Source: Euzebyella marina (GTDB lineage Bacteria; Bacteroidota; Bacteroidia; Flavobacteriales; Flavobacteriaceae). From it: a stretch of DNA of 64,000 nucleotides. Positions 1 through 64,000 of the stretch are shown here, in pieces. Location: NCBI RefSeq assembly GCF_014855515.1, contig NZ_JACYFK010000001.1:806001-870000 (forward strand), in the 5' to 3' direction. The first letter of the stretch is position 1. Each line of letters opens with the position of its first letter. Under the pieces are notes generated by a model. It was not told the origin of the DNA, ran no database searches, and saw only the letters and a list, made by a program, of their open reading frames with translations. The translations under genes and the position numbers were made by a program.

Positions 1-1
1 T

Positions 2-742
2 AAATTGGTCGAAATTGAGGGCCTTCTGGAAGACGATTTTGGCAAGACCCTCATTAATATCGGAAAGACCTTTCTAAAGACGCCCTACGTTGCCAAAACT
101 CTCGAAATAGGTGATACCGAAACTTTAGTCGTTAACTTACAGGGGTTGGACTGTACCACTTACGTAGAAAACGTATTGGCATTTGGAACACTCTTAAAAC
201 AAGGCAAATCGAATTTTGATGACTTTACAGAAACCCTTGAAACCATTCGGTATAAAGACGGAGAGTTGACAGGGTATGCTTCCCGACTTCATTACTTTTC
301 AGAATGGATCGCCAACAACGAAAAAAAAGGCATCATCAAGGATATCACCTCTGAAATAGGAGGAACAGAAATTAAAAAGGATATCAACTTTATGAGTACC
401 CATAGAGGCCTATATCCATTTCTATCCGACGACACCAACTTTGAAAAGATAAAGGCCTCCGAAAATTATTTAAATAACCAGAGCATTTGTATGCTGCCTC
501 AAGACCAAATTGAAGCAAACGAACATCTTATCAAAAGCGGAGATATTATCGCGCTTACTACCTCTATTAACGGGTTGGATATTACCCATACCGGTTTTGC
601 CACCAGAGAAAAGGATGGACGCATTCATTTGTTACATGCCTCTACAGGGTCTATGGAAGTAAAAGTTTCTAAAAAACCATTAGCGGAATATTTAAAAGGC
701 ATCAAAAAAAACACGGGTATTATGGTTGCCCGACCGCAATAA
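2..742 (+). CDS. DUF1460 (N-acetylmuramoyl-L-alanine amidase-like) protein, 5' partial
   Basis: The reading frame is open to the left edge, so the N-terminus, probably with a signal peptide, lies outside the window; 245 residues are visible counting from a TTG at 5. The family belongs to the NlpC/P60-like papain fold, and members are exported cell-wall hydrolases or uncharacterised paralogues. The likely nucleophile is the Cys in LDCTTYVEN (visible residue 50), and the candidate His is in DITHTGFAT (about 195), with a second His in LLHAST (about 211). The protein ends in front of a convergent FN3-ThuA gene, with a terminator-like hairpin between them. Family assignment rests on these motifs; the substrate is inferred. 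Confidence 0.8.
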   Translation, partial: KLVEIEGLLEDDFGKTLINIGKTFLKTPYVAKTLEIGDTETLVVNLQGLDCTTYVENVLAFGTLLKQGKSNFDDFTETLETIRYKDGELTGYASRLHYFSEWIANNEKKGIIKDITSEIGGTEIKKDINFMSTHRGLYPFLSDDTNFEKIKASENYLNNQSICMLPQDQIEANEHLIKSGDIIALTTSINGLDITHTGFATREKDGRIHLLHASTGSMEVKVSKKPLAEYLKGIKKNTGIMVARPQ

Positions 743-875
743 GAGCTATTCAACAAACCAGTCAGTCTTTAACACGTAAAACAACTACTGAATAAGCTAT
801 AGTATTAGTGGCTTACCGGCTTCATAAGGTATTTAGTCTGAGTATTGAAGTCAATCTTCCTATTACTAAAATTAC

Positions 876-899
876 AAAACCAACCCAATGGTCGGTTTT
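876..899. terminator. Terminator hairpin between convergent genes
   Basis: Ten-base arms (876-885 and 890-899, one mismatch) around a CAAT loop, with AAAA and TTTT at the ends. It could end both the DUF1460 gene (+) and the FN3-ThuA gene (-). Confidence 0.5.
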
Positions 900-917
900 A
901 TAAAATCATTAACCAAA

Positions 918-3728
918 TTACCTCTCCAAACAATAAAAAAGGCCACCTAGAAGATGTTGCCTAAAATTAGGCTCATCGTAAGCCGCATTGGAGTGCCCAC
1001 CAGCAGTATAAAACACTCGACCACCATCATATTCTTGATACCACGAAAACGGATGGTAATTTCCGTTGGTTCCACCCTGGTAAGAGCTCTCATCGAGCAT
1101 AATCAAGGGGTTGATTCCTGAGTAGATATCTTTAAAATTATACCATTCTTCAGTGCGCGTCCAAATACTGGGTAAATGCACAGTCGAAGAATGACTTGAG
1201 TTCACTACTTCTAAATTGGCCTCCTGAATATTGGGGTGGCCATTAAAATAAGCACCTACCAATTGCCCGTACCAAGACCAATCGTACTCGGTGTCGGTAG
1301 CAGCGTGTACGCCCATAAAACTACCTCCTGATCGAATATAGTTTTCAAAGGCGGTCTGTTGGGTACTATTTAGAACATCCCCCGTGGTATTAAGAAAAAC
1401 CACTACTTTATATTGTGCCAGATTGGTCGTATTGAAATCTCCACTATTTTCGGTCTGTACTACTTCAAAATCATTGGATTGCCCCAACGCTTGAAAAGTG
1501 GCTACCCCTTTTTCAATGGATGAATGTCTAAACTCAACAGTCTTCGTAAAAATCAAAACTTTATCTGTCTCAGGCTCTTCCTCCTGAAGGGTTAAAACCG
1601 AAATACCTAAACTTTTTCCCGATTCATTGCCTTTTGCATCGTAGGCGGAAATTTCAAACCTATATGTAGTGGAAGGTGTTAGACCGGTAATTTTAGTAGA
1701 TGTAGTGGTCGCAGAGGTTACTTGTTCGTTGTCTTGATAAATGTAATAGCCCATCACCTCAGTATCATCGCTTGAGCTTCCCCACGATAAATCAACGGTG
1801 GTTGTTGCTGTTTCTGTAGCTGTTAAATTCTGGGGTACAGAAGGCGGAGTAGTGTCTTCTACTACTGTAGGTTGGGTCGACACCCTCAATTCGGCACTGG
1901 GTTCAGACATGTTTTCGGCCTCATCCATTGCCCTTATTTGAAAACCATACTCTGTACCAGCTTCTAGATTGGTAACTTGATAAGATGTCGAAGTAACCGA
2001 AGTAATATTAGTGCCATTTTGATAGACCAGATAACTCGCTACAGTTGTATTATCGGATGAAGCTTCCCAAGTTAGAGTAATCGAATTTTCAGAAATTTGG
2101 CCCGAAGATAAATTGGCAGGTGCTGTCGGAGGCTCTTCATCATTGGGTGAAGTTACCTCAGCCAAAGTAGTGGCCTCTACGGTAACACTTTGATCCGATT
2201 CTTGCTCATTTTCACCAATGGAAGTGACCGAAAATCTGTAGGTGGTCTCAGCTTCTAAATCTATAATGTTCAGGGGGCTTTTCTCTGTATTTGCTTTGAA
2301 TATACCGTCTTGATACACCTTAAATACACTAATCGCGCTGTCCTTTGTAATTTCCCAGTGCAATTCCATTGAACTGCTAGAAATATTGGAAATCGATAAA
2401 CTGGTTGGAACAGGCGGTGCACTTTCTTCTGGCGAGCTACTTTCTTCTTCTGTGGTCAGGGATAAATTTTCACTTTTGGGGGACTCTCGTCCATCTTCAA
2501 CCACTAACGATACGGTAAAGCTGTAAGTAGTTTTTGGAGAAAGGGAATTTACCTCAAAAGAAGTGTTTGATGTAGACCCAATGAGTACATCATCTTGAAA
2601 CACGCGAAATTCTTGCACCGACAAAGTATCGGAAGGTTGGCTCCATTCAAAAGAGAGAGATTCAGAGCCTACTTCAATGACTCGTAAATTGTCAGGTGGT
2701 AAAGGCAAGGTTGAAACACTATCCTTTACCTCATCCTCCAAAGTTGTTACACGCAAAATTTCTGAAAAAGGCGATTCTCTTTCTTCGTTATCCCAAGCAG
2801 TTACTGCAAAACCATAGGCATTTTGGGGCTGTAAATCTTTTACTTGATAAAGATTATCTTTTACAACACCTAGCAATATCGAGTCTTGATAAACCCTAAA
2901 TGCGGTAATTTGTAGACTATCCGCCATAGAATTCCATGACAAATCAATCGAATTAGAAGTTGTATTGGTGCTTCGCAAACCTACAGGCGCAGGTGGAGGT
3001 AAAGTATCTACCACTGCCTCTGCTGGCTTGGTAATTATTTCAACTATGTTACTAGGCCTTGTGCTTTTTTCTTGCCCATCTATGGCCACTACATAGTAAG
3101 AGTACTCGCTTTCAGGCAATAAATCCCGAACGGTATACTTCGTTTCTTTTAAGGCAATGACCTCAGTAGAATCTTGAAACAGTTTAAACTCTTTTACTGA
3201 TGAAAGGTTAGAATCTGTGCTCCAACTTAGTTGAACGCTCGTAGGCATTATACTATCTATTTTCAGCTTCGGCGTCAACAACAAAACACTGAAAGGATTA
3301 AGGCTATCTATATTGACAGAATCACGAGGCACAGAATCCATAGCTTTGGTTACTACTAGTAATTCCTCACTGAAGGTAGACTGGTTACCAGTTTTGTCGG
3401 TTGTTCTAACTAAAAATTGATAGGAAGTCTCGGGTTTTAAACTTTTGGCCCAATATTGGGTAACAGTATCTCTAAAGACCTCAATACTATCTTGATAGAC
3501 CACATAATAGGCGACCTTTTCGTGGTTCGAAGACTTCTCCCACGTCACAACGGCCGAAGAATCTGTAACTGTGTTTGCGGTCAATCTTTTAGGAGGCTCC
3601 GGAAGTGCTATATCCGGTAATATCATTTCCTCAGTAGGTTGCTCTTCGTCTTTTTGACAAGCGACAATAATAAGGGATAATAAAATAATTGTAAGGGAAA
3701 GCAGGCCAAACAGTGGTCTTTCTTTCAT
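918..3728 (-). CDS. Lipoprotein with seven FN3 repeats and a C-terminal ThuA-like domain
   Basis: 936 residues. A hydrophobic leader ends in the lipobox IIVAC followed by QKDEEQ, so an envelope lipoprotein is predicted. Seven fibronectin type III repeats of about 90 residues follow (roughly 40-710); most carry the core signature of a Trp near the start, a V/IYQD segment in the middle and a Y.F.V/I strand. The last 220 residues form a ThuA-like domain (trehalose-utilisation family, class I glutamine amidotransferase-like fold), with VLIFTKTVEFRHSSI, FMGVHAATDTEYDW and FYTAGGHSN motifs. In this family the domain sits in carbohydrate-related proteins, but its reaction is not established. The FN3 array probably acts as a stalk. 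A second ThuA protein lies at 56984-57970. The gene appears monocistronic. Confidence 0.85.
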   Translation of the reverse strand: MKERPLFGLLSLTIILLSLIIVACQKDEEQPTEEMILPDIALPEPPKRLTANTVTDSSAVVTWEKSSNHEKVAYYVVYQDSIEVFRDTVTQYWAKSLKPETSYQFLVRTTDKTGNQSTFSEELLVVTKAMDSVPRDSVNIDSLNPFSVLLLTPKLKIDSIMPTSVQLSWSTDSNLSSVKEFKLFQDSTEVIALKETKYTVRDLLPESEYSYYVVAIDGQEKSTRPSNIVEIITKPAEAVVDTLPPPAPVGLRSTNTTSNSIDLSWNSMADSLQITAFRVYQDSILLGVVKDNLYQVKDLQPQNAYGFAVTAWDNEERESPFSEILRVTTLEDEVKDSVSTLPLPPDNLRVIEVGSESLSFEWSQPSDTLSVQEFRVFQDDVLIGSTSNTSFEVNSLSPKTTYSFTVSLVVEDGRESPKSENLSLTTEEESSSPEESAPPVPTSLSISNISSSSMELHWEITKDSAISVFKVYQDGIFKANTEKSPLNIIDLEAETTYRFSVTSIGENEQESDQSVTVEATTLAEVTSPNDEEPPTAPANLSSGQISENSITLTWEASSDNTTVASYLVYQNGTNITSVTSTSYQVTNLEAGTEYGFQIRAMDEAENMSEPSAELRVSTQPTVVEDTTPPSVPQNLTATETATTTVDLSWGSSSDDTEVMGYYIYQDNEQVTSATTTSTKITGLTPSTTYRFEISAYDAKGNESGKSLGISVLTLQEEEPETDKVLIFTKTVEFRHSSIEKGVATFQALGQSNDFEVVQTENSGDFNTTNLAQYKVVVFLNTTGDVLNSTQQTAFENYIRSGGSFMGVHAATDTEYDWSWYGQLVGAYFNGHPNIQEANLEVVNSSHSSTVHLPSIWTRTEEWYNFKDIYSGINPLIMLDESSYQGGTNGNYHPFSWYQEYDGGRVFYTAGGHSNAAYDEPNFRQHLLGGLFYCLER

Positions 3729-3910
3729 TTTCGAGGGAAGGATTTAGGGTAAATACCAAGCTATAGTTTCTCGGAATACAAAGTTCTAAATTTGATTGAA
3801 AAAAATTAACCCTTCCGCATTTTTTTTGAAAAAAACTTATTTTTTCGTCTTAAAGTTTGATGATTATAATTTTAACCCCTATTTATAAACAGCAAAATGT
3901 GAATTTATGA

Positions 3911-4798
3911 TTAATTCGTGGCCAAAGCCATTAAATACTTTTTAGGCGTAGTGCCATACTTCTTTTTAAAAGCGGCTATAAAGTGACTGGCCGTGCTGTA
4001 ACCTACTTTTAGGCCTACCTCATTAACATTGTGCTGACCAGTTTCCAGCATTTTGCGAGCGTACTCCATTTTGTAGTCAAATAGAAAACTATAAACCGAA
4101 TCTCCATAAATCTGCTTAAAACCTTCCTTCAACTTTTTTAATGAGAGTCCGATTTCATCTGACAGCTCATTTAAGGTCGGGGGTTCGGCCATTCTTGAAA
4201 TTATAATTTCTTTCGCCTTTCTTATGCGTCGAACATTGTCTTCATCGACCAAAAACGGACATTGTTCAATATCGGCATCATCGCTCTTGTTGAAATAGAG
4301 CGAAATGAGCTCGTACACCTTGCCTTTGATATAAAGTTCCTTTACAGACGGGTGTAGGTTGTAGTTCATTATCTGGCTCAAGACAACGGCAATGGCCGGG
4401 CTTACGCCCTCTTGAGAATAATACTTTTTATCTTTATTCTCTGCACTTAAAAAAGGTATATAATCGGCCTCTTTTGAAAACAAGGAATGGAATTTACGTA
4501 TGGTCATCACCACCGATACCATCCACGAATTAGGGTTCAATTCCAGGTTCATGGGCAAATCCATTTGCGTGTTGTAAAGCAATAATGAATTTTCTTCGGA
4601 AACCTCTAGGGCATACCGCCCATCATTAAATATAAACTTGGCACTGCCCTTCAAACAAAAGTGAAACTGTATAAAACTACTTTTGATATCTCGGGTTACC
4701 TTTTGCATATCAAGACCATCGTTCTGAATTTTTAGAACGTAAAATCCATCTTCGATAAGTACCTCTTGAAACGAACCTACAGCGACATTTTTTTCCAT
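3911..4798 (-). CDS. AraC-family transcriptional regulator, divergent from hemA
   Basis: 295 residues. The C-terminal third (about 190-290) is an AraC/XylS double helix-turn-helix; LNELSDEIGLSLKKLKEGFK fits the first HTH and VNEVGLKVGYSTASHFIAAF the second, ending in FKKKYGTTPKKY. The N-terminal 180 residues are an unrecognised effector domain, mostly beta-strand by eye. It is transcribed away from hemA across a 207-bp region with a perfect palindrome, so control of the heme genes, or of itself, is a reasonable inference. The ligand is unknown; iron or heme would fit the context but no sequence motif proves it. Confidence 0.85.
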   Translation of the reverse strand: MEKNVAVGSFQEVLIEDGFYVLKIQNDGLDMQKVTRDIKSSFIQFHFCLKGSAKFIFNDGRYALEVSEENSLLLYNTQMDLPMNLELNPNSWMVSVVMTIRKFHSLFSKEADYIPFLSAENKDKKYYSQEGVSPAIAVVLSQIMNYNLHPSVKELYIKGKVYELISLYFNKSDDADIEQCPFLVDEDNVRRIRKAKEIIISRMAEPPTLNELSDEIGLSLKKLKEGFKQIYGDSVYSFLFDYKMEYARKMLETGQHNVNEVGLKVGYSTASHFIAAFKKKYGTTPKKYLMALATN

Positions 4799-4824
4799 AT
4801 TAAAATCATGAATTTAATTCCCGT

Positions 4825-4847
4825 CTATTTAGAAACGTTCTAAATAG
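4825..4847. promoter_or_regulatory. Perfect palindrome (candidate operator) between araC-type gene and hemA
   Basis: CTATTTAGAA (4825-4834), spacer ACG, then TTCTAAATAG (4838-4847): ten of ten bases are inverted copies. It lies 27 bp upstream of the AraC start and downstream of that gene's putative -7 element, a position suited to an autoregulatory repressor or to a leader hairpin. The half-site TTCTAAATAG recurs exactly at the suf promoter (31606-31615). Confidence 0.55.
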
Positions 4848-4874
4848 AATGATTGCCAGACAGTGTATTTACTA

Positions 4875-4882
4875 CAAAAATA
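4875..4882 (-). promoter_or_regulatory. Putative -7 element of the AraC regulator
   Basis: TATTTTTG on the minus strand fits the Bacteroidota -7 consensus TAnnTTTG. No clear TTTG -33 box was found at the usual distance. Confidence 0.35.
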
Positions 4883-4977
4883 TTGGTTTTCAGCGTATTT
4901 ACCTTTCATTTTGACCAAAAAAACCCGAATCGACACTTATTGTACCTCTAGCGTTATTTTTATAGAAGATAGCCCCT

Positions 4978-4985
4978 TATTTTTG
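4978..4985 (+). promoter_or_regulatory. Putative -7 element of hemA
   Basis: TATTTTTG fits TAnnTTTG and ends 20 bp before the hemA ATG. The -33 box is weak. Confidence 0.4.
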
Positions 4986-5005
4986 TTGCCGCTTTGTAAG
5001 CATTC

Positions 5006-6262
5006 ATGAAAGATTACCATATTTCAAGACATAGTTCGTTTTACACCATAGGGCTGAGTTACCAGAAGGCAGATGCAGAGGTTCGGGGCAAATTCAGTTT
5101 AGACCCTAGTTCTATTGACCGCATTTTAATGCAGGCCAAGGCACAGGGTATCGATGGGCTATTGGTGACCTCTACTTGTAACCGCACCGAACTACACGGC
5201 TTTGCCCAACACCCTTTTCAGCTTATCAAATTGCTTTGTGACAACACCATGGGTTCTGTTGAAGAATTTCAAGATGTGGCCTATGTTTACAAAAACAACG
5301 AGGCAATTGGGCACCTTTTCAGGGTGGGTACCGGTCTGGATAGTCAGATATTGGGTGATTTTGAAATCATTAGCCAAATCAAGCAGAGCTTCGCCCGTTC
5401 GAAAAAGTTTGGTATTGCGAACCCTTTTATTGAGCGCTTGTGCAATTCGGTAATTCAGGCGAGCAAACGTATTAAGAACGAAACAGAGATTTCTTCAGGG
5501 GCTACCTCTGTAGCTTTTGCTTCGGTACGCTATATAATTGAAAATGTTCCTGAAGTATCGGAGAAGAACATTTTGCTTTTCGGTACAGGCAAAATTGGCC
5601 GAAATACTTGTGAAAACCTTATCAAGCACACCAAAAACAATCACATAACCCTTATCAATAGAACCAAAGATAAGGCTGAAAAAATAGCTGGAAAGTTCAA
5701 TCTTCTGGTAAAAGATTACGGTGACCTGCAGACCGAAATTAGAAATACCGATGTATTGATAGTTGCTACCAGTGCTCAATCACCTACCATTTCAAAAGAA
5801 CTGATCTACACCAAAAAACCATTGCTCATTCTTGACCTATCGATTCCAAAAAATGTGTCGGATAATGTTACGGATTTGGACAATGTCACCTTGGTTCATT
5901 TAGATCATCTTTCGCAGATTACCGATGATACGCTCGAACGCAGAAAGAAGTACATTCCGCATGCCGAGGAAATCATCGAAGAGGTAAAGCATGATTTCAT
6001 TCAATGGTTAGAGACCCGCAAATTCGCACCGGTCATCAAAGCACTTAAAAAGAAGCTTAAGACCATGAAAGATGAAGAGATGGATTACCAATCAAAAAAG
6101 CTCAACGATTTCAATGAGCACCATGCCGATGTCATCTCTAACCGAATTATTCAAAAAATCACCAAGCAGTTCGCCAACCATCTAAAAGACGATGATGTCG
6201 ATGCGGATATCAGTCTTGAACTTATTCAAAAAGTTTTTCAACTCGAAATAGAAACCCCATGA
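5006..6262 (+). CDS. hemA: Glutamyl-tRNA reductase
   Basis: 418 residues, normal length for the family. It reduces glutamyl-tRNA to glutamate-1-semialdehyde with NADPH, the first step of the C5 route to tetrapyrroles. The catalytic Cys is residue 58 in TSTCNRTELHG. GTGLDSQILGD and the NADPH-binding segment NILLFGTGKIGRN are present, and the C-terminal helical dimerisation region runs from about 330. It opens the heme cluster and overlaps hemCD by ATGA. The next enzyme, glutamate-1-semialdehyde aminomutase (hemL), is not in the window. Confidence 0.97.
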   Translation: MKDYHISRHSSFYTIGLSYQKADAEVRGKFSLDPSSIDRILMQAKAQGIDGLLVTSTCNRTELHGFAQHPFQLIKLLCDNTMGSVEEFQDVAYVYKNNEAIGHLFRVGTGLDSQILGDFEIISQIKQSFARSKKFGIANPFIERLCNSVIQASKRIKNETEISSGATSVAFASVRYIIENVPEVSEKNILLFGTGKIGRNTCENLIKHTKNNHITLINRTKDKAEKIAGKFNLLVKDYGDLQTEIRNTDVLIVATSAQSPTISKELIYTKKPLLILDLSIPKNVSDNVTDLDNVTLVHLDHLSQITDDTLERRKKYIPHAEEIIEEVKHDFIQWLETRKFAPVIKALKKKLKTMKDEEMDYQSKKLNDFNEHHADVISNRIIQKITKQFANHLKDDDVDADISLELIQKVFQLEIETP

Positions 6263-7830
6263 GCAAAGTCATCCGAATCGGTACCCGCGATAGCGAATTG
6301 GCGTTATGGCAGGCAAATACCGTAAAGGACAAGCTTGAGGCGCTGGGTCATGAAACAAGGTTAGTACCCGTAAAATCGACCGGCGACCTTGTACTTGACA
6401 AACCTCTCTACGAACTTGGCATTACCGGAATTTTCACCAAAACGTTAGACATTGCAATGCTCAATGGCGATATCGATATTGCGGTTCATAGCATGAAAGA
6501 TGTTCCTACGGCGTTACCAAAGGGTATTGTTCAGGCGGCCGTTCTAGAAAGAGGCAACCACTACGATATTCTAGCCTATAAGAATAACGAAGAATTCTTG
6601 GCCGAGCGCGATGCCACAATAGCAACAGGCAGTTTACGTAGAAAAGCACAGTGGCTCAATCGTTACCCAACTCACACGGTAGTCGATTTGCGGGGCAATG
6701 TGAACAGCAGGCTTGAAAAACTCAAGACCAATGATTGGAACGGCGCCATATTTGCCGGTGCAGGTCTCCAAAGAATTGGGCTGAAGCCAGAAAACACCAT
6801 CGGCTTGACATGGATGGTGCCCGCACCTGCCCAAGGTGCCATTGTAGTAGTGGCTATGGAAAACGACCCAGAAATTAGAGAAGCCTGTGCCGCTCTGAAT
6901 CATGAACCTACTGCTCTATGCACCCAGCTTGAACGAGAATTTCTAAGAATTTTGGAAGGTGGATGTACGGCCCCTATCGGCGCACACGCATCAATAGACA
7001 AAAATGAGCAGGTAACGTTAAAAGGGGTATTGCTCTCTTATGACGGACAAAAAAAGCTGGAGGCAGACTTTTCAGCTCCGTTAGGAAAGCATCAAAATTT
7101 GGCAAAGGATTGTGCCAATAGCATTCTAGCCCGCGGCGGAAAGGTGCTAGTCAACCAATCAAGCGTAGGAGTCCTCAAGACACAGGTCTTTTCGACCAAA
7201 AATCTCTCACAAGACCAACAACAATTATTCAAGGAAGGTCTAACGGTCAAAAGTGAAGATTTTATCAAAATCAGCCCCAACCGTTTGCCAAAAACATTGC
7301 TCAATCAACCACATGAAAATGTAATCATTACGAGCAAAAATGCCGTAGAAACCTTATTTACCCAAAGTTCCGGCGAATTAAAATTTAAAAATATCTATTG
7401 TGTGGGCCGAAAGACCAAACGGCTCATCGAAAACCGTATAGGTCCTGTCAAGCATCAAGCCAAAAATGCCCAACAGTTGGCGGAATATTTGGTGGAGTAT
7501 ATGGAGGGTTTAGAAGTTACCTACTTCTGTAGCAACATTCGAATGGATGAATTACCGAAGATTTTGGGCAAAAACAATATAACGGTGAACGAGGTGGAAA
7601 CCTACGCGACCAAATTATCTCCATCTGAAATTGGTGAAGAGGTAGAGGGCGTTATGTTCTTCAGCCCAAGTACGGTCGAAAGCTACATATTAAAGAACAG
7701 TTCAGATAAAATAGCTTATTGCATTGGGGAATCTACAGCGCAAGAAGCGAGAAAACATTTTAAGGAGGTGAAGGTAGCGAAGATACCGACGGCTGAAAGT
7801 GTAATTGAATTGGTGAATGGCGATTATTAG
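6259..7830 (+). CDS. hemC: Hydroxymethylbilane synthase / uroporphyrinogen-III synthase fusion
   Basis: 523 residues, about 210 longer than a standalone HemC. Residues 1-305 are porphobilinogen deaminase: RIGTRDSELALWQA, AVHSMKDVPT, GSLRRKAQW, RGNVNSRLEKL, and the dipyrromethane cofactor Cys236 in EGGCTAPIGAHA. The remainder (about 315-523) has the HEM4 fold (VIITSKNAVETL, YCVGRKTKRL, MFFSPSTVESY, AYCIGESTAQEA), so uroporphyrinogen-III synthase activity is assigned to it. No other hemD is seen nearby. A fused protein would polymerise porphobilinogen and cyclise the unstable hydroxymethylbilane in one chain. The first ATG overlaps the end of hemA by four bases, implying translational coupling. 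Confidence 0.95.
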   Translation: MSKVIRIGTRDSELALWQANTVKDKLEALGHETRLVPVKSTGDLVLDKPLYELGITGIFTKTLDIAMLNGDIDIAVHSMKDVPTALPKGIVQAAVLERGNHYDILAYKNNEEFLAERDATIATGSLRRKAQWLNRYPTHTVVDLRGNVNSRLEKLKTNDWNGAIFAGAGLQRIGLKPENTIGLTWMVPAPAQGAIVVVAMENDPEIREACAALNHEPTALCTQLEREFLRILEGGCTAPIGAHASIDKNEQVTLKGVLLSYDGQKKLEADFSAPLGKHQNLAKDCANSILARGGKVLVNQSSVGVLKTQVFSTKNLSQDQQQLFKEGLTVKSEDFIKISPNRLPKTLLNQPHENVIITSKNAVETLFTQSSGELKFKNIYCVGRKTKRLIENRIGPVKHQAKNAQQLAEYLVEYMEGLEVTYFCSNIRMDELPKILGKNNITVNEVETYATKLSPSEIGEEVEGVMFFSPSTVESYILKNSSDKIAYCIGESTAQEARKHFKEVKVAKIPTAESVIELVNGDY

Positions 7831-7857
7831 CCGAAAGTTAAAGTAACATTCGCGACT

Positions 7858-7892
7858 TTTGATATGGCGGCAATCAACAACAAATAACTTTC
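7858..7892 (+). promoter_or_regulatory. Possible internal promoter before hemE
   Basis: TTTG at 7858-7861, 23 bp, then TAACTTTC at 7885-7892, close to the TTTG/TAnnTTTG pattern. It lies in the 114-bp gap between hemCD and hemE. Confidence 0.3.
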
Positions 7893-7944
7893 ATCAAATA
7901 GTCATCAAATTCTAACTGATTACTAAGAACATTGAATTAAGAAA

Positions 7945-8970
7945 ATGATAAAAAACGATTTATTCCTACGGGCCCTGAACGGAGAAACGGTCGAGAGACC
8001 ACCGGTATGGATGATGAGGCAGGCCGGCAGGTATTTGCCCGAGTTCATGGAAATAAAGAAAAAATATGATTTTTTCACTCGTTGCCAAACTCCCGAACTA
8101 GCCTCTGAAATAACGGTACAGCCCATTCGTAGATACGGTATGGATGCGGCCATTCTATTTTCAGATATCTTGGTAATCCCTCAAGCCATGAATATCGAGG
8201 TACAGATGAAGACCAATTTTGGTCCCTACTTACCAAACCCGGTTCGCACCCCGAAAGATGTTGATGAAGTAATCGTTCCTGATGTAAACGATGCTTTGAA
8301 TTATGTGATGCAAGCTATCAAGGCTACCAAAGAGAAACTAAACGATGAAATTCCGTTAATCGGTTTTGCCGGCTCACCTTGGACCATCCTTTGCTATTGT
8401 GTACAAGGCCAGGGCAGCAAAAGTTTTGACAAAGCGAAGGAATTCTGCTTTACCCAACCGCATGCTGCACATGCCATGCTTCAGAAAATTACCGACACTA
8501 CTATAGCGTATCTGAAAGCAAAAGTGAAGGCTGGCGTAAATGCCGTACAGGTTTTTGATTCTTGGGGAGGAATGCTTTCTCCTGTCGACTATCAAGAGTT
8601 TTCCTGGCAATACATACAACAGATTATCGATGCCCTAAAAGAAGAGGCTCCCGTAATCGTTTTCGGAAAAGGTTGTTGGTTCGCTTTGGGAGAAATGGCA
8701 AAATCGGGTGCTTCTGCCCTTGGGGTCGACTGGACCTGTTCTGCCAAAAATGCACGTTACCTCAGTGGTGGCAACATCACTTTACAAGGCAATTTTGACC
8801 CAGCCAGATTGTTATCACCTCCCTCGGAAATCAAAAAAATGGTGACCCAGATGATCAACGAATTTGGTAAGAACAAATACATTGTTAATCTCGGTCACGG
8901 CATTTTACCGAACATACCATTGGACAATGCCAAGGCATTTATAGACGCCGTGAAAGAATACGGCCAATAA
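7945..8970 (+). CDS. hemE: Uroporphyrinogen decarboxylase
   Basis: 341 residues, full length. It converts uroporphyrinogen III to coproporphyrinogen III by removing four carboxyl groups, without a cofactor. Diagnostic segments are [16 protein letters not shown] near the N-terminus, the active-site Asp in [13 protein letters not shown], the GFAGSPWT region, DSWGGMLSP and the C-terminal [11 protein letters not shown]. The start is an ATG preceded by an A-rich leader, as usual in this phylum. It lies between hemCD and a TrkH gene 17 bp downstream. Confidence 0.97.
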
Positions 8971-8987
8971 GCTAACTAGAGCTGTAC

Positions 8988-10340
8988 ATGAGCCTTTTAA
9001 AGGTAATTTCAGGAAGGTACTTAAGGTTTAAGCTAGGTCTGAGTCCGCAGCAAAACCTCTTTTATGGCTTTTTGAGTTATGTCGTCTTTGGCACGCTCTT
9101 CTTGTGCATACCTTGGCTTCAAAAAGTGCCCGTGTCATTTCTTGACAACTTGTTTGTTGCTACCTCTGCAGTTTCTACAACGGGTCTCGCAACGGTATCG
9201 GTCATCCATTCTTATAATTTTTTTGGCCAACTGGTCATTTTGGGCTTGATCCAACTTGGGGGCATAGGGTATCTTACCTTTACCACCTTTATGATTCTTT
9301 CCACCTCTAGAAAGATGACCCGATGGCATCAAAATATTCTTAAGACGGAATTTACACTTCCCAGAACTATCCAGATAAGTGATTTTCTTAAGTCGGTCAT
9401 CTTTTTTACCTTGATAATGGAAGCTATCGGAACGGTTCTCTACTATATTTCTTTCAATCCCTTAGGCCTAGGTTTCTGGCAGACCTTCTGGAATGCACTT
9501 TTTCACAGTATAAGCGCTTTTTGCACCGCCGGTTTTAGTCTTTTTGAATCGGGTTTAACCACTTATACCGACCATTTACTGGTCAATAGCACCACTTCTT
9601 TCTTAGCGATTGCTGGTTCTTTAGGGTTTATCGTAGTTACCGATTTCGTGCTTTTTCTTAAGGAAAAAAACCATCAGCTCAGCTTTACGACCAAAATTAT
9701 TCTCATGGGATCTTTGACCTTACTGACCATGGGCTTTCTCTTTTTCTACATCTACGAACCGACCATTAGTGAGTTGAATGGTAGCGAACGTATTTGGGCG
9801 GCATTCTTCCAAAGTATGTCTGCCATGACCACCGTGGGTTTCAACACGGTTGATTATGGGGCTTTTGTACTTCCCATGCTTTTAGTGACCATATTTCTGA
9901 TGTACGTGGGTGCATCTCCTTCCGGTACGGCCGGAGGTATGAAAATAACCACCCTGACAGCAGTGATCGCCATTATGAAAAGTAGGCTTCGAAACCATAC
10001 TAGAATTACGTTCTTCGGTAGGGCCATACCTTACGAACGATTGTACGTAGCCACCTCCTCTTTTATTTTTTACACTAGTATAATTGCTCTAGGAACCTTT
10101 GCACTCTCATTCATTGAAGATTTTAGATTTGAAGACTTGTTATTTGAAGTCGCCTCGGCCTTAGGAACCGTGGGGCTCAGCACAGGTATTACGGGTGATT
10201 TGGGCAGCTTAGGTAAGCTTATTATCATCGTTCTTATGTTTATCGGTCGGTTAGGGGTACTTACTTTTGGTCTTGCCCTTTGGGCAAAACAGCTGCAAAC
10301 CGATGAAAAAAAGGCTTTAAGAGACGATATTGCCGTTTAA
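8988..10340 (+). CDS. trkH: TrkH/KtrB-family potassium uptake membrane subunit
   Basis: 450 residues with about eight to ten hydrophobic segments. Four selectivity-filter-like repeats of the Trk/Ktr superfamily are visible: SAVSTTGLATV, SAFCTAGFSLF, SAMTTVGFNTV and ALGTVGLSTG. SPSGTAGGMKITT, between repeats three and four, is another family hallmark. The protein should import K+ through the inner membrane. The cytosolic RCK/TrkA partner is not adjacent, so regulation must come from elsewhere. Its place inside the heme cluster, 17 bp after hemE and one base before the next gene, suggests cotranscription without an obvious functional link. Confidence 0.92.
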   Translation: MSLLKVISGRYLRFKLGLSPQQNLFYGFLSYVVFGTLFLCIPWLQKVPVSFLDNLFVATSAVSTTGLATVSVIHSYNFFGQLVILGLIQLGGIGYLTFTTFMILSTSRKMTRWHQNILKTEFTLPRTIQISDFLKSVIFFTLIMEAIGTVLYYISFNPLGLGFWQTFWNALFHSISAFCTAGFSLFESGLTTYTDHLLVNSTTSFLAIAGSLGFIVVTDFVLFLKEKNHQLSFTTKIILMGSLTLLTMGFLFFYIYEPTISELNGSERIWAAFFQSMSAMTTVGFNTVDYGAFVLPMLLVTIFLMYVGASPSGTAGGMKITTLTAVIAIMKSRLRNHTRITFFGRAIPYERLYVATSSFIFYTSIIALGTFALSFIEDFRFEDLLFEVASALGTVGLSTGITGDLGSLGKLIIIVLMFIGRLGVLTFGLALWAKQLQTDEKKALRDDIAV

Positions 10341-10341
10341 T

Positions 10342-10881
10342 ATGAACCACAAAAACCTTGGCTTTTTATTAGATCAACTCTCTGCCGATGATGCAGCGGC
10401 ACTATCACGACTTATGGTGAAGAATAGTGAGAGGTTTGAAAGGTTTTTTCCAATGACATTGGCCCAAAACTTAACAGAAGAGGCTTCAAAAGCATTTATT
10501 TTGCTGAAAAACGTTGAATTCGACTATCAATCTGAATTCACTTTTGCCATCAGGGAGCAAGAGACTAAATCGGTAATTGGGCTGGTCATTCTGAAAAATA
10601 TCGACAGAGACCTTTGGCAAGGTGAGCTCGCTTATTGTATTGATAGTGAATATGAAGGCAGGGGTTGGACGAGCCAAGCCATCAAGCAAACGGTAAACTT
10701 TGCTTTTACGAAGGTCGGACTCAAAACCTTGCAAATAATTGTTCATCATACGAATAAGGCCAGCATCGGGGTAGCCATGAATTGTGGTTTTAGTTACGTA
10801 AAGATTCTCAAAGAGGCTCATACTCCGCCAAATGAAAATGCATTGGATATGATGTTATTCGAACTCTACGCTAATCGATGA
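10342..10881 (+). CDS. GNAT-family N-acetyltransferase (RimJ/RimL type)
   Basis: 179 residues from the ATG at 10342; a TTG 12 bases upstream would lengthen it by four but lies inside trkH, so the ATG is preferred. The acetyl-CoA-binding loop EGRGWTSQA (motif A) and the following helix, plus NCGFSYVKIL near the end, place it with RimJ/RimL-like acetyltransferases. Substrate unknown. It overlaps the next membrane protein gene by ATGA and sits in the translationally coupled block between trkH and hemF. Confidence 0.85.
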   Translation: MNHKNLGFLLDQLSADDAAALSRLMVKNSERFERFFPMTLAQNLTEEASKAFILLKNVEFDYQSEFTFAIREQETKSVIGLVILKNIDRDLWQGELAYCIDSEYEGRGWTSQAIKQTVNFAFTKVGLKTLQIIVHHTNKASIGVAMNCGFSYVKILKEAHTPPNENALDMMLFELYANR

Positions 10882-11516
10882 TGAGGATTATTGAAAGATA
10901 CGATAGGCAGTTTGAATATGCCGGTGTACTAATGGATGTAGTCATCGCCTATCAATTTTTCTCTATTTGGCATCACCCGACTATGGATGACCTTCCTCAG
11001 TTGGGCACCCTTTCTTTACTCATGATATTTGAGTTCATCATGGTACATTCAGGGGTCTTTATGGCCGTTATGCCCAAAAAAATATCTCTTTTTGTACTCA
11101 TACCTTTCTATGGCGTCTTTGCTTGGGCTATGAATAATGCCCTAGACGACAATACGGTCATGTACATTTATCTCATGGTTGTTTTCAACCGAATGCGATT
11201 TGCCTTTTCAGATGTTTCTATAGAAATTAGAAACAGGGCTTTTTATAAGTCGGTGATGGCAGCTATGATGTACTTTTTTATGATTTTTATCTTTGTTTTC
11301 GGCGCTGATTATATTCCGAAGCTAGGCCTTACCGAAGAATTTATACGTTTAAGCGGCTATGGTAAAGATTTAAAGTATGAAGGCGCATTTGTCGACCTGC
11401 CCCACTCCGCTATGGCATTTGGCGTGTTCTACTATTGCGGTCTGGCCCTTATCGAGGCTTTACTTTTAAAGCGTACTTTTGCCCCTAAAACAAGCTCAAA
11501 GTCGATAACTTCATGA
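10878..11516 (+). CDS. Integral membrane protein, unknown function
   Basis: 212 residues with about five to six hydrophobic helices, for example LSLLMIFEFIMVHSGVFMAV, ISLFVLIPFYGVFAWAM and AAMMYFFMIFIFVFGADYI. No catalytic motif is recognised. It begins with two consecutive ATG codons overlapping the GNAT gene and ends overlapping the hemF ATG, so it is translated with the heme genes. A role in porphyrin precursor handling is possible by context only. Confidence 0.75.
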   Translation: MMRIIERYDRQFEYAGVLMDVVIAYQFFSIWHHPTMDDLPQLGTLSLLMIFEFIMVHSGVFMAVMPKKISLFVLIPFYGVFAWAMNNALDDNTVMYIYLMVVFNRMRFAFSDVSIEIRNRAFYKSVMAAMMYFFMIFIFVFGADYIPKLGLTEEFIRLSGYGKDLKYEGAFVDLPHSAMAFGVFYYCGLALIEALLLKRTFAPKTSSKSITS

Positions 11517-12415
11517 AAGAAACGTTTTTCAACTACATTCAAAATCTTCAAGATACCATTACCTCGAAATTAGAGGAGGTTGATGGCGTTGGCAAATTTC
11601 ATGAAGATCAATGGATTCGAGAAGAAGGCGGCGGTGGTCGCACCAGGGTCATTGAAGATGGAGAGGTATTTGAAAAGGGCGGTGTCAACATTTCAAAAGT
11701 TCACGGCAAGCTACCTGATAGCATGCAAAAATATTTTGGGGTAAAAGATGCCGATTTCTTTGCCTGCGGATTGAGTTTGGTATTGCACCCCAAGAATCCC
11801 ATGGTACCAACGGTTCACGCAAATTGGCGTTATTTTGAGATGTACGATCAAAATGGGGACATTGTAGATCAATGGTTCGGAGGCGGTCAAGATCTTACGC
11901 CCTATTATCTTTTTGAAGAGGATGCTCGGCATTTTCATGAAGTCTGCAAGCAGGTATGCGATGCGCATCAACCAGAATTCTATTCCACCTACAAGAAGAA
12001 ATGTGACGAATATTTCTGGAATGCCCATAGAAACGAGGCCCGTGGGGTTGGCGGACTCTTTTTCGACTACTGTAAAGCACAGGAGGATTTTACTATGGAG
12101 GACTGGTACAACTTTGTTACCGGTGTAGGTAATAGCTTTTTAAACTCCTACATACCAATCGTTATAAAACGAAAAGATTTGCACTACACCAAAGAGCAGC
12201 GTGATTGGCAAGAAATACGTAGAGGACGCTATGTAGAATTCAATCTAGTACACGACAAGGGTACGCTTTTCGGCCTTAGAACCAATGGGAGAATAGAAAG
12301 CATTCTGATGAGTTTGCCACCTCATGTGCAGTGGAGGTATGACCATCACCCAACGAAGGACAGTGAAGAAGAAAAGTTGTTGCAAGTTCTCCAAAACCCT
12401 CAAGAGTGGGCATAA
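11513..12415 (+). CDS. hemF: Oxygen-dependent coproporphyrinogen III oxidase
   Basis: 300 residues, normal for HemF. It decarboxylates two propionates of coproporphyrinogen III to vinyl groups using O2. Hallmarks are GGGGRTRVIEDG, FEKGGVNISKVHG, FFACGLSLVLHPKNP, the TVHANWRYFE segment, WFGGGQDLTPYY, RGVGGLFFDY and the C-terminal GRIESILMSLPPHVQW. Use of the O2-dependent enzyme points to aerobic heme synthesis. The ATG overlaps the preceding stop by four bases, and the last ten bases are shared with the following lipoprotein gene. Confidence 0.97.
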   Translation: MKETFFNYIQNLQDTITSKLEEVDGVGKFHEDQWIREEGGGGRTRVIEDGEVFEKGGVNISKVHGKLPDSMQKYFGVKDADFFACGLSLVLHPKNPMVPTVHANWRYFEMYDQNGDIVDQWFGGGQDLTPYYLFEEDARHFHEVCKQVCDAHQPEFYSTYKKKCDEYFWNAHRNEARGVGGLFFDYCKAQEDFTMEDWYNFVTGVGNSFLNSYIPIVIKRKDLHYTKEQRDWQEIRRGRYVEFNLVHDKGTLFGLRTNGRIESILMSLPPHVQWRYDHHPTKDSEEEKLLQVLQNPQEWA

Positions 12416-13008
12416 AGTGCAAATATGTCTTTTGCCTACTTGCTGTGGCATACATATTTTCATGTAAAAAGAAGACGGCCAAAAGTGATATTGAAATTGT
12501 GTTTACCCAAGACACACTACAAATCCCTTATACGTATTGGTGGGATGAAGCCGGACCCTTTATTGGTTATTGCGGCGAACCCTACAGCTTGGTCTTTACC
12601 GGGGTTCTTACACATCTCGAAGCTGCAGATGAAAAGGCAGGTCCGCTTTATACCTCTCAAAAAGGAGTCATTCAACTTGAAAAGGTACTTTACATAAATG
12701 ACGAAATTGAAGGTAAGTATGCATCCCAGCGCTATGTAACTATGGACAGTTTTCATCAACTAGACCTGAAAGTTAGTGATAAGGTTCTCGTTTTTTGCTA
12801 TGACTATGAAAACAAAGTCACCATACCAGGGGACAAATCGATTATTAAGATAGGAGATTATGACCATCCTTTGGTCGAGTCGACAAAAGAGTACATAGAT
12901 TCAGGACAGAATGTACTTGAAATCAAAAAAGATTCGGCACTTTGGGCAGCATATGGTTATTGCGACTCCTTTAAAAGAATACTTAGGTGCAAAGAAGACT
13001 CTCCATAG
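12406..13008 (+). CDS. Small lipoprotein, unknown function
   Basis: 200 residues from a GTG that overlaps the end of hemF; no in-frame ATG offers a better start. The leader ends in the lipobox IFSC followed by KKKTAKSD, so export and lipidation are likely. The mature part contains several Cys and an FIGYCGEPYSLVF segment, but I recognise no family. The overlap implies translational coupling to hemF. Function unknown. Confidence 0.7.
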   Translation: MGIKCKYVFCLLAVAYIFSCKKKTAKSDIEIVFTQDTLQIPYTYWWDEAGPFIGYCGEPYSLVFTGVLTHLEAADEKAGPLYTSQKGVIQLEKVLYINDEIEGKYASQRYVTMDSFHQLDLKVSDKVLVFCYDYENKVTIPGDKSIIKIGDYDHPLVESTKEYIDSGQNVLEIKKDSALWAAYGYCDSFKRILRCKEDSP

Positions 13009-13038
13009 GTTTATTGCTTCACTTTTAGCCCTTAAAAC

Positions 13039-13069
13039 TTTGATATTACCGACAGTCAGGGTAATTTTC
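13039..13069 (+). promoter_or_regulatory. Putative hemB promoter
   Basis: TTTG (13039-13042), 19 bp, then TAATTTTC (13062-13069): a near-match to the Bacteroidota -33/-7 consensus with good spacing, 35 bp before the hemB ATG. Confidence 0.45.
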
Positions 13070-13104
13070 GAATCCTAAAAATAGCTTTTTTAAAATACCA
13101 ATAT

Positions 13105-14094
13105 ATGTACCCACTTCGAAGAAATCGCAGATTAAGAGTATCGGAAAGCATGCGTCATTTAGTGCGCGAAACCGTTTTGTCTCCCAATGACTTTTTGGTG
13201 CCCCTTTTTGTGGTTGAAGGTAAAAACATAAAGGAAGAAATAGCTTCGATGCCCGATTATTATCGTTTGAGCTTAGATAACTTGGCAATAGAAGTGAAGG
13301 AATTATGGGGAATGGGGTTAAAGTCCGTTTTACTTTTCGTAAAAGTGGCCGATGATTTAAAAGATAATAAAGGAACAGAAGCCTTGAATCCCAACGGGCT
13401 TATGCAAAGAGCCATTAAAACCGTAAAAGATGTATGCCCTGAAATGTTGGTAATGACCGATGTAGCTTTAGACCCCTTTTCATCTTTCGGACATGATGGA
13501 ATTATTGAAAACGGCAGAGTTTTGAATGACAAAACTTCTGAGGTTTTAGCTGAAATGAGCGTCTCCCACGCCGAAGCCGGTGCCGATGTGGTGGCCCCGA
13601 GCGATATGATGGATGGTCGTATTTTGACTATTCGAGAGGCTCTTGAAGACGAGGGCTTTTATAATACGGCCATTATGAGTTACAGCGCTAAATATGCAAG
13701 TGCCTTTTACGGTCCTTTTAGGGATGCGCTTGACTCGGCTCCCGTTGATATTCAAGATATTCCGAAGGATAAAAAGACTTATCAAATGGATTATGCCAAT
13801 CGGTACGAAGCCATTAAGGAAACCGAAATGGATATTGATGAGGGGGCAGATATTGTTATGGTCAAACCAGGGCTTTGTTATCTAGATATCGTAAGGGAAA
13901 TTCGAAACGACGTTGATGTTCCTGTAGCTGTTTACCAAGTTTCTGGTGAGTACGCCATGCTAAAGGCCGCTGCAGAAAAAGGGTGGCTAGACCATGATGC
14001 CGTTATGTTAGAACAACTCTATGCCATCAAAAGAGCCGGTGCCAATATTATCGCCTCGTATTTTGCCAAAGATGCGGTGAAACTGCTAAGCTAA
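13105..14094 (+). CDS. hemB: Porphobilinogen synthase (5-aminolevulinate dehydratase), Zn-independent type
   Basis: 329 residues. It condenses two 5-aminolevulinate molecules to porphobilinogen. The two active-site lysines lie in MSYSAKYASAFYGPFRDA and IVMVKPGLCYLDI. The metal loop reads DVALDPFSSFGHDG; Asp/Ala/Asp replace the Cys-rich zinc site (DVCLCxY...C) of the human and E. coli enzymes, which matches the Mg-stimulated, zinc-free class described for Pseudomonas. It has its own putative promoter, 96 bp after the lipoprotein gene, and probably carries the serine hydrolase gene 28 bp downstream. Confidence 0.96.
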   Translation: MYPLRRNRRLRVSESMRHLVRETVLSPNDFLVPLFVVEGKNIKEEIASMPDYYRLSLDNLAIEVKELWGMGLKSVLLFVKVADDLKDNKGTEALNPNGLMQRAIKTVKDVCPEMLVMTDVALDPFSSFGHDGIIENGRVLNDKTSEVLAEMSVSHAEAGADVVAPSDMMDGRILTIREALEDEGFYNTAIMSYSAKYASAFYGPFRDALDSAPVDIQDIPKDKKTYQMDYANRYEAIKETEMDIDEGADIVMVKPGLCYLDIVREIRNDVDVPVAVYQVSGEYAMLKAAAEKGWLDHDAVMLEQLYAIKRAGANIIASYFAKDAVKLLS

Positions 14095-14122
14095 ACCTTT
14101 ATACCAACCCAACCATCCACCA

Positions 14123-15430
14123 ATGAAAAAAAATATACTACTCGGAATAATACTTGTGTTCTATAGCGTTACTGGTCTTTCCCAGAATAGTGACGTATTA
14201 AGTTATGGCACTCCTGAAGAAGTGGGGCTCGATTCTGAACTGATTCACCAACGGGTGGATTCTATTATCACAAACGGAATCGAACAAGAGGCTTTTCCTG
14301 GGGCACAGGTGTTAGTCGCCAAAAACGGTAAAATCATTTTTCACGAAGCATATGGTTACCATACTTACAACAAAAACCAGCCCGTCAAAACCAATGATAT
14401 TTATGACCTAGCTTCGGTTACCAAGATTACGGCGGCATTACCGGCCGTCATGAAATTGGTAGATGAAGGAAAATTAGAACTTGACAAGCCCTTTAGTGAT
14501 TATTGGACCCGTTGGAAAAAAGAGGACAACAAGAAAGACATAACCCTAAGAGAAATTTTATCACATCAAGCGGGTCTAGTACCCTATATCATTTTCTTGA
14601 ACGAAGTGATAGATGACAAGGGCGGTATCAAGTCTAAATACATCCACCAGAACTCCAACAAAAGATTCTCCAATCAAGTTTATGATGACATTTTCATCAA
14701 AAACAACTTCAATAAAAAGATGTATCGTCTAATAGACAAATCTGAGGTGTCCACCGATAAAAAATATGTCTATTCCGGGTTGACCTTTCTCATTTTCCCA
14801 GAACTTATACAGCAAATCACCGACAGCTCATATGATTATTATCTAGAGAAAAACTTCTATTTACCACTAAATACCCCTACAATGGGCTTTACACCCAAAA
14901 AGAAAGGTTTCTCAAATGCCATTGTGCCCACGGAAGTTGACACCCTGTTTCGCCACACCCTCACCCAAGGTTGGGTACATGACGAAAATGCCTCACTCTT
15001 GGGCGGTGTATCGGGTAATGCCGGCCTTTTTGCCAAGGCTACCGATTTGGCCAAACTCATGCAGATGTACATGCAATACGGTGTTTATGATGGAAAAAGG
15101 TACTTTTCGGAAGCAACCGTGAAGGAATTCATCAAAGTGCAATATCCTGAAAATGATAACCGAAGAGGACTTGGTTTTGACAAGCCTCTGCTCAATAACT
15201 CCGAATTAAGTCTAGATGATGCTTATCCGGCCCCTGAAGTAGACAAAAGCAGTTTTGGTCACTCGGGCTTCACCGGAACGTTCGTTTGGGCCGACCCAGA
15301 AAACCAATTGGTATATATTTTTCTAAGCAATCGAGTAAATCCTTCAAGAGACCATCGAAACCTGTACAGTTTAAACATTCGCTCGGCGGTTCAACAAGTA
15401 TTCTATCAAGCCACTCTATCAACCGATTAA
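14123..15430 (+). CDS. Serine hydrolase, class C beta-lactamase family
   Basis: 435 residues with a signal peptide ending near VTGLSQ, so periplasmic or secreted. The catalytic SxxK is Ser98-Val-Thr-Lys101 in DLASVTKIT. The Tyr of the YxN-like box is in YVYSGLTF, and HSGFTGT provides the third motif. It resembles the beta-lactamase domain that Bacteroidota proteins often carry fused behind a GH3 beta-N-acetylglucosaminidase, here standing alone. An esterase or peptidase acting on cell-wall fragments is plausible; antibiotic resistance is not implied. Only 28 bp separate it from hemB. Confidence 0.88.
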   Translation: MKKNILLGIILVFYSVTGLSQNSDVLSYGTPEEVGLDSELIHQRVDSIITNGIEQEAFPGAQVLVAKNGKIIFHEAYGYHTYNKNQPVKTNDIYDLASVTKITAALPAVMKLVDEGKLELDKPFSDYWTRWKKEDNKKDITLREILSHQAGLVPYIIFLNEVIDDKGGIKSKYIHQNSNKRFSNQVYDDIFIKNNFNKKMYRLIDKSEVSTDKKYVYSGLTFLIFPELIQQITDSSYDYYLEKNFYLPLNTPTMGFTPKKKGFSNAIVPTEVDTLFRHTLTQGWVHDENASLLGGVSGNAGLFAKATDLAKLMQMYMQYGVYDGKRYFSEATVKEFIKVQYPENDNRRGLGFDKPLLNNSELSLDDAYPAPEVDKSSFGHSGFTGTFVWADPENQLVYIFLSNRVNPSRDHRNLYSLNIRSAVQQVFYQATLSTD

Positions 15431-15481
15431 GAGCATAAGGTTACATAAATATTGGTATCTTCGTCGGCAAACAATCTAACT

Positions 15482-16603
15482 ATGGGTCTGCTGATATTCT
15501 ACGCGCTAATATCCATTTTTTTCTCGTTTCTCTGCTCGGTACTCGAAGCGGTTCTATTAAGTATAACCCCTACGTTCATCAACGTTAAAAAGAAAGAGGG
15601 CAAGGCTTATGCATTAGAGCTTGAGCAGTTAAAGCAAGATGTTGATAAGCCTCTAATTGCCATTCTTACACTCAACACCGTGGCCCATACCGTGGGTGCG
15701 ATCTTGGTAGGTGTTCAGGCGAAAGCAGCCTATGCCCAAATGTATGGCAGCGCCCAAAGAACTGTTTTTGGTGTACCATTTACCGAAGATTTAATGGTAG
15801 GGGTGGTTTCTACCCTCATGACTATTTTGATTTTGGTGGCTTCTGAGATTATTCCGAAAACTATCGGCGCTACCTACTGGAAGTCGCTCGCCAATTTTAC
15901 CTCAAAGACCTTGAGAATAATGGTTCTGGCTCTAAAATACACTGGGTTGTTATGGTTATTACAGCTTTTCACCCGATTGGTGGGCGGTAAAGGGCACGAA
16001 GGCAGCGTATTGAGTCGAGAAGATTTTACGGCCATGACCGACATTGCGCAAGAAGAGGGCGTATTTGAGAAATCTGAATCGACTATCATAAAGAACTTAC
16101 TTCGCTTTGATGAAGTCTTTGTCAAAGATATTATGACACCACGGGCCGTTATGAAAATTGCTTCCGAAAAGAAAACGATTCGAGAGTTTTTTGAGGATAA
16201 CCCGAAAATGAGGTTTTCGAGAATACCCGTTTACGGGGAAAAAATGGACCATATTGATGGTTTTGTTCTTAAGGACAATATTCTGGAAGAAATGGTCAAC
16301 GAAAATGGCGACATTCCTCTTTCGGAAATAAAAAGGGAAATACTTGTTACCGAGAGAAGAACGCCTATACCCAAACTATTCGAGACCTTGATTGCCAAAA
16401 GAGAACACATTGCACTCGTAGTCGATGAATATGGTTCGGTAAGCGGTCTGGTCACTATGGAAGATGTTATAGAGACTCTTTTAGGTCTTGAAATTATGGA
16501 CGAAAGTGATAACGTGGCCGATTTGCAAGATTTGGCGCGAAAAAACTGGGAAAACAGGGCACAGCGTGCCGGAATTCTAGAGAGTAAGCTCAATAAAAAA
16601 TAA
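15482..16603 (+). CDS. CNNM/CorC-like membrane protein (DUF21 plus CBS pair)
   Basis: 373 residues from the ATG at 15482; a TTG 30 bases upstream is less likely because the hydrophobic N-terminus starts at MGLLIFYALIS. Residues 1-180 hold three to four membrane helices of the DUF21 (CNNM transmembrane) domain, and 200-330 hold two CBS domains (VKDIMTPRAVM; HIALVVDEYGSVSGLVTMEDV). The C-terminal CorC_HlyC domain common in longer relatives is absent. Relatives function in Mg2+/Co2+ efflux. One base separates it from ogt. Confidence 0.9.
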   Translation: MGLLIFYALISIFFSFLCSVLEAVLLSITPTFINVKKKEGKAYALELEQLKQDVDKPLIAILTLNTVAHTVGAILVGVQAKAAYAQMYGSAQRTVFGVPFTEDLMVGVVSTLMTILILVASEIIPKTIGATYWKSLANFTSKTLRIMVLALKYTGLLWLLQLFTRLVGGKGHEGSVLSREDFTAMTDIAQEEGVFEKSESTIIKNLLRFDEVFVKDIMTPRAVMKIASEKKTIREFFEDNPKMRFSRIPVYGEKMDHIDGFVLKDNILEEMVNENGDIPLSEIKREILVTERRTPIPKLFETLIAKREHIALVVDEYGSVSGLVTMEDVIETLLGLEIMDESDNVADLQDLARKNWENRAQRAGILESKLNKK

Positions 16604-16604
16604 C

Positions 16605-17078
16605 GTGGATACGGCCTACATAGCAACTCCTTTAGGGCCTGCGAAACTAGAAGGTGACGGAAACGGAATTTCTTCAATAACGGTGCTTGATGAAGAGGTT
16701 TCTCCTACAGGTATCTTGCCCGACTCTTTGAAGGAGGCCGCCAATCAGCTAAATGAATATTTTAATGGTGACCGCTATCAATTCAGCCTACTTTTGAACC
16801 CCAAAGGAACAGATTTTCAAAAGAAAGTGTGGAATGCATTGGTCGAAATCCCTTTTGGAAAAACGGTATCCTATCTCGATCTTTCAAAAGAACTTGGTGA
16901 TGTAAAAGCGATTAGGGCCGTTGCCTCCGCCAACGGAAAAAACCCATTGTGGATTGTCGTTCCTTGCCACCGGGTTATTGGCAGCGATGGTTCATTGACC
17001 GGTTACGCCGGGGGTCTACATCGAAAAAAGTGGCTTTTAGAGCATGAGAGCCCGGTTAAACAACAAAGTCTGTTTTAA
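16605..17078 (+). CDS. ogt: Methylated-DNA-protein-cysteine methyltransferase
   Basis: 157 residues from a GTG one base after the CNNM stop. The suicidal alkyl-acceptor is Cys121 in IVVPCHRVIGSDG, and GSLTGYAGGLHRKKWLL completes the active-site region. FGKTVSYLDLSKELG and RAVASANGKNP match the DNA-binding HTH. It repairs O6-alkylguanine directly. It looks translationally linked to the upstream gene. A small hairpin with a T-run follows at 17086. Confidence 0.95.
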   Translation: MDTAYIATPLGPAKLEGDGNGISSITVLDEEVSPTGILPDSLKEAANQLNEYFNGDRYQFSLLLNPKGTDFQKKVWNALVEIPFGKTVSYLDLSKELGDVKAIRAVASANGKNPLWIVVPCHRVIGSDGSLTGYAGGLHRKKWLLEHESPVKQQSLF

Positions 17079-17085
17079 AATTTAC

Positions 17086-17103
17086 AGACTGTACGGTCTT
17101 TTT
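17086..17103 (+). terminator. Terminator after ogt
   Basis: AGACTGTACGGTCT folds on itself and is followed by TTTTC, eight bases after the ogt stop. Confidence 0.45.
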
Positions 17104-17200
17104 CTTGAATAATCCTTCCCCCAGAATGACAATAATGCCTATTCGCAGATAGAAACTATCCGTTCATAGAGGTTATAAAAAATCTATTTTGCTTGATACC

Positions 17201-17216
17201 AACCGATGAGTCGGTT
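17201..17216. other. Short hairpin upstream of the DUF4153 gene
   Basis: AACCGA, loop TGAG, TCGGTT, followed by TTCACC. It could be a second terminator or a protein site. Otherwise the 245-bp gap (17079-17323) holds only the putative promoter at 17294. Confidence 0.3.
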
Positions 17217-17293
17217 TTCACCTATATCATAGTGTTTATCGACACTTGACAGAAATCACTATTTTCAGGGATTAAAATAGCTCCGTTTAAGTA

Positions 17294-17301
17294 TACATTT
17301 G
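17294..17301 (+). promoter_or_regulatory. Putative -7 element of the DUF4153 gene
   Basis: TACATTTG matches TAnnTTTG exactly, 22 bp before the ATG at 17324. Confidence 0.4.
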
Positions 17302-17323
17302 TTTGAATGTTAATACCACTTTC

Positions 17324-19144
17324 ATGCAACTACCATCCATCAAAGAGATAACCGACAAGGCCCAGAATGCTTTTAAGCGATTTCCGGTTACGCTTACTTG
17401 GGCCATTATTGGCAGCTTTTACATCATGTATCTTATAGATTTCGATAGTGGTAATAAACTAGAGGAAAAACTCGATATCATATTGACCCTAATTTTAGGT
17501 ATATGCTGGCATATCGGAAGCCAATTTTTTATAGAACAGCAAAGGCAACCTAATAAATGGCTTTGGCTTAAGGGGCTAATCATTGTGCTGCTCTTTTTGT
17601 TCTACTGGCATTTGCCCGGTACCAAAGACCTAGACAACAACCCTGTATATTCCATCCGCTTTTTTTTATACTTCATTGGCGGTCATCTTTTTGTGCTGTT
17701 TGCCCCCTTCATAAAATTCTGGAACAAAACCGCTTTTTGGAACTACCTCAAATCAGTTGGGCTGGCAATTGTACGCAGCGCTCTTTTCTCTGGAGTGCTC
17801 TACCTAGGCCTTGTACTTGCCTTATTGGCAATAGATGCGCTTTTCGAGGCCAATATTAAAGGTGAGAGGTACGGTCAACTGTTCGTTTTCTGTTTGGGCG
17901 TTGTGAACACATGGATCTATTTATCAGATTTCCCTAAACAGGTACGCCATCAAAGAGAAATATACTTTGAGAGAGCGTTAGAGGTTTTTGTCAAATTCAT
18001 ATTAATACCATTGGTCATTTTGTATGTGGTTATTCTGTACGCATACGGCGGCAAAATATTATTACAATGGCAGTTACCAAAAGGGTGGGTTTCCTACTTG
18101 GTTACGGCTTTGGCACTATTGGGCTTTTTAGTACAAGTGATTATCAACCCCATTCAGAAAAATGCAAAGGCATGGACCATTCGAAACTTTTACCCTTGGT
18201 TTTATTACGCCCTTCTGCCATTGATTGTATTACTTTTTGTAGCCATTTTTAGAAGAGTGGCGGACTATGGAATTACCGAAAACCGGTATTTCGTTCTCGT
18301 CATTGCTTTTTGGATTTTGGGCATGGCGCTTTACCTACTCATCAGCAGAAACAACAAATTAATCGTACTACCGCTGTCTTTATTCGGGTTGGCCATACTA
18401 TCATCTTTCGGCCCTTGGAGTGCCTTCTACGTTTCGAAAACGAGCCAAACCAACCAATTCAAAAAAGTTTATGACCAAGTCAGTTTAAACGGAAAAATGG
18501 CGACGGCCGATGAATTTGATCAGTTGACCTCTATCATCGACTATCTCGAAAAACGAAATGCCATTTCTGAATTGGATGAAATTACAGGAATCGCAATGAA
18601 AGAAGCGATGCAAGACACCGTTCACAGCAGATGGAAAAAATATACCTATGTAGACACCCGCGCCGTTATGGACTCCCTAGACATTACGGTGGACCCTGAT
18701 TCAAATAAAAGTCCGTCGAGCTATGGTGTCCATTATTCTTTGTACCAGAACCAAGAGCAACTTCAACTGCATGATATTTCAGAATTTTCTTATTTTTCAG
18801 AGATTCATTTTGGCGATTACCTCCATAAACAGCTTTTGACGGAAAGGTTTGAGCTAGATTATCAAACCGAAGACCATTCTTTAAAACTTCTGAACAAGAA
18901 GAACGACAGTAGTATGGTAGAGTTTAAGCTAAGTGATTTTCTAAAGGATATAGGCAAAAACGGTACAGATTTAAGCGGTATGCCCATTGAAAAAAGGAGC
19001 TTATTTTTAGAAAACGAAGAATTAAAAGCAAAAGTGATTTTTACCAATTTATCCTATACTGTTTTTCCAAAAGACTCATTAAATATTCATAATGCTTCTG
19101 CTTATCTGCTCATAAAAACGAACGAAAATGCTCAACAAGATTAG
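17324..19144 (+). CDS. DUF4153 multi-pass membrane protein
   Basis: 606 residues from ATG 17324; an upstream TTG (17303) would overlap the putative promoter region. The first 390 residues contain about eleven hydrophobic helices and match the layout of DUF4153 proteins; the last 200 residues form a soluble domain with beta-strand character. Function is unknown across the family. It overlaps the downstream exonuclease gene by 17 bases, so the two are cotranscribed. Confidence 0.8.
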   Translation: MQLPSIKEITDKAQNAFKRFPVTLTWAIIGSFYIMYLIDFDSGNKLEEKLDIILTLILGICWHIGSQFFIEQQRQPNKWLWLKGLIIVLLFLFYWHLPGTKDLDNNPVYSIRFFLYFIGGHLFVLFAPFIKFWNKTAFWNYLKSVGLAIVRSALFSGVLYLGLVLALLAIDALFEANIKGERYGQLFVFCLGVVNTWIYLSDFPKQVRHQREIYFERALEVFVKFILIPLVILYVVILYAYGGKILLQWQLPKGWVSYLVTALALLGFLVQVIINPIQKNAKAWTIRNFYPWFYYALLPLIVLLFVAIFRRVADYGITENRYFVLVIAFWILGMALYLLISRNNKLIVLPLSLFGLAILSSFGPWSAFYVSKTSQTNQFKKVYDQVSLNGKMATADEFDQLTSIIDYLEKRNAISELDEITGIAMKEAMQDTVHSRWKKYTYVDTRAVMDSLDITVDPDSNKSPSSYGVHYSLYQNQEQLQLHDISEFSYFSEIHFGDYLHKQLLTERFELDYQTEDHSLKLLNKKNDSSMVEFKLSDFLKDIGKNGTDLSGMPIEKRSLFLENEELKAKVIFTNLSYTVFPKDSLNIHNASAYLLIKTNENAQQD

Positions 19145-19841
19145 TTTAGAACATATTCTCTTTTTAGATATTGAAACCGTTCCGGAATATGAAGACTATT
19201 CATCTATAACCGATGATAAGAAAGAGCTATGGGAACAAAAATCTCAATACCAACGAAAAGAGGATTTTACGGCTGAAGAATTCTACGAGCGTGCGGGTAT
19301 ATGGGCAGAGTTCGGAAAAATCATTTGTATCTCGGTAGGATATTTTCATCTTAAGGGCGAAAACCGAACCTTTCGCACTACTACATTTCACGGTGAGGAA
19401 GCAGCGCTTCTAAAAGAATTCAAGAATTTATTGAATGGCCATTTTAGCGCCTCGAAATACCTTTTGTGTGGCCACAATGCCAAGGAGTTTGATTTTCCTT
19501 ACATCGCCCGTAGAATGATTATTCATCGAATTGAACTTCCGTATAAGCTGAATCTTTTTGGCAAAAAACCATGGGAGGTTCCGCACCTCGACACTATGGA
19601 GTTATGGAAATTTGGAGACTACAAACATTTTACATCCTTAAAACTACTAGCCCATATACTAGGTATTCCCTCACCAAAACAAGATATCGACGGTAGTATG
19701 GTTCGACAGGTGTATTACGAAGAAAAAGATATCGACCGAATTATTAATTACTGTGAATTGGATGTAGTGACCACTGCACAGGTGTTCTTACGGCTTAGGG
19801 GCGATGATTTATTAGAGGAAAGTGAAATCAAAAAAGTATAG
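19128..19841 (+). CDS. PolB-like 3'-5' exonuclease (DEDDy superfamily)
   Basis: 237 residues. Exo I is LFLDIETVPEY with the Asp14/Glu16 pair, Exo II is GHNAKEFDFPYIARR, and the Exo III region is YCELDVVTTAQVF near the C-terminus. These place it in the family of DNA polymerase B-like 3'-5' exonucleases without a polymerase domain. Probable role is nucleic-acid repair or turnover in the cytosol. It overlaps both neighbours' ends, so it sits in a three-gene run with DUF4153 and the FKBP gene. Confidence 0.85.
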   Translation: MLNKISLEHILFLDIETVPEYEDYSSITDDKKELWEQKSQYQRKEDFTAEEFYERAGIWAEFGKIICISVGYFHLKGENRTFRTTTFHGEEAALLKEFKNLLNGHFSASKYLLCGHNAKEFDFPYIARRMIIHRIELPYKLNLFGKKPWEVPHLDTMELWKFGDYKHFTSLKLLAHILGIPSPKQDIDGSMVRQVYYEEKDIDRIINYCELDVVTTAQVFLRLRGDDLLEESEIKKV

Positions 19842-19884
19842 CCGATTTAGCTTCTTTTCTATATTTTTACGGCCAAACAGAATC

Positions 19885-20355
19885 ATGAAATACCTACTAC
19901 TCCCCCTTTTGTTCTTAAGTCTAGCCTCGTGTTTAGATGACAACTCTTCAAACCCTGCACCCGAACCTATTGATTACAGGGCTCAAAACGAAGAAGATAT
20001 CAAACTTTATATTGAAGAAAACGAGTTGACCGCGCAAAGAAGTGAAACCGGCCTTTATTATATCATTGAAGAACCGGGTGATGGCAACCAGCCTACCGCA
20101 ACGTCAGATGTTACGGTAGCTTACAAGGGTTATTTTTTGAATGGTTCGGTATTTGACGAAAGTGGCGAAGAAGGGGCAACCTTTAACCTACAGCAAGTGA
20201 TCCCGGGTTGGACGGAAGGTATTGCCTATTTCAAAGAAGGTGGTAGCGGCATGTTATTGGTACCCTCGCATCTCGCTTATGGCAGCTACGATTATTTGGG
20301 AATTCCAGGAGGCTCGGTATTGATTTTTGATGTGAATTTGATCAGTACCAATTAA
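19885..20355 (+). CDS. FKBP-type peptidyl-prolyl isomerase, lipoprotein
   Basis: 156 residues from ATG 19885. An earlier in-frame ATG at 19822 overlaps the exonuclease gene and would place basic residues before the signal, so the later start is chosen. The leader MKYLLLPLLFLSLASC carries a lipobox (LASC). The FKBP core includes DVTVAYKGYFLNGSVFDES, VIPGWTEGIAYFKEGG and LVPSHLAYGSYDYLGIPGGS followed by LIFDVNL. It should catalyse cis-trans prolyl isomerisation during envelope protein folding. It converges with the EEP nuclease gene eight bases away. Confidence 0.9.
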   Translation: MKYLLLPLLFLSLASCLDDNSSNPAPEPIDYRAQNEEDIKLYIEENELTAQRSETGLYYIIEEPGDGNQPTATSDVTVAYKGYFLNGSVFDESGEEGATFNLQQVIPGWTEGIAYFKEGGSGMLLVPSHLAYGSYDYLGIPGGSVLIFDVNLISTN

Positions 20356-20363
20356 GGCCTAAA

Positions 20364-21338
20364 CTAAGAATTGTACTTCAACTGAATGTACACCGGAAAA
20401 TGGTCGCTATACCCACCTAAATACTTGCGCCCAACATAGGTTCGAAAAGGTGAACCCTTGTATTTTCCCTTAAACTCTTTCAAGAAATGCTTGTCGAATA
20501 TATTGGCATGCGCAAAACTATGGGTGCCCTTTTCATAATTTAAAAAAGTATGGGATACGATTATTTGATCAAAAAGCATCCATGAAAGTCGGTAGCTCGC
20601 ACTGCCTCGGGTCGGGGTAATCAATTTTTCCATCGGATTATAGAGACCCTTGGTCTCCGTCAAAAACTTCACACTTTCTGACTGCGGGTCATCGTTAAAA
20701 TCACCCATAACTATATAATTAGGGTTCGCTTCAGAAGTTTCGATACCCATCATAAAGTCATTGATGGTTTTGGCAGCCGTTATCCTTTTATGGGCGGTTT
20801 TTGAATCTCCATCCCTTCGGGAAGGCCAATGGTTGACAAAAATGTGAACGGTTTCATTTTTCAACTTTCCCTTTACATAAAGAATATCACGGGTTGTGTC
20901 CCTAATGCCGTTCTCTTCAAAGACCAGTACCTGAATAGGTTCTGAAAATTCAACTTCAAAGTGCTTCCGATCATATATAAGCGCACAATCTATACCTCTT
21001 TCATCTGGCGAATTAAAATGTACATAGCTATAATCAAAATTCCTTAGCGGCCCGCTGGCCAACAAATCCTTTACAACATGATGGTTTTCGACCTCCGAAA
21101 CACCTACTAGGGTCGGGGGTAAATCAGTTTCGTAATGCCCCAGTTTGGCAATGGTCTTAGATAATTTGTTCAGTTTCTTTTTATATCGTTTATGAGTCCA
21201 CTTTTTAAAACCTTTCGGTGTGAAGTCATCATCTAAGGTTCGAATATCATCAGCGGTATCGAACAAATTCTCCAGATTATAGAAGGCAATGGTGTATAAG
21301 TGTTTGTTTTTCGGTCTTTTCGTCAATGAAAAATTCAT
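20364..21338 (-). CDS. Endonuclease/exonuclease/phosphatase family protein
   Basis: 324 residues. Family motifs are FYNLENLFDT at the N-terminus, VGVSEVENH (catalytic Glu), NHWPSRRDG, VMGDFNDDP and the terminal GGYSDHFPVYI with the catalytic His. Members are metal-dependent phosphodiesterases acting on nucleic acids or phospholipids. No export signal is evident, so it is probably cytosolic. It is divergent from hflX across 77 bp. Confidence 0.88.
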   Translation of the reverse strand: MNFSLTKRPKNKHLYTIAFYNLENLFDTADDIRTLDDDFTPKGFKKWTHKRYKKKLNKLSKTIAKLGHYETDLPPTLVGVSEVENHHVVKDLLASGPLRNFDYSYVHFNSPDERGIDCALIYDRKHFEVEFSEPIQVLVFEENGIRDTTRDILYVKGKLKNETVHIFVNHWPSRRDGDSKTAHKRITAAKTINDFMMGIETSEANPNYIVMGDFNDDPQSESVKFLTETKGLYNPMEKLITPTRGSASYRLSWMLFDQIIVSHTFLNYEKGTHSFAHANIFDKHFLKEFKGKYKGSPFRTYVGRKYLGGYSDHFPVYIQLKYNS

Positions 21339-21392
21339 AGTACTACCTTATTGGTCTATTAAAATAACGAAAATAGGTCGGCAAGTATTTTT

Positions 21393-21400
21393 TAAATTTG
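21393..21400 (+). promoter_or_regulatory. Putative -7 element of hflX
   Basis: TAAATTTG matches TAnnTTTG exactly and ends 15 bp before the ATG at 21416, implying a very short leader. Confidence 0.4.
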
Positions 21401-21415
21401 CATTTTGCAACATGT

Positions 21416-22627
21416 ATGATAGAAAAGAATACCATTGAACATGAAAAGGCCGTTTTGATCGGGGTAATCAACCGTGAGCAAAACGAAGAAAAAGTAACCG
21501 AGTTCTTAGATGAGCTAGAATTTCTGACCTACACGGCCGGTGGAGAAGTTGTTAAGAGATTTGTACAGCGAGTAGACGTGCCCAACCCCAAAACACTTAT
21601 TGGTAGTGGTAAAATGGAAGAGGTCGAGTCGTTCGTAAAAGAAAATAAGGTAGGGTCGGTCATCTTTGATGACGAGCTGACACCGGCACAGCAACGTAAT
21701 ATCGAAAAGCAACTTCGCTGTAAAATTGTAGATCGAACCAGTCTCATTCTGGACATCTTTGCGCAAAGGGCCCAAACCAGTTATGCTCGAACTCAGGTAG
21801 AACTCGCACAATATGAGTATTTATTGCCAAGACTTACAGGTTTATGGACGCACTTAGAGAGACAACGCGGGGGTATCGGTATGCGCGGACCTGGAGAAAC
21901 TGAAATTGAAACGGATAGGCGAATTGTTAGGGATCGCATCACATTGCTCAAAAAGAAGCTTGAAAAAATAGACAAGCAAATGGAAACGCAGCGCGGCAAT
22001 AGAGGTGCCTTGGTTCGTGTTGCTTTGGTCGGTTACACCAATGTAGGTAAGTCGACGCTAATGAACGTTATAAGCAAGAGTGAAGTCTTTGCAGAAAACA
22101 AGTTATTCGCCACCTTGGACACTACCGTGAGAAAGGTAGTCATAGGCAATCTACCGTTTCTTTTAAGTGATACCGTCGGTTTTATTCGCAAACTGCCTAC
22201 CCAATTGGTAGAAAGCTTTAAAAGCACACTTGATGAGGTTAGAGAAGCAGACTTGCTTTTACACGTTGTGGATATCTCTCACCCTCAATTTGAAGAACAC
22301 ATTGAATCGGTCAATCAAATTTTAGATGAAATTGATAGTGCCGATAAAAATACCATTATGGTCTTCAACAAAATCGACCAATACAAACATGCCGAAATCG
22401 ATGAAGACGACCTAGTTACGGAAAGAACTGAAAGACACTTTACCATTGAAGAATGGAAAAGAACGTGGATGCAACGTGTCGGCGATAAGGCACTCTTTAT
22501 TTCCGCCCTAAACAAAGAAAACCTTGACGAGTTCAGAAAGAGGGTTTACAATGAAGTGAGGGACATTCATGTAACCAGGTTTCCTTATAACAATTTCTTG
22601 TATCCTGAGAATTTAGACGAGTATTAG
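21416..22627 (+). CDS. hflX: GTPase HflX
   Basis: 403 residues from ATG 21416; an in-frame TTG at 21398 overlaps the putative promoter. The N-terminal HflX domain includes NPKTLIGSGKMEEV and VIFDDELTPAQQRNIE, then the coiled linker GGIGMRGPGETEIETDRR. The G domain has GYTNVGKSTLMN (G1), DTVGFIRKLP (G3) and MVFNKIDQY (G4). HflX is a ribosome-associated GTPase that splits stalled 70S ribosomes under stress. The gene appears monocistronic, and sRNA element A begins about 60 bp downstream. Confidence 0.96.
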   Translation: MIEKNTIEHEKAVLIGVINREQNEEKVTEFLDELEFLTYTAGGEVVKRFVQRVDVPNPKTLIGSGKMEEVESFVKENKVGSVIFDDELTPAQQRNIEKQLRCKIVDRTSLILDIFAQRAQTSYARTQVELAQYEYLLPRLTGLWTHLERQRGGIGMRGPGETEIETDRRIVRDRITLLKKKLEKIDKQMETQRGNRGALVRVALVGYTNVGKSTLMNVISKSEVFAENKLFATLDTTVRKVVIGNLPFLLSDTVGFIRKLPTQLVESFKSTLDEVREADLLLHVVDISHPQFEEHIESVNQILDEIDSADKNTIMVFNKIDQYKHAEIDEDDLVTERTERHFTIEEWKRTWMQRVGDKALFISALNKENLDEFRKRVYNEVRDIHVTRFPYNNFLYPENLDEY

Positions 22628-22685
22628 TCTGGTTAAAGTTCGATGTTTGAGGTCGTTCATCGATCAAACAAAGCAGGTGGTATTT

Positions 22686-22751
22686 TTCACAACACAACTA
22701 CCTAGCTACACAACAATAATTTAGAAAACAGGTAAGACAGCCGTAGTTTTA
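22686..22751 (+). promoter_or_regulatory. Direct-repeat promoter of small RNA A
   Basis: TTCACAACA (22686-22694) and a second copy, TACACAACA (22707-22715), begin 21 bp apart. After exactly 28 bp comes TAGTTTTA (22744-22751), a -7-like element (TAnnTTTA) followed by CATTG. The same geometry occurs at 45979-46044 and 60036-60101. Confidence 0.65.
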
Positions 22752-22756
22752 CATTG

Positions 22757-22889
22757 TAATTAAGTGATAGAGCAACCCCAAATCGCACCTTGAACTTAAC
22801 CTAGATTATGAAGTAACGAATCCCAAATCGGAACTTAAACTACCTACTCATACCTACAATAAAATCACCCTCTTTTAGAGGGTTTTTTT
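22757..22889 (+). ncRNA. Putative small RNA A
   Basis: About 133 nt without a meaningful reading frame, between a conserved promoter and a strong terminator (CCCTCT-TTT-AGAGGG, then seven T). Bases 22751-22770 are identical to 45979-45960 in copy B. It contains ACCCCAAATCGC (22775-22786) and TCCCAAATCGG (22821-22831), each followed by a GAACTTAA segment, so an internal repeat is visible. The C-rich motifs could be seeds for G-rich targets; this is inference. The start is estimated from the -7 element. Confidence 0.6.
22868..22889 (+). terminator. Rho-independent terminator of small RNA A
   Basis: CCCTCT, loop TTT, AGAGGG (22868-22882), then a run of seven T. Confidence 0.8.
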
Positions 22890-23133
22890 ATGTCTCAATT
22901 TTACATTTCGTTTCATGAAAAACAGTTTATTGTATCCGTTCATCGAAAAAATGAACGCTTTAACGTATTTCACCACAGGATAAGAGCTGTTCGCAACAAA
23001 ACTTTCTAAAAGAAAAGCACTAATGGTAAATTCGTAATGTATTTGAAATTTAGTGTTACGTCCCAAATTAAAACACTTGACCTAGGTTTGATTTTTTATT
23101 GACTGTACCAAATTACCGACCCTACTTAACAAA
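22890..23133. other. Gene-free stretch with no convincing feature
   Basis: Part of the 554-bp gap between hflX and the DUF3078 gene. A 22-codon plus-strand frame at 22915-22983 and a 63-codon minus-strand frame at 22875-23066 exist, but neither shows a start context, recognisable family or coding character. Confidence 0.4.
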
Positions 23134-23166
23134 AAATGCCGCAACCAATGGTTGCGGCATTTCTTT
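23134..23166 (-). terminator. Terminator of the suf operon/DUF3078 gene
   Basis: Thirteen-base perfect arms (23134-23146 and 23150-23162) around AAT. There are A-runs on the left and T-runs on the right, so it works in both directions; it lies 15 bp after the DUF3078 stop. Confidence 0.8.
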
Positions 23167-23181
23167 TTGTATCGCGTTATC

Positions 23182-24114
23182 TTAGAACGAATAGTTAAGA
23201 CCTAACAGGTAATAACTCTGTAAGTCGTTGTCAATATTCTCAAATGTAGGGGTTGGGGTCGGTAGGGGCTCAACTGACAATGCATTGGCCAAAGCCTCTT
23301 GCTTGTTGCCTCTTAATCCGAATTCAAAACCTACACCAATATTTTTCCAAAGGGTATAACCAAATGAGTTGATCCAGGTCCAATTAGACAGGTCACCATC
23401 CTTATAACTTTGAAAAGTAGAGAAGTTGGTCTTAAAGCTAATGGCACCTAACTGTTTTGTATAGTCGACTACGATTTTGGCACCAGCAGAAGATTCGTAA
23501 GCGGTATCATTATCGGCAAACACAAAGTTATAGTTCAACGGATGAATAACCACTACCATGTCTTTAATCGGCGTCCAAGTAGCACCAACACCAAGGTCAA
23601 GGTAACCAGGGTCGTTAAAATTATTGATGATTGAGGTACGGTATTCGCCCAAAGCCGAGATGGCAAATTTTGAGTTCAGTTTATAACCGTACAGTGATGT
23701 GATCGTAAATACATCGGTAGTACCAGTAAAGCCTTCTTCATCGGTCGGATCATCTTTATCGTCGATTTTTACCCATTGTAGGTTAACTACCCCTGAGTTT
23801 CTCCAGAAGAATTTTTCCTTATCCAAATTGGCAAAACCGTTAACGGTAACACCGATATTACCTGATGAGTTGTTAGGCACACCTTGCGAATACCAGTTAT
23901 TGAATTTTGAAAGATTGGCACCAATGGTACCGAAAGCTCCCGTCTTCCAACCAGGAAAAGCATCGATTTTAGACTGTAGGGCATTGACCCTACCCTGAAT
24001 AGCTTTGATGGAGTCTTTCTTGACCGCTTGCTCGGCCTTCAACTCATCGATTGTTTGCGCAAAACCCGCCGAAAAAGCCAGAATTGCGATACAAGAAATT
24101 ACTAATCTCTTCAT
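23182..24114 (-). CDS. DUF3078 outer-membrane protein
   Basis: 310 residues with a signal peptide ending at GFAQ. A short coiled-coil segment follows (about 22-50), then alternating aromatic strands typical of an outer-membrane beta-barrel, ending in an aromatic (LLGLNYSF). GWKTGAFGTIGANLSKFNNW is the DUF3078 signature region. Function unknown. It is the last gene of the suf-associated run and is followed by a strong terminator; the 79-bp gap to DUF2480 would permit cotranscription. Confidence 0.82.
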   Translation of the reverse strand: MKRLVISCIAILAFSAGFAQTIDELKAEQAVKKDSIKAIQGRVNALQSKIDAFPGWKTGAFGTIGANLSKFNNWYSQGVPNNSSGNIGVTVNGFANLDKEKFFWRNSGVVNLQWVKIDDKDDPTDEEGFTGTTDVFTITSLYGYKLNSKFAISALGEYRTSIINNFNDPGYLDLGVGATWTPIKDMVVVIHPLNYNFVFADNDTAYESSAGAKIVVDYTKQLGAISFKTNFSTFQSYKDGDLSNWTWINSFGYTLWKNIGVGFEFGLRGNKQEALANALSVEPLPTPTPTFENIDNDLQSYYLLGLNYSF

Positions 24115-24193
24115 AATGTTAATGTTAGTGAATACGTGTTTATTAACAACAAAGTTAACGATGCCAACATTTAATAAACAAGTTTATCAACGA

Positions 24194-24709
24194 TTATTTT
24201 CTCTTGAACAGAGGTACTGAAGAGCAAGCCTCACCGTACATGAGGGACTTTACGATAGGCTGTAAGCGCTGGGTTATCAACAAGTAAGCGTTTGGAGGAA
24301 CAGGCTTTCTGCTACAGCCCTTAACGATAACCAATTGGTCTTTAAAAGTACTCAGATCTAAATTTTCTATAACCGATTCGTAGAGAGAGGTCTCCAGTAA
24401 TTCTAAATCGCCCTGAACGACTTTTTTCGCAAAGGGAGCCAGTTTGGCCGCCAAAAGCATAAAGGCCCAACCGGGCACAATGGCATCGGTCGAACAGTGT
24501 ACCGCTACAAAAGCATCTTGGTATTGAGACCAATCATGAGACTCGATAGCAGCTCTAAAATCTTTTTCCCTAAGGATAATTCCCTCGAAAAGCCAATCAG
24601 AAATATCCAATGCTATTCGCGTACCTTTCGGGTAATAATCCTCTAGGTCGAATGTAATCAACTTACTCTGGGCGACCCTGTTTAAAATAGGTTCAGCGTT
24701 ATCGGACAT
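24194..24709 (-). CDS. DUF2480 family protein
   Basis: 171 residues from ATG 24709; an in-frame TTG three codons upstream is not needed. Conserved stretches include ITFDLEDYYPKGTR, DISDWLFEGIILREKDFR, FVAVHCSTDAIVPGWAFML and VIVKGCSRKPVPPNAYLLI. The conserved Cys residues and constant linkage to SUF genes in Flavobacteriia suggest a role in Fe-S biogenesis, but none is proven. It starts 13 bp after the SufT stop. Confidence 0.82.
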   Translation of the reverse strand: MSDNAEPILNRVAQSKLITFDLEDYYPKGTRIALDISDWLFEGIILREKDFRAAIESHDWSQYQDAFVAVHCSTDAIVPGWAFMLLAAKLAPFAKKVVQGDLELLETSLYESVIENLDLSTFKDQLVIVKGCSRKPVPPNAYLLITQRLQPIVKSLMYGEACSSVPLFKRK

Positions 24710-24722
24710 TTGATTCAATTTT

Positions 24723-25055
24723 CTATAGTAGGCCTAATTCTAATTTGGCTTCCTCGCTCATAAGGTCCTGAGTCCATGGTGGGTCAAAGGTAATTTCAAC
24801 CTCGGCATCCTTAACCAAATCTAAAGACTTGATTTTCTCCTCGACCTCTACAGGCAAAGATTCCGCCACAGGGCAATTGGGTGAGGTTAAGGTCATAAGA
24901 ATACGAACCTCATTATCTTCGTTGACCAGAACATCATAAATAAGTCCTAGTTCATATATATCAACAGGTATCTCGGGATCATAGATGGTTTTAAGAACCT
25001 TCACTATTTTTTCACCTAATTCACCTGTGTCTACTGTAGTTATTTCTTCGCTCAT
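24723..25055 (-). CDS. sufT: SUF-associated DUF59/MIP18 protein (SufT-like)
   Basis: 110 residues. The MIP18 fold is shown by YDPEIPVDIYELGLIYDV, TLTSPNCPVAESLP (conserved Cys) and ITFDPPWTQDLMSEEAK. Relatives help mature or transfer Fe-S clusters to client proteins. It sits between sufE and DUF2480 on the minus strand, consistent with the typical cluster order of the phylum. Confidence 0.92.
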   Translation of the reverse strand: MSEEITTVDTGELGEKIVKVLKTIYDPEIPVDIYELGLIYDVLVNEDNEVRILMTLTSPNCPVAESLPVEVEEKIKSLDLVKDAEVEITFDPPWTQDLMSEEAKLELGLL

Positions 25056-25086
25056 TTTTAACTTTTTTAGAAACTAGAAATGCCTT

Positions 25087-25509
25087 CTAATTCAATTGAG
25101 TTTGATAGGCCACCGCATACAATTTCAGCTGCTTGATCATACTTACCAGACCATTGGCCCTTGTAGGCGAGAGATGCTCCTTTAGACCAATTTCATCAAT
25201 AAACTCCGTATCCGCATCAATAATGTCTTGCGGCTTCTGGTTGCTAAAAGCCCTGATTAAAATAGCAATTATACCTTTTGTTATAATTGCATCACTATCG
25301 GCCGTAAAAACTAGCTTATCTTCTTCTAGTTCAGCATGTACCCATACTTTGCTCTGACAACCTTTTATAATATTATCCTCTGTTTTGTATTTCTCGTCAA
25401 TCAACGGAAGCGACTTGCCCAGTTCGATCATATATTCATATCGCTGCATCCAGTCATCGAACATAGAAAACTCGTCAACTATCTCTTCTTGAATCTCTTT
25501 AATATCCAT
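25087..25509 (-). CDS. sufE: Sulfur acceptor SufE
   Basis: 140 residues. The acceptor Cys51 lies in IIKGCQSKVWVHAEL, followed by FTADSDAIITKGIIAILIRAFSNQ, all typical of SufE. It takes persulfide sulfur from SufS and passes it to the SufBCD scaffold. It lies 73 bp after sufS and 31 bp before sufT. Confidence 0.95.
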   Translation of the reverse strand: MDIKEIQEEIVDEFSMFDDWMQRYEYMIELGKSLPLIDEKYKTEDNIIKGCQSKVWVHAELEEDKLVFTADSDAIITKGIIAILIRAFSNQKPQDIIDADTEFIDEIGLKEHLSPTRANGLVSMIKQLKLYAVAYQTQLN

Positions 25510-25582
25510 TCAATGAATTTTATGTAAAAATACGATAAGTATCAATGCCTATCAATTCTTTGGCACAAAGATGAATATTGGC

Positions 25583-26797
25583 CTATAAAAGCATGTTTTT
25601 TGCCCGTTTGACACCTTCGACCAAAATATCGACCTCTTCCTTCGTATTGTAAAAACTAAAGCTTGCCCTTACAGTGCCCGGTATTTTATAAAAATCCATA
25701 ATGGGCTGGGCGCAGTGATGCCCCGTTCTTACAGCAATACCCAGTTTGTCAAGAATTGTTCCGATGTCATAGGGATGGACTCCTTCAATATTAAAAGAGA
25801 TGACCGACGTCTTTTCTTGAGCGGTACCGTAAATCTTTAAGCCTTCAATCTCGAGCAATTTATTGGTAGCGTAATCAAGAAGTTCATGCTCATAGGCCTC
25901 CATCTCACTAAAACCAATAGAATTCAAATAATCCAAAGCCGCACCAAAAGCAATACCACCACAGATGTTGGGCGTACCAGCCTCAAACTTATGTGGCAAA
26001 TCGGCATAGGTCGTTTTTTCAAAGGTAACTTCGGCAATCATTTCACCGCCACCTTGATAAGGTGGTAACTTATTCAACCATTCTTCCTTACCATAAAGTA
26101 CACCCACCCCGGTAGGACCACACATCTTATGTGCCGACACCGTGTAAAAATCAACATTTAATGCCTGTACGTCAGCTTTGATATGCGGTGCCGCCTGAGC
26201 ACCGTCGATTAGCACAGCAGCACCAACTTTATGAGCCTCATCGATAATAGTAGCTATCGGATTGATGGTACCCAAAGCATTCGAAACGTGATTGCAGAAA
26301 ACCAGTTTAGTATTGCTACTCAACAGATTTCTATATTCATTCATCATGAGCTCTCCCTGTTCGTTCATTGGAATCACCTTAAGAATCGCTCCCGTTCTTT
26401 CTGCCAGCATCTGCCAAGGCACAATATTACTGTGGTGCTCCATCGCAGAAACCAAAATTTCATCTCCTTTTTGAAGCAATGATGAAAAACCGTTGGCCAC
26501 CAAATTAATACCGTGGGTCGTACCCGACGTAAAGATGATTTCTTTTGCCTTCGAGGCGTTGAAATGCCTTTGAATCTTTTGTCTCGCCTGTTCGTATTTG
26601 TCCGTTGCTTCCTGCGATAAAAAATGCACTCCGCGATGAATGTTCGCATTGTAGGAAGAGTAGTAATCCACAATCACCTCGATTACCTGCTGTGGCGTTT
26701 GGGAAGTAGCCGCATTATCAAGATAAACCAATGGTTTTCCGTTGACTTCTCTACTTAATATGGGGAAATCCTTACGGATTTTTTGCGCATTTAACAT
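25583..26797 (-). CDS. sufS: Cysteine desulfurase SufS
   Basis: 404 residues from the ATG at 26797, giving the usual SufS N-terminus MLNAQKIRKDFPIL; an upstream extension of 18 residues (to 26851) has no conserved character. The PLP lysine is in YTVSAHKMCGPTGVGVL. The catalytic Cys362 is in RTGHHCAQPIMDF, the short-loop form of group II desulfurases. It converts cysteine to alanine plus an enzyme-bound persulfide that SufE collects. Confidence 0.96.
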   Translation of the reverse strand: MLNAQKIRKDFPILSREVNGKPLVYLDNAATSQTPQQVIEVIVDYYSSYNANIHRGVHFLSQEATDKYEQARQKIQRHFNASKAKEIIFTSGTTHGINLVANGFSSLLQKGDEILVSAMEHHSNIVPWQMLAERTGAILKVIPMNEQGELMMNEYRNLLSSNTKLVFCNHVSNALGTINPIATIIDEAHKVGAAVLIDGAQAAPHIKADVQALNVDFYTVSAHKMCGPTGVGVLYGKEEWLNKLPPYQGGGEMIAEVTFEKTTYADLPHKFEAGTPNICGGIAFGAALDYLNSIGFSEMEAYEHELLDYATNKLLEIEGLKIYGTAQEKTSVISFNIEGVHPYDIGTILDKLGIAVRTGHHCAQPIMDFYKIPGTVRASFSFYNTKEEVDILVEGVKRAKNMLL

Positions 26798-26878
26798 AGC
26801 ATTCTTATTGAACTGCAAAGATATTGGTTTCAGAAGGAAATACAGCTTCAAACACTTCTTTTGAGCCTGGCAAATGAT

Positions 26879-27478
26879 TCAGAACCTGAACCCAATACCG
26901 GCCTTAAAAACATTTAAACTTTTACCTCTAGTCTCGTATCGGTAGACATTGTTTTCATAATCTGCTTCTGCCAACCATTTTTGACGATGATTGAGGTAGT
27001 CGTATTGAATTTTTACAAAGAACCTATTAGTCAAATCATAACTCAACCCCAGATTAGCATTAAAAGCACCCCAGCTGTCCGATTCGTTATATCCTGAATC
27101 AACTATCTTACGGTCGTATTCATCTAAAAGAACGGAATAACCAACACCAACGCTCGGTTTTAACCTGCTTATTCCTGGCAAGTTTAATTCACCAAAAACA
27201 GTTGGCTGAAGCAACAAACGTTTCCATTTGTTATCGAATTCCAAATTGTCATCAAAATAAAAGTGCTGGCGGTCGGCAAAAAAAGAACCGTTTAAGCCTG
27301 CACCGAGCTGAATAATACCAAGATTCACAAATCTGTATTTGACACCTAAGTCGATAACCCCGTTTAATCCGTCTTCGTCTATGATTGGATAATTGGCCTC
27401 TACACTCCATTTTTTATCTTGGGCACAAAGACCGATCGAAGCAAAAAATAGGGCGCAAAAAAGTAATTTTGAATTCAT
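26879..27478 (-). CDS. Outer-membrane beta-barrel protein inside the suf cluster
   Basis: 199 residues with a signal peptide ending in GLCAQ. It has an alternating polar/aromatic pattern and a terminal aromatic (AGIGFRF), which suggests a small eight-stranded outer-membrane barrel. No enzymatic motif. It lies between sufD and sufS; the 137-bp upstream gap contains an inverted repeat that covers its start codon. Whether it belongs to Fe-S metabolism is unknown. Confidence 0.75.
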   Translation of the reverse strand: MNSKLLFCALFFASIGLCAQDKKWSVEANYPIIDEDGLNGVIDLGVKYRFVNLGIIQLGAGLNGSFFADRQHFYFDDNLEFDNKWKRLLLQPTVFGELNLPGISRLKPSVGVGYSVLLDEYDRKIVDSGYNESDSWGAFNANLGLSYDLTNRFFVKIQYDYLNHRQKWLAEADYENNVYRYETRGKSLNVFKAGIGFRF

Positions 27479-27527
27479 CTGAAATGTTTTAGGTTGAAAT
27501 TGTTTTCGACCAAATTAGATGAATTCA
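27470..27527 (-). promoter_or_regulatory. Leader hairpin that can mask the OMP start codon
   Basis: Eleven-base perfect arms: TGAATTCATCT at 27470-27480 and AGATGAATTCA at 27517-27527. In the minus-strand mRNA the downstream arm contains the ATG (27476-27478) of the barrel gene, so pairing would sequester it. The loop is 36 nt. Confidence 0.4.
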
Positions 27528-27615
27528 GATGTAGGAAAATCTAACGACTTGTTAATACATAGCCAACAAACTGCCAAAAAATATCGGCAATTCACAAAAA
27601 ACTTAAAGTGGATTT

Positions 27616-28932
27616 TTAGAGGTCAAACCCTAGGTTAACTCCTAATTTCTTAGCAATCAACTTATTGATTCGCGCCTTCACCTCAGGTATACGAACACTG
27701 GCCAGAACGTTATTGGCAAAAGCATACATCAATAATGCTCGGGCTTCTTTCTTAGGAATTCCTCGCGATTGAAGATAGAAAAGGGCATCTTCGTCTAGTT
27801 GACCAATAGTACAGCCGTGCGAACACTTCACGTCATCAGCAAAGATTTCTAATTGAGGCTTGGTGTTTATAGTTGCCTTATCGCTTACCAAAAGGTTATT
27901 GTTCTGCTGAAAGGCATTGGTTTTTTGGGCAATCTTATCTACTATAATCTTACCGTTAAAAACACCCGTCGCGTTTTCACCATAAATACCTTTATAATCT
28001 TGGTGGCTCTCACAATTCGGCTCAATATGGTGCACTAACGTATGATGGTCGACATGTTGTTTGTTACCCAAAATGGTCACACCCTTCATAGTAGAGTCGA
28101 CATGCTGACCGTTCTGATAGAAGTTAAGATTGTTTCGAGTCAATTTGCCCCCAAACGAAAAGGTGTGCACGCTAACGGCACTCTTACTTTTCTGATCTAT
28201 ATAGGTATTGTCGATCAGTGATGCATTTTCGGCATCATTTTGAATCTTATAGTAATCGACAATAGCGTTATCGGCAGCGAAAATTTCGGTAACACTGTTC
28301 GTCAAGACCTCGTTTGAAGTCAAGCTCTGATGACGCTCGATTACCTGTAATTCAGCGTTTTCTTCGGCAATAATCAAATTTCTTGGTTGCAATAGCAAAG
28401 AAGCCTCGTTACCCGTTGAGAAGTGGATAATTTCCACCGGCTTTTTAGGCATCTTGTTCTTAGGAATGTAGATATAGGCTCCTTCTCTACTAAACGCCGT
28501 ATTCAGGGTAGTTAACGACTCATCTTTCGATGCAATTTTGTTGAAATATACATCAATTACAGGGCGGTACATGGGCTTGGTTAGCGCCGAGCTCATCAAA
28601 CAGATGTCGACCCCATCGTGCGTAGTTTCGGAAAGATAAGAAGAGTAAATACCATCAATGAAAACAATCTTATAAGAATCTATCTCATGCAAGAAATACT
28701 TCTTAACCTCTTTATACTCGAGGGCATTCTCCTCTTTAGGAAAAATGCTAAAATCAATCTTTTGAAGACTGTTTAACGAAGTGTATTTCCAAGCTTCCTC
28801 CTTTTTACTGGGAAAACCTTTCAATTCAAAATTTTTCATTGCCTCTGTACGAAGATCGTGCACGGGGTGCTCAATATCTACGTTACTCTCAAAGGCCATG
28901 AAAGATGATATCAGTTTATCTTTTAAATCCAT
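27616..28932 (-). CDS. sufD: Fe-S cluster assembly protein SufD
   Basis: 438 residues from ATG 28932 (MDLKDKLISSF); ten further codons upstream are open but unconserved. Central right-handed beta-helix typical of SufB/SufD. Conserved stretches are LNFYQNGQHVDSTMKGV, QDYKGIYGENATGVFNGKI, and DDVKCSHGCTIGQLDEDALFYLQSRGI with the family Cys and His near the C-terminus. It is part of the SufBC2D scaffold. It follows sufC by 53 bp. Confidence 0.95.
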   Translation of the reverse strand: MDLKDKLISSFMAFESNVDIEHPVHDLRTEAMKNFELKGFPSKKEEAWKYTSLNSLQKIDFSIFPKEENALEYKEVKKYFLHEIDSYKIVFIDGIYSSYLSETTHDGVDICLMSSALTKPMYRPVIDVYFNKIASKDESLTTLNTAFSREGAYIYIPKNKMPKKPVEIIHFSTGNEASLLLQPRNLIIAEENAELQVIERHQSLTSNEVLTNSVTEIFAADNAIVDYYKIQNDAENASLIDNTYIDQKSKSAVSVHTFSFGGKLTRNNLNFYQNGQHVDSTMKGVTILGNKQHVDHHTLVHHIEPNCESHQDYKGIYGENATGVFNGKIIVDKIAQKTNAFQQNNNLLVSDKATINTKPQLEIFADDVKCSHGCTIGQLDEDALFYLQSRGIPKKEARALLMYAFANNVLASVRIPEVKARINKLIAKKLGVNLGFDL

Positions 28933-28985
28933 AGTGTAATGTAATTGCAATAATGGCTTCACTACTGAGCGAAACCTGAGGCGGT

Positions 28986-29738
28986 TTAGACTACTGCTTC
29001 ATTCTTCAACCAATCGTATCCTTTTTCCTCTAGCTCTAACGCCAATTCTTTTCCACCAGATTTTACAATCTTACCATTGTGCAATACATGCACAAAATCA
29101 GGTACGATATATTCCAAAAGTCTTTGGTAGTGGGTAATTACGATGACGGCATTGTCTTTACTCTTCAATTTATTCACCCCATTGGCAACGATACGAAGAG
29201 CGTCGATATCCAAACCGGAATCTGTCTCATCTAAAATGGCCAATTTAGGCTCAAGCATGGCCATCTGAAAAATTTCGTTTCGCTTCTTTTCACCTCCTGA
29301 AAAACCTTCGTTCAAAGAGCGGGAAAGAAATCTTCGGTCAATATCAAGAAGCTCAGATTTTTCTCTGATCAGCTTCAACATTTTGTTTGCTGGCATTTCC
29401 TCTAGACCGCGTGCTTTTCTAGACTCATTGATAGCAGTCTTAATGAAGTTGGTAACGGAAACCCCAGGAATTTCTACCGGATATTGGAAAGAAAGGAAAA
29501 CCCCTTTATGAGCTCTTTCCTCAGGGGAAACCTCATCTAAATCCTCACCGTTCAACTCTACCGAACCTTTGGTTACCTCAAATTCTTCTTTACCGGCAAT
29601 AACCGCAGAAAGTGTACTCTTTCCGGAGCCATTGGGGCCCATAATTGCGTGAACCTCGCCAGCATTTACCTCAAGGTTAATGCCTTTTAATATTTCTTTA
29701 TCCTCAATACCGGCATGTAAATCTGTAATCTTTAACAT
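28986..29738 (-). CDS. sufC: Fe-S cluster assembly ATPase SufC
   Basis: 250 residues. ABC ATPase with Walker A GPNGSGKST, Q-loop region FLSFQYPVEIPGV, signature FSGGEKKRNE, Walker B LAILDETDSGLD and switch His VITHYQR. It energises the SufBCD scaffold. It lies 68 bp downstream of sufB. Confidence 0.97.
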   Translation of the reverse strand: MLKITDLHAGIEDKEILKGINLEVNAGEVHAIMGPNGSGKSTLSAVIAGKEEFEVTKGSVELNGEDLDEVSPEERAHKGVFLSFQYPVEIPGVSVTNFIKTAINESRKARGLEEMPANKMLKLIREKSELLDIDRRFLSRSLNEGFSGGEKKRNEIFQMAMLEPKLAILDETDSGLDIDALRIVANGVNKLKSKDNAVIVITHYQRLLEYIVPDFVHVLHNGKIVKSGGKELALELEEKGYDWLKNEAVV

Positions 29739-29806
29739 AAATTCTCTTCTTAACTTCTAAGATTAAAGGCCTTTCGCCTCCTTAAAGTATTTTTTGATTG
29801 TATCGC

Positions 29807-31252
29807 TTATCCTACCGAGCCCTCTAAACTTATTTCCAAAAGTTTTTGCGCTTCAACTGCAAACTCCATTGGCAACTTGTTCAACACCTCTTTGCTAAAA
29901 CCGTTAACAATCAGCGCTATCGCCTTTTCGGTATCAATACCCCTTTGGTTGCAATAGAATATTTGGTCTTCACCAATTTTACTGGTTGTCGCCTCATGTT
30001 CGATTTGAGCGGTCTTGTTTTTTGCCTCGATATAGGGGAAAGTGTGCGCGCCGCATTCATTACCCATTAAAAGGGAGTCGCACTGTGAAAAGTTACGGGC
30101 ATTTTCTGCGCGACTGTTCACTTGTACCAAGCCTCGATAACTGTTCTGTGATTTTCCGGCAGAGATACCCTTGGAAATAATGGTACTACGAGTGTTCTTA
30201 CCCAAATGAATCATTTTGGTACCCGTATCGGCCTGCTGAAAATTATTGGTTACGGCGATGGAATAGAATTCGCCAATAGAATTATCGCCTTTTAGAATAC
30301 AGGAAGGATATTTCCAAGTAACGGCAGAACCAGTCTCTACCTGCGTCCAAGAAATTTTGGCGTTTTTCTCGCACAAACCTCTTTTGGTAACGAAATTATA
30401 AACACCTCCTTTTCCTTCTTTATCACCGGGAAACCAGTTTTGTACCGTAGAGTATTTTATTTCTGCGTCATCCAGAGCAATCAACTCTACAACGGCAGCA
30501 TGTAACTGATTCTCATCACGAGATGGCGCCGTACACCCTTCTAGATAACTCACATAACTACCTTCATCGGCAATAACAAGCGTACGTTCGAACTGACCTG
30601 TACCTGCTTGGTTGATCCTGAAATAAGTAGAAAGCTCCATAGGGCATTTTACACCTTTCGGTATATAACAGAACGACCCATCTGAAAAAACAGCGGAATT
30701 TAATGCTGCGTAAAAGTTATCTCTTTTCGGAACTACAGAACCGATGTATTTTTTAACCAGCTCCGGATGTTCTTTTATCGCTTCGGATATTGAACAGAAA
30801 ATAATTCCCTTTTCTGCCAAGGTCTTTTTAAAAGTAGTGGCTACCGACACGGAGTCCATAACAATATCTACCGCTACGCCAGCCAATTTCTTCTGTTCAT
30901 CAACAGAAATACCCAGTTTTTTAAAGGTTTCCAATAATTCAGGATCCACCTCATCCAAACTATTGTATTTGGGTTTTTTATTAGGAGCCGAGTAGTATGA
31001 AATAGATTGGAAATCGGGTTTCTTATAATGTACGTTCGCCCACTCCGGCTCTTCCATTTCCTTCCAATATTTGAAGGCCTCTAAACGCCAAAGGGTCATC
31101 CACTCCGGCTCTTCCTTCTTCTTGGAGATAGCGATAATAATATCCTCGTTCAGACCAACGGGCAGCGTGTCAGATTCTATATCGGTATAAAACCCGTACT
31201 CATACTCTTTGGTCTCGAGCTCTTTTTTTAACTCTTCCTCAGTATATGCCAT
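29807..31252 (-). CDS. sufB: Fe-S cluster assembly protein SufB
   Basis: 481 residues, full length. Diagnostic segments include [79 protein letters not shown] and [20 protein letters not shown]. It is the scaffold on which the nascent cluster is built. It starts nine bases after the sufA stop, so the two are tightly coupled. Confidence 0.97.
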
Positions 31253-31261
31253 AGTTTCTTT

Positions 31262-31591
31262 TTACAATGAAAAACTCTCTCCGCAACCGCAGGTTCGCTG
31301 TGCGTTCGGGTTGTTGAAAACAAACCCCTTTCCGTTAAGTCCACCGGAATACTCCAGAGTCGTACCAACTAGATAAAGAAAGCTTTTTTTATCTACAATG
31401 ATGCGTACGTTGTTATCTTCAAAAACCTTATCGGTATCGCCGACTTTATTATCAAAATCTAATTCATAGGAAAGTCCGCTACAACCGCCACTCTTAACAC
31501 CCACACGCACATAATCTTTAGAAGAGTCAAACCCTCCTTCAGACATTAGGTCAATAACCTTTTTTCTGGCTGATTCAGATACCTGTATCAT
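31262..31591 (-). CDS. sufA: A-type Fe-S carrier (HesB/IscA/SufA family)
   Basis: 109 residues. The three cluster-binding cysteines are in SGGCSGLSYEL and near the C-terminus in CGCGESFSL. It carries Fe-S clusters from the scaffold to targets. It is the first gene of the suf operon, with a putative promoter 29 bp upstream; no Rrf2-family regulator gene (IscR/SufR) is present in the cluster. Confidence 0.93.
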   Translation of the reverse strand: MIQVSESARKKVIDLMSEGGFDSSKDYVRVGVKSGGCSGLSYELDFDNKVGDTDKVFEDNNVRIIVDKKSFLYLVGTTLEYSGGLNGKGFVFNNPNAQRTCGCGESFSL

Positions 31592-31605
31592 TGCATTTTA
31601 CTTTA

Positions 31606-31627
31606 TTCTAAATAGTTCACAAATATA
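31606..31627 (-). promoter_or_regulatory. suf operon promoter with TTCTAAATAG box
   Basis: Minus-strand TATATTTG (31627-31620) matches TAnnTTTG. Immediately downstream is CTATTTAGAA on the minus strand (31615-31606), identical to the half-site of the palindrome upstream of the AraC/hemA genes. Confidence 0.45.
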
Positions 31628-31755
31628 CGTCATTAGTAGGGTTTTACCATAAGAACTAACATTATTATAACGAATGCCCCGATAGCCCATTTCTATAGAA
31701 CCCCTCACAAATCATATGCCTATTCAAAGTGCGCTTCGGAAAGACACGGATTCAT

Positions 31756-31763
31756 TAACTTTG
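31756..31763 (+). promoter_or_regulatory. Putative -7 element of the GT90-like gene
   Basis: TAACTTTG matches TAnnTTTG, 44 bp before the ATG. Confidence 0.4.
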
Positions 31764-31807
31764 GGTGCATCAGTTAAATTTTACAACCTGGCCAAGGGTC
31801 TCTGAAT

Positions 31808-32761
31808 ATGGATTTCGACGATATCAATGCCTTTTATTATGCCAAAAATTTCGGAAAGAACGCTCTCCCGAAATTTTATTTTAGGCATCGTTACCGTCAA
31901 TTAATGAACTTTAAGAAAACTTGTGACCCCACCTATTTGAATTACAGGGTCGACTACTACCTAAAACACAATCAACCTTTTGAGCTACCCCAAAACTCTG
32001 TCGCCGTAAAAGACTTCAAGCGCACAAAGGGAACAGGCTACTATCTAGACCTAAAAGAGTTCTTGCATTACTTTTCGCCGCACGTTCGCTTTGCTTACCA
32101 TTTTGGAGATGAAACACACATCAACCCTCAGCCGACCCTTTTTAAAGCACGACCGCTTTATGTGGATAATGCCAACTCTGTTTTGTTCAAACTAAACAAA
32201 AGAAGGCATTTTAAATGGGTCAAAGATGCCCTTGGATTTGAGGACAAAAAGAAAAAAGTAGTTTGGCGTGGCAGGGCCCATCAAAAGCAACGTAGAGATT
32301 TTGTGGAGAAGTTTTGGAACCACCCATCATTTGATGTTGGCTTAATCACACCCAAACAAAACGACTTACCATTGCATCGCGGGTTTATGGATATTAACGC
32401 TCAACTAGAACATCAATTCATTGCCTGCATCGAAGGTTATGATGTGGCCACGAACCTAAAATGGGCCATGAGCAGCAATTCGCTTTGCATCATGCCAAAA
32501 CCGACTTGTGAGACCTGGTTCATGGAAGGAACATTAAAGGCTAGGGTACATTATGTAGAAGTGGAGGCCGATTTCTCGGATATGGAGGAAAAAATGGAGT
32601 ATTATTCAAAGAATCCTAGTCAGGCCAAGGAGATTATCAAGAACGCACATGAACATATTGCATCTTTCAAAAACAAAAAGATGGAGGACCTTATCTGCTT
32701 TTTGGTGTTGGAGAAATATGCTCAGCTTTCTGGGCAAGAGAATTATCTTCGTTTTCAATAG
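31808..32761 (+). CDS. GT90/CAP10-like glycosyltransferase
   Basis: 317 residues without signal or membrane segment. The CAP10/LpsA-like pattern is visible: KKVVWRGRAHQKQRRDF, GFMDINAQLEHQFIACIEG, then the sugar-nucleotide region DVATNLKWAMSSNSLCIMP and WFMEGTLKARVHYVEV. Family members add a sugar to lipopolysaccharide or capsule; donor and acceptor here are unknown. The gene stands alone, divergent from suf and convergent with the cytochrome gene three bases away. Confidence 0.8.
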   Translation: MDFDDINAFYYAKNFGKNALPKFYFRHRYRQLMNFKKTCDPTYLNYRVDYYLKHNQPFELPQNSVAVKDFKRTKGTGYYLDLKEFLHYFSPHVRFAYHFGDETHINPQPTLFKARPLYVDNANSVLFKLNKRRHFKWVKDALGFEDKKKKVVWRGRAHQKQRRDFVEKFWNHPSFDVGLITPKQNDLPLHRGFMDINAQLEHQFIACIEGYDVATNLKWAMSSNSLCIMPKPTCETWFMEGTLKARVHYVEVEADFSDMEEKMEYYSKNPSQAKEIIKNAHEHIASFKNKKMEDLICFLVLEKYAQLSGQENYLRFQ

Positions 32762-32764
32762 TTA

Positions 32765-33856
32765 CTATCGAAAACTTGGGTCATTCACAAAGTCTTCGTC
32801 GGACAATGTCAATAAAAAAGCCTTCAAATTAGCCTTGTCTTTATCTGTCAATCTAACGCCGCCATCAGCTACTTTTTTCATAAGCGGGTCAATGGTAGCA
32901 GAATTTTGCAATCCTTCACTGTAGTGATCTATAACCTCTTCTAAGGTAGAGAAGCGTCCGTCGTGCATATACGGTGCTGTGAAAGCCAAATTTCGTAAAG
33001 ATGGAGTCTTGAACTTACCATTGTCAGCTGGGTCTCCGGTAATTTTACCCAGACCCAAATCTGCAAAAGAACTGTCCAAACCATTGTTATGAAAAATATT
33101 ATCCGTCCATAACGGATTATTAGGATTTCCGTGGCAATGAAAACAGTCGCCCCGAGTCTCATCAAGAAAAACAGCTAACCCGTTTTGCTCTTCATCGGTC
33201 AATTCAACTTCATTTGCCAAGTATTTGTCAAACTTTGAACTTCCGGAAATAAGTGTTCTTTCAAACTGGGCAATCGCTTTTGCCACTTTTAAACTATCGA
33301 TACCTTCTTCAGCAAAAGCGGCAAAAAATAAATCGGGATATTCGCTATCTGACTCAAGGTCGCTCACTACTTTTTCCCAAGTATTCGCCATTTCAGAACT
33401 ATCGGGAACGGGATGAAAAACTTGGTTTTCCAAACTGCTGGCCGAACCATCCCAAAAAAATAGCTCATCGAAATTCCAAGCCAAATTGAACAGCGGCATA
33501 GCATTTCTGCTACCTAAAGCACCATTCACACCTTCGCTCAATACATTGGTATCTGTAAACGCAGAATGGGGCATATGGCAGTCAGCGCAGGATATGGAAT
33601 GGTCTACAGATAACACGGGATCAAAGAACAATTTCTTACCCAATACAATCCCCTCTTCTGTCAACGGGTTCGAAATAGGAATAACAGGATCAATAATCGA
33701 ACTTTTAAAAAAAGCAGGGATATTCAACTCTACCGGTGTAGGTTGGTATGTTTCATCATCCAATACACTAGTTGGCTCATCATTAGAACAGGCAGCCAAT
33801 AGCAAAACCCATACGACGAACCTAAACTCTCTTATGAAGCCTTGAATTTTAATCAC
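32765..33856 (-). CDS. Diheme cytochrome c peroxidase/MauG-family lipoprotein (MbnH-like)
   Basis: 363 residues from a GTG that overlaps the end of the MbnP-like gene by eight bases. The leader ends in the lipobox LLAAC. Two heme c sites are present: SCADCHMPHSAF in the N-terminal half and CFHCHGNPNNPLW in the C-terminal half. The later PYMHDGRFSTLEEVIDHYSEG segment offers an axial Met. The family covers peroxidases and MauG-type enzymes that oxidise partner-protein residues; adjacency to an MbnP-like protein favours the MbnH subgroup. Location: periplasmic face, lipid-anchored. Confidence 0.88.
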   Translation of the reverse strand: MIKIQGFIREFRFVVWVLLLAACSNDEPTSVLDDETYQPTPVELNIPAFFKSSIIDPVIPISNPLTEEGIVLGKKLFFDPVLSVDHSISCADCHMPHSAFTDTNVLSEGVNGALGSRNAMPLFNLAWNFDELFFWDGSASSLENQVFHPVPDSSEMANTWEKVVSDLESDSEYPDLFFAAFAEEGIDSLKVAKAIAQFERTLISGSSKFDKYLANEVELTDEEQNGLAVFLDETRGDCFHCHGNPNNPLWTDNIFHNNGLDSSFADLGLGKITGDPADNGKFKTPSLRNLAFTAPYMHDGRFSTLEEVIDHYSEGLQNSATIDPLMKKVADGGVRLTDKDKANLKAFLLTLSDEDFVNDPSFR

Positions 33857-34637
33857 TTTTCAGCTTAAAAACATCTTTCCCGTTTTCATACATCATTACC
33901 TGTGCATCAAAATTGGGCATTAGCATCGAATGCAAATCATTTAAGTTCCATTCATTAGGGTTCTTGAACCATTCGGCAATATTCATATCAATTTGTAACT
34001 CCGAAGATTTATCAATGGTGACCCGACCTAAGCTCACCTTAAAAAAAGTGTCTTCAAAAACTGGATTGTCGCTAGAATTGTCAACGGCACGTATGGCGTG
34101 AAATTGATAACCTGTCTCCGTTTGTGTAGAATCAAGAAACTTACCTTCCAATTGCATGTAATGATAACCACCGCCCATCATTTCTGGTACATTCCAAAGG
34201 GCGGTATTTAAATCGGCATAGACACCACTCCGATTGTCATCATTGTCAAAGCCAAAAGTAAACCTTAGGTTTTTGTAGGTGCCTATGGGAATACTATCCG
34301 CGGAACGATACATAAGGCTCGAATCGTCTTGTAAATCGATTAGATGATAATCTTCAATTGTTATGACCTCTCCTTCTTCGTTCTCAAGGCTTACGTTACT
34401 TATCAAGTACCTTAACAGTTCAATGCTCATTTCTTCTTGATGGGCATTTGTGTATTTTAAACTATTGAAATCATCTTTTGACACCTGCTGAGCATCCCAA
34501 CTATGTGAAAATCTAAGTTTGAGAGAGGTTGTTTCTGGATTACGGTCTATTTCTTGATCAGTGCTACAACCGGAAATAACCACAATACAGACAGCACCTA
34601 TCCATAGAAAAAGTTTACTCACAATTTTATATAACAT
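33849..34637 (-). CDS. MbnP-like lipoprotein
   Basis: 262 residues with lipobox ISGC. The opening LKLRFSHSWD, SIELLRYLISNVSLENEEG, the IPIGTYKNLRFTFGFD turn and WNVPEMMGGGYHYMQLEGKF match the MbnP family. MbnP proteins are copper-binding partners of the diheme enzyme MbnH, which modifies a Trp in them; that chemistry is known from methanobactin clusters and is inferred here. It is translationally coupled to the downstream diheme gene. No methanobactin precursor or its biosynthesis genes are seen. Confidence 0.75.
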   Translation of the reverse strand: MLYKIVSKLFLWIGAVCIVVISGCSTDQEIDRNPETTSLKLRFSHSWDAQQVSKDDFNSLKYTNAHQEEMSIELLRYLISNVSLENEEGEVITIEDYHLIDLQDDSSLMYRSADSIPIGTYKNLRFTFGFDNDDNRSGVYADLNTALWNVPEMMGGGYHYMQLEGKFLDSTQTETGYQFHAIRAVDNSSDNPVFEDTFFKVSLGRVTIDKSSELQIDMNIAEWFKNPNEWNLNDLHSMLMPNFDAQVMMYENGKDVFKLKSD

Positions 34638-34647
34638 TCAGTATATT

Positions 34648-36009
34648 TTAAAATGAAAACGCTAACAAAAATACATCTGTAAAGCCTTTATTCTGATTTA
34701 CATCAAAATCATCGCTTGCTGATTCTCCGACAGCAAACACTTTTTCGCCGTTAAGTTCAATAACTGCAGCTGCCAAATCAATTTGAGAACCTCCTACACT
34801 TCGCTGCCAGACTATGATACCTTCATCATTAATTTTTAAAACCCAAGCATCGTTCTGACCTTGGTTACTTTGTAAATCACCATCACCAGAACGTGAGTTG
34901 CCGGCTATCAAATACCCTCCGTCAGATGTCGCTACTACAGATGAGGCGGCATCAAAACCACTACCTCCGTACGTCCGCTCCCAAACCAATTCGCCCGCAC
35001 CATCTATCTTAACGACCCAAATATCAGCCGCCCCTTTATTGGTACTTACATCTTGGTCGTTGCTACGCGTATCTCCCACAATTAAAAAATTACCATCGGC
35101 CGTGGGAACAATAGCCTTTGCCTCGTCTATTTCGCTTCCGCCAAAATTCTTTTCCCAAAGTAGTTCTCCTACATCGGTTATGCGAACTACCCAGAAATCG
35201 TAAGTGCCCTTGTTATCTGAAATGTCTACATCAAAACTATCGGATGAACCCACAATCAAATACCCACCTTTATTCAGTTCTACTACGTCATAGGCCGTGT
35301 CGGTAAATGTGCCTCCATAATATTGACTCCATTCAATATCACCACTAGAATTTATCTTAACGGCCCAATAATCTCCACCTGCGTGATTTCTTGCTGTTTG
35401 ATTGCCCTGCCCCTCGGATGCCGTTACATCAAGAACGCCCACTAGAAGGTAACCTTGGTCTTTAGTCTCTATCAACGAGATGCCCTCATCCCTGCCTTTG
35501 TAACCAAAGCTTTTCTGCCAAAGCAAATTTCCATTAGAATCGGTTTTAGCCAACCAATAATCAAGAGAGCCTCCATTTTCGGAGACATCTCCGTTCGAAC
35601 TTTCACTGAAGCCCAATAAAGCAAAACCGCCATCGGCGGTTTGAACCAAATCGCTACCGCGATCATTTTCAGAACCCCCGTAACTTTTTGTCCATTCTAA
35701 GCTAGATTGAGCATCAAATTTCATTAACCAAAAATCAAAATCTTCGGCATCTTTATCTGATACATCACCATCATTACTTTGGGTATGCCCCAAAATCGCA
35801 AACCCCCTGTCAGTAGTCTTTACGAGAGCCTTTCCGCTATCATTCAAACTTCCACCAAAGGTTGCTGTTTCCACTTGAATTTCCGCTGGTTCCGGTAACG
35901 GACTGGGTTTGTCGTCATCGTTCTTTGAACAGGCACCAACCAAAACACTCAATACTGTAACGAACAATCGCCTTTTGACCGAACCAAAAATGTAGTCTAC
36001 CATCCTCAT
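34648..36009 (-). CDS. Beta-propeller repeat lipoprotein
   Basis: 453 residues from ATG 36009; a longer frame to 36057 would overlap the upstream gene. The signal ends in VGAC followed by SKNDDDK. About seven repeats of roughly 50-60 residues follow the pattern GGS..D.A..V..T.DGGY...G.S.S.DGDVS.N.G..D.WV.KID..G...W, which should form a seven-bladed propeller. No enzymatic motif. It lies in one transcription unit with the choice-of-anchor B and MbnP/MbnH-like genes. Confidence 0.8.
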   Translation of the reverse strand: MRMVDYIFGSVKRRLFVTVLSVLVGACSKNDDDKPSPLPEPAEIQVETATFGGSLNDSGKALVKTTDRGFAILGHTQSNDGDVSDKDAEDFDFWLMKFDAQSSLEWTKSYGGSENDRGSDLVQTADGGFALLGFSESSNGDVSENGGSLDYWLAKTDSNGNLLWQKSFGYKGRDEGISLIETKDQGYLLVGVLDVTASEGQGNQTARNHAGGDYWAVKINSSGDIEWSQYYGGTFTDTAYDVVELNKGGYLIVGSSDSFDVDISDNKGTYDFWVVRITDVGELLWEKNFGGSEIDEAKAIVPTADGNFLIVGDTRSNDQDVSTNKGAADIWVVKIDGAGELVWERTYGGSGFDAASSVVATSDGGYLIAGNSRSGDGDLQSNQGQNDAWVLKINDEGIIVWQRSVGGSQIDLAAAVIELNGEKVFAVGESASDDFDVNQNKGFTDVFLLAFSF

Positions 36010-36034
36010 TAAAACATCCCCCTTGCGTAAAATA

Positions 36035-37261
36035 TCAATTACTTTTTTGGATGACAAACAACCCTGAGCTCATATCGCTTACCAAGACTTTACCACTTTG
36101 AAAATAAGGGTAGTTGCTCCACACCCCATCAAATGCAGCATTATCATTATTCGGGTAGGTGTCAAAATAACCAGACTCTACCAAGTTTTGATTTTCAATA
36201 TTCGTTATATCCAGAACTCTCAAGCCTGCGGTGTAGTTTGAGAGAAAATATTCATTCCCGTTGACATAGCCATTATGATCGATGGCATCGGTCGGCCCTA
36301 AATAAGTGTCATATAATTCAGGATTATCTAAATCATTGAAATCAAAAATCAAGGTTCTTGATTTAAAGCCCAAATTCTGTTCGTCTAGCTCATCGCCTAA
36401 AATAAAGAATCGCTGATCATCGGTAAACCAACCTTGGTGCGTATAAGCTATGTTCGGGTATAATACCGTACTAATTTCAAAAGATGCATTTTTGTCGGTC
36501 ACATCAACTATTACCACTTGTGATTCATTAGCGCCAATAAAAATTTCCCTCCCCTGATAATCGACATCAGGCCCTGAATAGGTCACCACTTGTGCGTCAT
36601 GTGAATATCCGTTATCGGCATAACCGCCAACTCCTTTGGGGTTCTTGGGCTCTGAAATATCAATAAAATGGGCACCCCCAGCATATTCATCATTTCGAGC
36701 CGTACCCACAGCATAGGCCATACCCGTTTCTTCATTGATAACGACATTATGCGCATTACCAAAGCCGGTATAAAGTACATCCGCTTCAAATACCTTCGGT
36801 TGCTCAGATGCTTCACGAAGATTCGTAAGGTCAAATACCTGCATGCCATGCCCCGCAGCCTCAGAAACGATAAAGGCATGGTTTTGATATACCTTGATAT
36901 CACGCCATAGGCTCGGTTCTGTAGCGGTGGGCAGTTTACCAACGTAGACCAAGTTCTCAGTGTCTGAAATATCAATGAAGGCCGTACCGTTATCCAAACC
37001 CAATAGCGCATATTCTTTACCCGTGTCGGGGTCTTCCCAACCCCAAATGTCATTGGCCGATTGTGCACTAAAAAAAGATAATGACTTCGTCGCTAGTAAA
37101 TCATAGCCATTGCATGGGTATTGACCTGCCATACCGTTTGAACAGGGTTCGTAATTCATAGGTACATCCGCCGTAGGCTCATTATTGTCATCTGAAGAAC
37201 AACCCGACCCCAAGAGGCCTAGGGTAGATATAAGCATAAAACACCTTGCCCAATTTTTCAT
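36035..37261 (-). CDS. Choice-of-anchor B family lipoprotein (LVIVD-type propeller)
   Basis: 408 residues, lipobox GSGC followed by SSDDNNEP. The opening CSNGMAGQYPCNGYDLL and the repeated motifs ALLGLDNGTAFIDISD, MQVFDLTNL and HNVVINEETGMAYAVG match the choice-of-anchor B / LVIVD beta-propeller family, surface proteins of unknown function. It is first in the four-gene minus-strand set ending with the diheme protein. Confidence 0.82.
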   Translation of the reverse strand: MKNWARCFMLISTLGLLGSGCSSDDNNEPTADVPMNYEPCSNGMAGQYPCNGYDLLATKSLSFFSAQSANDIWGWEDPDTGKEYALLGLDNGTAFIDISDTENLVYVGKLPTATEPSLWRDIKVYQNHAFIVSEAAGHGMQVFDLTNLREASEQPKVFEADVLYTGFGNAHNVVINEETGMAYAVGTARNDEYAGGAHFIDISEPKNPKGVGGYADNGYSHDAQVVTYSGPDVDYQGREIFIGANESQVVIVDVTDKNASFEISTVLYPNIAYTHQGWFTDDQRFFILGDELDEQNLGFKSRTLIFDFNDLDNPELYDTYLGPTDAIDHNGYVNGNEYFLSNYTAGLRVLDITNIENQNLVESGYFDTYPNNDNAAFDGVWSNYPYFQSGKVLVSDMSSGLFVIQKSN

Positions 37262-37385
37262 AAACCGTTCATTTTTATATAAATATATTATTTAACGCCC
37301 TATTGTTTTAGCTCTTCTTGCTATTTGTTGCCATACTAAATGAAAGCAATAATCATTCCCCTTTATCAATACCATAATTTACCCT

Positions 37386-37393
37386 TATTTTTG
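37386..37393 (+). promoter_or_regulatory. Putative -7 element of thiL (leaderless mRNA?)
   Basis: TATTTTTG matches TAnnTTTG and ends only four bases before the ATG at 37398, which would put the transcript start at or next to the start codon. Confidence 0.4.
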
Positions 37394-37397
37394 CCAC

Positions 37398-38456
37398 ATG
37401 CTAGAAGACAAAGAACAAAAAAGGACATCTCTTGAGCGGTTGGGTGAATTCGGCCTAATTGAACATTTGACACAGAATTTTGAGCTCAACCATGCATCAA
37501 GCATCAAGGGTATTGGTGATGATGCCGCAGTGCTCGATAGTACTGAATACAAAACGGTTTTAACTACTGATTTATTGGTTGAAGGTGTTCATTTCGACCT
37601 CAGCTACATGCCACTAAAACACTTGGGTTATAAAGCCGTTATGGTGAACCTTTCAGATGTTTACGCCATGAATGCAAAGGCGACACAGATTACGGTTTCA
37701 CTGGCCGTATCAAATCGGTTTCCCCTAGAAGCTTTGGAGGAGCTTTACGACGGAATCGCCCTTGCCTGTAAAATGTACAATGTTGATTTGATAGGAGGTG
37801 ATACCACTTCATCGCAAAAAGGAATGTTAATTAGCGTTACCGCTTTGGGGCAAGTTAACGAAGAGCAAATTTCTTACCGCAATGGGGCCCGGCCAAACGA
37901 CCTTTTGGTCGTGAGCGGAGATTTGGGCGGAGCTTACATGGGGCTGCAAGTTCTGGAGCGTGAAAAAGAGGTCTACAAAGTAAACCCGAACAGCCAACCC
38001 GACCTTTCACCCTACTCATACATTGTTGAACGTCAATTAAAACCTGAGGCAAGAAAAGATATTGTTGAATTGTTGGCCAAACTTGAAGTGAAACCAACTT
38101 CAATGATCGATATAAGCGATGGCCTTTCTTCAGAAATAATGCACTTGAGTAAAAGTAGTGGGGTAGGGTGCAATCTTTTTGAAGATAAAATTCCCTTAGA
38201 CCCAACCGTTATTTCGGCCTGCGAAGAATTCAAAATGGATAGCACGTTGGTCGCTTTAAGCGGAGGTGAGGATTATGAGCTATTGTTCACGGTAAAACAA
38301 GAAGACTACGAAAAGATCAAAGGCAACCCAAACCTTACGGTTATCGGCTATATGACGGAGGCCAATGAAGGGACTCATTTAGTTACAAGGGGTAATCATA
38401 AAATACCGCTGACCGCACAGGGCTGGAACTCGTTCTCTAATTCTGAGGAGGAATAA
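37398..38456 (+). CDS. thiL: Thiamine-monophosphate kinase
   Basis: 352 residues. It phosphorylates thiamine monophosphate to thiamine pyrophosphate. Signature segments are the Mg-binding GIGDDAAVLD, TTDLLVEGVHFD, GYKAVMVNLSDVYAMNA, LIGGDTTSS, MIDISDGLSSEIMHLSK and LSGGEDYELLFTV. No TPP riboswitch was seen upstream and no other thiamine gene is adjacent. The 3' side faces a convergent zinc-ribbon gene across a highly structured gap. Confidence 0.95.
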   Translation: MLEDKEQKRTSLERLGEFGLIEHLTQNFELNHASSIKGIGDDAAVLDSTEYKTVLTTDLLVEGVHFDLSYMPLKHLGYKAVMVNLSDVYAMNAKATQITVSLAVSNRFPLEALEELYDGIALACKMYNVDLIGGDTTSSQKGMLISVTALGQVNEEQISYRNGARPNDLLVVSGDLGGAYMGLQVLEREKEVYKVNPNSQPDLSPYSYIVERQLKPEARKDIVELLAKLEVKPTSMIDISDGLSSEIMHLSKSSGVGCNLFEDKIPLDPTVISACEEFKMDSTLVALSGGEDYELLFTVKQEDYEKIKGNPNLTVIGYMTEANEGTHLVTRGNHKIPLTAQGWNSFSNSEEE

Positions 38457-38469
38457 CTATAAAAAAAGA

Positions 38470-38551
38470 ATTCCCGAAAAAGGCAAACCTAACATACTGT
38501 TGTGGGGCGAACGACAGTGGAGAACGAGGTTGCTACTATTTTTTCGGGAAT
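38470..38551 (-). ncRNA. Highly structured element after thiL (candidate RNA or unusual bidirectional terminator)
   Basis: Outer 12-bp perfect arms (38470-38481 and 38540-38551) enclose a second stem (GCAAACC 38483-38489 with GGTTGC 38528-38533, one bulge). A nine-pair hairpin (38495-38503 with 38511-38519, one or two wobbles) closes a seven-base loop. Seven consecutive T on the minus strand follow the outer stem, favouring a minus-strand RNA with loop UCGCCCC. No frame is coding here. Orientation and transcription are unproven. Confidence 0.4.
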
Positions 38552-38562
38552 ATTTTATAAAA

Positions 38563-38587
38563 ATCCTGAAACCTTAAGGCTCAGGAT
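38563..38587 (-). terminator. Terminator of the zinc-ribbon gene
   Basis: ATCCTGA ... TCAGGAT arms around the palindrome CCTTAAGG, with TTTTTAT following on the minus strand, 41 bp after the zinc-ribbon stop. Confidence 0.55.
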
Positions 38588-38627
38588 TTGGGTGCCAAAG
38601 CATAGGTAACGCTGAATCAAGTTCAGG

Positions 38628-38846
38628 TTAGGCAGCGTGTTTTGCTGCCCTATGTCTTTTCTGAAAAATATTTTCCAAGGTCTTATTAATATCTTCTAGC
38701 TCTGGTGTAAGGGTCGAAAGATTACCGCTTACATCGGTAGTTACCTGTTTACCACAATGAATGCATTTATATTCCTTAATATGTAATGTCACTTTTTTCG
38801 ATACTGAGTAATGGTGGCCAAAAAGGCTGCAAAAAAATCGTTTCAT
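38628..38846 (-). CDS. Small zinc-ribbon-like protein
   Basis: 72 residues. CSLFGHHY near the N-terminus and YKCIHCGKQVTTD supply Cys/His pairs that could bind one metal ion. Short proteins with this layout are common in Flavobacteriaceae but are not characterised. It stands alone, convergent with thiL. Confidence 0.7.
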   Translation of the reverse strand: MKRFFCSLFGHHYSVSKKVTLHIKEYKCIHCGKQVTTDVSGNLSTLTPELEDINKTLENIFQKRHRAAKHAA

Positions 38847-38975
38847 GGTCGTAGGTTTAAAAAACGCATCGTTGGTTCATTGGGGCAAACCGCCAGGTGC
38901 TAGTTCAAAATTTGGGTGAAATTTTCAGTGCGTTCAAACACTTTCTATCTCAACGCCCTCCTTTCTTTTTTTATT

Positions 38976-39005
38976 GGACAATAGCCTTGAGATTGTCCGA
39001 TTTTT
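38976..39005 (+). terminator. Hairpin with T-run upstream of brnQ
   Basis: GGACAAT, nine-base loop, ATTGTCC, then GATTTTT. It lies in a 278-bp gap (38847-39124) with no gene on this strand before it, so it could be an attenuator or the end of an unseen short transcript. Confidence 0.4.
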
Positions 39006-39124
39006 CGATGAAATACACCATTCTATTTAAAATAGAAAGATTTTTCCGACATACTGCACTGCTTGCCGTCAGCCAATATTAGGGTATCTTGCAGCCTGTT
39101 AAAACCACAGGTGTCTTTCAAAAA

Positions 39125-40432
39125 ATGAACTCCGTCAAGTTACATACGGCCAAAGAAACTTTAGTTACCGCCTTTGCCCTGTTCTCATTGTTTTTTGGAG
39201 CAGGTAACTTGATACTTCCGCCTCTCTTGGGTTTTACTTCGGGCCATTTATGGTGGTTGGTCTCTCTGGGGTTTTGTCTCTCGGCTGTTTTAGTTCCTAT
39301 TCTAGGCATTATGGCACACGCCAAGTTGCAGGGAACTATTTTTGATTTCGGCAAGAAGGTTTCTAAGGGCTTTTCATTAGTATATTCTTTTTTGATTTAT
39401 GTCATCTCTATAAGTTTACCTTCCCCAAGAACGGCCTCTGTAACCCATGAAATGGCTATACAGCCATTTTTTGATGTTCCCTCTTGGCTAACTGGCACCG
39501 TTTACTTTTCACTCGTTTTCCTGTTTGTGGTCAACCGGTCTAAATTGTTGAATGTTCTTGGTAAAATATTGACCCCAACTATCATTATCATTTTATTGTT
39601 GATTATAGGTATCTCTCTATTTTCTACCGACCAGCCTGTTGGGCCCATTACCCTAAGCTCCCCTTTTGCCAATGGCATCTTGGAAGGGTACCAGACCTTT
39701 GATGCTATTGGAGCGGTCGTCGTTGGTGGCGTAATCATCATTTCAGTTAACTTGAAGAAAAAAGAAGCTTCGTATCAAGAGAAGAAAACCTTGATCCGTC
39801 GTGCCGGCATTTTGGCCGGTTCTGCCTTACTTCTTTTATATACCGGGCTTATTTATACCGGGGCTTTGGTACAGGCAGATTTTGATACCGAAATAACCCG
39901 TACCGCTCTTTTAAATGGCATAAGCCATTTGACCTTAGGAAGAAACGGACAAGTATTTCTCAGCGTTTTGGTGAGTCTTGCCTGCTTTACCACAGCGGTT
40001 GGTATTGTTACCGGCACATCTGACTTTATACAATCACGCTTCAAAAACAGTAAAAAGGCCTATTTGATTACAGTTATTGCAGGTTGCCTTTTAGGTGTTT
40101 TAATCGGGCAGTTCAATGTGGCCTATATTATTGCAGTGGCCCTACCTGCCCTAATGTTTATATACCCCATTACCATCGTTTTGATTTTGTTAAATGCCAT
40201 ACCCAATAAGTGGGCATCGCCAAAGGTATTCAGGGCAGTTGTAACAACTACCATAATTTTTAGTATACCGGATTTTATCGGCAGCTTAGGTTGGGGAGCT
40301 TCAATTAGTGCCCTTCAGGAAATAATTCCCTTAAGCCGGTATAGTATGGGATGGATTTTACCTGCGATGATTGTTTTTGTTCTATTCAATCTCACGAGGA
40401 AAAAGCATCCCATAAATAATTCATCCCTTTAG
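39125..40432 (+). CDS. brnQ: Branched-chain amino acid:cation symporter (LIV-II family)
   Basis: 435 residues from ATG 39125; twelve upstream codons are open but precede no conserved sequence. About twelve membrane helices. FALFSLFFGAGNLILPPLLG is the family N-terminal signature, and SLPSPRTASVTHEMA and GYQTFDAIGAVVVGG follow. It should import Leu/Ile/Val with Na+ or H+. It is convergent with xth, overlapping by four bases. Confidence 0.93.
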   Translation: MNSVKLHTAKETLVTAFALFSLFFGAGNLILPPLLGFTSGHLWWLVSLGFCLSAVLVPILGIMAHAKLQGTIFDFGKKVSKGFSLVYSFLIYVISISLPSPRTASVTHEMAIQPFFDVPSWLTGTVYFSLVFLFVVNRSKLLNVLGKILTPTIIIILLLIIGISLFSTDQPVGPITLSSPFANGILEGYQTFDAIGAVVVGGVIIISVNLKKKEASYQEKKTLIRRAGILAGSALLLLYTGLIYTGALVQADFDTEITRTALLNGISHLTLGRNGQVFLSVLVSLACFTTAVGIVTGTSDFIQSRFKNSKKAYLITVIAGCLLGVLIGQFNVAYIIAVALPALMFIYPITIVLILLNAIPNKWASPKVFRAVVTTTIIFSIPDFIGSLGWGASISALQEIIPLSRYSMGWILPAMIVFVLFNLTRKKHPINNSSL

Positions 40433-41199
40433 AGGTTGATATCTAAACTAATTGGGCAGTGATCGCTACCCATGATTTGGTCATGAATTTCGCAAGAATT
40501 GACTTTTGGCCAAAGCGATTCACTCACTAAGAAGTAATCGATACGCCACCCAACGTTTCTACTTCTCGCCCCTCCTCTTTGACTCCAAAAAGTGTACTTA
40601 TCATACGTATTCGGGTGTAGGGTTCTGTAACTATCGACCAATTTCAGGGTACCGAGCATATGGTCAAAACCATCGATCTCTACCTGTGTAAAACCTGAAG
40701 TCTTGTTGTAGTTAGATTTTGGGTTCGCCAAATCATTGGCCGTATGGGCCACATTAAAATCTCCAGTAACAATGATCGGTTTCTTTTGTTGAAGGTTCAT
40801 AAGGTACTGGGTGAAATCTCTATCCCATTCCGAACGATAATCCAATCGTTTGAGTCCGTTACCGCTATTGGGCACATACACGTTTATCAAATAAAATGAC
40901 TCGTATTCCGCGCACGTAACCCTTCCTTCAAGATCATGTACTTCAGCACCTATGTTGGGTAAAAATGAAAGGGGTTTTTCTTTAGATAGAATACCCGTTC
41001 CTGAATACCCCTTTCTTTCGGCACTATTACTAAATAGCTTATACCCGGAAATTTCTTTTAATGCTTCGGATACTTGGTCGTCTTGCGCCTTGGTCTCTTG
41101 AATACAAAAAACATCTGCATCAAAATTAGAGACCACTTCATCAAAGCCTTTTTTCATCGAGGCTCGTATTCCGTTTACATTCCAAGAAACTATTTTCAT
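40429..41199 (-). CDS. xth: Exodeoxyribonuclease III
   Basis: 256 residues. MKIVSWNVNGIRAS, the catalytic-Glu segment CIQETKAQ, NVYVPNSG, VTGDFNVAH, RIDYFLVS and GSDHCPISLDI are all canonical for ExoIII/AP endonucleases of the EEP fold. It cleaves DNA at abasic sites and removes 3' blocks. It lies 31 bp after pepP and is probably cotranscribed with it. Confidence 0.95.
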   Translation of the reverse strand: MKIVSWNVNGIRASMKKGFDEVVSNFDADVFCIQETKAQDDQVSEALKEISGYKLFSNSAERKGYSGTGILSKEKPLSFLPNIGAEVHDLEGRVTCAEYESFYLINVYVPNSGNGLKRLDYRSEWDRDFTQYLMNLQQKKPIIVTGDFNVAHTANDLANPKSNYNKTSGFTQVEIDGFDHMLGTLKLVDSYRTLHPNTYDKYTFWSQRGGARSRNVGWRIDYFLVSESLWPKVNSCEIHDQIMGSDHCPISLDINL

Positions 41200-41230
41200 T
41201 TACCTTGTTTTTAGCTAATTTCTACCAATA

Positions 41231-42523
41231 CTATTTGTTCATCAAATCTTCAATTTCCTCTACTTCAATAGGAATACCGGCCATTAAATTGAACGGCTCT
41301 CCGTTTTCTTGAATGACGACGTCATCTTCAAGGCGAACCCCCAGCTTCTCATCGGGAATATAAATACCGGGCTCGACGGTAAACACCATATTGGCCTGCA
41401 TGGGAGTTTTCAGTTCACCATAATCATGGGTGTTCAACCCGATATGATGGCTCGTACCGTGCATGAAATATTTCTTGTAAGCCGGCCATTGTGGGTTCTC
41501 GTTCTGTACATCGGCCTTATCCAACAAACCGAGGCCTAACAGCTCAGAAGTCATGAGTTTTCCGCATTCAACATGATAATCCTTCCAAATTGTGCCCGGC
41601 ACCAACATTTTAGTAGCCTCGTTCTTAACCCGCAGTACCGCCTCATACACCTCTTTTTGGCGTTTGGTAAATTTACCGTCGACAGGTATGGTTCTGGTCA
41701 AATCACTTGAATAATTGGCGTACTCGGCCGCCGTATCCATCAAAATCATATCGCCCGACAGACATCTTTTATTATTCTCAAGGTAATGAAGTACGTTTGC
41801 ATTATTTCCAGCCGCAATTATAGGCGGATAGGCAAACCCTTTAGAACGGTTTCGAACGAATTCATGTAAAAGCTCGGCCTCAATCTCATACTCCCAAACA
41901 CCTGGCTCGACAAACTGCAATACACGGCGAAAACCTTTTTCGGTAATATTACAGGCCGTTTGCATGAGTTCGATTTCTTCCGGTTCTTTAACGCCTCTAA
42001 TCTTTTGAAGTATCGGGTTGCTCTTCGCCACTTGATGCGCCGGAAACTTTCTTTTACATTCTTGAATAAAACGATCCTCTCGGGTCTCGGTCTCAACGGC
42101 CTGGCGGTAATGCTCATTGGTATTAAAGTAAATAGTATCGGCCTCCGTCATCAAATCAAAAAATACCCGATCAAAATCTTGAAGCCAGTAAACGGTTTCG
42201 ATACCTGATACTTCGGTCGCCTTTTCCTTGGTTAATTTTTCACCTTCCCAAACAGCAATGTGCGCATTGGTCTCACGAACAAACAGAATTTCCCTGTGAC
42301 TTTTATCCATAGCATCGGGAAAAAGCAACAACTTGGTTTCTTCTTGGTCTGCACCACATAAATAGAAAAGGTCTCTATGTTGTTCAAAAGGTAGCACGCT
42401 GTCGGCACCTATAGGATAAATATCATTTGAATTAAAGACCGCAATGCTTTTTGGGCGCATTTCGGCCATGAATTTCTTTCGATTTTTGATGAATAATGAA
42501 TTACTGATTTGTTCGTATTTCAT
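41231..42523 (-). CDS. pepP: Xaa-Pro aminopeptidase (peptidase M24B)
   Basis: 430 residues with an N-terminal AMP_N domain (FLCGADQEETKLLLFP-like segment) and the pita-bread M24 domain. Dinuclear metal ligands are visible in LMDTAAEYANYSSDLTRTIP, MHGTSHHIGLNTHD, VFTVEPGIYIP and VRLEDDVVI. It removes N-terminal residues before proline. Cytosolic; a putative promoter lies about 110 bp upstream. Confidence 0.93.
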   Translation of the reverse strand: MKYEQISNSLFIKNRKKFMAEMRPKSIAVFNSNDIYPIGADSVLPFEQHRDLFYLCGADQEETKLLLFPDAMDKSHREILFVRETNAHIAVWEGEKLTKEKATEVSGIETVYWLQDFDRVFFDLMTEADTIYFNTNEHYRQAVETETREDRFIQECKRKFPAHQVAKSNPILQKIRGVKEPEEIELMQTACNITEKGFRRVLQFVEPGVWEYEIEAELLHEFVRNRSKGFAYPPIIAAGNNANVLHYLENNKRCLSGDMILMDTAAEYANYSSDLTRTIPVDGKFTKRQKEVYEAVLRVKNEATKMLVPGTIWKDYHVECGKLMTSELLGLGLLDKADVQNENPQWPAYKKYFMHGTSHHIGLNTHDYGELKTPMQANMVFTVEPGIYIPDEKLGVRLEDDVVIQENGEPFNLMAGIPIEVEEIEDLMNK

Positions 42524-42632
42524 TGGCGTAATTTTAATTTTTTAATCGGTTAGATGTAATTTGTCCTTAGAAAATATCCCCTACTGTCAGAGGTATATCT
42601 GGATACATTTAACTCGCTTTTTATCAATTTTT

Positions 42633-42640
42633 CAAAAGTA
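42633..42640 (-). promoter_or_regulatory. Putative -7 element of pepP
   Basis: Minus-strand TACTTTTG matches TAnnTTTG; the implied leader is about 100 nt. Confidence 0.35.
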
Positions 42641-42728
42641 GCAAATTGACAACGATTGGGCAGTTAAGAAGTTTATAATGTCTGGTGTTTTTATTGAGAC
42701 AAGTAGCTCATTACAGAGCTTAAGTGCA

Positions 42729-42890
42729 TAAAAAAAGAGACCTAATTCATAGGCCTCTTCTTCAATTAAAGTTGGTTATGTTATTCTTCTAGTTTGAGTG
42801 AGTTTAATGCTAGTTTGGCATAAATTAACAAAATATTAAGTTGTTGCGCAATTCTGTCGCTGTTAATTTTAAGCGGCAAACATTGACAAA
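42729..42890 (-). ncRNA. Possible small RNA in the pepP/VPS10 gap
   Basis: The 408-bp gap 42524-42931 contains a hairpin (42736-42743 with 42751-42758). It pairs fully only on the minus strand, with one G-U pair, and is followed there by a T-run: a terminator with no minus-strand gene in front of it. A short minus-strand RNA of up to 160 nt would explain it. No promoter match was found, so the upstream limit is arbitrary. Confidence 0.3.
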
Positions 42891-42931
42891 TTAAATCTGT
42901 TGTTTCTAAAATAACTCGTTATCAAATACTT

Positions 42932-45781
42932 ATGAAAAGCTTACTAATTTTTCTATTATCCTTCTTTTTCTGCTCTGCCATGGCTCAAGTTCCTGCAACA
43001 TCTGCAGAGCTTATTATTGAGTCTATTGAGAATAGACAAATTTTGCAGAAAGAATCATTGGTGAAAAACCTGCCATTAAAAAATATTGGTCCCACTGTAA
43101 TGAGTGGCCGTGTGGTAGACTTAGATGTCAACCCTAAAAATTCCATTGAATTTTATGTGGCATATGCCTCTGGCGGACTTTGGTACACCAACAACAATGG
43201 TACATCGTTTACGCCAGTGATGGACAATGCCGAAACCCAAAACCTAGGCGATATTGCTGTCGACTGGAAAACAGGAACTATATGGGCCGGCACAGGCGAA
43301 AACAATTCTTCTCGGTCTTCTTATGCAGGAATAGGCATATTAAAATCAACCGATAAGGGGAAAACTTGGCATCATATGGGTTTCTCCGACGCCCATCACA
43401 TTGGTAGAATTCTTTTGAATCCTGAAAATCCAAATGAAGTAACCGTGGGAGTATTGGGCCATCTATACTCGCCGAATAAAGAGCGAGGTGTTTATAAAAC
43501 CAAAGATGCTGGTAAGACTTGGTCTCAAACTTTGTATCTCAACGATCAAACTGGTATAATTGATTTGGAACAAGTGCCAGGCAATTCTAATGTTTTATAT
43601 GCCGCAGCTTGGGAAAAAGACCGAAAAGCGTGGGATTTTTTGGGTAACGGATCAAATTCTGGCATTTATAAAAGTACTGATGCCGGCGACACTTGGCAGA
43701 AGATTTCTGTGGAAGGCAGCGGATTTCCAACCGATATGAATGTGGGCCGAATCGGCCTGGCGGTTTTTGACCAAAATACCATTTACGCCCTTTTGGATAA
43801 TCAAGGGCACCGAGAAAAATCTGATTCTGAAAAGCCAGATGCCGACAAACTAACGGCAACTGATTTTAAGGGCATGTCAAAAGAGGCCTTTTTAGAGCTC
43901 GGCGACAAAAAACTCAATGCCTTTTTAAAAGCCAATGGCTTTCAAGAAAAGTACCGTGCCGAAAACGTAAAGCAACTTGTTCGAAGCGGTGTTGCCCAAC
44001 CTAAAGATTTGACCAAATATCTTGAAAATGCCAATGCCATGATGTTTGACACTCCTGTCATTGGCGCCGAAGTCTACCGAAGTGATGACGGTGGGCGCAG
44101 CTGGAAAAAGCAAAATGAAGACTATATTGATGATTTCTATTACAGTTATGGCTACTATTTCGGTGAAATTAGGGTCGACCCAAACGACCTCAATAAAATT
44201 TATATCGGCGGCGTACCGCTTTTAAAATCATCCGATGGCGGAAAAACCTTTTCATCGATTAGCAAAGAAAATGTACACGCGGATCACCAAGCATTATGGG
44301 TCGACCCAAAACAACCGGGCCATTTGATCAATGGTAATGATGGGGGCGTCAACATCACCTACGATGATGGTGAAAACTGGATCAAAAACAACTCAGCTAG
44401 TGTAGGTCAGTTCTATGCCATAAATGTAGACAATCAAGAGCCTTATTACGTCTATGGAGGATTACAGGACAACGGGGTATGGGCCGGGCCACATAATGCT
44501 AAAGAAGATACCGGCTGGCATCAATCGGGTCGTTATGCCTGGCAATCGCTTATGGGTGGCGACGGAATGCAGATAGAAATTGATAAAAGAAATTCTGATA
44601 TAGTCTACACCGGGTACCAATTCGGAAATTATTACCGCATCGACCGAAAAAATGATAAGCGAACCTACATACAACCTAAGCATGAATTAGGAGAATCGCC
44701 CTATCGCTTCAACTGGCAGACCCCCATTCAACTTTCTGCCCATAACCAAGATATCTTGTATTTAGGAAGCAATAAACTGCACCGTTCGCTTGATCAAGGC
44801 GATAATTGGGAAACTATTTCTGGAGACTTAACGCAAGGCGGAAAAAAAGGTAATGTCGCATATGGCACACTTACTACTATTTCCGAGTCGCCCTTACAGT
44901 TCGGACTCATTTACACGGGGAGTGATGATGGACTTATACATGTCAGTAAAAATGGCGGAGGAGATTGGCTTCAGATTTCCGACAAGTTAACAAAAGATTT
45001 ATGGGTAAGTAGGGTCATAGCATCGCAACACCAAAAAGACCGCGTTTATGTAGCATTGAATGGCTATAGGTGGGATGACTTTACCGCATATCTTTATAAA
45101 AGTGATGATTACGGTGCGACTTGGGAAGATATTTCATCAAATATACCCGATGCGCCCATGAATGTTATTATTGAAGACCCTATCAACGATTCTATTGTTT
45201 ATGCAGGATCTGATAATGGTCTTTACATTTCGTTTGACCAAGGTAATCGATGGGAAGCATTACAAAAAGGTCTGCCTCCCGTCGCAATTCATGATTTGGT
45301 GATTCAGCCGAAAGCTAAACATTTATTGGTCGGCACACATGGCAGAAGCATCTATCTGGCCGACATCGGACACATTCAACAAATGACGCCAGAAGTTCTG
45401 TCTAAAGACCTCTTTGTTTTTGATTTGGATACTATTTCGCATTCCTCAGATTGGGGTAATTCACCAAGCCCATGGAGCAGGGCATCAACCCCCGGCCTAG
45501 ATATCGCCTTTTATAGCAAGTCTGAAGGCACTGTTAAAGCAGAAATTCAAACTTTAAAGAGTGTCAGCATCAGTTCAACTGAATTCATAGCCGATAAAGG
45601 TCTGAACATTCTGTCGTTTGATGTCGCCTTCACCGAAGAGGGTAAGAAAGCATTTTTAAAGAAGAACAAAACTAAGCTCACAGAAGCAAAAAATGGCAAA
45701 ACCTATCTGCCCAAAGGGTCTTATAAGGTCATTCTAAAAAAGATAGCTTCTGATAGTGAACAGGTCTTTCAGATTAAATAG
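42932..45781 (+). CDS. VPS10/sortilin-like BNR-repeat exported protein
   Basis: 949 residues with a signal peptide ending in SAMAQ. Repeated BNR/Asp-box-like motifs (STDKGKTW, TKDAGKTW, STDAGDTW, SDDGGRSW, SSDGGKTF, SKNGGGDW, SDDYGATW) mark ten-bladed sortilin-type beta-propellers; the last 130 residues are a separate beta-rich tail. Relatives in Bacteroidota are annotated as glycosyl-hydrolase-like or photosystem-assembly-like proteins without proven activity. It shares its terminator with small RNA B on the other strand. Confidence 0.85.
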   Translation: MKSLLIFLLSFFFCSAMAQVPATSAELIIESIENRQILQKESLVKNLPLKNIGPTVMSGRVVDLDVNPKNSIEFYVAYASGGLWYTNNNGTSFTPVMDNAETQNLGDIAVDWKTGTIWAGTGENNSSRSSYAGIGILKSTDKGKTWHHMGFSDAHHIGRILLNPENPNEVTVGVLGHLYSPNKERGVYKTKDAGKTWSQTLYLNDQTGIIDLEQVPGNSNVLYAAAWEKDRKAWDFLGNGSNSGIYKSTDAGDTWQKISVEGSGFPTDMNVGRIGLAVFDQNTIYALLDNQGHREKSDSEKPDADKLTATDFKGMSKEAFLELGDKKLNAFLKANGFQEKYRAENVKQLVRSGVAQPKDLTKYLENANAMMFDTPVIGAEVYRSDDGGRSWKKQNEDYIDDFYYSYGYYFGEIRVDPNDLNKIYIGGVPLLKSSDGGKTFSSISKENVHADHQALWVDPKQPGHLINGNDGGVNITYDDGENWIKNNSASVGQFYAINVDNQEPYYVYGGLQDNGVWAGPHNAKEDTGWHQSGRYAWQSLMGGDGMQIEIDKRNSDIVYTGYQFGNYYRIDRKNDKRTYIQPKHELGESPYRFNWQTPIQLSAHNQDILYLGSNKLHRSLDQGDNWETISGDLTQGGKKGNVAYGTLTTISESPLQFGLIYTGSDDGLIHVSKNGGGDWLQISDKLTKDLWVSRVIASQHQKDRVYVALNGYRWDDFTAYLYKSDDYGATWEDISSNIPDAPMNVIIEDPINDSIVYAGSDNGLYISFDQGNRWEALQKGLPPVAIHDLVIQPKAKHLLVGTHGRSIYLADIGHIQQMTPEVLSKDLFVFDLDTISHSSDWGNSPSPWSRASTPGLDIAFYSKSEGTVKAEIQTLKSVSISSTEFIADKGLNILSFDVAFTEEGKKAFLKKNKTKLTEAKNGKTYLPKGSYKVILKKIASDSEQVFQIK

Positions 45782-45805
45782 AAGCTGTTTCGCAAACCGG
45801 TTAAA

Positions 45806-45973
45806 AACAAAAAAGCCCTTCGAAAAGGGCTCTTTTTGTTAAGTAGGTACACTGTTTTTTGGTTTTCCGATTGGGGTCGGATAATTTTTTGTAGGTTCTA
45901 GTTTCGATTGGGGATCGTAACTATTTCGGTTAAGTTCAAGGGGCGATTTGGGGTCAACACTATCACTTAATTA
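45806..45973 (-). ncRNA. Putative small RNA B
   Basis: About 168 nt on the minus strand between a direct-repeat promoter and the hairpin at 45814-45831. Its first bases (45979-45960) are identical over 20 nt to small RNA A. Three CCCCAA(A)TCG motifs are present, seen on the plus strand as CGATTTGGGG 45944-45953, CGATTGGGG 45905-45913 and CGATTGGGG 45868-45876, spaced 37-39 nt apart. No coding frame. The first motif continues as TCGCCCC, the exact complement of the loop GGGGCGA at 38504-38510. Confidence 0.6.
45814..45838. terminator. Bidirectional terminator of the VPS10-like gene and small RNA B
   Basis: AGCCCTT, loop CGAA, AAGGGCT, with A-run on the left and T-run on the right. Confidence 0.8.
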
Positions 45974-45978
45974 CAATG

Positions 45979-46044
45979 TAAATCTACGGCGCTTAATTCG
46001 GGTTTCTAAATTATTGTTGTGAAGTAGCCCCTAGTTGTTGTGAA
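45979..46044 (-). promoter_or_regulatory. Direct-repeat promoter of small RNA B
   Basis: Read on the minus strand: TTCACAACA (46044-46036), TTCACAACA (46023-46015), 28 bp, then TAGATTTA (45986-45979) followed by CATTG. Repeat offset is 21 bp. Geometry is identical to copies A and C. Confidence 0.65.
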
Positions 46045-46104
46045 AACAATCAACTGTCAATTTCTTCGATAAACGGTTGGCTTTTGACTCTTAAAGACAT
46101 AAAA

Positions 46105-46129
46105 AAATCCCGGCGGGGGGCCGGGATTT
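46105..46129 (-). terminator. Terminator of the PfpI/DJ-1 gene
   Basis: AAATCCCGG and CCGGGATTT arms around a G-rich seven-base loop, followed by a T-run on the minus strand, 23 bp after the stop. Confidence 0.8.
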
Positions 46130-46151
46130 ATCAGATTTGGAAATTTACTTA

Positions 46152-46697
46152 TTATGCATGTTGTTCTTCATGCTTACCTTCTTTGATCTCCTCAATCAAC
46201 TTATTGTTGAAGGCAGGTAAATCATTTGGGTTTCTACTCGTTACAAACCCTTGGTCAACGACCACCTCTTGGTCTACCCAATTGGCTCCGGCATTGATCA
46301 GATCATCTTTAATTGAAATGAAAGAAGTCAATTTTCTACCTTTCACGACATCTGCACTAATCAAAATCTGTGGTGCATGGCAAATGGCCGCAACCGGTTT
46401 TTCTTGCTTAAAGAAATCACGAACAAAAACTAGGGCGTCTTCGTTTCTTCTCAATTGGTCTGGGTTGATAACTCCACCTGGCAGCATAAGAGCATTATAA
46501 TCTGATGCTTTTACCTGATTCAATGTTTTATCTACCTTGTAACTGTTTGACCAGTTACCGCCTGACCAACCTTTAATCTCACCCGATTCGGGACTCACGA
46601 TTTCTACCGTAAACCCTGCTTTCTCCATGGCTTCTTTAGGTGATTTCAATTCACTTTCTTCAAATCCATTAGTAGCTAATATGGCTATCCTCTTCAT
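46152..46697 (-). CDS. DJ-1/PfpI-family class I glutamine amidotransferase-like protein
   Basis: 181 residues. RIAILATNGFEESEL is the N-terminal strand-loop with the conserved Glu, and the nucleophile Cys is in VAAICHAPQILISADV, preceded by ALMLPGGVINPDQLR. Relatives (YhbO/YajL/PfpI) are stress proteins with peptidase, chaperone or deglycase activities; which applies is unclear. Cytosolic, monocistronic. Confidence 0.9.
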   Translation of the reverse strand: MKRIAILATNGFEESELKSPKEAMEKAGFTVEIVSPESGEIKGWSGGNWSNSYKVDKTLNQVKASDYNALMLPGGVINPDQLRRNEDALVFVRDFFKQEKPVAAICHAPQILISADVVKGRKLTSFISIKDDLINAGANWVDQEVVVDQGFVTSRNPNDLPAFNNKLIEEIKEGKHEEQHA

Positions 46698-46791
46698 GTG
46701 TATATTGTTTTAGATTATTAATTAATTTCACTTACAATATACAGGCAATAACCTAAGGTGGTTGACGGGAAAAGAGATGTTTTTTGCTCTA

Positions 46792-47259
46792 TTACTGAGC
46801 CGCTAAATGCAATAGTACTTCCGTTAGACATCTATCTAATTCTTTTTTGATTTCGGTTTCCCAAAACCGGAATACTTTGTAGCCCAATCGCTCTAATTCT
46901 TGATTGACCTCGCGGTCACGTTGCATGTTCCGTTCAATTTTGGCAACCCAAAAATCTCGATTGGTCTTAATTTTAGGCTTGCGCTCTTGCCAGTTATGCC
47001 CATGCCAGTATTCACCGTCGATAAATATGGCTGTTTTATATTTTTTTAAAAGGATGTCAGGCTTACCTATCAACTTTTTATAATCTACCCTATAGCGATA
47101 ACCTGCAGCGTAAAGAGCTTTTCTAAAGGCAAGTTCGGGCTTTGTATTCTTCCCCCTAATCTTGCTCATTATTTTTGAGCGTTTTGGGGTGGTGTAAAAA
47201 CCAGACTCCTCATTAAAGCGAGGTACTTTGATACGTTCTTCAGGATAGTCTTTTGACAT
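46792..47259 (-). CDS. vsr: Orphan Vsr-like (very short patch repair) endonuclease
   Basis: 155 residues from ATG 47259; an upstream TTG-started extension would run into the sdh terminator. KRSKIMSKIRGKNTKPELAFRKAL, the catalytic Asp in LIGKPDILLKKYKTAIFIDG, EYWHGHNW and FWVAKIERNMQRDREVNQEL match Vsr. Only one Cys is present, close to the C-terminus, so the Cys/His zinc site of E. coli Vsr appears missing. Vsr normally nicks T:G mismatches created at methylated cytosine and accompanies a C5-methyltransferase; none is nearby. Confidence 0.85.
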   Translation of the reverse strand: MSKDYPEERIKVPRFNEESGFYTTPKRSKIMSKIRGKNTKPELAFRKALYAAGYRYRVDYKKLIGKPDILLKKYKTAIFIDGEYWHGHNWQERKPKIKTNRDFWVAKIERNMQRDREVNQELERLGYKVFRFWETEIKKELDRCLTEVLLHLAAQ

Positions 47260-47275
47260 TTTATCAAAATACAAA

Positions 47276-47315
47276 AATCCCAAACTCCAATGATTGAAGC
47301 TTGGGATTCATTTTA
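47276..47315 (-). terminator. Terminator of the sdhCAB operon
   Basis: Eight-base arms AATCCCAA (47276-47283) and TTGGGATT (47301-47308), then a T-rich stretch on the minus strand, 60 bp after sdhB. Confidence 0.6.
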
Positions 47316-47367
47316 TCTTGATTTCTAAAAAAGTTGACTGCTTTAAACTGCGTTCAACAGAAATAGA

Positions 47368-48114
47368 TTATCCTTTTACTGTGGCGTTAAGATACTCTCG
47401 GTTCATGCGGGCAATGTTCTCCAAAGAAATTCCTTTGGGGCACTCAACCTCGCATGCTCCTGTATTGGTACAGTTACCAAAACCTTCCAAATCCATTTGT
47501 CGCACCATGTTCTGTACCCTTTCGGTAGCTTCTACTCTACCTTGGGGCAATAAAGCGAACTGAGAAACCTTGGCAGAAGTAAATAGCATGGCGCTCGCAT
47601 TTTTACAAGCGGCAACGCATGCCCCACATCCGATACAGGTAGCGGCATAGAAAGAATCATCGGCCTTTTCCTTTTCAATTGGTGTAGCATTGGCATCTAC
47701 CGTGTTACCCGAAGTATTTACAGATATATAGCCACCTGCCTGTTGAATTCTATCGAAAGCTGAACGGTCTACGACCAAATCTTTGATGACCGGAAAAGCT
47801 GTAGCCCTAAAAGGTTCAATAACGATGGTATCACCATCATTGAACTTTCTCATGTGCAATTGGCAAGTAGTTACCAATCGATCGGGGCCGTGGGGCTCAC
47901 CATTGATCTGCAAAGAGCAGGCGCCACAAATACCTTCACGGCAATCGTGGTCAAAATGAACTGGCTCTTCACCTTTGTTGATCAATTCTTCATTGAGCAC
48001 ATCTAACATCTCTAAAAACGACATATCGCCTTCTACACCTTTAATGGTATAGTCTACCATTTGCCCTTTAGAGTTGGCATCTTTTTGACGCCATATTTTT
48101 AAGTTTAACCTCAT
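47368..48114 (-). CDS. sdhB: Succinate dehydrogenase/fumarate reductase iron-sulfur subunit
   Basis: 248 residues from ATG 48114, which gives the family N-terminus [10 protein letters not shown]; a second ATG at 48153 would add 13 unconserved residues. Cluster ligands: [2Fe-2S] in [16 protein letters not shown] with a further Cys, [4Fe-4S] in [11 protein letters not shown], and the third cluster in [14 protein letters not shown]. It passes electrons between SdhA flavin and the membrane heme subunit. Confidence 0.95.
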
Positions 48115-48179
48115 AGTATTTGTTTTACCTTGGGGTTGATTGCCTTCGGACATTAATCCCGTCAGCTCTCAACTATAAA

Positions 48180-50183
48180 CTATTTATAACTTCTTGTTTT
48201 CAATTCAATATTTTCGTAGACCAAATCTTCTTTGTGAAGAACGGCATCTTTAGGCTCACCCTTATATTCCCATGCAGAAACGAACTTAAAGTTTTCATCA
48301 TCCCTTAAAGCTTCACCTTCTTCGGTCTGATACTCTTCACGGAAATGACCTCCACAAGATTCATTTCTGGTCAATGCGTCTTTGGCAAAAAGCTCGCCAA
48401 GCTCTAAGAAATCAGCAACTCGACCTGCCTTTTCAAGCTCAGCGTTCATGCCGTCAGCAACTCCGGTCACTTTCACGTTCTTCCAGAAATCGGTTCGTAA
48501 GGCAGAAATTTCTTCGATCGCTTCTTTTAAACCTTGTTCGTTACGGGCCATACCGCATTTGTTCCACATGATTTTACCCAATTTCTTATGGTAGTAATCT
48601 ACGGAATGCTCACCTGTACCTGACATTAGTTTATTGATACGATCTTTAACCTCGGACTCTGCCTTGTCAAACTCTGGGCTATCCGTCGGTATTTTTCCGG
48701 TTCTAATGTCGTGGGAAAGGTAATCACCGATGGTATAAGGCAGTACGAAATAACCATCTGCAAGCCCTTGCATCAAGGCTGAAGCACCTAATCTGTTGGC
48801 GCCATGATCACTAAAGTTGGCTTCGCCCGCGCAGTAGCAACCTTCAATGGTCGTCTGCAAGTTATAATCTACCCAAAGGCCACCCATTGTGTAGTGAACT
48901 GCAGGATAAATCATCATAGGAGTCTCATACGGATTCTCATCTACGATTTTCTCGTACATCTGAAACAAGTTACCGTACTTGGCCTCGATAACATCTTTAC
49001 CCAGTTGGGTAATGGTTTTATCATCGGCATCTTTCATACCACTGGTCAGAGCAGCTTCTTTTCCGTAGCGTTGGATTGCTGAAGCAAAATCAAGATAAAC
49101 GGCCTCACCTGTTTTATTGACACCGAAACCGGCATCGCAACGTTCTTTTGCCGCTCTTGAAGCCACGTCTCTAGGTACAAGGTTACCAAACGCAGGGTAT
49201 CTTCTCTCTAAGTAGTAATCTCTATCTTCTTCTTTAAGTTGTGTCGGCTTCATCTTGCCTTCACGTATTGCTTGGGCATCTTCGATTCTTTTAGGAACCC
49301 AAATACGACCGTCATTTCTCAACGACTCTGACATCAAGGTCAGTTTCGATTGATGGTCACCAGATACTGGAATACAGGTCGGGTGAATTTGGGTAAAACA
49401 AGGGTTGGCAAAGAAAGCACCTCTTCTGTGTGCCCTCCAAGCGGCCATAACATTACTGCCCATGGCATTGGTAGAAAGAAAGAAAACATTTCCGTAACCC
49501 CCGGTAGCCAAAACTACCGCATGAGCCGAGTGACGCTCAATCTCTCCCGTTTTAAGGTCTCTGGCAATGATTCCTCTGGCTTTACCGTTTACCAAGACCA
49601 AATCCATCATCTCATGACGGTTAAAAGGCTTTATCTTACCCCTATTGATTTGACGGTTCATCGCCGAATACGCACCTAGAAGCAATTGTTGGCCTGTCTG
49701 CCCTTTGGCATAGAAAGTTCTTGAAACCAATACCCCACCAAAAGATCGGTTGTCTAATAACCCACCATAGTCACGGGCAAAAGGTACACCTTGGGCCACA
49801 CACTGGTCTATTATATTTGCAGATTCTTCTGCCAATCGATAAACATTGGCCTCACGAGAACGGTAATCACCTCCTTTAATCGTGTCATAAAAAAGACGGT
49901 AGGCGCTGTCACCATCACCTTGATAGTTCTTAGCGGCATTAATACCGCCTTGGGCGGCAATGGAGTGTGCCCTGCGCGGTGAATCTTGATAACAGAATGT
50001 CTTTACGTTATAACCGAGCTCTGCCAGCGTTGCCGCAGCAGAACCACCTGCCAATCCGGTACCTACAACAATAACGTCTATATTACGTTTGTTGGCCGGG
50101 TTGACCAGATTAATTTTGTTTTTATGTTCAGTCCATTTATCGGCCAAAGGCCCTGATGGAACTTTAGAATCCAATATGCCCAT
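48180..50183 (-). CDS. sdhA: Succinate dehydrogenase/fumarate reductase flavoprotein subunit
   Basis: 667 residues, typical for Bacteroidota. FAD binding: [21 protein letters not shown] and the [15 protein letters not shown] segment with the flavin-linked His. The substrate region includes [14 protein letters not shown] and [38 protein letters not shown] is spread across the C-terminal half. It oxidises succinate to fumarate in the TCA cycle. It starts two bases after the sdhC stop. Confidence 0.97.
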
Positions 50184-50185
50184 GT

Positions 50186-50854
50186 TTAATGTGTTATTGG
50201 GTTAAAATGATGGTAAAGTGCTATAAAAATAAAACCTAGCGGAATTACTATCGCGTATATTTTGGTGAACGTTTGAATGGCCGGAGAGTACTTGTTATTT
50301 ACCCCCATACTCTGAAACGATGAGGCAAAACCATGCCACAGGTGAAGGGCTAAAAGAACAAATGATATTACGTAAATGACCGTACGCCAGAAGGGTTCGA
50401 ACTTCTCAACTGTCTCGGCGTAATATCGAGTAGGATCTTCAGCATTTCCTGCAATGTATTTATAGTCCATTTCATGAATCCAGAAATCATAGAAATGAAG
50501 TCCTAAAAAGGCCAATACTACCAAGCCGGTAATAATCATGTTTCTAGACATCCACGAAGCATTGGCACCCCCATTATACTTTTTATACTTGACCGCTCTT
50601 GCTTTATTGTTTCTTATCTCAAGCCCGATACCCATCACAAAGTGGACGATTACCCCTGCAATAAGAATAGGTTGCAGAATAAATTGTACGACACCATTGT
50701 ATCCCATAAAGTGAGACCACTCATTAAAAGTGTCCGGTGCCAAGACCGAAGTAATGTTAATTGTAAAGTGCTGGGCCAAAAAGAAGACCAAAAAAAGACC
50801 CGATAAGGCCATGACGACTTTTCGGGCTATCGAAGATTTTACCAATCCGCTCAT
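50186..50854 (-). CDS. sdhC: Succinate dehydrogenase cytochrome b subunit
   Basis: 222 residues with five membrane helices, the single-subunit membrane anchor type of Bacteroidota. Candidate heme-ligating histidines are in [37 protein letters not shown] and [15 protein letters not shown]. It transfers electrons to menaquinone. First gene of sdhCAB with a well-formed promoter 33 bp upstream. Confidence 0.93.
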
Positions 50855-50886
50855 TATAAAGTTTCAATTAGTTTTTAGACCGTCTA

Positions 50887-50918
50887 CAAAAGTAGGTCAT
50901 AGACGCGGCTTTAACAAA
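50887..50918 (-). promoter_or_regulatory. sdhCAB promoter
   Basis: Minus strand: TTTG (50918-50915), 20 bp, TACTTTTG (50894-50887), a full match to the Bacteroidota -33/-7 pattern, giving a leader of roughly 26 nt. Confidence 0.6.
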
Positions 50919-51140
50919 CTTTGCAAGCCTATACCAATGTTATTTAGACCCATTATAATCAAGCCTTTCAAGCTGTTCGATAATGTGGCTTAAAACCTCT
51001 AAAACTTAACCAAAAGATGAAGCAATTGTACCCATCTATACCACTGAATTATGTACATGGATATTTTTCGTTTTACCACAAGTGGATGTGACTACGTTTC
51101 AAATTGTATTTTTATATTCAAATTGTTTAAAGCGATTTCT

Positions 51141-52034
51141 ATGGATATTGGCCTGCTCTCAGTGAGCAATAATGTGTATTCAACACAGCGTATTGCCGAA
51201 GAGGCCAGATACTTGGGTCATTATATTGAACAAATCGACCACACTAAGTGTACCGTAAAATTAGGAGGTTCAAAGCCACAGGTTCTCTATCAAGAAGAAG
51301 ACATCATAGATGAGTTTGATGCTATTATTCCAAGAATAGGTACAAAGGTTACAAACCATGGGGTCGCTATCGTTAAACAATTCGAATTAAACAGGGTTTT
51401 CAGTGCGGCACGCTCGCTAAGTATTGCCAGAGCGAGAAATAAGGTGAGAACCCTGCAATTACTTTCGCAGAACCAAATTGCTATACCCCAGACTCTTTTC
51501 GCCATTGACCCGGAAAATATCGAGCAACAGATACAAATGTTGGGCGGGCCACCTTTAATCATTAAAATTCAAGAGGGCACCCATGGTCTAGGGGTCATTT
51601 TGGCAGAAAGCCTTAAATCGGCAAAATCGATAATCGATACTTTCTACAAAATGGATTCGGGCATATTACTGCAAGAATATATCGAGGAGAGCAACGGAGA
51701 AGATTTGCGCATATTTGTTGTTGGCCATAAGGTAGTGGCGAGCATGAAACGAATGAGCACTCTTGAAGATTTTCGGTCGAATGTTCATAGAGGTGGTCAA
51801 ACCGAAAAGGTGAAGCTCTCAAAAAAGGAAGAAAGCATGGCCATCGATGCCGCTAAACATTTAGGTCTAGGTGTAGCCGGCATAGACCTTATCAGGTCTA
51901 AAAGAGGCCCGCTATTATTAGAGGTAAATGCATCTCCTGGTTTACGTGGCATCGAGGCAGTTACCGGAATTAATGTAGCGAAAGAAATCATTTTATATGT
52001 CGAAAAGAACTTTAGGAACAACAAATGGAGATAA
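51141..52034 (+). CDS. rimK: RimK-family ATP-grasp ligase
   Basis: 297 residues from ATG 51141 (MDIGLLSVSNNVYSTQRIAE); thirty codons upstream are open but unlike the family. ATP-grasp elements: PLIIKIQEGTHGLGVILAES, ILLQEYIEESNGEDLRIFVVG, AGIDLIRSKRGPLLLEVNASPGLRGIE. RimK adds glutamate residues to the C-terminus of ribosomal protein S6 in E. coli; the substrate here is inferred. It overlaps the next gene by ten bases. The 286-bp divergent gap to sdhC holds the sdh promoter and nothing else recognised. Confidence 0.92.
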   Translation: MDIGLLSVSNNVYSTQRIAEEARYLGHYIEQIDHTKCTVKLGGSKPQVLYQEEDIIDEFDAIIPRIGTKVTNHGVAIVKQFELNRVFSAARSLSIARARNKVRTLQLLSQNQIAIPQTLFAIDPENIEQQIQMLGGPPLIIKIQEGTHGLGVILAESLKSAKSIIDTFYKMDSGILLQEYIEESNGEDLRIFVVGHKVVASMKRMSTLEDFRSNVHRGGQTEKVKLSKKEESMAIDAAKHLGLGVAGIDLIRSKRGPLLLEVNASPGLRGIEAVTGINVAKEIILYVEKNFRNNKWR

Positions 52035-52993
52035 AAAAGAATAAGAATATTACCATCGGTGGCACAACTGTTAAACCTGGTCAAAACAAGCTTGTTCACA
52101 TTAATATTGACCGATTGCCTACAGGAACTCTTATTGATATTCCTGTTTATGTTTTCAATTCAAGAGCACCTGGGCCTACCGTATTAATTCAGGCCGGTTT
52201 ACATGGCGATGAAATAAACGGTATAGAGGTGGTTAGACGCATGATTGCCGAAAAGCAGTTCAATCTTTTGAAAGGAGCGGTCATAGCCGTGCCAATTCTC
52301 AATATCTTCGGTTTTATTCATTTCTCTAGAGATGTCCCTGATGGCAAGGATGTGAATCGTAGCTTTCCTGGAACCAAATCGGGATCAATGGCCAGCCGTA
52401 TTGCTTACTACTATACAAAAGAAATATTACCCCATATCGATTTAGGCATCGATTTACATACAGGTGGTGGCCAACGCCATAATTACCCCCAAGTGCGCTT
52501 TACGGAAAATGATACTGCCAGTGCCCGCCTTGCAGCTATTTTCAACGCCCCTATCAGTTTCCCGTCGAGCTTGATCAAAGGTTCTTTTAGAAATACTGCA
52601 TTTAATCTCAAAAAACCAATGGTTGTATATGAAGCAGGCGAAAGTATGCGGTTCGATGATTTTTCGATTTCCACAGGAATTAAGGGCGTATTAAATATTC
52701 TACATCATTATGGCCTCATTTCTTCTAAAGAAATTCCTGAAAACTCAAAGGAACCTTCCGTAGAACTTGAAAACAGAAAATGGTTAAGGGCACCCACAGC
52801 GGGAATGTTCATACCAAAAATTTCCAATGGAAAAGATTTTATTAAAGGGCAAGTAATTGGCACGGTTTCCGACACTTTTGCCAAACGCACCAAGAAAATC
52901 AAAGCCCCCTATGACGGACTCGTTTTCTGCATCAACCACCAAGCTGTAGTCAACCAAGGGGATGCTCTTTTTCATGTAGGTGCCAAAAAATAA
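52025..52993 (+). CDS. Succinylglutamate desuccinylase/aspartoacylase-family zinc amidohydrolase
   Basis: 322 residues. M14-like zinc site: GLHGDEINGIEVVRR (His and Glu ligands) and GIDLHTGGGQRHNYPQVR (His). The general base Glu is in VVYEAGE. The C-terminal 80 residues form a barrel-sandwich-like domain common in the AspA/AstE family. Tight coupling to rimK suggests it removes or edits the amide bond RimK makes, or acts on a related N-acyl amino acid; this is inference. Confidence 0.87.
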   Translation: MEIKKNKNITIGGTTVKPGQNKLVHINIDRLPTGTLIDIPVYVFNSRAPGPTVLIQAGLHGDEINGIEVVRRMIAEKQFNLLKGAVIAVPILNIFGFIHFSRDVPDGKDVNRSFPGTKSGSMASRIAYYYTKEILPHIDLGIDLHTGGGQRHNYPQVRFTENDTASARLAAIFNAPISFPSSLIKGSFRNTAFNLKKPMVVYEAGESMRFDDFSISTGIKGVLNILHHYGLISSKEIPENSKEPSVELENRKWLRAPTAGMFIPKISNGKDFIKGQVIGTVSDTFAKRTKKIKAPYDGLVFCINHQAVVNQGDALFHVGAKK

Positions 52994-53088
52994 CAGACCG
53001 AATAGTTCATTCATCATTTTTAAGCCTAGTCGAATATACACCGTTCTTACCGGTGACCGATGGATTGTTTACGATTATCTGCTTTTCT

Positions 53089-53170
53089 ATGTGTAATCCC
53101 TATTTCAAGACAACCGAAAACCAACTCATAGGTCGGTAATTGATTTTATAGTTGATTTTGATTACACATT
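53089..53170 (-). other. Long-range inverted repeat at the 3' end of a lipoprotein gene
   Basis: ATGTGTAATC (53089-53098) and GATTACACAT (53161-53170) are perfect inverted copies 62 bp apart, with a smaller ACCGA/TCGGT pair between them. The right arm covers the stop codon of the lipoprotein gene. It may be a 3' mRNA structure. Confidence 0.35.
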
Positions 53171-53963
53171 AATAGGTTATAGTATAATCAGCAGAATAAC
53201 TAGCATCATCACTTGAAATAGTGAACTTTTCAAGGTGTCCAGATTCCGATCTTTGAACCTCATCAATTGAAAAGTTAGCACCTGCTGAAGAAAAAGAGCC
53301 TATATTTTTCATGCTTAAAAAGTAAATCTCACTAGGGTTGTAATAATAATTCATTCCGAACCACAATAGCATCGGAGAAGGTATTTTGGCCTCGTGAAAA
53401 AGGCCTTTTTCGAAATTATCGTGTGCTAGTTGCCATCTAGTACCATTGAAATCTATTTCTTCTAAATTACCATCGGAATCAAAAAGTATTTCGGTTAAAG
53501 GTCCTGTTTGATAATCCAGATAATAGGTTCGATTGGGCACATCATAGCTTAGTTCAGAATCTTTCTTTGATCCATTTGAAACCATAGCGACATCAGCCAG
53601 GTCGCCATTACTCAAATAAGTAAAAAAGACATTTCTACCAACCCCATTCAAAACATCATCAGTAGACACTGCTGTAAGATTGTCATCGGTAGAATACAGA
53701 AATTCAGAAAATACATGATATAAATCTCCATCTGAATTACGTTGCAAGTCAATGCTTCTTATCTGTTTATTTGCATTATAGGCAAACTCGTAGCTAGCAT
53801 TATGTACTTCGCTGAAATTTATTTGAATTTGTTTCGGTAAATTTGACACCTCTTCTTCTGGTTGCTGTTCAATCTGACCTTGATTATCATCATTCGAACA
53901 ACCAATTAATAATACCAGCAATGCTGCCTTTAAAACGAAAGAAATGTTCTTCATTTTTATCAT
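53169..53963 (-). CDS. Lipoprotein, unknown function
   Basis: 264 residues; two in-frame ATGs (53963, 53954) are equally possible. Lipobox LLIGC followed by SNDDNQGQ. The mature part is beta-rich, with repeating patterns such as YSTDDNLTAV, YLSNGDLADV and FDSDGNLEEI that recall RHS/YD-type or DUF4595-like lipoproteins. No specific function recognised. Appears monocistronic. Confidence 0.7.
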   Translation of the reverse strand: MIKMKNISFVLKAALLVLLIGCSNDDNQGQIEQQPEEEVSNLPKQIQINFSEVHNASYEFAYNANKQIRSIDLQRNSDGDLYHVFSEFLYSTDDNLTAVSTDDVLNGVGRNVFFTYLSNGDLADVAMVSNGSKKDSELSYDVPNRTYYLDYQTGPLTEILFDSDGNLEEIDFNGTRWQLAHDNFEKGLFHEAKIPSPMLLWFGMNYYYNPSEIYFLSMKNIGSFSSAGANFSIDEVQRSESGHLEKFTISSDDASYSADYTITY

Positions 53964-54114
53964 GATAATTTTATTAGTGCGAAAAATCTTTACTTGAAAT
54001 TATATAAGAGTACTGACCCTAATCGCCGGTAATCGCTGAAATAATTTGGAGCATCTAATCAAAAGTTCAATTGTTCAATAGCTGAAGGTCATCGATAGTC
54101 CAGTAGGTCATTTT

Positions 54115-54233
54115 CTACTTAATACCTTGTTCACCTTTTGGGCCAATCTCTCCATCTGCAATGCCTTTTGAGCATGCAATTAGACAACTGGTCAATACGG
54201 CGAATAGGGCATTGTTTTGTTTTTTGCTTTCAT
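54115..54233 (-). pseudogene. Broken duplicate of the collagen-like lipoprotein
   Basis: On the minus strand an ATG-AAA start (54233) is followed by a frame shift. In the shifted frame the sequence reads ALFAVLTSCLIACSKG, a lipoprotein signal, then DGEIGPKGEQG, two or three Gly-X-Y triplets, then a stop. This mirrors the start of the intact gene 86 bp away ([14 protein letters not shown] ... GPQGEQG), so it looks like a decayed tandem copy. The rest of the 355-bp gap 53964-54318 shows nothing. Confidence 0.6.
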
Positions 54234-54318
54234 TATAAATGTCTTATCTACTTTTTTAGTAAGAGAATACGGCCCGTGAAAGAATCACTAGGCCGCTTTC
54301 AACCTCACTGCCATAGAA

Positions 54319-54960
54319 TTAATGGGGAATATTGAAGTAGTCTACCACCTCTTCATAAGACATTTTAGAAAAATCTTGAGAACCTGCTTTAGATGACACG
54401 CCTCCGATTCCATTACTAGCTTCAACCCCTCCAGGAATAAGCACGTATCGATAGGTGGTAAAAAGAGGAGTACCTATGTTCGATCCATCTGTAGTGGTCA
54501 ACCTTATATTAATTTCTTCAATGTTGAAGTAGTAGTAGTAAGAAACACCTTGATTACCCATATACGGTAAGGCGTAAACATTACCATTTGACTCTATTTT
54601 ACCAAAGACCAATACGTTGCCCATTTCGACAATGTCTTGACTTAGACCGGCAACATTTAGTGAACCATTGGCTGTTGGTGCTTCAATATTGTTATCATTA
54701 TCGACAATTGGAGATTCTATCCAATCGGAATAAATCACATTAGCGGTTCCAGGGTCTCCTTGCTCGCCTTGTTCGCCTTCAACACCTTGTTCTCCTTGGG
54801 CTCCATCCGCTCCTGCATCGCCCTGCGGCCCTGTCGGACCTTGTTCTCCTTGTGGGCCTTGAGGACCGACGGCACCATCTTCACCATCTTTAGAACATGC
54901 TACTACACTTATAACTGCTAACAGAACAATCAATAAGTTACTTTTCAATCTAGTTTTCAT
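54319..54960 (-). CDS. Collagen-like Gly-X-Y repeat lipoprotein
   Basis: 213 residues from ATG 54960; an upstream TTG adds two residues. Lipobox VVAC followed by SKDGEDG. Residues about 26-75 are some fifteen uninterrupted Gly-X-Y triplets ([16 protein letters not shown] and onward), able to form a collagen-like triple helix. The remaining 140 residues are a globular domain of beta character present in other Bacteroidota lipoproteins. Surface-exposed trimer is inferred. Confidence 0.85.
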
Positions 54961-54988
54961 AGTCAAATATTTTAGAATTAATAATGAC

Positions 54989-55015
54989 CAAAACTAGCTT
55001 GGTTGAAAATTCAAA
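54989..55015 (-). promoter_or_regulatory. Putative promoter of the collagen-like lipoprotein
   Basis: Minus strand: TTTG (55015-55012), 15 bp, TAGTTTTG (54996-54989). The -7 match is exact; spacing is shorter than usual. Confidence 0.4.
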
Positions 55016-55236
55016 ATGTCCGAAATCATTAAGGTTAAAAAAATTAGGACTATTTCAAAACACTGATTATCAATTATTTACATATTAAAAATGTAACTTT
55101 ATACAACAAGACCTACAAAGCGTACAGCTAATTCTACCATCTATACAAAAAGCAAGAAAATTCTATTTTTTTAGTAGTTTAGAGTAAAAGTTCTACTCGT
55201 TAATATTGAAAGAGAAAGGAAAGGAAATCGTTAGCT

Positions 55237-56313
55237 TTAGGAAAAAGCCACTTTTCTAGAACGAGCCTGTTTGCGAAACTCGGTTGGGGTCATACCACAG
55301 TATTTTTTAAAGGCCAAATAAAAGGAGGATTTAGAGTTAAAACCGGCCTCAAGCCCCACCGACACGACGGTGTAGCCATTAAAATCACTATCAGCTAGCA
55401 TGTCTTCGGCATCGGAAACCCTAAAACGGTTGATTGAATCGGTAAAACTTTGATTTTCGAGCTTATTAACCAATTGTGATAGATAAGTAGCGCTGATGTT
55501 CAATACTTCAGATACCGAGGTAAGACTGACATCGGGATTGCGATATATTTTTTCTACAATCAAAAGGCGCCTGAACTCTTTATAATAGGCATTGCCATTG
55601 GTCAAGGGTAGGTTGCTTTTTTTCTCGATTCTTTGAAGTTTAATCGCTGTTAATTTGGCAATTAACCTAAATAGGGCCAAGTGCCTAGAGGTAAAGAACC
55701 CTTTGGTGCTATGCTCAGAATCAAGTACCCCTAACATGACCCCATCATCTATAATTGGAACGGCCAATTCTGAATACCTCCTTTTGTCATCAAGAATGTA
55801 TCTTTTGTCCAAAGAAGTGTCAGATACCATAATGGGTTGTTCACTTGCAGCTACTTCCCCAACTATCCCTTTTCCCATGGGGATTTTGATAGGACTCAAA
55901 ATTTGTTTTTGCCCCTTATGCTTATTGCCAAAGGCTGCTTTCTGTTCTAGCGATTGGTCTTTTTCATTTAAAAGATAGATGACACAGTCTTCTAACCCTA
56001 ATTGAGAAATACAGTTTTGGGAAATATCCCAAAGAACCGCTTCTGAACTATTCTTGTCGAATAGAGAGGTAGCGAAATAACCGAGAACAGAGGCAAGTTC
56101 ATAATTGTTCTTATCCTTTACCAACTCAGTGGCCTGAAAAATATCTTTTAATCCCTCCACAAAAAACCTACCCTCTTCACCAATCGCCTGTACTTCGTTG
56201 CTAGTTTGATTTTTAATGGTTTTAAATCGATTTGCTTTCTTGAAAAGCAAAAGAATTAAGACCATTATAAACACAAGTACACATATAGGGATAATTATAC
56301 TTAATAGATTCAT
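55237..56313 (-). CDS. Membrane-anchored GAF-domain AraC-type regulator
   Basis: 358 residues. A single N-terminal membrane helix (about 5-25) is followed by KKANRFK. Residues 75-225 form a GAF domain (AVLWDISQNCISQLGLEDCVI, GKGIVGEVAASEQPIMVSD, ELAVPIIDDGVMLGVLD). Residues 255-350 form an AraC double HTH ending in FKKYCGMTPTEFRKQ. A DNA-binding protein tethered to the membrane is unusual and implies sensing near the envelope. Targets unknown; it has its own promoter. Confidence 0.87.
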   Translation of the reverse strand: MNLLSIIIPICVLVFIMVLILLLFKKANRFKTIKNQTSNEVQAIGEEGRFFVEGLKDIFQATELVKDKNNYELASVLGYFATSLFDKNSSEAVLWDISQNCISQLGLEDCVIYLLNEKDQSLEQKAAFGNKHKGQKQILSPIKIPMGKGIVGEVAASEQPIMVSDTSLDKRYILDDKRRYSELAVPIIDDGVMLGVLDSEHSTKGFFTSRHLALFRLIAKLTAIKLQRIEKKSNLPLTNGNAYYKEFRRLLIVEKIYRNPDVSLTSVSEVLNISATYLSQLVNKLENQSFTDSINRFRVSDAEDMLADSDFNGYTVVSVGLEAGFNSKSSFYLAFKKYCGMTPTEFRKQARSRKVAFS

Positions 56314-56339
56314 GGCAATGCATTAGTGGGTGATACTGC

Positions 56340-56347
56340 CAAAGTTA
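56340..56347 (-). promoter_or_regulatory. Putative -7 element of the GAF-AraC gene
   Basis: Minus-strand TAACTTTG matches TAnnTTTG, 26 bp upstream of the start codon. Confidence 0.4.
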
Positions 56348-56428
56348 GAATTGCCATTTTACAATGAATACCACAGGTGTAACAGCTTATAGGACATATG
56401 TAACATCACTTTTATTAGGCCTAAAAAA

Positions 56429-56442
56429 CGACCGTTTGGTCG
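56429..56442. promoter_or_regulatory. TetR-like palindrome
   Basis: CGACC, GTTT, GGTCG (56429-56442), the ACCGACC...GGTCGGT-type pattern often bound by TetR/AcrR regulators, in the gap upstream of the GAF-AraC gene. No TetR gene is in the window. Confidence 0.3.
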
Positions 56443-56466
56443 GTGAACATTGCAGAAAGAAGAAAT

Positions 56467-56494
56467 AGCGGTCATCAATGAATCATTGACCGCT
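56467..56494 (-). terminator. Terminator of the ThuA-DUF2721 operon
   Basis: Eleven-pair stem (CATTGACCGCT with AGCGGTCA...ATG, three-base bulge) followed on the minus strand by TATTTCTTCTTT, 100 bp after the DUF2721 stop. Confidence 0.5.
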
Positions 56495-56593
56495 GCATTT
56501 TGTAATACAACCGCATTGAACTCAAAAGAAAAGTAGAATGTTCAAATGAAAACGGACTAGGCAGTCTAATCCTCCAAAACCGTGTCGCTAATT

Positions 56594-56983
56594 TTATTTT
56601 TCCATATTTTCTAATTGTATGGACAGTGCTTTCGTAGAAAGTTGCACTTCAATCAGGGAAAGAATTAAACTTATCATTAGAGCTAAGAGGCTAACGCCAA
56701 AAATCAGGTTGGCCCATATGGGTTGTTCAATATATATCATCGACATAGTTATAACCGCCAGCAAAAAACTGAAAATCGCAGTGGCCTGCATATTCTTGAT
56801 AATGCCCAATCGTTTACGCAATTGTTTTACCTGCAGTGCCAACGCAGCCGATTCTGTTTCTTGGTATTTTTGATGTAGTTGTCTTATCAAGGCCGCAATT
56901 GCCAAATATCTCGCATTATAGGCCAACATAGTCAACGAAATGGCCGGGAATAATAATGCCGGAATACTTAATGTCAACTCCAT
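56594..56983 (-). CDS. DUF2721 membrane protein
   Basis: 129 residues with three hydrophobic helices: one at the N-terminus (IPALLFPAISLTMLAYNARY) and two after a charged coiled segment (IFSFLLAVITMSMIYI and NLIFGVSLLALMISLILSL). The layout matches DUF2721. Function unknown. It starts immediately at the end of the ThuA gene, so the two are cotranslated. Confidence 0.8.
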   Translation of the reverse strand: MELTLSIPALLFPAISLTMLAYNARYLAIAALIRQLHQKYQETESAALALQVKQLRKRLGIIKNMQATAIFSFLLAVITMSMIYIEQPIWANLIFGVSLLALMISLILSLIEVQLSTKALSIQLENMEK

Positions 56984-57970
56984 TTATCTTTGAAACTTTT
57001 CAGAGCTGGTCTCGTTCTCGCTTGGGAAATTTTCAGGAATCTTTTGGGTTACTTCACCGGTAGCCGCCCATTCGGCCCCACGAAGCATGCTAGTTAGAAA
57101 CCCGACGCCTTCAACCGAGTAATCGGCATGCCCCATTATATTATGAAATATTCTTCCTTTGCCATACTCCAAAACCATAAGGGCGGGCTCGTGACGTTCG
57201 GTTCCTTTAAATTCAGCCGATGAGTAGGCTGTTGCGAGTACCTCCATATTTTCTGCCGGGCCCCGCAACCGATCATAAAGTTCGTCTTTTACATGCAACC
57301 ATTTTGCTGGCAGTCCTTTAGTAATCGGATGTTCCGTATTGCGAATTTCAATAGTATACTCATGCTGCGGGCCATGGGCCCCCGCTTTTCCTGGTGAAGT
57401 ATCCCTGATAAGTTCACCTGCATCATTATAATAGACATAAGGGCCGTCTTTCTCTGTTCGGTCTCCCCAACCACCTATTCCAATCATTTGATTATAGGCC
57501 TCCCAATCGGGAAAGCTATTATCGGCAGCGTGAAATACAACTAATCCGCCCCCTTTTTTTATAAACTTTTCAAAGGCTTTTTTAGTTTTCTCAGGCCATG
57601 GGGCGGCATTCCAACCAAAATTACAGACCACTAAATCGTACTTTGAGAAATCGGGATTATAATTAGGGTCTGCCTTGGGTTCTTTCAAGGCCTGCGTTTC
57701 CGGCAGTCCTTCAATTTTATACTCGCTTATCAAATCATCACCTTGCCAAGTAAAAGCCGAACGGGCAACATCTACTGTGAAAAGCCCCGTCTTTTCCATC
57801 TCGGTCTTTAACATATAGCTTATTTTGGGCCAATGCTCATGGTTGTTTTGCCCATCTACTATTAATGTTCTTATTTCTTTGGTTTTCATATCCGATTTGG
57901 ATTGAGAGGTCGCAGTAACGCCTATCATCAGAGCGGCTAATAGCACCCAAAATTTCCCAAGTGTTCCCAT
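56984..57970 (-). CDS. Secreted ThuA-domain protein
   Basis: 328 residues from ATG 57970; six more codons are open upstream. Signal peptide ending near VTATSQ. The ThuA fold shows in RTLIVDGQNNHEHWPKISYM, YDLVVCNFGWNAAPW, GGGLVVFHAADNSFPDW, HPITKGLP and GRIFHNIMGHADYS. Proteins of this type often accompany glycan degradation in Bacteroidota, but the reaction is unproven. It belongs with DUF2721 in a two-gene unit. Confidence 0.88.
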   Translation of the reverse strand: MGTLGKFWVLLAALMIGVTATSQSKSDMKTKEIRTLIVDGQNNHEHWPKISYMLKTEMEKTGLFTVDVARSAFTWQGDDLISEYKIEGLPETQALKEPKADPNYNPDFSKYDLVVCNFGWNAAPWPEKTKKAFEKFIKKGGGLVVFHAADNSFPDWEAYNQMIGIGGWGDRTEKDGPYVYYNDAGELIRDTSPGKAGAHGPQHEYTIEIRNTEHPITKGLPAKWLHVKDELYDRLRGPAENMEVLATAYSSAEFKGTERHEPALMVLEYGKGRIFHNIMGHADYSVEGVGFLTSMLRGAEWAATGEVTQKIPENFPSENETSSEKFQR

Positions 57971-58017
57971 GATTATATTTTGTCCCATAAATATAATCGA
58001 TTCAATTAAAGATTGTC

Positions 58018-58046
58018 TTTGCGATGAAAAGTATCTGCTATTTTAG
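58018..58046 (+). promoter_or_regulatory. Putative promoter of the aminotransferase gene
   Basis: TTTG (58018-58021), 17 bp, TATTTTAG (58039-58046), close to consensus, 20 bp before the ATG at 58067. Confidence 0.4.
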
Positions 58047-58066
58047 TGCAAAATTCATTCTTGACT

Positions 58067-59224
58067 ATGCAAGCTTTTAAGAACCCAGGCCGTTCAAAAC
58101 TGCCAAATGTTGGCACTACCATTTTCACTACCGTTGGTATTTTGGCCAAACAGCATCGAGCTATTGATCTTTCACAAGGCTTTCCAAATTTTGAAGCTGA
58201 TCCTAGACTTTTCGAACTGGTAAACAAGGTAATGCATGAAGGGTACAATCAGTATGCACCGATGCAAGGAGACTATTCTCTTAGGGAAACCATTGCAAAT
58301 AAAATAGAGAAGTTACATGGTACGGTCTATCATCCTGAAATGGAAATAACGGTTACGGTCGGTGCAACGCAGGCCATATTCACAGCTATTGCGGCCTTTA
58401 TTTCGCCCGGAGACGAAGTTATTATTCTCAAACCTGCCTATGATTGTTATGAACCGGCTATCGAGTTGAACGGGGGTATACCCGTACCTATTCAAATGGG
58501 CTTAAATGACTATGCTATCGATTGGGATGCGCTGAAAAATGCCATAACCCCGAAGACGAAAATGCTTGTGCTCAACACACCTCATAACCCAAGTGGAAAG
58601 GTGTTCAGTAAAAACGAATTACAAAAGCTTGAGACTATTTTAGAGCCGACGGATATCATTGTGGTAAGTGATGAAGTCTACGAGCATATTGTCTTTGATG
58701 AAAACGAACATATTAGCCTTTCTCAAATTGAAGGATTGGCAAACAGGAGCTTTATTTGTGCTTCTTTCGGTAAGACTTTTCATGTAACCGGTTGGAAAGT
58801 GGGCTATTGTGCAGCCCCGAGCGAATTAATGAAAGAATTTAGAAAAGTTCATCAATTCGCTGTTTTCTGTGTCGACCACCCTACGCAAAAGGCCATGAAC
58901 ACATATTTGCAGGATGAGTCACTCTATCTGGGACTAAAGAGTTTTTATCAGAAAAAGAGAGATTTCTTTCTTAACGCTTTAAATTCTTCTAGGTTTACTT
59001 ATTCACCATGCGAAGGAACCTACTTTCAACTCTTGAATTACTCTCAAATTACCAATGAAAATGATGAAGCTTTCGCCCGTAGACTTATCATAGAATTTGG
59101 TATCGCCTGTATACCAATCTCCTCGTTCAACCTAAATCGGAGACAAGACGGTGTGCTGCGTTTTTGCTTTGCAAAAAAGAATGAGACCCTAGAGAAAGCT
59201 GCGGAAATCTTATGTGGACTCTAA
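58067..59224 (+). CDS. ybdL: PLP-dependent aminotransferase, YbdL (methionine aminotransferase) type
   Basis: 385 residues from ATG 58067; a GTG at 58046 falls in the promoter. Fold-type I class I/II: DLSQGFPNFEADPRL, YNQYAPMQGDYSLRE, TVTVGATQAIFTAI, LNTPHNPSGKVFSKNEL, VSDEVYEHIVFDE, and the PLP lysine in SFGKTFHVTGWKVGY. It probably transaminates methionine/aromatic 2-oxo acids, as in methionine salvage. It converges with a GNAT gene. Confidence 0.9.
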   Translation: MQAFKNPGRSKLPNVGTTIFTTVGILAKQHRAIDLSQGFPNFEADPRLFELVNKVMHEGYNQYAPMQGDYSLRETIANKIEKLHGTVYHPEMEITVTVGATQAIFTAIAAFISPGDEVIILKPAYDCYEPAIELNGGIPVPIQMGLNDYAIDWDALKNAITPKTKMLVLNTPHNPSGKVFSKNELQKLETILEPTDIIVVSDEVYEHIVFDENEHISLSQIEGLANRSFICASFGKTFHVTGWKVGYCAAPSELMKEFRKVHQFAVFCVDHPTQKAMNTYLQDESLYLGLKSFYQKKRDFFLNALNSSRFTYSPCEGTYFQLLNYSQITNENDEAFARRLIIEFGIACIPISSFNLNRRQDGVLRFCFAKKNETLEKAAEILCGL

Positions 59225-59243
59225 TAATCTTTTGGAAATTCGA

Positions 59244-59774
59244 CTACGACAAATCGAACCGCATGAGCCAATCGGTCTGTACATCGTCTCCTATGGGGTA
59301 AGGATGGGTTCCGAACTTTGAAAACCCATTTTTTTGATAAAAACGTATGGCACCTTCATTCTTCTCCCAAACACCCAGCCACAGAAATTTCTTCTCTGCT
59401 TCCAAAGCAATCTCCTTAACTGCATTCATGAGTTCTTTTCCTATTCCTTTTCCTTGAAACTCATTGAGAACATAGATACGCTCCAGTTCTATGGTGTCCG
59501 CGTCCTTCACATCGGTTTGCGCCCCATGTTGATTAACTTTAAAATACCCTGCGATTTTATCATTTACAAACACAAAATAGAACTCTGAATCGGGGTTCTG
59601 TAGCTCTAGGGAGAGCTTTTCCTTTGAAAAAGAAGAATTAAGATACGTCTTAAAATCTTCAGGATTATTTTGATGTTCGAAGGCGTCTTTAAATGTTTGT
59701 CTTGAAATAGAGATGAGTAATTCAAGATCATGCTCTTCGCACTTTTGAATAGCTAGTGAATTGTTTGCGTCCAT
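59244..59774 (-). CDS. GNAT-family N-acetyltransferase
   Basis: 176 residues. Motif A is visible as LERIYVLNEFQGKGIGKELMNAV, with the Q/RxxGxG/A loop QGKGIG, and motif B as WLGVWEKNEGAIRFYQKNGFSKFG. This resembles PaiA/SpeG-like acetyltransferases; substrate unknown. It is followed by only 19 bp before the convergent aminotransferase. Confidence 0.88.
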   Translation of the reverse strand: MDANNSLAIQKCEEHDLELLISISRQTFKDAFEHQNNPEDFKTYLNSSFSKEKLSLELQNPDSEFYFVFVNDKIAGYFKVNQHGAQTDVKDADTIELERIYVLNEFQGKGIGKELMNAVKEIALEAEKKFLWLGVWEKNEGAIRFYQKNGFSKFGTHPYPIGDDVQTDWLMRFDLS

Positions 59775-59796
59775 TTCACTAATTTAAAAAAATGCA

Positions 59797-60030
59797 TAAA
59801 AAAAAGAGCAACCTTTGGGGAAGTTGCTCTTTTAAATTTTTTATTCAAAAAGTCTTATAGCATAAACAACTTTTTGGTTAGAAGTACGATACCACTCAAG
59901 AATTCATATTTGTAGACTTGAATGTCTTCACGGGTTTGGTTCATTTGGGCTTCCATAGACTGTAGGTTTAGTTCAAAAAAATTAAGACTTGGTAAGGGTT
60001 TTGGTATTAGCAACACTTGCAATTAATAAC
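59797..60030 (-). ncRNA. Putative small RNA C
   Basis: About 234 nt on the minus strand between the direct-repeat promoter and the terminator at 59805-59830, in the 399-bp gap between scoB and the GNAT gene. The first bases (ACATTGTTATTAAT) resemble copies A and B; farther in, only short C-rich motifs (AAACCC, AGCCCAAAT) are reminiscent of them. The longest ATG frame is nine codons, so it is non-coding. The shared promoter is the main evidence. Confidence 0.55.
59805..59830 (-). terminator. Terminator of small RNA C
   Basis: AGAGCAAC and GTTGCTCT arms with an extended inner pair and one bulge, then a run of eight T on the minus strand. Confidence 0.75.
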
Positions 60031-60035
60031 AATGT

Positions 60036-60101
60036 AAATGTAGCTTACCATTATAAGTTTAAAAAATAGATGTTGTGAACCTACCGTAAAATGTTGTGAA
60101 A
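60036..60101 (-). promoter_or_regulatory. Direct-repeat promoter of small RNA C
   Basis: Minus strand: TTCACAACA (60101-60093), TTCACAACA (60080-60072), 28 bp, TACATTTA (60043-60036) followed by CATTG. Offset 21 bp, as in copies A and B. Confidence 0.65.
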
Positions 60102-60173
60102 AAAAGCAAGGTTCAAAAAGTTCGATGAAATGCATTCTCCCTTGAAGCGGAAAGGACCACTTTAAACCATCTC

Positions 60174-60827
60174 TTAAACAGCCATTTCAGGAATTTCTCC
60201 TTCTATTTTTAAAGTACCCTCCGTAGCTTTCTTTATTTCTTCTACGGAAACCCCAGGTGCCCTTTCTAATAAGCTGAAGCCCTCCTCAGTAACTTCTAGC
60301 ACCGCGAGATTCGTAACTATTTTAGTAACACAGCCAACGCCCGTTAATGGTAACGTACATTTTTTTAAAAGCTTCGATTCGCCGGCACGATTAGTATGCA
60401 TCATGGCCACAATGATATTTTCTGCCGATGCGACCAAATCCATAGCGCCGCCCATGCCTTTTACCATTTTACCCGGTATTTTCCAATTGGCTATATCTCC
60501 GTTTTCGGCTACCTCCATGGCGCCCAAAATAGTGAGGTCGACGTGTTGGCCCCGAATCATGCCAAAACTCGTAGCCGAATCAAAAAATGAAGCCCCTGGC
60601 AAGGTGGTTATCGTTTGTTTTCCCGCGTTGATGACATCGGCATCTTCTTCGCCTTCAAAAGGAAAAGGACCCATACCCAAAACGCCGTTTTCACTTTGAA
60701 ACTCAACACTTATATCATCTCTCACAAAATTGGCCACAAGGGTGGGAATACCAATCCCCAAATTGACATAATAACCGTCTTTTACCTCTTTGGCAATTCG
60801 TTTTGCGATTCCGTTTTTATCTAGCAT
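60174..60827 (-). CDS. scoB: 3-oxoacid CoA-transferase subunit B
   Basis: 217 residues. YYVNLGIGIPTLVANFV, the catalytic-Glu segment FQSENGVLGMGPFP, DVINAGKQTITTLPGASFFDSA, GGHVDLTILGA-like and KGMGGAMDLV identify the beta subunit of succinyl-CoA:3-ketoacid CoA-transferase. With ScoA it activates acetoacetate using succinyl-CoA. It lies 39 bp after scoA. Confidence 0.95.
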   Translation of the reverse strand: MLDKNGIAKRIAKEVKDGYYVNLGIGIPTLVANFVRDDISVEFQSENGVLGMGPFPFEGEEDADVINAGKQTITTLPGASFFDSATSFGMIRGQHVDLTILGAMEVAENGDIANWKIPGKMVKGMGGAMDLVASAENIIVAMMHTNRAGESKLLKKCTLPLTGVGCVTKIVTNLAVLEVTEEGFSLLERAPGVSVEEIKKATEGTLKIEGEIPEMAV

Positions 60828-60866
60828 TCTTATTAATTTGAAGATGTGAAGATTTAAAATTGTAGA

Positions 60867-61565
60867 CTACTTTTTTCTTATCGTACGTTGTTCAATTCTT
60901 TTCTCATATTCCTTTCCTTGAAATATGCGCTGTACAAATATTCCGGGCACGTGAATTTGATTAGGGTCTAACTCGCCTGCAGGTACCAGTTCTTCTACTT
61001 CGGCAACGGTTATTTTCGCCGCCCCACACATACACGGATTAAAATTTCTAGCGGTACCCTTGAAAATCAAGTTGCCAGCTTCGTCTCCTTTCCACGCTTT
61101 TACAAAAGCAAAGTCTGCTTTATACGCTTCTTCCAACACATACATCTTACCATTGAACTCTCTAGTCTCTTTACCCATAGCGACTTCCGTACCATAACCA
61201 GCAGGTGTATAAAACGCTGGGAAACCTGCCTGGGCCGCACGACACTTTTCTGCCAGGGTACCTTGGGGGGTCAGTTCTACCTCAAGCTCGCCACTTAACA
61301 TCTGCCGCTCAAACTCATCATTTTCGCCAACATACGACGAAATCATTTTTTTTATTTGATGTTTCTGTAAAAGAAGTCCCAAACCGAAATCATCGACCCC
61401 GGCATTATTCGATATACAGGTAATGTCTTTTACACCCAACCTTACTAGTTCAGAAATGGCGTTTTCCGGTATACCACAAAGCCCAAAACCGCCCAACATG
61501 AAGGTCATATCATTTTCTACCCCTTTAAGAGCTTGTCTCACATCGGACACTTTTTTAAGAATCAT
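60867..61565 (-). CDS. scoA: 3-oxoacid CoA-transferase subunit A
   Basis: 232 residues. [82 protein letters not shown] (spread) and [22 protein letters not shown] identify the alpha subunit. It forms an operon with scoB for ketone-body or short-chain acyl-CoA metabolism. The PBP1A terminator separates it from the gene upstream. Confidence 0.95.
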
Positions 61566-61622
61566 ATAATTATAAGTTATTATTTTGCGTATTGTTCAAT
61601 TTACAACTTTATCAATAAAAAA

Positions 61623-61652
61623 ACCCTTGGCCTTTCGTTAAAAGGCAAGGGT
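61623..61652 (-). terminator. Terminator of the PBP1A gene
   Basis: Twelve-pair stem with one bulged G and a five-base loop, followed on the minus strand by seven T, 26 bp after the stop. Confidence 0.8.
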
Positions 61653-61677
61653 ATTTATGTGTGTTAAAAAGATTGTT

Positions 61678-64000
61678 TTAAAAGTCGAGGTCTTCTAAAT
61701 CTTCTTCAATTTCTAAATCGTCTTGTTGTTCTTCAGCGGGTTCTGAACAATCGACCCGAATCGATAGGTTTTCAGGTTTCTCGAATTCGCCATCGGAGAT
61801 ACCTAAATCTTTATTATCGTAATTTTTCTTCATATACATCCCCCAAATGGGTAGCGCCATAGCGGCACCTTGGCCATATGTGATACTTTTAAAATGAACC
61901 GACCTTTCTTCACCGCCGACCCAAACACCGGTCACTAAATTCGGCACCATACCCATAAACCAACCATCACTTTGGTTCTGGGTGGTTCCTGTCTTACCGG
62001 CTATGGGATTGGTAAAGCCATAAGGGTATCCTGTGATAATTTCTTTGTACTCGGTGGCGTTCTTTTTATAGCTATGGCGTAACCTAGTACCTGAACCACC
62101 TTGGGTCACCCCTTCCATTAAATTCACCATTGTGTAGGCCACATCTTTACTAAGCACATCTTTGGTTTCTGGCACGTATTCAAATAATACGGTTCCGTTT
62201 TTATCCTCAATGCGGGTAACCATTACAGGCTTTACATAAACCCCTTGATTGGCGAATGTGCCATAGGCCCCCACCATTTCGTAAACGTTGAATTCAGGAG
62301 TACCCAAGGCAATTGCCGGTACTTCGAGAATTTCTTTGTCCAATCCTAAGTTCTTGACGATAGACACAACCGAACGTGGGCCTACCCTATCAATTAATTG
62401 GGCCGTTACCGTATTAACCGAATTGGCCAAGGCCGCCTTAAGCGTAAAATCTTTACCGGAATACTTGCCATCTGCATTTTTAGGACACCAAGGCTCTAAA
62501 TTTCCATGTTTGTTGGCCTCGATACAATACAATATATCCGGATATTCATCACAGGGAGACAACCTCAGCTGATCAATGGCAGCTGCATATACAAATGGTT
62601 TAAATGTAGAGCCTGCTTGCCTAGAACCTTGATACACATTATCATACTGAAAATGCCTATAATCTATACCCCCTACCCAAGCCTTTACGTGGCCCGTTTG
62701 AGGCTCCATAGACATCATAGCTGCTCTCAAAAAAGTCTTATAATATCTAATAGAGTCCAAAGGAGTCATAATGGTATCCCGTTCTCGGCCGTCGCTATTC
62801 CAGTCAAAAACCGTCATTTCCGTTTTTTTGGTAAAGGACTCTCTTATCTGTTTTTCTGATTTTCCCTCATCTTTCATTATTCGCCACCTATCAGAAGTAC
62901 GCATCGCTCTCTCCATGATTCGGTCGATTTCGGTCTTGTCTAAATCTAGAAAGGGTGCTGTAGGGTTTCTGTCAGGAGTATTCTGATGAAAAAACTCGGC
63001 CTGTAACTTGGCCATGTGTTGCCGTACAGCGTCTTCGGCATTTGCCTGCATTCTCGAATCGATGGTTGTATAAATCTTAAGGCCATCTAACCAAAGGCTC
63101 CATTTATCCCTAGCCCCATCGATTGCAGGTTTTGGGTTCTTTTGAATCCAATCGTTCATAAAGCCCTGTAAATACATTCGAAAGTAGGTGGCCAAACCTT
63201 CTTTATGAGACTCAGGGTTATAATTAATATCCATCTTTAAGGCCTGCAAAGAATCTTTCTCCTTTTCAGAGATATATCCATATTTTGCCATTTGGCCCAA
63301 AACGGTATTTCTTCTATTAGTCACCAATTCTTCTCTTCGAATCGGGTTGAAATAGGATGAATTTTTAAGCATCCCCACCAAAACAGCTGATTCTTCGGTC
63401 TTCAGCTCTTGAGGTTCTTTACCAAAGTAAATCTTCGATGCCGAACGAATGCCATCGGCATTGTTCAAGAAATCATATTGGTTAAGGTACATGGCAATAA
63501 TTTCTTCTTTGGTATACTGCCTTTCCAATCGGGTTGCGAGAACCCACTCCATTATTTTTTGGCGAATCGCCTCTACTTTGTTCTTAGAACGCACCCCTAC
63601 AAATAACTGCCTTGCCAATTGCTGGGTTATAGTACTCGCCCCTCCTTTTTTACCTAAATAAGCAAGTGCCCGCATAAAACCAAAAGCATCAATGCCTGAA
63701 TGGTCATAAAACCGGGCATCTTCGGTTGCGATAAGGGCATTGACCAAATTACTGGGCAAGCTGTCATATGGTACCGGAGTACGGTTATCATCTAGATAAA
63801 ATTTACCTAAGGTCTTGCCATCGGAAGAAATGATTTCGGTAGCCAAATTCGTCTGAGGGTTTTCGAGATACTCATACTCGGGCATATCGATACCCAAAAG
63901 GCCCCATGATGCCAACAAGAAAATCAAGGCTACACATAGTACCCCGGAAGCAAACAGGATCCAAAACCATTTAACATATTTAAAAAACCCTGTAGTATTG
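61678..64000 (-). CDS. mrcA: Class A penicillin-binding protein (PBP1A-like), 5' partial
   Basis: The frame is open to the right edge, so the first residues lie outside. Upstream of the first visible TTG (63927) it encodes KYVKWFWILFASG, the start of the single membrane anchor. GT51 transglycosylase domain: ALIATEDARFYDHSGIDAFG and GGASTITQQLARQLF. Transpeptidase domain: SxxK in GSTFKPFVYAAA, SVNTV, and KTGTTQNQSDGWFMG. The C-terminus is a strongly acidic tail (EEQQDDLEIEEDLEDLDF). It polymerises and cross-links peptidoglycan at the outer face of the inner membrane. Confidence 0.95.
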   Translation of the reverse strand, partial: NTTGFFKYVKWFWILFASGVLCVALIFLLASWGLLGIDMPEYEYLENPQTNLATEIISSDGKTLGKFYLDDNRTPVPYDSLPSNLVNALIATEDARFYDHSGIDAFGFMRALAYLGKKGGASTITQQLARQLFVGVRSKNKVEAIRQKIMEWVLATRLERQYTKEEIIAMYLNQYDFLNNADGIRSASKIYFGKEPQELKTEESAVLVGMLKNSSYFNPIRREELVTNRRNTVLGQMAKYGYISEKEKDSLQALKMDINYNPESHKEGLATYFRMYLQGFMNDWIQKNPKPAIDGARDKWSLWLDGLKIYTTIDSRMQANAEDAVRQHMAKLQAEFFHQNTPDRNPTAPFLDLDKTEIDRIMERAMRTSDRWRIMKDEGKSEKQIRESFTKKTEMTVFDWNSDGRERDTIMTPLDSIRYYKTFLRAAMMSMEPQTGHVKAWVGGIDYRHFQYDNVYQGSRQAGSTFKPFVYAAAIDQLRLSPCDEYPDILYCIEANKHGNLEPWCPKNADGKYSGKDFTLKAALANSVNTVTAQLIDRVGPRSVVSIVKNLGLDKEILEVPAIALGTPEFNVYEMVGAYGTFANQGVYVKPVMVTRIEDKNGTVLFEYVPETKDVLSKDVAYTMVNLMEGVTQGGSGTRLRHSYKKNATEYKEIITGYPYGFTNPIAGKTGTTQNQSDGWFMGMVPNLVTGVWVGGEERSVHFKSITYGQGAAMALPIWGMYMKKNYDNKDLGISDGEFEKPENLSIRVDCSEPAEEQQDDLEIEEDLEDLDF

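Follow-up and report, generated by a model that had tools for sequence, protein, structure and literature searches.

A LytTR-type two-component switch in Euzebyella marina and related Flavobacteriaceae probably, though by no means certainly, co-induces two kinds of output: RNAs that would act as sponges titrating a multicopy small RNA, hereafter the hub sRNA, and mRNAs that bear the same complementary site. The promoters, their linkage to the regulator, the complementarity of the transcripts and the conservation of these parts were observed directly, whereas binding, transcription, pairing and the direction of the sponge effect are proposed from sequence. A regulon complementary to a conserved multicopy sRNA suggests an RNA sponge network that has so far not been described.

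Our starting point was a window of 64,000 nucleotides (contig NZ_JACYFK010000001.1, positions 806,001 to 870,000), to which all coordinates refer unless stated otherwise. Three of its promoters, A, B and C, share the motif TTCACAACA-N12-TTCACAACA-N28-TAnnTTTACATTG, with TACACAACA as the second repeat in A. Each comprises two 9-bp repeats whose starts lie 21 bp apart, followed by 28 bp and then TAnnTTTACATTG, exactly the geometry described in the first-pass annotation. A further repeat pair at 22969 (+) has two mismatches and a -7 box that deviates from the motif; homologues of site A at three loci (L041, L042 and L096) have similarly placed counterparts behind them (3-5 mismatches), and the pair is probably a degenerate member, A2, of the promoter set. 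The promoters of this genome are the following:

22686-22756, + strand: promoter A, TTCACAACA-N12-TACACAACA-N28-TAGTTTTACATTG, found as a motif match
22969-23039, + strand: promoter A2, degenerate copy (TTCACCACA..TTCGCAACA, then TAAATTCGTAATG), found by a repeat-pair scan and with homologues in relatives
45974-46044, - strand: promoter B, found as a motif match
60030-60100, - strand: promoter C, found as a motif match
G000:C1:1238733-1238803: promoter D, fourth genomic copy, found by a pattern scan

Within the window, the repeat pair alone (up to three mismatches) occurs four times against 0.60 expected, a count reached by 2 of 100 shuffles. A slightly looser exact pattern is found at three places in the 4.67-Mb genome, all of them within the window, and the repeat pair together with the -7 box (up to three mismatches) at four places, with none in the reversed control. 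The genome-wide search envisaged earlier added site D here and further matches in related genomes. B and C match the full pattern without mismatch, A and D with one. The 28-bp spacer of C is unlike those of A and B in sequence while its length is kept, as had been claimed, and terminator-like hairpins lie downstream of A, A2, B and C.

Across the family, the full pattern (up to three mismatches) was detected at 61 places in 24 of 149 genomes, with none in the reversed control, and it is present in all three genomes of the genus. The sequences of the 12-bp and 28-bp spacers vary among these sites. Gene neighbourhoods recur, with an HflX-type GTPase at 20 of 71 loci and a CoA-transferase pair at 10 of 71, some overlapping. 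Moreover, the -7 box agrees with the box TAnnTTTG placed at -12 to -5 in Flavobacterium psychrophilum (PMC9723704).

The regulator was traced by clustering ORFs of at least 90 aa in the 71 loci near the sites. This yielded a response regulator, 70-91% identical, beside sites in five genomes; two other members of its cluster, L086 and L094, are distant LytTR paralogues. According to Pfam, it consists of a receiver and a LytTR domain, and its partner kinase of TPR, HisKA_2 and HATPase domains. In this genome, the regulator gene lies outside the window (G000:C2) and adjoins a UbiA-type gene; two repeat pairs with one mismatch each are found between it and the kinase gene, and its product is 98% identical to the Euzebyella saccharophila regulator.

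At E<=1e-45 the regulator is present in 31 of the 149 family genomes, namely in all 24 that carry the promoter and in seven more, so that none of the 118 genomes without regulator has the promoter. Fisher's test on this co-occurrence gives 8e-22 with related genomes treated as independent; as the genomes with the regulator mostly cluster in one part of a SodA tree, where the regulator label needs only three changes among 39 genomes, the co-occurrence does not represent 24 independent events and the p-value is to be read with care. The tree covers 39 of the 46 hub loci described below, leaving out five without a SodA match and two whose match was too short. Carriers of the regulator include Euzebyella, Zobellia, Pseudozobellia, Pricia, Maribacter, Eudoraea and Muriicola. 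Seven of the 31 regulator genomes have no full promoter at up to three mismatches: in five of these the pair at the regulator loci is followed by a box at 28 bp, in one (G055) the pair is found without a box, and one (G061) gave no locus.

Linkage is stronger evidence than co-occurrence for the tie between regulator and promoter. In one set, 26 of 30 regulator loci contain a pair (up to two mismatches) somewhere in their 3-3.7 kb. From a second set of 276, 80 named loci were kept, of which 78 were testable (the other two have less than 700 bp downstream) and two of the 78 have less than 700 bp upstream. A sense repeat pair with up to two mismatches lies within 900 bp downstream of the gene in 72 of the 78, while none was found downstream in antisense or upstream on either strand. 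The best pair in these 72 is followed by a -7-like box at 28 bp in 54 cases and at 29 bp in five; the remaining 13 show no such box at 15-44 bp. The sites combine two direct repeats of about 9 bp, spaced about 21 bp, with a linked LytTR-domain regulator, as expected for LytTR promoters; judged by eye against the classical LytTR consensus, the geometry fits and the letters do not obviously do so. The earlier guess of a LytTR-family regulator is well supported by the 24 of 24 co-occurrence and by the linkage downstream of the gene, and the view that one LytTR two-component system governs these promoters, which it would bind and activate, is supported.

The transcripts predicted behind the promoters sort into class I RNAs, a C-type microprotein mRNA, a type M and others. 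In the window, these are:

22757-22889, + strand: predicted class I RNA A with an intrinsic terminator at its end (stem 22867-22883), exact start putative
23040-23168, + strand: predicted RNA A2, diverged and class I-like (terminator stem 23134-23162)
45808-45973, - strand: predicted class I RNA B, its hairpins with C-rich loops, and a terminator (stem 45836-45809)
59855-59956, - strand: 33-codon ORF MEAQMNQTREDIQVYKYEFLSGIVLLTKKLFML behind promoter C, an ORF call with homologues in relatives
59797-59833, - strand: terminator of transcript C (stem 59833-59802)

The terminators reported earlier behind A, B and C are seen here as terminator-like hairpins. Class I RNAs, as represented by A, B and D, share a 5' UAAUUAAGUGAUAG as well as ACUUAA and CCUAC elements; in those with a recognisable T-run, the length up to the first one is about 130-186 nt. 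BLAST aligns A with B, and likewise with D, at 79% identity over some 150 bases. Two further BLAST matches of A, at L015 and L016 (read as L024 and L025), were rejected, no repeat pair being visible there. Each class I RNA contains one to five matches to a loosely defined CCCAAA-type pattern, mostly two to four. In single-sequence folds, the C-rich stretches (CCCCAAA(U)-like) often lie in hairpin loops, and the first hairpin is often predicted to be closed by UUAAGU/ACUUAA pairing. A comparison with Rfam families such as Flavo-1, although suggested, gave nothing at gathering score: the window has no match at that score, and RNA A at E<=5 gave only rows below it, none of them Flavo-1.

The first-pass view that no gene follows any site stands for A and B (ORFs of 80 aa). 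It does not for C, where the 33-codon ORF follows; since this ORF has conserved homologues, the accompanying claim that all three transcripts are non-coding falls as well. The homologues, 33-35 aa long with a more distant one of 41 aa, lie behind the same promoter in relatives, and C-type loci adjoin the CoA-transferase pair and a GNAT gene. The 33-aa microprotein of the window belongs to no NCBIfam family, and neither of the two microproteins of the regulon matched a Pfam family at E<=5. Type M, a short RNA with UUUUCAUUUUCAUAUAGUGUUCUC, accounts for 9 of 77 transcripts. The other transcripts include mRNAs of proteins with signal-peptide-like starts and the second microprotein.

A BLAST search of RNA A against its own genome returned four short matches in one spot, the opposite strand of which contains four tandem units of about 75 nt complementary to A. 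Each unit, read by eye, has a -7-like box and a terminator-like hairpin, and the array sits between a purF-like and a superoxide dismutase gene. A model of this hub sRNA built from the four units (R1) finds it in 137 of 149 family genomes at E<=0.1 and in 129 of 149 at E<1e-9; the E-values are rough, and eight of the 137 matches are weak (8.9e-6 to 0.075). A 40-nt core, CCATAGCATAAGTAGGTTAAGTT[C/T]ATGGTAAGATTTGGG[G/A], is almost unchanged in 101 copies from the 30 best-scoring loci, a near-invariance that is partly selected by this choice of genomes, whereas the terminators differ. The alignment comprises 101 of 109 rows, eight of 25-28 bits having been dropped. At 16 lower-scoring loci, the core of 28 of 31 copies has one G replaced by A and lacks one base. 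In the stretch examined, a PurF-like protein is encoded at 44 of the 46 hub loci and a superoxide dismutase at 41; the latter is named from Pfam Sod_Fe and the former from an NCBIfam match below its curated cut-off. The predicted fold is a 5' hairpin with an outer stem and weak inner pairs, followed by the terminator. A scan for the core (up to three mismatches) in 392 genomes of the phylum hit nine, all among this family's 46; being blind to the deletion variant, the scan does not show absence of the hub outside the family. In Rfam at E<=1, no row for the hub loci L022 and L023 reached gathering score, and Flavo-1 was not among these rows; the sub-threshold rows for RNA A and the hub loci together have E-values of 0.02-5. 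The hub occurs in many genomes without a detected promoter or class I motif, and must therefore have other partners.

Complementarity to the hub core differs between the kinds of transcript. Exact core-complementary 7-mers number 12.1 per class I transcript against 1.0 in shuffled sequences (n=28), 5.5 against 0.84 in the others (n=40) and 0.33 against 0.57 in type M (n=9). For the 8-mer counts, we relied on transcripts found by the promoter alone, leaving out loci found by the motif. A complementary 8-mer is present in 26 of 27 class I RNAs, 29 of 40 others and 1 of 9 type M RNAs. With the sense core as control, the corresponding counts are 0 of 27, 3 of 40 and 1 of 9, with the reversed core 0 of 27, 5 of 40 and 1 of 9, and with the complemented core 2 of 27, 8 of 40 and 0 of 9. 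For the others, the complemented control is itself elevated. Random stretches contain a complementary 8-mer in 9.7% of 1999 cases, and stretches at the regulator loci in only 16 of 67, with type M there at 0 of 17. As class I members are homologous to one another, their hub matches are not independent.

The class I matches concentrate on CCCCAAATC and GAACTTAACCTACTTA. They are nearly absent from TTACCA and TGCTATGG, the segments that face the two strands of the outer stem predicted for the hub. In 17 of 38 pairs, the half-sites are spaced by 9 nt, in register with the core. The complementarity also reaches AACTTAACCTACTTA, outside the C-rich hairpin loops; ACUUAA pairs internally with the 5' UUAAGU, so part of the shared class I sequence may serve folding. 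By sequence, there are several complementary sites for one sRNA, as expected of an RNA sponge. Furthermore, GAACUAAACCUACAGUCUAUGG, which spans the start codon of the C-ORF, is largely complementary to the hub sRNA, and the whole of transcript C against the hub gives a duplex z of -5.3. The pattern CCCCAAATC-N7-GAACTTAACC (up to three mismatches) occurs at 24 places in three genomes, half of them hub arrays read antisense, and its reversed control at three.

We also took the converse route, from the complementary motif to the promoter. Allowing several spacer lengths, the motif alone occurs at 47 places in 28 of 395 family genomes; the reversed control gives 24, so many of these places are due to chance. 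The 30 places obtained as loci were examined. With a 7-nt spacer, 13 of 16 loci have a promoter pair (up to one mismatch) 62-64 nt upstream. The remaining three (L227, L230 and L235) have a pair with two or three mismatches 54-57 nt upstream, and here the complementary motif stands directly before an ATG. Among the other spacers, 1 of 14 loci (L224) has a promoter pair, and another (L234) a pair with four mismatches. Some of these loci come from genomes already used, so the test is not wholly independent.

Our favoured model is as follows. The LytTR regulator, together with its TPR-HisKA_2 kinase, would bind the 9-bp repeats just upstream of the -33 region and, once bound, activate the TAnnTTTA promoters. 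Its outputs would be non-coding class I RNAs of about 130-180 nt (A, B, D and probably A2), the microprotein mRNA C, further mRNAs in relatives and the short type M RNA, many of which, type M excepted, are complementary to the tandem hub sRNA. The hub sRNA may pair near the start codons of the regulon mRNAs and repress them, and the multi-site class I RNAs may act as sponges that titrate it. The switch would then both make its targets and relieve them of hub control. A more far-reaching version, which we offer tentatively and hold slightly more doubtful than not, is a two-layer RNA switch of marine Flavobacteriaceae, in which expression of the targets has to await removal of the hub by the sponge, and in which the hub is an undescribed core regulator of the family.

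Complementarity between class I RNAs and the hub gives no direction, and the roles may be reversed: class I RNAs could be trans-acting regulators like the streptococcal csRNAs, several similar sRNAs under one two-component system (PMC8186281), with the hub as their target or decoy. We regard this as unlikely, yet worth keeping in mind. Against it speak the much broader distribution of the hub, which is present at E<1e-9 in 129 of 149 genomes when the promoter is in 24, the two to four loosely defined CCCAAA sites on most class I RNAs, and the presence of such a site before the ATG in mRNAs of the same promoter type. The repeated predicted hairpins with CCCCAAA-type loops would also suit class I RNAs that act as decoys for an RNA-binding protein, hub complementarity being secondary. 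RsmY and RsmZ are a precedent for such logic. The extension of complementarity to AACTTAACCTACTTA outside the loops and the class I controls of 0, 0 and 2 of 27 speak against a protein decoy, which we consider improbable.

Two other proposals bear on the promoters themselves. AraC-type dimers, too, bind direct repeats offset by 21 bp, and a gene for a GAF-AraC protein (55237-56313, - strand) is located between B and C; its long match (E<1e-70) is found in 8 of 149 genomes, all eight promoter-bearing. However, no match below 1e-70 was obtained in 16 of the 24 genomes that carry the promoter, and a genome of the same genus (G001), with sites of 0, 0, 1 and 3 mismatches, has none at E<=1e-15. We rejected the GAF-AraC protein as general regulator because G001 lacks the gene, and its being the regulator at all is very improbable. 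Scarcely credible, finally, is that the repeats represent recent copies of a mobile or structural element with no regulatory role. The identity of A to B and D would fit such copying, but spacers and downstream classes differ while the geometry stays, and the sites are found repeatedly beside the same genes (HflX-type GTPase, CoA-transferase pair).

Taken together, the sequence alone allowed us to name a regulator, the geometry of its binding sites, the RNAs it would control and the likely partner of these RNAs, in bacteria about whose post-transcriptional control little is known. The hub sRNA has a 40-nt core that varies little within the family and is a concrete object for tests; base changes and phenotypes can be predicted from the pairing hypothesis. 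In LytTR promoters such as those of AgrA, AlgR and ComE, the core promoter is preceded by two direct repeats of 9 bp separated by 12 bp. The sites described here have the repeat geometry and a LytTR regulator in common with them; their letters do not obviously fit the classical consensus, and the partner kinase here is of the TPR-HisKA_2 type, a point of difference.

We found no description in the accessible open-licence literature of this regulon, of the hub sRNA or of LytTR sites in the family. Among flavobacterial sRNAs, the Rfp RNAs of Flavobacterium psychrophilum, including Rfp18, are likewise conserved and have the -7 box TAnnTTTG (PMC9723704); by its description there, Rfp18 pairs via a third stem-loop, whereas the predicted hub fold is one hairpin and a terminator. 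Nearest in logic, by analogy and as far as the accessible parts of both sources go, are the csRNAs (PMC8186281) and FopS (PMC11697453), and in those parts no two-component-controlled RNA complementary to a multicopy sRNA is described. FopS of Bacteroides comprises multicopy sRNAs with a conserved 5' seed and a terminator that repress translation near start codons, and the paper considers their titration by the protein RbpB (PMC11697453). An Rfam entry for FopS was deposited according to that paper (PMC11697453); hub locus L022 at E<=1 gave no FopS row in the Rfam copy used, which may or may not hold that entry. Compared by description, FopS and the hub are both multicopy Bacteroidota sRNAs; the 5' stretch of FopS is single-stranded whereas a 5' hairpin is predicted for the hub, which, unlike FopS, lies in one tandem array and has an RNA as its proposed titrator (PMC11697453). 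The csRNAs are driven by the CiaRH two-component system of streptococci from direct-repeat promoters, according to the accessible text of PMC8186281. Their CiaR repeat, TTTAAG-N5-TTTAAG, is absent from sites A-C, they belong to another phylum, the regulator here is LytTR-type, and that text describes no complementary partner sRNA for them (PMC8186281). What they share with the regulon described here is one two-component system, repeat-marked promoters and complementarity to start regions (PMC8186281, same text).

Downstream of the same pair of 9-bp direct repeats lies a second kind of short RNA, type M, which is marked by UUUUCAUUUUCAUAUAGUGUUCUC and a terminator-like hairpin. It was found at L047, L050, L057, L061, L071, L086, L092 and L102, and at loci with a gene for the LytTR response regulator proposed as activator of the promoter (e.g. 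L272, L273, L332). The promoter and short-transcript unit occurs in three tandem copies in some relatives (L060, L063, L067).

The same promoter type also precedes a second microprotein (MLYDTYGEEYLxFLxxLNEILSLNELAELDYL), which has no match in Pfam, and one gene family (L051, L053, L089), whose L051 member carries collagen-like GPQGPIGLTGATG repeats.

L075 and L076 at 1501, plus strand; also L230: second microprotein
54319-54966 (window), minus strand: collagen-repeat protein
55237-56313 (window), minus strand: GAF-AraC regulator gene, between promoter sites B and C
G000:C1:1095258-1095965 (L022 1758-2466), plus strand: array of four tandem ~75-nt hub sRNAs

All 8 long matches to the GAF-AraC gene fall in promoter-bearing genomes; the gene is absent from the congeneric genome G001.

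The hub sRNA array, to which type M shows no complementarity, has no match in Rfam and sits between two genes, one purF-like and the other encoding a superoxide dismutase. The 40-nt core of its units is highly conserved, and relatives of the hub sRNA are present across the family.
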